Shown piece after piece: positions 1 through 64,000 of a DNA stretch of 64,000 nt. Positions within the stretch are counted from its first letter, which is position 1, and the number at the start of each line of letters is the position of its first letter. The DNA is taken from NCBI GenBank assembly GCA_002118135.1, contig BDIU01000361.1, positions 176 through 64,175 on the forward strand, given 5' to 3'. This stretch comes from Trebouxia sp. TZW2008. Its lineage: Eukaryota; Chlorophyta; Trebouxiophyceae; Trebouxiales; Trebouxiaceae. The position numbers and the translations under genes are program-made. The notes beneath the pieces were generated by a model, which was given only the letters and a program-made list of their open reading frames with translations, did no database searches and was not told where the DNA came from.

Positions 1-526
1 CACACTGCTACAGCTGTGACTCATGCAAATGTCCTGATCAAGACTTTCCGGCTCCCCTGTACGCTGCACTGTACTGCTTTTGGAATGCTAAGCCATCTGA
101 CAATCTAGCAGGCATGGCTGGTGCAGCCTGCCATGAACGACTGTGTGCAGACAACAACCAATGCCGAAGTCAATGCATATGGACAGGGCCGCCATCATTT
201 GAACTTGAGTCTGCATGGTGTACGCAGTACACGACCATCTACGCGCAAAGCTGCTCTATAACTGAGATCATATGAACAATTTCTGCCGAAGGTACAAATC
301 TGAAACATTCAGTTGTTTGATCAGTCATATGGCTTGATCTCTTCCTGGGCAGCAAGCTTGCCAAGAGCTCTGAAATCAAATGTAACAAACAGGTGCAGCC
401 AATGTAACTTACATTAAGGTAAAACAAGCTAGATTGCAGAGTCCATTATACAAGCAGCTGCTTCAATTCAAGCAAATCAACGTGAATCACTAGATTCCTC
501 GTCAGAACCCTTACAGCTCAGCTTGC
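1..526. other. 3' flank of the fibrillin-like gene, no gene recognised
   Basis: This is downstream of the stop of the minus-strand fibrillin-like gene. I see no convincing coding exon on either strand. On the minus strand a TGTAA motif (TTACA on plus at 409-413) lies 114 nt past the stop, a plausible poly(A) signal. Another at 511-515 is only 12 nt past the stop and is probably too close to be used. Confidence 0.5.
409..413 (-). terminator. Candidate TGTAA poly(A) signal of the fibrillin-like gene
   Basis: TTACA on the plus strand reads TGTAA on the minus strand, 114 nt after the stop codon at 529-527. TGTAA is the usual polyadenylation signal in green algae. The spacing fits a short 3' UTR. 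A pentamer occurs often by chance, so only its position supports it. Confidence 0.4.
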
Positions 527-3500
527 TTACACTTTCTGCTGAAGAATTGTCAGACTGCCTCTGTTGCCGATTGAGATTTGCAGCTGCTCGTCAAAATATA
601 AAAAGTCTCTCCAGCCTTTCATGGGCTCAGGGAACTTCAACAGAATTTTGCCTTCTTCATCCTAAAATCATAACAGCCTTCATCAATATGATTCTGCATT
701 GCTTTCTCAAAGTATCGGCAAAATGGACCGTCAAAGGTGAGGAAACTGGATCAGCACTTGAGTCACACACCGCTCCAGAGCGTTTGGCTTATACTGGATG
801 CAGCTTGACAAGCAACTTTTGCAAACAGTGTCACGATGTTTTGGCTTCAAACAGCAAGTGCACTTCTTGGATTTTATTGCATACAGCATGCGGCAACCCT
901 CAGCTTTGTGCAAACCTTCCATGATAGCTTTCATGTTCATGCAACACTACTGCAGCATACATGCTTGTTGATAGACGTGCAGTTTGTGGCACAGACCCAC
1001 CATCTTGTCGTTTTCTTTCTGCATGACCTCCAGCCATTTCTGCTTTTCTGAGCTGTCTGAGGTTCTTGGCGCCAATGCCAACGCAGTAAAGCCAATCTGT
1101 GCCACAACAGTCGCTAACTGTCAAGTCACAGAATCCTGCTGTTGCTAAGAAAAGTCTACGCCGTTAGGCGTCACAACGAGAGCCTCTGTCTAAAGAGGCA
1201 ATCCGGGTCTGCTGTTGCTATCTGTTGCTGCCTTCGGGGTGTGATTTAGATAGAATTGCCAACAGACACGGTGTAGCAAACTTGCAGTGAAAGGTAGGAG
1301 CCTCACTGTGACAGGGTGAGCGTCGTGTGATCTTAGACCCATAGATCGTACTGAATGGCAAGTAACGGCCCCTACATTACACGTTGTCAGCTGCGAGACA
1401 CTGGCTGCTGCTACTGCCTTCAAAGGCCAAGGGTAGTCCCAGAGATACTTGGCAGTCAACTGTGTACAAGGACCTCTCCGCCCTTCCTGTCCAATATAAT
1501 TGGTTTTGTCCAATATAATTGATTTAGGTTAGCACATGGTTGAACTGGTTGGAGACAATTGATTGCTTCTGTACGTACCTAGTTGGGCCTGCTGAGCCTG
1601 CCTAGCCCACGTTCATACCCACGTTCATGATGAATCAATGAATGAAATGCCTTCAAAGCTTGACTGACAGCACTCACGGTGTGCTCAATGCAACACCGTG
1701 CCGAGACACTAGATCTGGCTCACGTCACATCATCGTGCTTTGGTCTAAGAAGTTCTTGCATGGATCCCAGTTGTTTTGATGCCCTGCCTGGTTCAGATAT
1801 GCCGCAGGCAACCAAGTTGAGTCCAGAAGTGCAGTTGGCGTGCAGTAAAAATTGAGGTGCAACAATGCGCTGCCTACTTCAGCTATGCTGCAGGCATTTG
1901 ACTCTGAGTTCAGGAGTGCAGTTGATAAGCAACAAAACCTGATGTAAAACAGTCCGCTTTGAATGTCTCTTAAGGTGCTATGTACCTTTTGCTTGGAAGG
2001 CTCTGCATCATCAACTGTGTAGTCACCAATGGTGGATTGCACTCCTTTGATGCCAGCCAGAGGCCCATCATGAAACTGCATAGCAACCAGCATGTTTGCC
2101 GAAGGTGCATCTCGGCATTCAGCTGCACCATACACTATACACCGGCATTGCCTAAGCAAGACGTGGCAGAAAGCATGCATAAGTGCAAGGCCATCAAGAC
2201 TTGGCATCAACTCCAGTTGGCTAGTGCGCAATGGTGGATTGCACTCCTTCGATGTCAGCCAGAGGCCCATCATGGAACTGCAGTCATCAATTGATTCACT
2301 ACATATGCTTGCTAGGCAGACTTTGAATGGCAGCAGCATGTACAAACACAGTCAACTGCCTCCATGCAAATTTGTCATGCAACTGCATAGCACCCACAGT
2401 GCGTAATGACCTTGAGGAGATTTGTTTCCATGACTCTGCTGCAAATCTCAGCAAGCATGTGAAGGGCGGGCATAATGACCCTGTACAGCAAGCATGACAT
2501 AGCAACTCTAATGCATTTGCCACAGTTAAGGGCACAGAATGTATAGTGCAGGAGAGATTTGAAATGGTTGTGCACGAGTGCATGATTCCCATGCCTTTGC
2601 AACTTGAATTGCAACATGCAAGGTGCCCAATCTGCTTTGAGCATGACCATCCAATGATGGTGAGCTTTTTGATCACAGTGATGATGATGAGTGATGGTGA
2701 AGCAGTGATGAGTGATGGTGAGTGATGATGAGTGATGGCGAGTGATGGTGAGTCATGATGAGTGCTGATGGTGAGTTGCTATGGTCAGAGTGAGTTGATG
2801 GTCTAGGGGAGACGCTGCTCACTGTGAATGGGATGTTGACTTGGTACTGATTGTGATACTCTTTGCTGATCAAAACCTCTGTCCCTTCAGCCTTGACCTG
2901 CACAGGCAAGAGAAGTGCTGCTTGACAATCTGAGTCTGCATGGCTCAAATTGCTGACACTATGCATTGACCATGCAGCGGTCTGCTTTGTGCAAAAGCAG
3001 TCTCACTGCCGTTGGTCAAGTCAAAAAAGAGGTAGGAAGGGTCATAACTTCAAGAATCCCTTCAGCCTTGACCTGCACAGGCAAGAGAAGTGCTGCTCGG
3101 CAATCTGACTTTGCAAGGCTTGGCTTGTGAGTGATCTGTGCAGCAACCTGCTCTGTGGAAGCTGAGTGAGCAAAACGTCAGGTCTGCCTGGCTAGCAAGA
3201 CAAGACAAACCGTCAGACGCTACAGAGCTATGTGCAGAACACCTGAATCTTTGCTGATCAGGATCTGTCTCCCTCCAGCCTGAATCTGCTGCACAGGCAA
3301 GAGAAGTGCTGCTCGGCAATCTGACTTTGCAAGGCTTGGCTTGTGAGTGATCTGTGCAGCAACCTGCTCTGTGGAAGCTGAGTGAGCAAAACGTGTTAGA
3401 TCTGCCTGGCTAGCAAGACAAGACAAACCATCAGACGCTACAGAGCTGTGTGCAGAACACCTGAATCTTTGCTGATCAGGATCTGTGTCCCTCCAGCCTC

Positions 3501-5273
3501 AATCTGCTACAAGCAAAAGAAGTGCTGCTCGGCAGTCTGACTCTGCGTGAACCAGACTGTCACCTGATTCCATGGTCTGACAGCCGTACATGAGCAGCCC
3601 GCAGCTCAGCATAAGGGCTTGACATCCTACAGCTGCAGCTGTCTGTGCAGCTGACTGTGCAAACCAGAACACAATGCGTGCAGCATCATCAACAGCAAAG
3701 AGACACAGATGCCTGCAACTCAGCATGGCTGCCATGTTACTATGGCCCAGCTTGCTTACCTTGAATGAGTTTGGCTTGAACTGCTTGAAGGAGATGGTGC
3801 CCAAGTCGCTGACTCCATCCTGAGACATTCTGTCTCCGAAATCACTCAAGACGCCCTTGAAAGTTCCAGTGATGCCCTCTTTGGTCAGCTGCACGACAGC
3901 ATTATGCATACTGAAGAAGAAGAACAACACTCATGAGGAAGAAGAAAGAGAACGATAGGAAGGGGAAGAAGAAAAAATTAAACCAAGACGCCCTTGAAGG
4001 TTCTGGTGATGCCATCTTTGGTCAGCTGCACAGCATCATGTGACCAAACAACACAAGAAGAAGATAAAGAAAACATGCAAAAAGCGGCAAAACACACGCG
4101 TATACACTCGCATACACGCATACACATGTGGGTGCCATGCAGCATGGCGTTTAGAGCAGCCTTGGCTTGTGAGCACACCTGCTTTCGGTCTTTGGGGCTC
4201 ACAGACTTCAGCTCTTCTACAAGGGTCTTGACCTCATCAGTCACCTCATTCTTCCTGTACAGCAATTACGCGGTGAGGGGCAAGCCACTTGTCCAGACAA
4301 TATTTGACTATCAATACTGCTGCTGCCAAAGGCCAAAGTAATGTGTTTGGTGCTTGACCATCAAGATTTGTTCCTTCTAGACGTGTCCTAGATAGGCTCA
4401 GCAGGCCCAGCTAGGTATGTACTGGAGCAATCAACTGTCCCCATCAAGATCATCAAGAGTGCTGCTGCCAAAGGCCAGGTTAAGGTTTTTGGTCATTGAC
4501 TATCAGCATTGCTGCTTGCTCAAGCCAGGTTAAGGTGATTGGTGTTGACCATTAATATTGCTGCCGCCAAATACCAAACTAAGGTGTTTGGTGCTTGACC
4601 ATCAACATTGCTGCCTCCACAGGCCAGACTAAGGAGATGAATGGTCGACTAGCATCATTGCTGTTGGCAAAGGTCAGACTAAGGTGGTTGTATGCATCAA
4701 GCCAAAATGCAGCATGTTATGCGAGTCACATTAGCTTTCTTACTCTGCAACCCTAGGGTCTGTGATGGCTGCCTTCAGGTGGACTGCAAACTGCTCTGAA
4801 TTCTCCAGTACTGCACTGCCATCTGGTGATGGTGGCTGAAGGCAACAGAACTGATCAGAACCACCCTTCCAGGCATGCAGTGAGCAATGGGCCAAAAATA
4901 GGTCAACAGGTCAATCAACCGGCCAGGGATACGCAGAGCATCACCTTGCCGGCAACCGGAGCTGCTGTCCTGTCGTTTGCGCGACATATATGCTTGCGAG
5001 AAGAGTCGCTGTGGAAGAACTCACGCTGCAGAGGCCTGCAGATGCCGTGATCAACGTGAACGTCTGGCAAGCGAAACGCTTGCGGATAACGCACAGCCTT
5101 TGCACGCAGATCGAAAAGCAATGCGAGCCAGAGGCCGCAAAAGATGACGGCACCTGCGAGGGGCACTGAATGCTTGTGCTCGCGAGTCTTGTGGCCTCAC
5201 AGCAGAGCAGACTTTGAACGGAACCTGGAAGCAGGCACAGCAGTGCACAATGATGCACGGAGGTATGAAACAT
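527..5273 (-). CDS. PAP/fibrillin-family plastid protein (8 exons, 313 aa)
   Basis: Probably a plastid lipid-associated (fibrillin) protein of plastoglobules or thylakoids, a lipid-binding family without known catalysis. Exons in transcription order: 5273-5025, 4835-4744, 4254-4179, 3888-3760, 2897-2823, 2075-1986, 1096-1001, 661-527. All junctions have GT-AG sites, phases agree, and the sum is 942 nt. The first exon (83 aa, Ser/Ala/Cys-rich, almost no acidic residues) looks like a chloroplast transit peptide. Its exact ATG (5273 or in-frame 5357) is the weakest point. The body has family-like order: a helical start (TDEVKTLVEELKSVSPKDR), a strand region (GTISFKQFKPNSFK), a middle GDYTVDDAEP, and the diagnostic C-terminal KGWRDFLYFDEQLQIS-GNRGSL block, comparable to KGW..TYLDE.LRI.RG..G.L. 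The family call comes from motif memory, not a search. It is divergent from the catalase. Introns carry several exon echoes. Confidence 0.75.
1148..1660. repeat. Dispersed repeat family A, long copy
   Basis: The copy lies in an intron of the fibrillin-like gene. Its left end (about 1148-1201, ttaggcgtca core and cctctgtctaaagaggc) recurs in reverse complement at about 42597-42650. Its right part (about 1465-1660, with tgtccaatataa, gttagcacatg, cttctgtacgt and gggcctgctgagcctgcct) recurs at 14930-15085 and in inverted form at 14745-14810, 42335-42400, 4390-4440 and 55160-55222. I see no coding capacity, so a non-autonomous transposon is the best reading. Exact ends and target-site duplications were not resolved. 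Confidence 0.6.
2226..2400 (-). repeat. Echoes of the 2075-1986 exon of the fibrillin-like gene
   Basis: Two decayed copies of the acceptor plus exon start lie upstream (in transcription) of the real exon. One at about 2282-2230 reads FHDGPLADIEGVQSTI against FHDGPLAGIKGVQSTI in the exon. A weaker one at about 2385-2360 keeps only the acceptor and a few codons. Both stay on the acceptor side. Confidence 0.65.
2676..2785. repeat. Degenerate GATGATGAGTG minisatellite
   Basis: Irregular repeats of gatggtgagtgatgatgagt in an intron of the fibrillin-like gene. There is no coding frame of interest. Confidence 0.8.
2998..3530 (-). repeat. Three upstream echoes of the 2897-2823 exon, including a ~225-bp tandem duplication
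   Basis: The true exon starts VKAEGTEVLISKEY. Acceptor-plus-start copies occur at about 3515-3465 (IEAGGTQILISKDS), 3297-3240 (IQAGGRQILISKDS) and 3080-3040 (VKAEG then divergence). The blocks around 3095-3260 and 3305-3480 are nearly identical for most of their length, so at least one duplication is recent. All lie on the acceptor side of the parent exon. Confidence 0.75.
3985..4036 (-). repeat. Echo of the 3888-3760 exon start
   Basis: The acceptor and first codons (LTKDGITRTFKGVL) copy the exon start LTKEGITGTFKGVL. The copy lies upstream of the real exon and then runs into unrelated A/T-rich sequence. Confidence 0.75.
4300..4710. repeat. ~55-bp minisatellite in the fibrillin-like gene intron
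   Basis: About six degenerate units contain attgctgc, aaggcca, ctaaggt and ttggtgcttgacc. The segment 4381-4445 inside it matches repeat family A (ggctcagcaggccc, taggtatgtac). No coding exon is seen here. Confidence 0.65.
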
Positions 5274-5893
5274 ACATTTCTGGTTGCGCAAAGCCAAGAT
5301 TTCGACCTGTCGAGTGCCGGCTAACGTCTGACTAGGATGCACGGTGAGTCCTTGCATGTTGGAGAGGAGTACACTCTGTCCTGTATACGCCAGATTGATC
5401 AAGAGAATTCTTTCTTGCGTTGTCAACTTTGTTGACCTTCAATGTCAGGGCTTCGTGATCGTTGTCGCATCTGCATGCGCGTTCTCGGCACAGCAGATGC
5501 GAGCGTTTCGGTAAAAGGAAGAGGTCCGGCCTTCACATTGAGTGAAGAAGAAGCGGCCGGACAGCTGGCACCTCTGACGTGGCCATGCTTTCATCACGTG
5601 CCGCAAATTCCATCACAAAATTTGGGTTCATCGAAAACCTTTTTTCGGCTTTTGCAGTACTTTGTGCATTACCCACGTAATACAAAATTTCCTGAATCTT
5701 CCGAGCGGGGCCATCGCCGGCGTGGCCTGTCAATCCTTTTGCTTCGCTGGCTGAATCTTTGTGATCTACAACATCGTTCTACACTCGCACATCGTGCTTG
5801 ATCCGTGTCTATCGATCCAAAATACTTGCGAACGATAGTAGGGTACAACCTATTCCCGCTAGCCGCGCGCGCTCGTAGATTTCCTAGTTCCTG
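5274..5893. promoter_or_regulatory. Divergent promoter region of fibrillin-like gene and catalase
   Basis: About 620 bp separate the two start codons. The region is richer in CpG than the introns. A perfect CACGTG box lies at 5595-5600 and a GACGTGG core at about 5577. ACGT-core elements are common in plant light and stress promoters, so shared control is conceivable but unproven. No clear TATA box was identified. Confidence 0.45.
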
Positions 5894-8800
5894 ATGGACC
5901 CATACAAGGTGCACTTTTGCGCGAACTGAGTCAATTTGCTTGCACAGTTGCAACTATGACAAACAGCTATAGCAGACAACCAATTATGCCATTTGTCCCT
6001 GCAGTTTCGTCCCAGCAACCATTTTGATGCCCCCTACTGGACCACAAACAGCGGTGTACCAGTATGGAACAACAACAACTCTTTGACAATTGGCAACAGA
6101 GGTGAGATCGTGATCACTGCAGCTCCTGCCGGTTCACTATTACCAACATGTACTGGCACACTGCACGTTATGAGCAAGGGTTCCTGAGCACACCTCAGTC
6201 ACCTTTGTGCGGTCTCATAGCACAATCAGTTGATGTCTTGTGCAGGGCCTGTGCTACTTGAGGACTACCACCTCATTGAGAAGCTTGCACAGTTTGACAG
6301 GGAGCGCATTCCGGAGCGTGTGGTGCATGCTAGGGGTGCCACAGCAAAGGGTTTCTTTGAGGTATGCTTTCCTATTGGCATGCCGTCTGATTGACTTAAA
6401 CAGTCCTTAACTTGTGCTATCATTGCTTCTGTGAGTGGTGGCACTGCTGCACTCGTCAGTATTGTGCATGCTCCATCACAGTGGAAAATTGTGTTCTCAG
6501 TAGCTCACTAGCATCAGCTTACAGTATTGTGCCATCGTTTCGCTTGCAAATTGATATAGACAGCAACTCACTGATGGTTTGAGATCGACACAGACAGCAA
6601 GTGACTGGTCTTGCAAGGTGACATAGACCGCGATTAACAGATGTCCTGGTGTGTGCTGCAGGTGACCCATGACATCTCACACCTGACTTGCGCAGATGTC
6701 TTCCGTGCACCAGGTGTGCAGACCCCAGTGATCACCCGTTTCTCCACTGTGATCCATGAGCGTGGTTCACCAGAAACCCTGCGTGACCCCAGAGGGTTTG
6801 CAGTCAAGTTCTACACCCGTGAGGGTAACTGGGATCTTGTGGGCAACAACATGCCAGTCTTCTTCATCAGAGATGGCATCAAGTTCCCTGACATGATTCA
6901 CGCCTTGAAGCCGAACCCCAAGAACCACATTCAGGAGGACTGGAGGATTGCAGACTTCTTCTCACATGTGCCAGAGGCAATGCACATGGTATGCTGCTGC
7001 AGCTTTGCATTGGCCTTTTGCCGTTTGTGCTGCATCATAGTTGTTGTATAGCCGGAGTTGTTATACGCTGAGCGGTTGTCAACTGTGTTGCGCTTGAGAA
7101 ATCTAAGCCATCTTATGGAGCAGCAGCTCAGGCCAGTTGTTCATGCTGACCAGCTGTCACTTGAGCATTCTGCATAGAGCAGTCCAGCCATCGAATGAGG
7201 CAGCAGCTCAGGACGTTATGTATATCTGTAATGTTTGCAGCAGCAGCTGGCTTTGTCTCAACAGTACATGTTGACGTAGCACATCCTGTTGAGTCCTTAT
7301 GTACTGTTGAGTCCATATGTACTGTTGATTCAAAGTCAGCTGCTGCTGCAAACTTGCCAGTCGTTGCTATGTCCTAAACTCATACAGCTCTTGCCTTTAC
7401 CTTGAATTGGTGTTTCAATGGTCAGGGAGCTGAGTTGCCTGAGCAGTTGGCATTGTGGGTGTTTGTCTACAGTGTTGGCGCGTACAGCATTTCTGTTAAA
7501 TAGTCATGAGGCATTTTTGCTGATCAAGCAGGCTGCATGGATGTGTCCTAATGATCTTTCATTGAGCCTGATATATCAGCACAATCTGAAGCACAAGAAG
7601 CAGAAGCTGCATTGCAACCACAATGACAGACCACATTCCTGCAAAAGGTTCTTGCTTTTCATTCAGGTCATGTTCTTGCAAGATGACACGGAAACGTCTT
7701 TGAGGTCTTTTGTGAGCTGCACTTCTTGTGTGCAAGATGCTGTTGCCTTTTCACTCATCTGGTTTGTGTCCTGCAGTTCACCTTCTTGCAAGATGACATC
7801 GGCATTCCCTTGAACTACCGCCACATGGAGGGCTTTGGAGTGCACACTTTCACCCTGATCAACAAGGAGGGCAAGATCACATATGTCAAGTTCCACTGGA
7901 AGCCCACCTGTGGTGTCAAGAACTTGCTAGAGGAGGAGGCTGTCCATGTTGGCGGCAGCAACCACAGCCATGCAACTCAGGTCAGTCACTCATAAGAGGA
8001 TACCATGTGCCTTCAATTGACATCTATTACTCATCTCATGATACAAAGCAGGCACTGTAGCCAAGCTATCTGAGCTGCAGTTGCAGCCATGTCAAGTGTT
8101 TCAGCAATCTTCTGTATTAACTGCAACACCTGGTCACCACAGGCTGCGCTGTATACACAGCATTTCTCAGAAACATTTCGCTGAGTAGAGGTTGAGACTC
8201 AGATTGCTGTGCTGACATGTTCGTGGCAGTCCAACTGACAGCTTTGCACCGGTGATTGCAGGACCTGTTTGAGTCCATTGCAGCTGGTGACTACCCTGAG
8301 TGGAAGCTCATGATCCAGACCATGGACCCTGCTGACGAGGACAAGTTTGACTTTGACCCTCTGGATGACACCAAGACATGGCCAGAGGACATCTTCCCTC
8401 TGCAGCCTGTTGGCCGCATGGTGCTTAACAAGAACCCTGACAACTTCTTCAATGAGAATGAGCAAGTGGCCTACTGCCCAGCGCTGATTGTGCCAGGTAA
8501 GCCGAGCTGTATAGAGCTAGTACTTTTTCCCCGCCACTTCCATGTGTACTTAGTTAGCTTCAACTTCTGCGCGGTGGTCGGCAAGAGTCTGCAGTCTTCT
8601 TCAATGTGAATGAGCAAGTGGTTTATTGCCCAGCGCTCATTGTGCCAGGTACTTTATGCAGAGCTTCATCTTGTCAGTCTTGGTCTCTCCATCGTGCTCA
8701 GCACAAAGTTTGACAACCACATCTTGTTTCCAAAATGTTGCAAGCAAATGGTCTTGCTGCGCTGCCTCAGCGTGTCAGGTCAATTTGTTGTCCGTCATCT

Positions 8801-11680
8801 ACAAGGGCTATAGACCTTGTCTCTGATGTGACTGATGCACACTGTCATTGACTTTGCATGACAAGGTGGCTTGCAGCTCATCAATTGCAGATGGAATTTT
8901 CTTCTCAGGAACTGTTTGCTCAGGCAAATATGAGGATTTTAGCAAGTGTCAGCATGCACCCTTAAAAAAAACAGGCTGTGCTTGCGCTCTCTAATCACTT
9001 ATGGTTTTTTGCTAACTCTGCCCTCTGGCAACACTTGCGTCCCAGTGCGCTGCTGTCAAAAGGGCCGGGCTAGGACAGAGCAAGATGGCTTCTCAGCACA
9101 CATAAGCCTGTTCTGTTCTTTGATGCTCTGGGACTGCTCAGCTACTTGCTGTGCATTGGTCATGGCTCGATTGTCACATGCTTCACCCAAGTGGCATTGC
9201 AGAGATGAGCTTGCAGGAGCAGAACACACTCCAATGGTCTATCTGTTCAACTCCTGCAGATCATCTCTGCAGTGCCACTGAAGGTATGTAACTGTCAGCT
9301 CGTGGCTGATGTCCCCTGCTGTGAGTTTGCTTGGATAGCTATGACGCTGGCAGGTCTTAAGCTGAGTCACCACTGCAGCCATTACGGTGTTTGCAAGATG
9401 TGCCAGACCTTGATCTGTTGCTCTTTGACACCCAGGATGCATGCAGTGCTATTGCAAGCATGCCTTGGGTTGAGACCAAGTTGAGCCAGTGCTGCTGCTT
9501 GATTGCCGGCATTGTGCATTGTGATGCAGATGCTGCAAACTTGTGTTCTTGACAACAACGTCCCCAGGCCCTATGCCAGATTGTGCTTGGTGCTGGCTCA
9601 CGCCAGGCATGTCATGACTTTGCCTTCAGCTAATCAAGTGCTGCTGCTGCTGCAGGTATTGGCTACAGTGATGACAAGATGTTGCAGACGCGTATCTTCA
9701 GTTACGCAGACACTCAGCGGTACAGGCTGGGACCCAACTACTTGATGCTGCCAGTCAATGCACCCAAGAATGTGCACCACAACAACCACCACGATGGGGT
9801 CATGAATTTCATGCACAGAGATGAGGAGGTGGGTTTGAGCTTGTTGTGCTGCACCATATGTTTTGCAACATGCGTCAGTCCATTCTCTTTTGCTATGTGC
9901 TTGCTTGCAAGCAAAGTGCATTACTTGCAAGCAAAGTGCATTACTTGCAATGTTACACTACGCACAATAGCATATGTTGCTCTGTTGTTGTGCTCACTTT
10001 GCTTCCAATGTCATGCTCTACACAGCAGCACATGTTGCCCCATCTTGATTTGCGATTGCCTACGATCTCCTCAGGCTCATCAAAATGCCAGACCCTTTCT
10101 TGCAGCAAATTCACTTTTGTGGATTTGTTTTGTGAATTTGCTGCAAGAAAGGTTTCAAGCGATTTTGTGGAATTGGAGATTGCAAGTCATGGATTTCACA
10201 GATTGTGAGCCATTGCTGTGCACGTTTCTGTCATGACTGTGAAATGGCATTTACATGATTATTTTCCTGTTTTGAATTGCATGTTGCTGCCATGGTGTCG
10301 TGCTTTCAGCTGACTGTCATTCATCTATACACCTGCAAGTCATGAATCTCACAGATTGTGAGCCATTGCTGTGCACGTTTCTGTCGTGACTGTGAAAGGG
10401 CATTTACATCATTATTTCCTATTTTGAATTGCATGTTGCTGCCATGGTGTCGTGCTTTCAGCTGACTGTCATTCACTTATACACCTAGCATGCTTGCATG
10501 CCTGCAAGCTCATTTTGAGTGGCATGCCTGCAAGCTCATTTTGAGTGGCATGCCTGCAAGCTTAAATTTCAAAGTGACTTGCCTGCAAATTGGTACTGAA
10601 CTCGTATGCATGTACCAAGTTGCCATGCACTTTGCAGATCAATGGAATAACAATGTTGTGAACAGACTTCCCTACTTCCCATCCCGCTTTGACCCAGCTA
10701 GGCACTCAGTGCCTGACCCCTTTCATGGTGTCTCGGCCCAAGCTGACAGTCATCCTCACAAAGTTCAGCACACAGCAAGCCTGCATGCAAGCTCAAACCT
10801 CCCTTGCTGCACAGGTCAACTACTTCCCATCCCGCTTTGACCCAGTCAGGCACTCAGCGCCCTACCCCTACCAGAACATGAAGGCCTCAGGCAACCGTGT
10901 GAAGGCCAACATCAGCAAGGAGAACAACTTTGCTCAGGCTGGTGCTCGCTTCAGGAGCTTTGATCCTGCCAGGCAGGACCGGTTCATCAAGAGGATAGCT
11001 GGCATGCTCACCGCTCCTCGCGTCACACAGGTGTGTTTGCTGGGCTCAACTTGAGCTGTACCTTGTGCAGTATGTATCATTCGGGCATCATGTGCGTTTT
11101 GGCTGAGATGTCTCTCCATGTGTCACACAGGTGTGTTGTTGAAACTGTTTCTGCATTGTGTTACACAGTTCCTAGCAACACATAGTAACACATAAATCCA
11201 CCTATATGAGCATATGCTCGCCTGTATGCTTTGCATTTTGTTGCATCAGTGCCTAGCTGTCGACTTGGGCAAGAGCTTGTCTTTGATATGTCTGCCATGT
11301 GCACCTGGTGCCTGCTTCGTATGTCTGCTCTTGGTCAAGAACTCAGCAGGCAATATGCTGCATGTTCAGATCTCAGGCCAGCGCAATTAAACAAGCAGAT
11401 GTCTGGTTACAGCATGGCTGGCAAGTCATTGTTGACAAATGGCTCAACTGCTTGTTACCCTTCTCTGCTGTGATTCTTTGTGACAGGATGCAGTTTGCCT
11501 TGTTTGGCTACAGCTGCAATTGTTTATCCCTTGCACTAGCAGTTTTGTCAACATCAGCTGATGTTTTGTGATTGTTTGATGCAGGAGGTGCGACGTGTAT
11601 GGTTGGGCTACATGTCCCAGTGTGACAGCACCTTGGGTCAGAAGTTGGCTGCCAAGGTTCAGGCTAGTGGACAGATGTAG
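5894..11680 (+). CDS. CAT: Class-I (plant-type) catalase, 9 exons, 492 aa
   Basis: Haem catalase that dismutates H2O2 to water and O2, normally in peroxisomes. Exons: 5894-5908, 6005-6101, 6246-6361, 6662-6988, 7777-7980, 8262-8496, 9656-9828, 10815-11030, 11585-11680. The sum is 1479 nt, giving 492 aa, exactly the plant length. The start is fixed by the 5-codon first exon MDPYK, as in plant catalases. Catalytic His65 ([11 protein letters not shown]) and Asn138 ([11 protein letters not shown]) and the haem-ligand Tyr348 ([14 protein letters not shown]) are all present. QKL at positions -13 to -11 matches the internal peroxisomal signal described for pumpkin catalase; the C-terminus itself (SGQM) is not a classic SKL. 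Several introns hold echoes of adjacent exons. I see no defect. Confidence 0.97.
7667..7697 (+). repeat. Echo of catalase exon 5 start
   Basis: An acceptor-like cag followed by TTCTTGCAAGATGAC copies the start of exon 5 (7777), about 105 bp upstream of it. A weaker copy follows at about 7720-7740. The echo is on the acceptor side. Confidence 0.7.
8602..8655 (+). repeat. Echo of catalase exon 6 end with its donor
   Basis: The copy covers the exon 6 tail ([16 protein letters not shown]) and its GT donor, about 150 bp downstream of the true donor at 8497. It lies on the donor side. Confidence 0.8.
10094..10152 (+). repeat. Perfect 21-bp inverted repeat, 17-nt loop
   Basis: Arms 10094-10114 and 10132-10152 are exact reverse complements, with the core ttgcagcaaattcac. 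It sits in catalase intron 7 and would form a strong hairpin in the pre-mRNA. It could be a foldback duplication or a small-RNA precursor; no further sign of either is visible. Confidence 0.85.
10181..10489 (+). repeat. Two-copy 153-bp tandem duplication in catalase intron 7
   Basis: Two nearly identical units begin at 10181 and 10334 (tgcaagtcatg, gattgtgagccattgctgtg). They are followed at 10497-10565 by three short units with catgcctgcaagctcattt. Purely intronic. Confidence 0.9.
10655..10735 (+). repeat. Echo of catalase exon 8 start
   Basis: The segment reads [18 protein letters not shown] against [18 protein letters not shown] at the start of exon 8 (10815). It lies upstream, ends abruptly after about 65 nt and cannot replace the exon. 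A short copy of the exon 8 end (gtcacacaggtgtgt) lies downstream at about 11120-11135. Both are on the expected sides. Confidence 0.85.
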
Positions 11681-12920
11681 GCGCTTTCTGTGGCTACTAC
11701 CAGCTCAACTGAGCCCTTTTGTGTTTAGGACCACTTGTAGTGTTGTTAGTTAGGTGTTTTTGGATGTTTGCCAGCGTGTCAAGCATTGCTAGTATGCAGG
11801 AATCCAATTTTGAACAATTTTGTCAAAACTCCAGAACTTAGGACCATATCATTTATTTGTCCTGCAGCCTTGCTGTGCCAAGCTCAAGCCAGTAACCTTG
11901 GCTTTTTCATATCAAGACAATTTTAGCTTCAAGTGTCGTGTGTCCGCAATCACAATAGTTCAGGTGTTGTAAACTCATGAGTTGCAGCAGTTGCCTGATG
12001 CAGCTTGCATTGCATGTACAGCTACATATTTAAGTACACAAATATGCCTGGAGAAGTCTGTCGTCCCATGGTTCTATGGCGCCATGAATGCAGTCACTGT
12101 CTTGTGACTACACGCACAGTCACTGTGCTGCCAAATCATCATACACTCAGGTTGGATGGACATCTTGTACATCTGATTCCACATATATGTATAGCAGCGC
12201 TGCACCAGATTGTGCAGGGCGTGCATCTGACACTCTCGTGCTGTCCCATTGTCCCTCACAGAAACAACATAACAACATTGGCATCATGCCCAAGCCCTGC
12301 AGTCGCGCATGCATGAAGCATCCCGTGTTGTCCCCTATTTTTATGGCCAATGACACAGCTGTAGGGCATCGTCCTTTTCTAGTCAGAGAGAGAGGCTGCA
12401 CAGAGCAGATGCTGCAGCATAGGCAACCAGATGCCCATGCGCTCAGAATGATGGTCGGCGCAGCATGCTTGCGCAACAGTCGGGACATCAGATCTGCCCC
12501 TGCCTTTCGCTCTTTGATTGAGTTGTAGGTCTCACACAAGAACATCTACGATGAACATGTGCCTATTTTGTGGTGCAAAATAGCTGATTGCAAACATGGA
12601 GACGAGTCAGTCAGGTAATCTACTCAGCATGTCATTATTGTATGTCAGCGCAGGAAAGACTTCTGACCCCAACACAAGCTGCATGTCGGGAATGACAAAA
12701 ACCCTACTGCTCAGATCAGGAAACAGCCCCTGAACGAAGCTGGTGCCACCACAGTAATGTAACAGGACATGGAAGTGCAGCAGGATTAGCTTTCTTTGCA
12801 GCCAGATTTGCCACCTCCAACAAGAGGCAGCTGTCTAGACACTGCTGCTTCAGGCAGACACTCCTGGGCTTTTGCCAATCGAGCAACTGCACAGGATTGG
12901 CACGACAAAAGATATCAGCA
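11681..12920. other. Convergent intergenic region between catalase and GNOM-type gene
   Basis: Contains the 3' ends of two convergent genes. A TGTAA at 11968-11972, 288 nt past the catalase stop, is a likely poly(A) signal. Near 12785-12830 a segment resembles the 3' end of the last GNOM-type exon (ttagctttctttgcagccag against ttagctctgtttgcaaccag), so even the terminal exon has a downstream echo. No further gene recognised. Confidence 0.5.
11968..11972 (+). terminator. Candidate TGTAA poly(A) signal of catalase
   Basis: TGTAA, 288 nt downstream of the catalase stop, in the usual position for a green-algal polyadenylation signal. Supported by position only. Confidence 0.45.
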
Positions 12921-51532
<38,612 letters not shown>

Positions 51533-53437
51533 ACTGGCTGATGCTCAAAATGGGTTAGGTATGCGATCTGCAACTTCAGTGCGAGCCAAAGTTGCAACGC
51601 AGCTGAGAGCGCGCTGAGCTCTTCATGCCCTGCAGTGGATCTGAGCGTGCACACCTTGCTTTGCTGGTCTTCGCGTTCCGCTGCAGCAGCAGAACTCGGG
51701 TAGCCAAATTCCGCTCAAACCAGCCTTCATGGGTTGACACTCCTCTTCTTGCAGGCAATTTTGTCAGCTGGTGCTGACCTTCGCTTTGAACCTCAATGCA
51801 AAGCCTTCATGCTGCGACCATGATAGGGGCTTGTGCAAGATGCCTATACAACTTGACATTTTCTGTATGGGTCTCTCAGACTGTGGTCATAAGTGTCTGA
51901 TTGGTTGCATAGTTGCACAGGTGCAGCATTTTCAAAACTCGGTGCGTAGGTGCGCGCACGCAGTGTTGCCTACTGTTGGCAGTACAGAGGAAAGCAGCTG
52001 TTGCCAGAAGCTGCAGCCTTGAGCAATAGACAATGGCCACTGACAGAGGACACTTAGAGTCAGCTCACTCGCAGAAGCAATAGGCTGCCAAGCAACTCTA
52101 TTGTTGTCACAATGCAATTGAGCTTTCCAACACTGGTGGTGACAAGTTACACCTGTGTTCAGTGAAACGGCTGTATACACAGCAAACTTTGCAACAAGTA
52201 TGCAAGATACAGAGGAAAGCTGATTGCCCAGCTGTTGAAAAGGAAGGGAATCCATGTGATGATGAAAAGGGTCACCATGTGACAACTGCTGCCAGTAGGA
52301 GCTGATTGAGACAGCCAACTAGACAAGCACTAGATGGATCGAGAGGGAGAGAGTTTTGGCCAGCCTCATTAGGCTGATTACTTGAGCTGAAGTGACTGCA
52401 ACTTCAGCCATAAACCCTTACACTGAGAACCACTGAAGGCGACATAAACCCAAAACAACCTCAAAAACAGCCCCAATAGAACTTCACTCAGGCATCGCGA
52501 TCATCTCAAGGTGTGGTCAGGGTGAGCTACATGTGGTCCAGGGTGGTTCTTTTGAAACTGTGACAGTGCTTTGCATTCTTTTTGTCCTTCTAAGTACAAA
52601 TAAGGAGATTGCTGAAGAAAGGATGGAGCGATGAGTCAGCTGTCGCATGCACACCGGCAGTCTAAATCTCACCAGCAGGTGTTGGGGCCAAATCTTTACC
52701 CACGCAGAGGTTGTTCAAGATGGTCTGTTTCTGTTGCGCAGTGTCCATACTGTGATGCGCACAACAAGCCAGCCTGATGAGACCAGACCTGTGCCATGCA
52801 CATCTAGCACATGTACTAGCAAGCGTATCTTTTGCCGTTTTGTCATGAGTGTGGAGGGCTAAGAGGCATGCAAACAATTCAAGACCTCTTCCACATATGG
52901 TCTACGTGCTGCAGTCATTGCTGCTTGTCATGCAGCTAATGGCTAACATGACAGCCTGAACTCTTGTGCAATGCATTCATTACAACTGAAGTTGAAAGTT
53001 GATATACAACCTACCTTGTGTTCAAGCAAGCATGTCCCTATTTCAAGCCGTGAATCCAAGCAATCAATCCGTAAGTCAAACTACGCAACATGAGCAACGC
53101 CTTGACTCACATTGCAAGAGCAGCGCACTTACATTGTCATACCTGCTGTTATCGTTCTGCAGCTGTGAGACATGGTGCTGATCTAATCATCATGTTTGCA
53201 TTCCCATGCTGGCTTGTTTGCAATCACCCCAATGAGCCAACCTTAACGCCCCACTAGCTAGGAACGCCCGACTAGCTAGGATAGCATTTGGCCAAATTGA
53301 TTCAGGAGCTCCAGAGAGGCTAATGCAGCAGCACCGTGCTGCTATTGTCATGTGAAGGCATGACAGACATGGAGCGCAAGAATTTCTCTGAGAAATCATG
53401 TTGATCATGATTGCGACTGCTCACAATTTTGAATGCA
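51533..53437. other. Region upstream of the GNOM-type gene, no gene confirmed
   Basis: The first 250 bp upstream of the GNOM-type ATG are CpG-rich, like the first exons here, and probably hold its promoter and 5' UTR. A minus-strand stretch near 52740-52660 (MDTAQQKQTILNNLCVGKDL, then GGTGAG) looks weakly exon-like and might belong to the upstream minus-strand gene if that gene is spliced. I could not connect it. Otherwise nothing recognisable. Confidence 0.45.
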
Positions 53438-54043
53438 TCATGACCTACCTCTATAGTAACATTGCAAGTAGGAAACAAACTCGTCGAGAAGGTCGTAATG
53501 AGGCATGCATAAGTCTGGAACAGCCGAGACCCAGTCGAGGTTCAAGTGATCTTTGACCACGACTCTGCATGAGTACTCCAAGGGGCCTCCAAATGTATCC
53601 CCTGTGAACTTCGGAACATGTGTTTGATGCCTTTCTTGTGACTGCCTGTAACTGTCCAAACACATACAGAACACATATGCGTGGTCCCATTGGTCTTGAC
53701 TGACATGAATTGTCTGTGTTGCTCGGAAATATGCACCAGAACACCAGTCATACTCGATCAGGTGAGGTGCTGCATACTCTATGCTCGATGGGCTGAGGGC
53801 TTGGCTGTCTGCAGTCTTCAATGCCAGCCTGTGACCTGGCTTTGCCAAAAATTCGCTGCTCGATACACCACATATTACATCTTGACCCCACTCATCTTTA
53901 CCCATGTACACAAAGTCTTCAGGTAGCCAACTCACTGGTTCAGTGAAGGCTGCGCGGTCGTGCCACAACTCGGCAAAGCTCGGCATACGGTCACTCGCAG
54001 GCTTTGCAAACTCCAGAAACCCATCGTAGTTAGCTAAGCTCAT
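53438..54043 (-). CDS. Unrecognised protein, 201 aa, apparently intronless
   Basis: An open frame from the ATG at 54043 (MSLANYDGFLEFAKPASDRM) to a TGA at 53440-53438. Composition looks globular and coding-like: Trp/Tyr-rich, acidic (DFVYMGKDEWGQDVICGVSS, HLIEYDWCSGAYFRATQTI). No signal peptide or membrane segment. I do not recognise the family. The last codons overlap a good donor (AGAG then GTAGGT at about 53450), so the gene may continue in further exons and the 201-aa form may be truncated. Divergent, 491 bp from the next gene. Confidence 0.65.
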   Translation of the reverse strand: MSLANYDGFLEFAKPASDRMPSFAELWHDRAAFTEPVSWLPEDFVYMGKDEWGQDVICGVSSSEFLAKPGHRLALKTADSQALSPSSIEYAAPHLIEYDWCSGAYFRATQTIHVSQDQWDHAYVFCMCLDSYRQSQERHQTHVPKFTGDTFGGPLEYSCRVVVKDHLNLDWVSAVPDLCMPHYDLLDEFVSYLQCYYRGRS

Positions 54044-54534
54044 AATCGCTGTCAATGTTCACGCCGAGAGCTGCGCAGCAGCAGCAGCAGCAGCTACGTC
54101 CCAGCGTCAGGCTTGTAAGACATCACAGCCGAGCATCTTGAGGCAATGGTATTGACATTCGCAAACTCGACGAGTGACGGGCCATCAAGCAGATAGAGCG
54201 CTGACGCGTCGGTCGTTGGTGATCGAGTCAGGTCGACGATACGAGAGGAAGCGTACTTCTGCTTCTCTTCCGGTACTTTAGAGTTCTTTGTGCACGTGCG
54301 CCCTGACTGGACGTGACTCATCCTTGAGTGATACCAAGGCTGGTGTCCGCTGTCGCAGGCAACACATCTCTGTGACGCGTTTAGACGCAAGCGCGCGGGT
54401 TTCAGCAACCGACATCACAAGCGTCAAGCGGCATCATGCTGCAGAGCGGATTTTGCTCCACGGCGCACTGTAGTCTTTGCGGCTATTATACAGCATAGCT
54501 GTACTTCACGCCCACCCAGTACGAAGCTGCAAGG
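54044..54534. promoter_or_regulatory. Divergent promoter region, CpG-rich
   Basis: The 491 bp between two divergent ATGs are rich in CpG relative to the introns and include gacgcg/cgcgt motifs. A tattata element lies at 54484-54490, 45 bp before the plus-strand ATG; with a short 5' UTR it could be a TATA box. This is positional inference only. Confidence 0.4.
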
Positions 54535-57500
54535 ATGTCTACCAGCAGCATCGTACGCATTGCATGCGAGCACAAAGGTCGCCAGCAGTTCTGGACAGTT
54601 CAACAAGGTGGCGCGCTCAGACTCGGCGACGCAAGTCAGGCACACCTGTTCGTTTGTCGTTGTGAGGAGTCCGCAAACCGCAGCTGCTTCATCCAGCACC
54701 TACAGTCAGGAGCGTTCATTGAACAAGACGAGACTCGCAAACTACAGCTGGCTCTGTCAGCAGCATCAGCAGCGGTGTTTTCCAAGCTCAAAGCTTACTC
54801 GGAAGGTACTATGCTCGTGCCTACGCCCAGCGGGCCTTCCGTCTTGCTTGCAGAAGTCAGTCAAACAATGCCTTCCCGCTGTCTGAGCGCTTGTCGAAGC
54901 TCTGTCTGTGGTTTGAAAGCTTGCTGCTAAGCCACATGTTGATATGGTCCCACAGGAGAGGAAAAGGTCCCAAAAGGTTCGGTTTGGTTGAGGGCAGCTA
55001 CGGGAGGCATAGTATGCTCAAATAGTCAAGGAGAATTGACTGTCACTGTCAATGCTGATGAGTGCTGCCACTTCAAGGACTGTGCTTTCTCCTTCATCAA
55101 TGCAGACGCAAACAGGTACCTCCATTTCAAATTCATCCATTCATACCAACATGAATGCTAGACAGGCTCGATGGGCCCTGCTAGGTACATACTGAAGCAA
55201 TCACATGTCACCATCCAGGGTGGTCCTGTGACAATTGATGCATGTTGAGCATGGAGCAAGCAGAGGTCTTTGTACACAGTTGTCTGCCAACCTGTTGTTG
55301 CCTTCTGTCTGTCACTGACAAAGCTCTTAGCAGCAGCGCCTCCTTGTTGTAGCAAGCCTGTAGAATAGCCACAGAACATGGTCATGACATCAGGTCAACT
55401 TTTGTCAGACTTTGTGGCTGCTGTTTGCTTTTGTCAGCAGTGGCTCGGTGCAAGTCTTTGCACATCATAACATGGGGTCTTTGCATTTTCAAGATCAGTG
55501 CAGCTGCTTTTGTTCCTGTTTGCGCTGCATTGGTCGAAGCCCTGGCACATCACAACAGCAAATGTCACACAATTGCAGTCTGGTGCAGCTGCCGCTTGTT
55601 TCTCCCTGTAATGGCCAAGTGAAAGACTTGGCATATCGTAGCATGAGGTCACTGCACTTTCAGAATGTGATGCAGCTGTTATCTGGACCTGCCTGTAGTG
55701 TTATGATGCAAGGCCTTGCACATAAAAACATGGGGTCAATGCACCTTTCACACCAACTATCTGTTTCTGCAGTGTGTTGATGAAGGGCCTGGCACATCAC
55801 ACCGTCCCTGCTGAGGACCAAATGATAATCCTCTCAAACTCACCCCAGAACATGGCGCCTGTCAGCATCGGTGCAAAGCCTCTCTCCCCGCCCTTCAGCA
55901 ACAGAAGTGCAGCTGTGCCGATTGCTCTCAGCCGGCCAATCAGGAAAGTCAGCTTCAGCGACTTGGGATCACTTGACCACAGCGGCAGCGACACTTCATC
56001 CCAGAAGAGCACACTGCTAGGTGGTGCCTTGCCTTGTAACAGTGCCAGCTTCAGCAGGTCTTACACACACAAAGACGCCTTTACAGATCGAATTCCTGCT
56101 AGCCTAGGCTCCATGCACTTGCACAGTGAAGGCAGCGACACAGATGAGAGCAAAGTCAGAGGTGGCCACCTCTTTGACGGGGATCAGGTGTCTTCTTCTG
56201 ACCTGGACGAAGCGTTCTCAGGCCTCGCACACACTTCCTCCACATCCCAGGATTCCAGTGAACCTCAGCAACAGCTGTCAAGTCATGCAGGGTCCTTGCA
56301 GGCATCTACCCCCTTGCAGGGGTCACCCCCCCTGCAGGCCTCACCCCCCCTTCCCTCAAACTCACCCCATCATGATGCCAGCAGTCATCAGCAGCCAATG
56401 CTGCGATTTGACAGCAGGTCAAGTAGCTTACCCGCCTCTCATCAGCATTCCAGGCTGCAAACTGCAAGCAGGTCCAGTAGTGCAACCTTGCCTGCATCTC
56501 AGCTCCAAACAGCTACTAGTGAAGGGCAGGACCAAGGCAGGTTTCCAGGCGCTCAGGCTGCCTCTAGCAGGAGTGCTGACGAGGACAAATCGTGTTGTGG
56601 ACATCAAGTCCATGGAGCATGCCTATACAAGATAGAAGGTACGCAAGGTCGTCTGTCTGCACACATTATCAGGCAAATATTTGCAGCACTGCTCATGCTG
56701 GGTCACCCAACAAAATGGCAGTGATGCAGATATTGGGCTGCTCGCTGCAAGGTGCTAGTCGTGTCAGGACATCCTGTGTCAGACGTACGCCTTGAGGCAT
56801 CAGCATGCCGATTTTTTAAAAGGGGCAATGGCTGCCTGTCAGTACATCTGGATGTGCGTTTGGTTTGAGGTCATTGCATTTGTGGCTGGTGATCAGACAT
56901 AGATGAATGTCAGGACTTTTTGTGTTATGATCATCCCGTAAGGCATCAGCATGCAGGATGGCACACACCTGCTTGTCAGTACATCTGGAGGTGGGTATGA
57001 TTTGATCAATGCATTTGTGGCTGGTGATGAGACTCGCATGAAGCTTGCTACCAGGGCAGCCTGATGGCGTCCAACTTGGCGCAACAGCCAAGACTCATCT
57101 GGTCTGTGAAGACTTGTCCAGTGCAGAGATAGCTGTATTGTGCTGCAAGGTGCTGTGATGTACCTCAGTCAGTGCATCAACAGGTGGTGCTCAAACTGCG
57201 ATGCAGTTTGGCAGCTGCATCAATCTGCTGCAGCTGTCGATTTCATTCCAGTCTGTGCAGACCTGTACAATGCAGAGGTAGCAACTCGTCCTGGGTTGCA
57301 ATGCATTTCAGTCAATGCATTTGCGGCTGGTGGCTCATATTGTCAAGAACTATGGCAGTGCCTCAGACTAATGGTGATCAGACTGTAGCATTGCTGCAGT
57401 TCCTCCACAATGACCATGAAGAGGATGTTTTGTATGTGTTGCAGCCAATCTCAGTCAATGCATTTGCGGCTAGTGTCCATACTGGATAGAATCTTGACAG

Positions 57501-60500
57501 AGCTGCAGCCCAACATTGGTCAGGCTGTTGCATTGCTCAAGTTCCTTCCAGTCTGTGTAGACTTGTACAACGCAGAGGTGGCAGACTGTGCTGCGCTGCA
57601 AGGAAGTAGTCAAAGCATCTGCATCTGGTGCTCATACTGGGACGAAGTATGCCAGTGCATCAGCCAGATAGTGGTCAGGCCGCTACATTGCTCTGGTCCA
57701 TGCTGTTCTTTCTAGACTTGTACAATGCAGAGGAGTCAAATTCCTTGCGCTTCAATGACTTTTAGTCAATGCAAATGCGGCTGGTGGTTCATATTGGGAA
57801 GAATTGTGGCAGTGCGTCAAACTGATGACAATCAGACTGTAGCATTGCTACAGTTCCTCCACAATGACCATGCAGTCTACATGCAGAGGGTGGTGCTGAT
57901 GGGCTGTAGTCAATTGTAGTCAATGCATTTGCAGCCAGTGTGCATACTGCCATAAACTCTGGCAGTGCCTCAGCCCCATATCAGACTGTTGCATTGCTCA
58001 AAGCCCTTCCAGGCTGTGTAGACTTGTACGATGTACAGGTGGCAACTTGTCCTGCAATGCAATGAACGATGAATGCATCTGCGGCTGGTGCTCGTGCTGG
58101 CAAGAGTTGTGGCAGTACGTCAAGCTGACAATGATCAGACTGTCCCATTGCTCCAGGACCTTGCCAAATGGCCACGCAGCCTGAATGCAGAGGCTCTGCA
58201 GTGCTGCAACATACCTTGGTCAATGCATTCGCAGCTAGCTGAAACTATCAATCATGAACTATCGCATCACGCTGGTTCCTTCCAGTATGGCTAGGTAGTC
58301 TAAATGCAGAGGCTTCTTCTGCTGTGCTGTAATGTGCAACTGACGCTTCGTCAAGTTCTGGGCAGCTGCATCAGCCCTTGTTTGTCAAAGTGCTGTAGCT
58401 ACCAAGGTTGACCCCAGCCTCAACCAATCTGCACAATGAAGACTAGTTCTGCTGCGCTGCATCATGCCACTAACTCTCAATCGAGCTCTGGGCAGCATTT
58501 CCTCCCTTTTAAGGCTCTCTCAAATTGCTTTGAGCTTGTGAGGCATGACTACCCTCACCATTCAGCTCTTGCCTTCAATTTGTCGAGATGGGTGCTGTCG
58601 ATTTACGCAACCAACTAGGATACTGTGTTGGCATAGAATGGCGTCGGACAGACTTGATTGTAGGCAGCCAGTACTCCTGTACGCAATTAGCCGGGTCATA
58701 CAACCTCACTAGGATGCATATAGATGATGATGACCCTGCTGCTGCTGATGATGATGCTGATTTTGATTGATTGATTGATTGCAGGCCCGAGTCTGAGGAG
58801 TACCCAATCTACCTCTTCACTTGGCAAGATTCTGCATCAGCCTCATGGTGCAACCCATAGAGCCATCAAGGGGCATCGCACACATGGCAGTCAGACAGCC
58901 CTCACCTTCCTCTCAGGAGGCTGGAGCCCCAGCAGCCCTCACCGCATTCCCAGGGCTCTTGAAACAGCCCCTAGGGCTATAGCCCCTCCCAGCGCGCTTG
59001 AAATAGCCCTTGACATCACTCAGAGCGCCCCTGCTGCGGACGGGCTGTTGGCCAACGATGGACCACAGGAGCAGTCACATGGTTCACATATTCTGCCACA
59101 TGGGCCTGGCAGCTGGCACGGGAAATCAAACCTGGGATTCAAGTTTGCCCCTGGTCATGGGGGTGCCCAAGGGGGTGTTTGGGGGCGGGACAAGGGGTTC
59201 CAGGATGCTTCAGAGGCCCTAGCAGGGCTCAGGTATGGCAAATTTCTCCACTGTGAGCAATTTAAAACTGTAGAATCAACATTTTGACAATGCAAACTTT
59301 TGGTACTACCGATGCAAAGCTTACATAAAAGGTCACCCTGTGCATCAAGGCTGGTGTACATCATGCCAATGCTGCTAGTGATGCATTGCAGGCTCTCAAC
59401 CTTTAGATCATTTTAGTGCATACAAGAAATTTGCTATTAGCCAGTGTGTTGATAACACCTACTTTGGGCGCGACTGCTCAGTAACTACAGTAATCTCAGG
59501 TCTCAACATTTGTCAGGCCTCATCATTTGCTCAGCATGAAGATTTGAAAGCTGGCATGAGCAAGGTCAAGTCAGAGAAGCAGTCTTCATATGCGACCTTG
59601 TGCTGTTGCAGGTTACACAGGCGTTCTGGGGAGTATCAGAGGGAACCCGTGCTTCCTTGCATCTCAGAAGGCAAGCCCTCCCAGGATTCAGCTGAAAGGG
59701 GGGTGCCAGGGGGCTACACCAATCGGGCCCCTCCTGCCATGGCTGCCTTGTTGGACAGTGCTGCTCAGAGTGCTTCGTCGCCTCATCAAGGTAGGCCTAC
59801 TTCTTCTTGCTTCTGTGTAATTGCTGTAACATAACAGCACATGCATTCCAGAAGGCAAGCTCTCCCAGGATTTGGCTGACAGGGGGATGCCAGGGGGCTA
59901 CCCTGACCGGCCCCCACTGCCATGGCTGCCTTGCTGAACAGTGCTGCTGAAAGTGCTTCATTGCCTCATCAAGGTGAGCTTCACACTTGCCTGGCTCATG
60001 TGAATTGCTCTACAAGCAGTCTTTGATACCTTTACAGATAGTGTGAACTGTGGCAGGTACAGCTGGTATTGCAGCACGCTGTCACAGCCTCCGCGCTCCA
60101 AACTAAGTGCAGTGCTGTGCGCATTCGTGTTCAGATGTGTGGTCGTTGCCCAGTCTTGCTGGCTCCTTTGTGTATTGTGTATGCGTGTCATGGCACTTAC
60201 TGTGTACGCCTCTTTGTCAAGTCTACATTCCTCATTGGATGCTTTTGTGCATCAACGTTTTCAGACATGCAGTTGCTCTGTCAGTAGCCTCACGTCCAGT
60301 CAAGGTTGCTCGTTTCATACTTGCATGACTGTGTATGGCTTGGTCGTGTACAGTTCAAATCGGTACAAATACCACATGCTGCTGGCCCATTCAGCCATTC
60401 AGCATGGGCTGTAGTCTACATTTGGTCAGAAGTCATGTCCTCGTCCCTTCTGGGTTGTTCCGTCAACATGCCTTTTGACTGCTTTGCAGGCATGAAGAGG

Positions 60501-60686
60501 ATCTGCAGTTCCCCTGAAGTGGGCGACAGCAACATTTTGCTGCATCCAATTCACAAGGTGACCCCCAAGGGTAGCCCAAGCCAGCCCTCATCCCCCAAGC
60601 GGCTTCACACACACCACGGACCCATCCCCAGCCTGTTGACTGGCAGATCACCTCTGCCCAGGTTTGGCTCTCCTGTCAAAGTTTGA
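54535..60686 (+). CDS. Ser-rich protein with possible fascin-like N-terminus (6 exons, 706 aa)
   Basis: Exons: 54535-54805, 54956-55115, 55773-56638, 58785-59232, 59612-59790, 60490-60686. All have GT-AG sites, phases agree and the sum is 2121 nt. Residues 1-150 (GRQQFWTVQQGGALRLGDAS, GSVWLRAATGGIVCSNSQGE) suggest a beta-trefoil/fascin-like fold, an actin-bundling or carbohydrate-type fold; this is a weak call from repeat flavour. The remainder is low-complexity, Ser/Pro/Gln-rich and probably disordered. RKVSF at about 201-205 matches the RVxF docking motif for protein phosphatase 1 and a basophilic kinase site. At the end of exon 3 a second frame (NRVVDIKSMEHAYT) also looks coding, so an extra exon or different splice may exist there. 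Function unknown. Confidence 0.5.
55160..55222. repeat. Repeat family A fragment
   Basis: Degenerate copy (ggctcgatgggccctgctag, gtacatactgaagcaatca) in an intron of the Ser-rich protein gene. Confidence 0.5.
55430..55765 (+). repeat. Four to five ~85-bp echoes upstream of exon 3 of the Ser-rich gene
   Basis: Units contain cttgcacatcataacatggggtctttgcattttca variants, near 55455, 55540, 55620 and 55705. They match the start of exon 3 (LMKGLAHHTVP; aagggcctggcacatcac). Acceptor-side position as in the other genes. Confidence 0.75.
56830..58430 (+). repeat. Array of ~200-300-bp units without an identified parent exon
   Basis: About seven units share cttccagtctgtgtagactt, gtacaatgcagagg, tcaatgcatttgcggctgg and catactg. 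Each contains an acceptor-like ttccag followed by VDLYNAEVA-type codons. In the other genes such arrays flank a real exon, but the flanking exons (ending 56638, starting 58785) do not match. A missed exon may lie in or next to the array. Confidence 0.65.
58730..58783 (+). repeat. GATGATG / TGATTGATTGAT simple repeats at an acceptor
   Basis: Simple sequence immediately before the acceptor of exon 4 of the Ser-rich gene (gattgcag ending 58784). The upstream block 58588-58770 has an open frame with an acidic end but no usable donor, so I did not call an exon. Confidence 0.6.
59848..59975 (+). repeat. Donor-side echo of exon 5 of the Ser-rich gene
   Basis: A copy of the last ~120 nt of exon 5 (cctcccaggatt, gccagggggctac, gcctcatcaag then GT), downstream of the true donor at 59791. 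Downstream position fits the rule. Confidence 0.9.
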
Positions 60687-61993
60687 CAGCCAAATACCCC
60701 AGAATGAGGTTCCAATGGGACTCAAGTTGCAAGCTGGAGAGCCAAAATCTCACAGGCATACGCTTGTGGAACCAATTTTTGTTGGGATGCAGATGACAAG
60801 CTGGGGCTTGCTCGCTTTCCAGCAGAAATTTTGGGCGGGTCCAGCAGCTTGCTGGCTCCTGGCATACTGTTCTAGTCCATGCAGCTGACTTAATTCACCT
60901 CAGATGCTAACACATGGAGTGTTGTCAGAGTGGTCTCTGCACCTGAATGCTTTCACCTTAGCTGATGGCCAATGGCGAAGAGCGGCATGTGCCAAAAGCC
61001 AAGTCCAAGCAGTAGTCATTCTCACAGAGAAGGCAATGTTGCCTATACAGGTCAAAGTGAGGTCATTGCTGTTACACAGTTGCAGTGTGGGTCATTTGCG
61101 TGCATGCACAAAACGGCTGCGTTTGGCATGTTGTGCTGCCATCATACACATGTCTTTGACCATAGAATAGTTCTTGTAAATGTGTCCTGTACGGACTTGC
61201 TGTTGTGAGCAAATGCTTTTCTGGTATGATGCTTCAGTATTGCAGTTTCACACTGAACAGGCTGTCAGCATGTTGTTTGTGTAATGGCTGTGTACTTGTC
61301 TTCAGCATGGCAAGTGCCATGTTATATCTTTTCATGTTATACCTTTCATAGTAGCGGGCGTAGGTCCTGCAGTCAAATTTTTGAGATTGAGTGTTGATGA
61401 TTATTGGCTTGATGAGTTATGATACAGTTGGCTGTTTGACACTTGCATCAAATATATGGCAAACTGCTGTGTAGCTAGAGTGATATTTGAAGTGTCGCAG
61501 TGTCAAATTGAATGCTGGGCATGTAAAACGGTACTGGTAAATTCTTGAGGGCTGTGCAAGTTTGTGGCAAGAACTACTGTAATTTTGTGATGAGCAGCAG
61601 TCAGTTTGAAGTTTTCGCATGCACACCTTGCACGCTTACATGTGCACTGAAAACAGGAGTGTTGTGCATCTGCTTGTGCCATTTCTTAGCACAAATTTTT
61701 GGCCTGCAAGATAAAGGTTTGTGCACATGGCAGCCACGGGCAAAACGAGCTCTGCAAGCAGGGAGGAAGCCAAATGAGTAGGCCATCGGCAAGCTGCTAA
61801 TGTTCTTGCGCTCTGAGGACTGCTGGTTGCAGCACAGGACAGACGGGCAGCATCGCGCAAGATACCAGGCTTGCGGCTCGGTGGGTGGCTCTGACGCATA
61901 CTCTGATGACGCCAAGATCTTGATCATCTGATAGGATTTGCAGTTGAGTTTCAGCCACAGCCAAGCAAGGCGCACTGCGATCGTTTCTGACAG
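60687..61993. other. Intergenic region between tandem plus-strand genes
   Basis: Holds the 3' UTR of the Ser-rich gene and the promoter of the TRP-like gene. TGTAA motifs at 61175-61179 and 61280-61284 are candidate poly(A) signals. The last ~200 bp before 61994 are CpG-rich, like other first-exon regions here. At about 60690-60735 there is a short echo of the terminal exon. No gene recognised. Confidence 0.5.
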
Positions 61994-64000
61994 ATGGAAG
62001 ATGTCGATGTGCCTCTGCTGCGCCAGCAAGGCGCTGAACAGGACAGAGCAGACGGGCCCGAAGACCTTGAACGAGGCCTAAGTCAAGGAGCCGGTCAGGA
62101 CTTCAGACATCTCATCGATTCTCAGCCTGAAGCTGTCATCAAGTAAAGCTTGTACATTACCGTTAGCTAAACGTACGCATCGACATCTCCCGATGGCTGC
62201 AACATAATGGCACATGCTTGCAGATTCTTGGAAAAGAAAGGCATGAAGCAATTAGGGAGCTTCACAGTCCCGGTACATTCCTATCAATGTGTCATTGGTC
62301 TGCCTTGCCCACAAATGTTATGCTGTCTAGACGCCAATCTGCCCCCAACAGTACACAATGTGCCTATCACAATGAGCATGCTTCAACAGATTCAGTAGTG
62401 GCATGTATTGTGCTACACTGCCACAACATACATTGCATGGATTGCCCATATTGCGCTTACACGCGTTGATGACTGATTTGATGACGTCCTGTGAAGGGAA
62501 CTGCAACCACTTGAACGCCTCAAATATCTGAAGCTGTCTTGATGATGTTTCTGGGCACTACATACAGGATACTGCAGTGCTGCCTCTCATCAGAGGCACA
62601 GGAATGCTGACACTAGGCAGCCAGCGTACTGACATTGATTTTGAGTCCACATGGCGGCGCAAGATGCAGGCATTCACTGACCCCTTACATGCCCCAAACA
62701 AGCCCAAAGGTAACAAGCTAAAAGACATACTTCATCTCAACGGCAGGTATTAGCATGCTGAATCCAGGCAGCCAGAATTGTGACGTTGATTTTGAGCGAA
62801 CATGATGGCGCAAGATGCAAGCATTCATTGACCCTTACATGCCCCAAACAAACCCGAGGGTCAACTCGTAGTAATCAAGTACAACTGTCACAAATCGCAG
62901 CACATGTGTTTAGTGTGTGCAGCCCAAGCTTATGAAATTCAATGGCAAGCATAAATCCCCGGCACCCTGTTTTCTCTCCAGCCGCAATCTGGAAAGACAG
63001 GCAGACTGGCTATGCCATCATTGTGCAGGCTGGAGGGGAAAGGTTGGGATGGAAGCACATGTGGTGACCATCAGCAATGCAGCTGAGGCAGATGACTCAG
63101 GACTGTTGAACCCACATCTCCTTGTGACCTGCCTTCTTCTTCCTCCAGCACTTCTTCTTCCTTCTCCTCTTCTTGCCCAACTTTTTTTTCACTCCGTTTT
63201 GCAGGCTGGACTGGCAAGATTGAGGTGGAAGCGCATGTGGTGACCATCAGAAACGCAGCTGGGGCAGATGACTCAGGGCTGCTGAACCCCCTCTTGAAAA
63301 GGTGGCAGGACAAGGCTTGCTCACAGATGGTCTTTGGCTTGCCTGCCGTGCAGTCAGTCATCAACTTCAAGTGGGATAGGTGAGTGCATGGTGTTGGTTA
63401 CCTCAGAGCAAGCATTGACAATGTAGCAGCCTGAAAGGAATCAAAGTGCGCTGTTGCCCACATGGGGAATGTAGCTGTTGCACCTGAAGGCAATGACAGA
63501 ATGCAAAGCAGGCAGGCCAAATACCACCTGAAGGATGCTCTTTGTGGTGCAGGACTTCCCCTGTCTACCCTTTCAAAGCTGTCTGCATGAACAGGCACTG
63601 CAACGCACAATGTGCTCTTGGCTGCTCTGCTTGCTTTCCGCTTTGTCGCCAGTTTCAGGCGCAATCAAGCATCCAATGCAGGTGTTGGACGTTGCCAAAT
63701 ATTGAAGAACGTGCCAGAGGTTGACTTTTGTGCAACAAGCTGATTGTGAATGCTGCATGCATCTTCCTCATGCGTTCATGCAGATGAGACTACCCTGCCT
63801 GCTATCTGTTGAGTCATTGAGTATCATTTGAAACAATCTTGAGCTGCTTTTGCTCACAGAGGCTCGCGTTGCAATGCCTGATGGGGTTTCTGTTTTCATT
63901 GCAATCTGGACAAAGGCTTGTTCAGTCAGAAAGCTGCATGCACACTCCTGTCACGCAGGTGGGCTAAGAAGCTGCTGCTGCTGGAGTTTGCTTTCTACAT
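61994..64000 (+). CDS. 5' part of a probable TRP-like/ion_trans channel protein (partial)
   Basis: Exons: 61994-62142, 62224-62272, 62568-62709, 63205-63379, 63959 to the window end, all GT-AG with consistent phases. The N-terminus (MEDVDVPLLRQQGAEQDRAD) is acidic and hydrophilic with no signal peptide. The last visible part (MVFGLPAVQSVINFKWDRWA, then KKLLLLEFAFY) resembles the segment just before S1 in algal WD40/ankyrin-associated TRP-type channels, where 'PAVQ..I..KW' leads into the first membrane helix. If right, the protein is a cation channel with its pore domain outside the window. The call is family-memory based and no pore is visible. There is no N-terminal ankyrin array; the gene model could miss exons before 62568. 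Confidence 0.5.
62748..62870 (+). repeat. Donor-side echo of exon 3 of the TRP-like gene
   Basis: A copy of the exon 3 end (ggcagccag, gattttgag, ggcgcaagatgca, catgccccaaacaa) downstream of the true exon (62568-62709), with substitutions and a stop in frame. Confidence 0.9.
63019..63116 (+). repeat. Acceptor-side echo of exon 4 of the TRP-like gene
   Basis: A copy of the acceptor and the first ~90 nt of exon 4 (AHVVTISNAAEADDSGLLNP against AHVVTIRNAAGADDSGLLNP), lying upstream of the true exon at 63205. Confidence 0.92.

What the first reader, a model, noticed from the sequence alone, without database searches (positions are those of the whole stretch)
527..63116. Polarity rule for exon echoes: 5' exon edges are duplicated only upstream, 3' edges only downstream
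In five unrelated genes I find roughly 60 decayed partial exon copies inside introns. Every clear case with acceptor plus exon start lies upstream of its parent exon; every case with exon end plus donor lies downstream. Exon 17 of the GNOM-type gene (27.8-29.1 kb) shows both on either side. The simplest explanation is recurrent local tandem duplication of ~100-300-bp segments spanning splice junctions, where only the arrangement that keeps one intact exon in the mRNA survives. If general in this genome, it is a continuing mechanism of intron growth that constantly supplies decoy splice sites and raw material for new exons. I know of individual tandem exon duplications, but not of a genome where nearly every exon carries a directional trail like this.
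Basis: partly seen in the sequence, partly recalled or inferred. Interest (0 to 1): 0.88.

Follow-up and report, generated by a model that had tools for sequence, protein, structure and literature searches.

The report
One-sided exon fragments in algal introns
Introns of a lichen alga hold many worn partial copies of the neighbouring exon, nearly always on the side that simple head-to-tail duplication predicts, so exons act as frozen markers of a duplication process that has lengthened introns.

Summary
The window is Trebouxia-like nuclear DNA (68.5-Mb assembly). A self-trained gene finder on 242.6 kb (window plus 178.6 kb of four other contigs) gave 176 testable exons. Copies holding the acceptor edge lay upstream 55 times and downstream 4; copies holding the donor edge lay downstream 31 times and upstream once. 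Three of these 5 wrong-side copies come from exon calls that are themselves copies. An outgroup GNOM protein, used without the gene finder's calls, shows the same. Random head-to-tail duplications in simulation give this polarity (636/636 and 600/601) with no preference for side; dispersed copies do not. So the polarity is geometry: a signature of tandem duplication across one splice junction. Copies drift about neutrally while the parent exon stays constrained, so exon edges are the visible part of a general process that makes arrays of about 150-bp units without detectable preference for exons. It is patchy: 27 of 39 exons in the window have a copy, 35 of 138 elsewhere. Few arrays look young, so "continuing" is unproven. 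Single events of this kind are published; my searches found no bulk directional record.

The parts
6005..11676 (+). Catalase gene, eight exons used as parents (6005-6101, 6246-6361, 6662-6988, 7777-7980, 8262-8496, 9656-9828, 10815-11030, 11585-11676)
   Evidence: PDB and Trebouxia/Coccomyxa catalase matches; gene finder
8597..8650 (+). Exon-end copy of catalase exon 8262-8496, downstream
10673..10747 (+). Exon-start copy of catalase exon 10815-11030, upstream
7656..7700 (+). Short acceptor-edge copy upstream of catalase exon 7777-7980 (read by eye, not in the counted tables)
   Evidence: sequence
12924..51532 (-). GNOM-type ARF-GEF gene (Sec7 family), at least 22 homology-supported exons
   Evidence: Trebouxia sp. 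C0004 protein P0121 82%, Myrmecia P0123 57%
28279..28442 (-).
28499..28930 (-). Three acceptor-edge copies upstream of exon 28279-28442 (28499-28603, 28667-28783, 28841-28930)
27944..28234 (-). Two donor-edge copies downstream of exon 28279-28442 (28139-28234, 27944-28033), with donor GT kept
34962..35653 (-). Copies upstream of Sec7 exon 34693-34893: four with the exon start (35012-35110, 35183-35275, about 35320-35445, 35561-35653) and one match to its middle (34962-35054)
37968..38401 (-). Acceptor-edge copies upstream of exon 37660-37862
36127..36237 (-). Exon-start copy upstream of exon 35915-36077
48146..48451 (-). Acceptor-edge copies upstream of exon 47854-48069, unit 189 bp
18589..19103 (-). 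Acceptor-edge copies upstream of exon 18275-18399 at spacings about 140, 281, 422, 554, 701
19777..20350 (-). Acceptor-edge copies upstream of exon 19535-19662 (one called as an exon by the gene finder)
19391..19495 (-). Exon-end copy downstream of exon 19535-19662
25546..26066 (-). Donor-edge copies downstream of exon 26129-26363 at spacings 137, 263, 400, 536
24334..24950 (-). Array of whole or partial copies downstream of exon 25033-25170
22862..22939 (-). Exon-end copy downstream of exon 22990-23183 (a start copy at 23198-23281 lies upstream)
30055..30129 (-). Donor-edge copy downstream of exon 30212-30432
48707..49015 (-). Whole-exon tandem pair (48707-48838 and 48884-49015), unit 177 bp, 94.6% identical, both open with AG/GT
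10181..10486 (+). Two-copy, gapless tandem duplication inside a catalase intron, unit 153 bp, 94.2% identical
59842..59975 (+). Exon-end copy downstream of exon 59612-59790 (unidentified gene)
63021..63113 (+). Exon-start copy upstream of exon 63205-63379 (unidentified gene)

Best explanation
Head-to-tail duplication of segments of about 150 bp (mostly 90-200 bp) has happened many times in this Trebouxia genome, at places with no detectable preference for exons. When the segment spans an acceptor, the product reads intron-exonstart-intron-exonstart-rest-of-exon, so the incomplete copy must lie upstream of the complete exon. When it spans a donor, the incomplete copy must lie downstream. The intact exon stays in use and constrained, and the truncated copy becomes neutral intron sequence. 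Because the parent exon hardly changes, exon-holding units stay recognisable longer than pure intron units, so exons look as if they were the target. Shown: tandem layout, polarity, near-neutral decay, lack of detectable targeting, unit size. Inferred: that the spliceosome ignores the copies, and the molecular cause of the unit size (perhaps nucleosome- or Okazaki-sized replication or repair intermediates).
For: Polarity 55:4 and 31:1, and 12:1 and 7:0 with an outgroup protein. Random tandem duplications give 636/636 and 600/601 on the observed side; dispersed copies give 346 up to 219 down and 271 down to 269 up. 242 direct against 11 inverted local pairs (under 3 kb), with 9 direct and 10 inverted distant pairs within blocks. 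Spacings in multiples of one unit, e.g. 140, 281, 422, 554, 701. Gap to the nearest copy: median 30 bp (negative where an array holds more units), 60 bp or less in 34 of 49. Divergence of copy from parent at codon positions 1, 2, 3 is 0.128, 0.097, 0.236, while intron parts differ by 0.21: one constrained and one neutral branch. 20 of 58 arrays detected from non-exon sequence touch (within 10 bp) or span an exon, against 21.7 +- 3.7 to 28.3 +- 3.7 expected for random placement. Unit length is the same with and without an exon, medians 152 and 147.5.
Against: Density varies greatly (0.9% to 34% of a block covered), so placement is not uniform over the genome. Five wrong-side copies, two of them unresolved (46041-46252 in the window; C100 4690-4891). 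49 BLAST hits between blocks (20 of them window-C40) show that some sequence is shared between blocks; I did not ask whether these are array units. No RNA evidence that the copies are skipped. Exons in C1, C40, C100 and C160 come from a self-trained gene finder.
Confidence: 0.88

Rival explanations
1. One reading: duplications arise in both arrangements and selection removes the wrong one.
For: Duplications wholly inside an exon would break the protein and must be removed, so selection does act on part of the spectrum (inference).
Against: The observed polarity appears in simulation with no choice of side; a tandem duplication across one junction has no mirror arrangement to remove.
Confidence: 0.07
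2. The copies are used, or kept, as regulatory decoy splice sites or alternative exons.
For: 48 of 55 acceptor copies keep AG and 41 of 55 score above the 10th percentile of real acceptors. One whole-exon pair is open with intact sites.
Against: Dinucleotide retention of 71 of 86 is about the 0.76-0.82 that I derive for a neutral branch from codon positions 1 and 2. The codon-position pattern shows constraint on one side only. Donor copies are weaker (16 of 31 above the 10th percentile).
Confidence: 0.08
3. A dispersed element (introner, transposon or one satellite family) inserted next to exons.
For: Repeat units of similar length in many introns; 49 hits between blocks.
Against: 242 local direct pairs against 9 distant direct pairs within blocks. 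The counted units contain part of the local exon.
Confidence: 0.03
4. Assembly or gene-model artefact.
For: Parents outside the window rest on a self-trained model; some exon calls were copies.
Against: Edge copies differ from parents by 5-35%, which misassembly does not make; parents in the two main genes are set by proteins of other species.
Confidence: 0.02

Closest known systems
Tandem duplication across an intron-exon boundary in a potato RdRp gene (Ma et al. 2016, PMC4974935; passages found by term, some from its abstract)
   Different: A single event in which the copy became a new intron/exon; here there are dozens, with decayed copies lying inside introns.
[quoted passage not shown] review Yenerall and Zhou 2012, PMC3443670, passages; Drosophila cases Lehmann et al. 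2010, PMC2891723, abstract)
   Same: Local tandem duplication remodels exon-intron structure.
   Different: That model duplicates an exonic proto-splice site (AGGT) to make a new intron; here existing introns grow and no new intron is shown.
Internal gene duplication (Gao and Lynch 2009) and introns from tandem arrays (Zhuo et al. 2007): titles seen in a reference list; papers not held
   Same: Duplications spanning exon-intron boundaries, tandem arrays (from titles, a citing passage and recall).
   Different: Not read; no directional record recalled.
Intronic minisatellites and nucleosome-sized satellite units (recalled)
   Same: Head-to-tail arrays; unit near 150-180 bp.
   Different: Arrays here are mostly short and strongly diverged, and the counted ones hold part of their own local exon.

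Membership tests
Local tandem duplication | Copies in direct orientation and adjacent | tested here: met
   242 direct v 11 inverted local pairs; gap 60 bp or less in 34 of 49 nearest copies
Local tandem duplication | Truncated exon copy on the intron side of its junction | tested here: met
   55:4 and 31:1; 12:1 and 7:0
[quoted passage not shown]
   No RNA and no orthologous DNA held; no case shown
Tandem (mutually exclusive) exon duplication | Whole exon duplicated, both copies open with splice sites and used | tested here: inconclusive
   One pair fits in sequence (48707-48838 / 48884-49015); use of either is untested; most copies are partial
Introner or other dispersed element | Same sequence in many introns | tested here: not met
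   Within blocks 9 distant direct and 10 distant inverted pairs v 242 local; 49 hits between blocks, not sorted into arrays or other sequence
Functional alternative exons | Copy under coding constraint | tested here: not met
   Divergence 0.128/0.097/0.236 at codon positions with intron 0.21 fits constraint on the parent only (averages over the counted edge copies; single copies could differ)

The most novel reading that the evidence does not exclude
Trebouxia has, or recently had, a genome-wide mutational process that makes head-to-tail duplications limited to about one nucleosome or Okazaki fragment in length (median 151 bp; 80 of 91 arrays below 200 bp), and this process is a main source of intron length in affected genes. 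Constrained exons serve as built-in, directional clocks that record it.
Probability: 0.33. Interest if true: 0.72.

Novelty: new variant of a known kind. Interest (0 to 1): 0.52.

Why it matters
The side on which a truncated exon copy lies tests, without any other species, whether local duplications are tandem or dispersed. Because the parent exon is nearly frozen, each copy dates its own duplication on one neutral branch. That makes how introns lengthen a countable question. It also warns annotators: gene finders, mine included, call some of the copies as exons.

Tried and rejected
1) An automatic chain of protein hits as parents misplaced GNOM exon 17. With the Myrmecia protein it gave start 11 up / 2 down, end 5 down / 2 up, whole 3 down, start-like 1 up / 1 down, end-like 2 up; with P0124, P0121 and P0122 it also gave a few wrong-side cases (for example P0121: start 17 up / 2 down, end 9 down / 1 up). 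I replaced it by 22 curated exons. Their limits were partly set by hand, and low-complexity or unclear exons of the gene were left out. 2) A first test of exon targeting seemed to show strong enrichment next to exons (17 of 55 within 10 bp against 1.1). The null was wrong: masking exons cuts any overlapping array at the exon. With arrays allowed to overlap exons there is no excess. In the unmasked data 61 of 91 arrays overlap exons against 41.6 expected; I put this down to better detection of constrained sequence, which is an inference. 3) A sharp 150-167-bp peak: 25 against 12.6 from a lognormal fit, p 0.0013, but the range was chosen after seeing the data, so it is a hint only. 4) Microhomology at unit edges: too few young arrays; one was looked at by eye. 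5) No relatives' DNA is held for this genome, so copies could not be dated against species splits. 6) Paper searches (CC-licensed PMC only; listings seen) showed no description of bulk directional exon fragments. The Trebouxia A48 genome paper (PMC12712428, passages found by term) holds 'tandem' 0 times and 'intron' once.

Rows dropped before counts: gene-finder exons below score 9 and non-internal exons (177 kept, 176 scanned); 'inner' and 'intron' classes are not in the polarity table; matches with both edges are counted as 'whole'. In the simulation, duplications that broke the exon were discarded and loci ending with more than one intact exon (72 tandem, 45 dispersed) were left out. The six catalase exons were in the gene finder's starting set, so their recovery is no test of it.
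Full report
WHAT THE SEQUENCE IS. The window lies in a 68.5-Mb, 527-contig eukaryotic assembly. Its catalase is 95% identical to that of Trebouxia sp. C0009, 85% to a protein labelled Astpho2/Aster (Asterochloris, by its label) and 84% to Coccomyxa sp. Obi. Its GNOM-type ARF-GEF is 82% identical to Trebouxia sp. C0004, 88% over 79% of the query to Trebouxia sp. C0005, and 57% to Myrmecia. Size and GC content fit published Trebouxia genomes (PMC12712428, passages). The exact species is not known to me.

HOW I TESTED IT. I trained a small two-strand exon model on the window plus 178.6 kb of contigs C1, C40, C100 and C160. Its starting set was long open frames plus six catalase exons found against solved catalases. 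Its GNOM exons were then largely borne out by proteins of other species, though it also called some copies as exons. Internal exons scoring 9 or more (177; 176 scanned) were compared, with 200 bp of flank, against 2.5 kb on each side. A copy was said to hold an edge only if at least 10 bases on both sides of that edge lay in the match.

RESULT. At E<=1e-4, acceptor-edge copies: 55 upstream, 3 overlapping, 4 downstream. Donor-edge copies: 31 downstream, 1 overlapping, 1 upstream. Whole copies: 5 downstream, 5 overlapping. The same search on the reverse complement gave 10 hits, none with an edge. Counted by distinct parents: 31 acceptor-up against 3 acceptor-down, and 18 donor-down against 1 donor-up. 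By block, acceptor-up/donor-down: window 27/11, C40 11/7, C100 9/13, C160 8/0, C1 0/0. The wrong-side cases come from four exon calls. Two of these (20274-20335 and 35391-35444, three copies) match the same part of the GNOM protein as a longer exon nearby and are themselves copies; the other two (46041-46252 and C100 4690-4891, one copy each) are unresolved. Four further copies on the plus strand (two in catalase, one each at exons 59612 and 63205) stop within 8 bases of the junction, count as 'inner', and lie on the predicted side.

CHECK WITHOUT THE GENE FINDER. Searching the window with the Myrmecia GNOM protein finds each of 22 exons and, nearby, weaker matches to the first or last part of many. 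With 22 curated parent exons, 13 have such copies: start copies 12 up / 1 down, end copies 7 down / 0 up, whole 2 up / 3 down, 1 end-side up, and 1 hit without a parent. The single 'start down' belongs to an array of near-whole copies at 24.3-24.95 kb. With the Trebouxia protein P0121: start 20/1, end 11/0, whole 2 up / 3 down, 2 side classes up, 6 without a parent. For catalase (8 exons) the Trebouxia protein shows one end copy down and one start copy up, the Coccomyxa protein one end copy down. In two genome-wide family scans I read pairs of nearby hits to the same profile part by eye. P-type ATPase (73 matches): C87, C119, C169, C193 and C392 obey the rule, C318 probably. Kinesin (157 candidates, 122 scored, list cut): C79 obeys clearly, C157, C33 and C193 if exon limits are inferred from neighbouring hits. 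Several other pairs were ambiguous and left out; I saw no clear wrong-side pair. At C392 a run of 183-bp units carries the exon end again and again downstream of the exon.

WHY THE POLARITY IS AUTOMATIC. A head-to-tail duplication of a segment that starts in an intron and ends in the next exon yields intron-exonstart-intron-exonstart-rest. The only contiguous exon is the second, so the truncated copy is upstream. The donor case is the mirror image. In simulation random tandem duplications gave 636 acceptor copies up and 0 down, 600 donor copies down and 1 up, with the sole condition that exactly one intact exon exists; dispersed insertion gave 346 up / 219 down and 271 down / 269 up. The polarity is therefore evidence for tandem duplication and not for selection between arrangements.

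SUPPORT FOR TANDEM LAYOUT. Local repeats are 242 direct and 11 inverted. Copies sit at multiples of a unit, such as 140, 281, 422, 554, 701. The gap between parent and nearest copy has a median of 30 bases and is 60 or fewer in 34 of 49 cases; in the other 15 it is larger. Within blocks few pairs lie further apart (9 direct, 10 inverted). Between blocks there are 49 hits, 20 of them window-C40, which I did not sort further.

NEUTRAL DECAY AND THE FROZEN-PARENT EFFECT. Copies differ from parents at codon positions 1, 2 and 3 by 0.128, 0.097 and 0.236, while intron parts differ by 0.21. That is what one constrained parent and one neutral copy would give. Splice dinucleotides survive in 48 of 55 acceptor and 23 of 31 donor copies (22 of 31 by the second mapping), close to the 0.76-0.82 that I derive from positions 1 and 2. 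Alignments are selected to span the junction, so this is biased upward. Acceptor copies remain strong sites (41 of 55 above the 10th percentile of real ones) and donor copies less so (16 of 31). Arrays recognised from non-exon sequence alone touch or span an exon in 20 of 58 cases, against 21.7 to 28.3 (sd 3.7) expected: no detectable targeting, if anything a slight deficit.

UNIT SIZE, SPREAD AND AGE. 91 arrays have a median unit (smallest spacing per array) of 151 bp (bootstrap 140-158); 57 lie at 120-200 and 80 below 200. Short units are under-detected, but long ones should be easier to see, so the upper limit is likely real. Longer introns hold more repeats (rank correlation 0.23, 215 introns). 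Coverage by local repeats is 34% in the window, 17% in C40, 12% in C100, 4% in C160 and 1% in C1, so the window is a hot spot. Best identity per array falls from 24 arrays at 80-85% to 2 at 95-97.5% and 0 above. This speaks against vigorous present activity, unless new copies are deleted quickly or collapsed in assembly. Against that, exact direct repeats of 106 and 89 bp (window) and 70 bp (C100) exist, so some arrays hold recent or converted patches, and identities pooled over several units understate the youngest pair.

KNOWN OR NEW. The single event is known: a potato gene carries a tandem duplication of an intron's 3' side plus the next exon's 5' side (PMC4974935, passages). A review calls tandem genomic duplication the only proposed route of intron gain shown in vivo (PMC3443670, passages). 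I did not find a description of bulk, directional, decayed exon fragments (searches listed under Tried and rejected). I therefore call it a new variant of a known kind. Steps shown: layout, polarity, near-neutrality, placement, unit size. Steps inferred: splicing ignores the copies; the cause of unit size; contribution to intron length genome-wide (the sample is 0.35% of the genome).

Noticed in passing
48707-49015 (-): Whole-exon tandem pair in the GNOM gene, 94.6% identical, both open with AG and GT; each exon is 124 nt, so including both would shift the frame: candidate mutually exclusive exons.
   Followed up: partly
L020 (C392:165001-170000, - strand): P-type ATPase gene with a run of about nine 183-bp units repeating the exon end (a 243-aa stop-free stretch crosses several), plus a second array of 159-bp units upstream.
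   Followed up: partly
45874-46780 (-): Array inside the GNOM gene that may be partly translated in Trebouxia (matches to P0121 residues 259-358) but has no match to the Myrmecia protein in that search.
   Followed up: no
18300-20350, 30550-33700, 43000-44900: Long arrays in and around GNOM introns, up to about 3.2 kb; the 43.0-44.9-kb one has a spacing of about 315 bp, unlike the usual 150.
   Followed up: no
window, C40, C100, C160, C1: Duplication density differs more than 30-fold between sampled blocks (34% to 1%); the cause is unknown.
   Followed up: no
acceptor v donor copies, all blocks: Acceptor-edge copies are more frequent and keep stronger sites than donor-edge copies (55 v 31; AG 48/55, GT 22/31); perhaps weak selection against decoy donors; no significance test was run.
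   Followed up: partly
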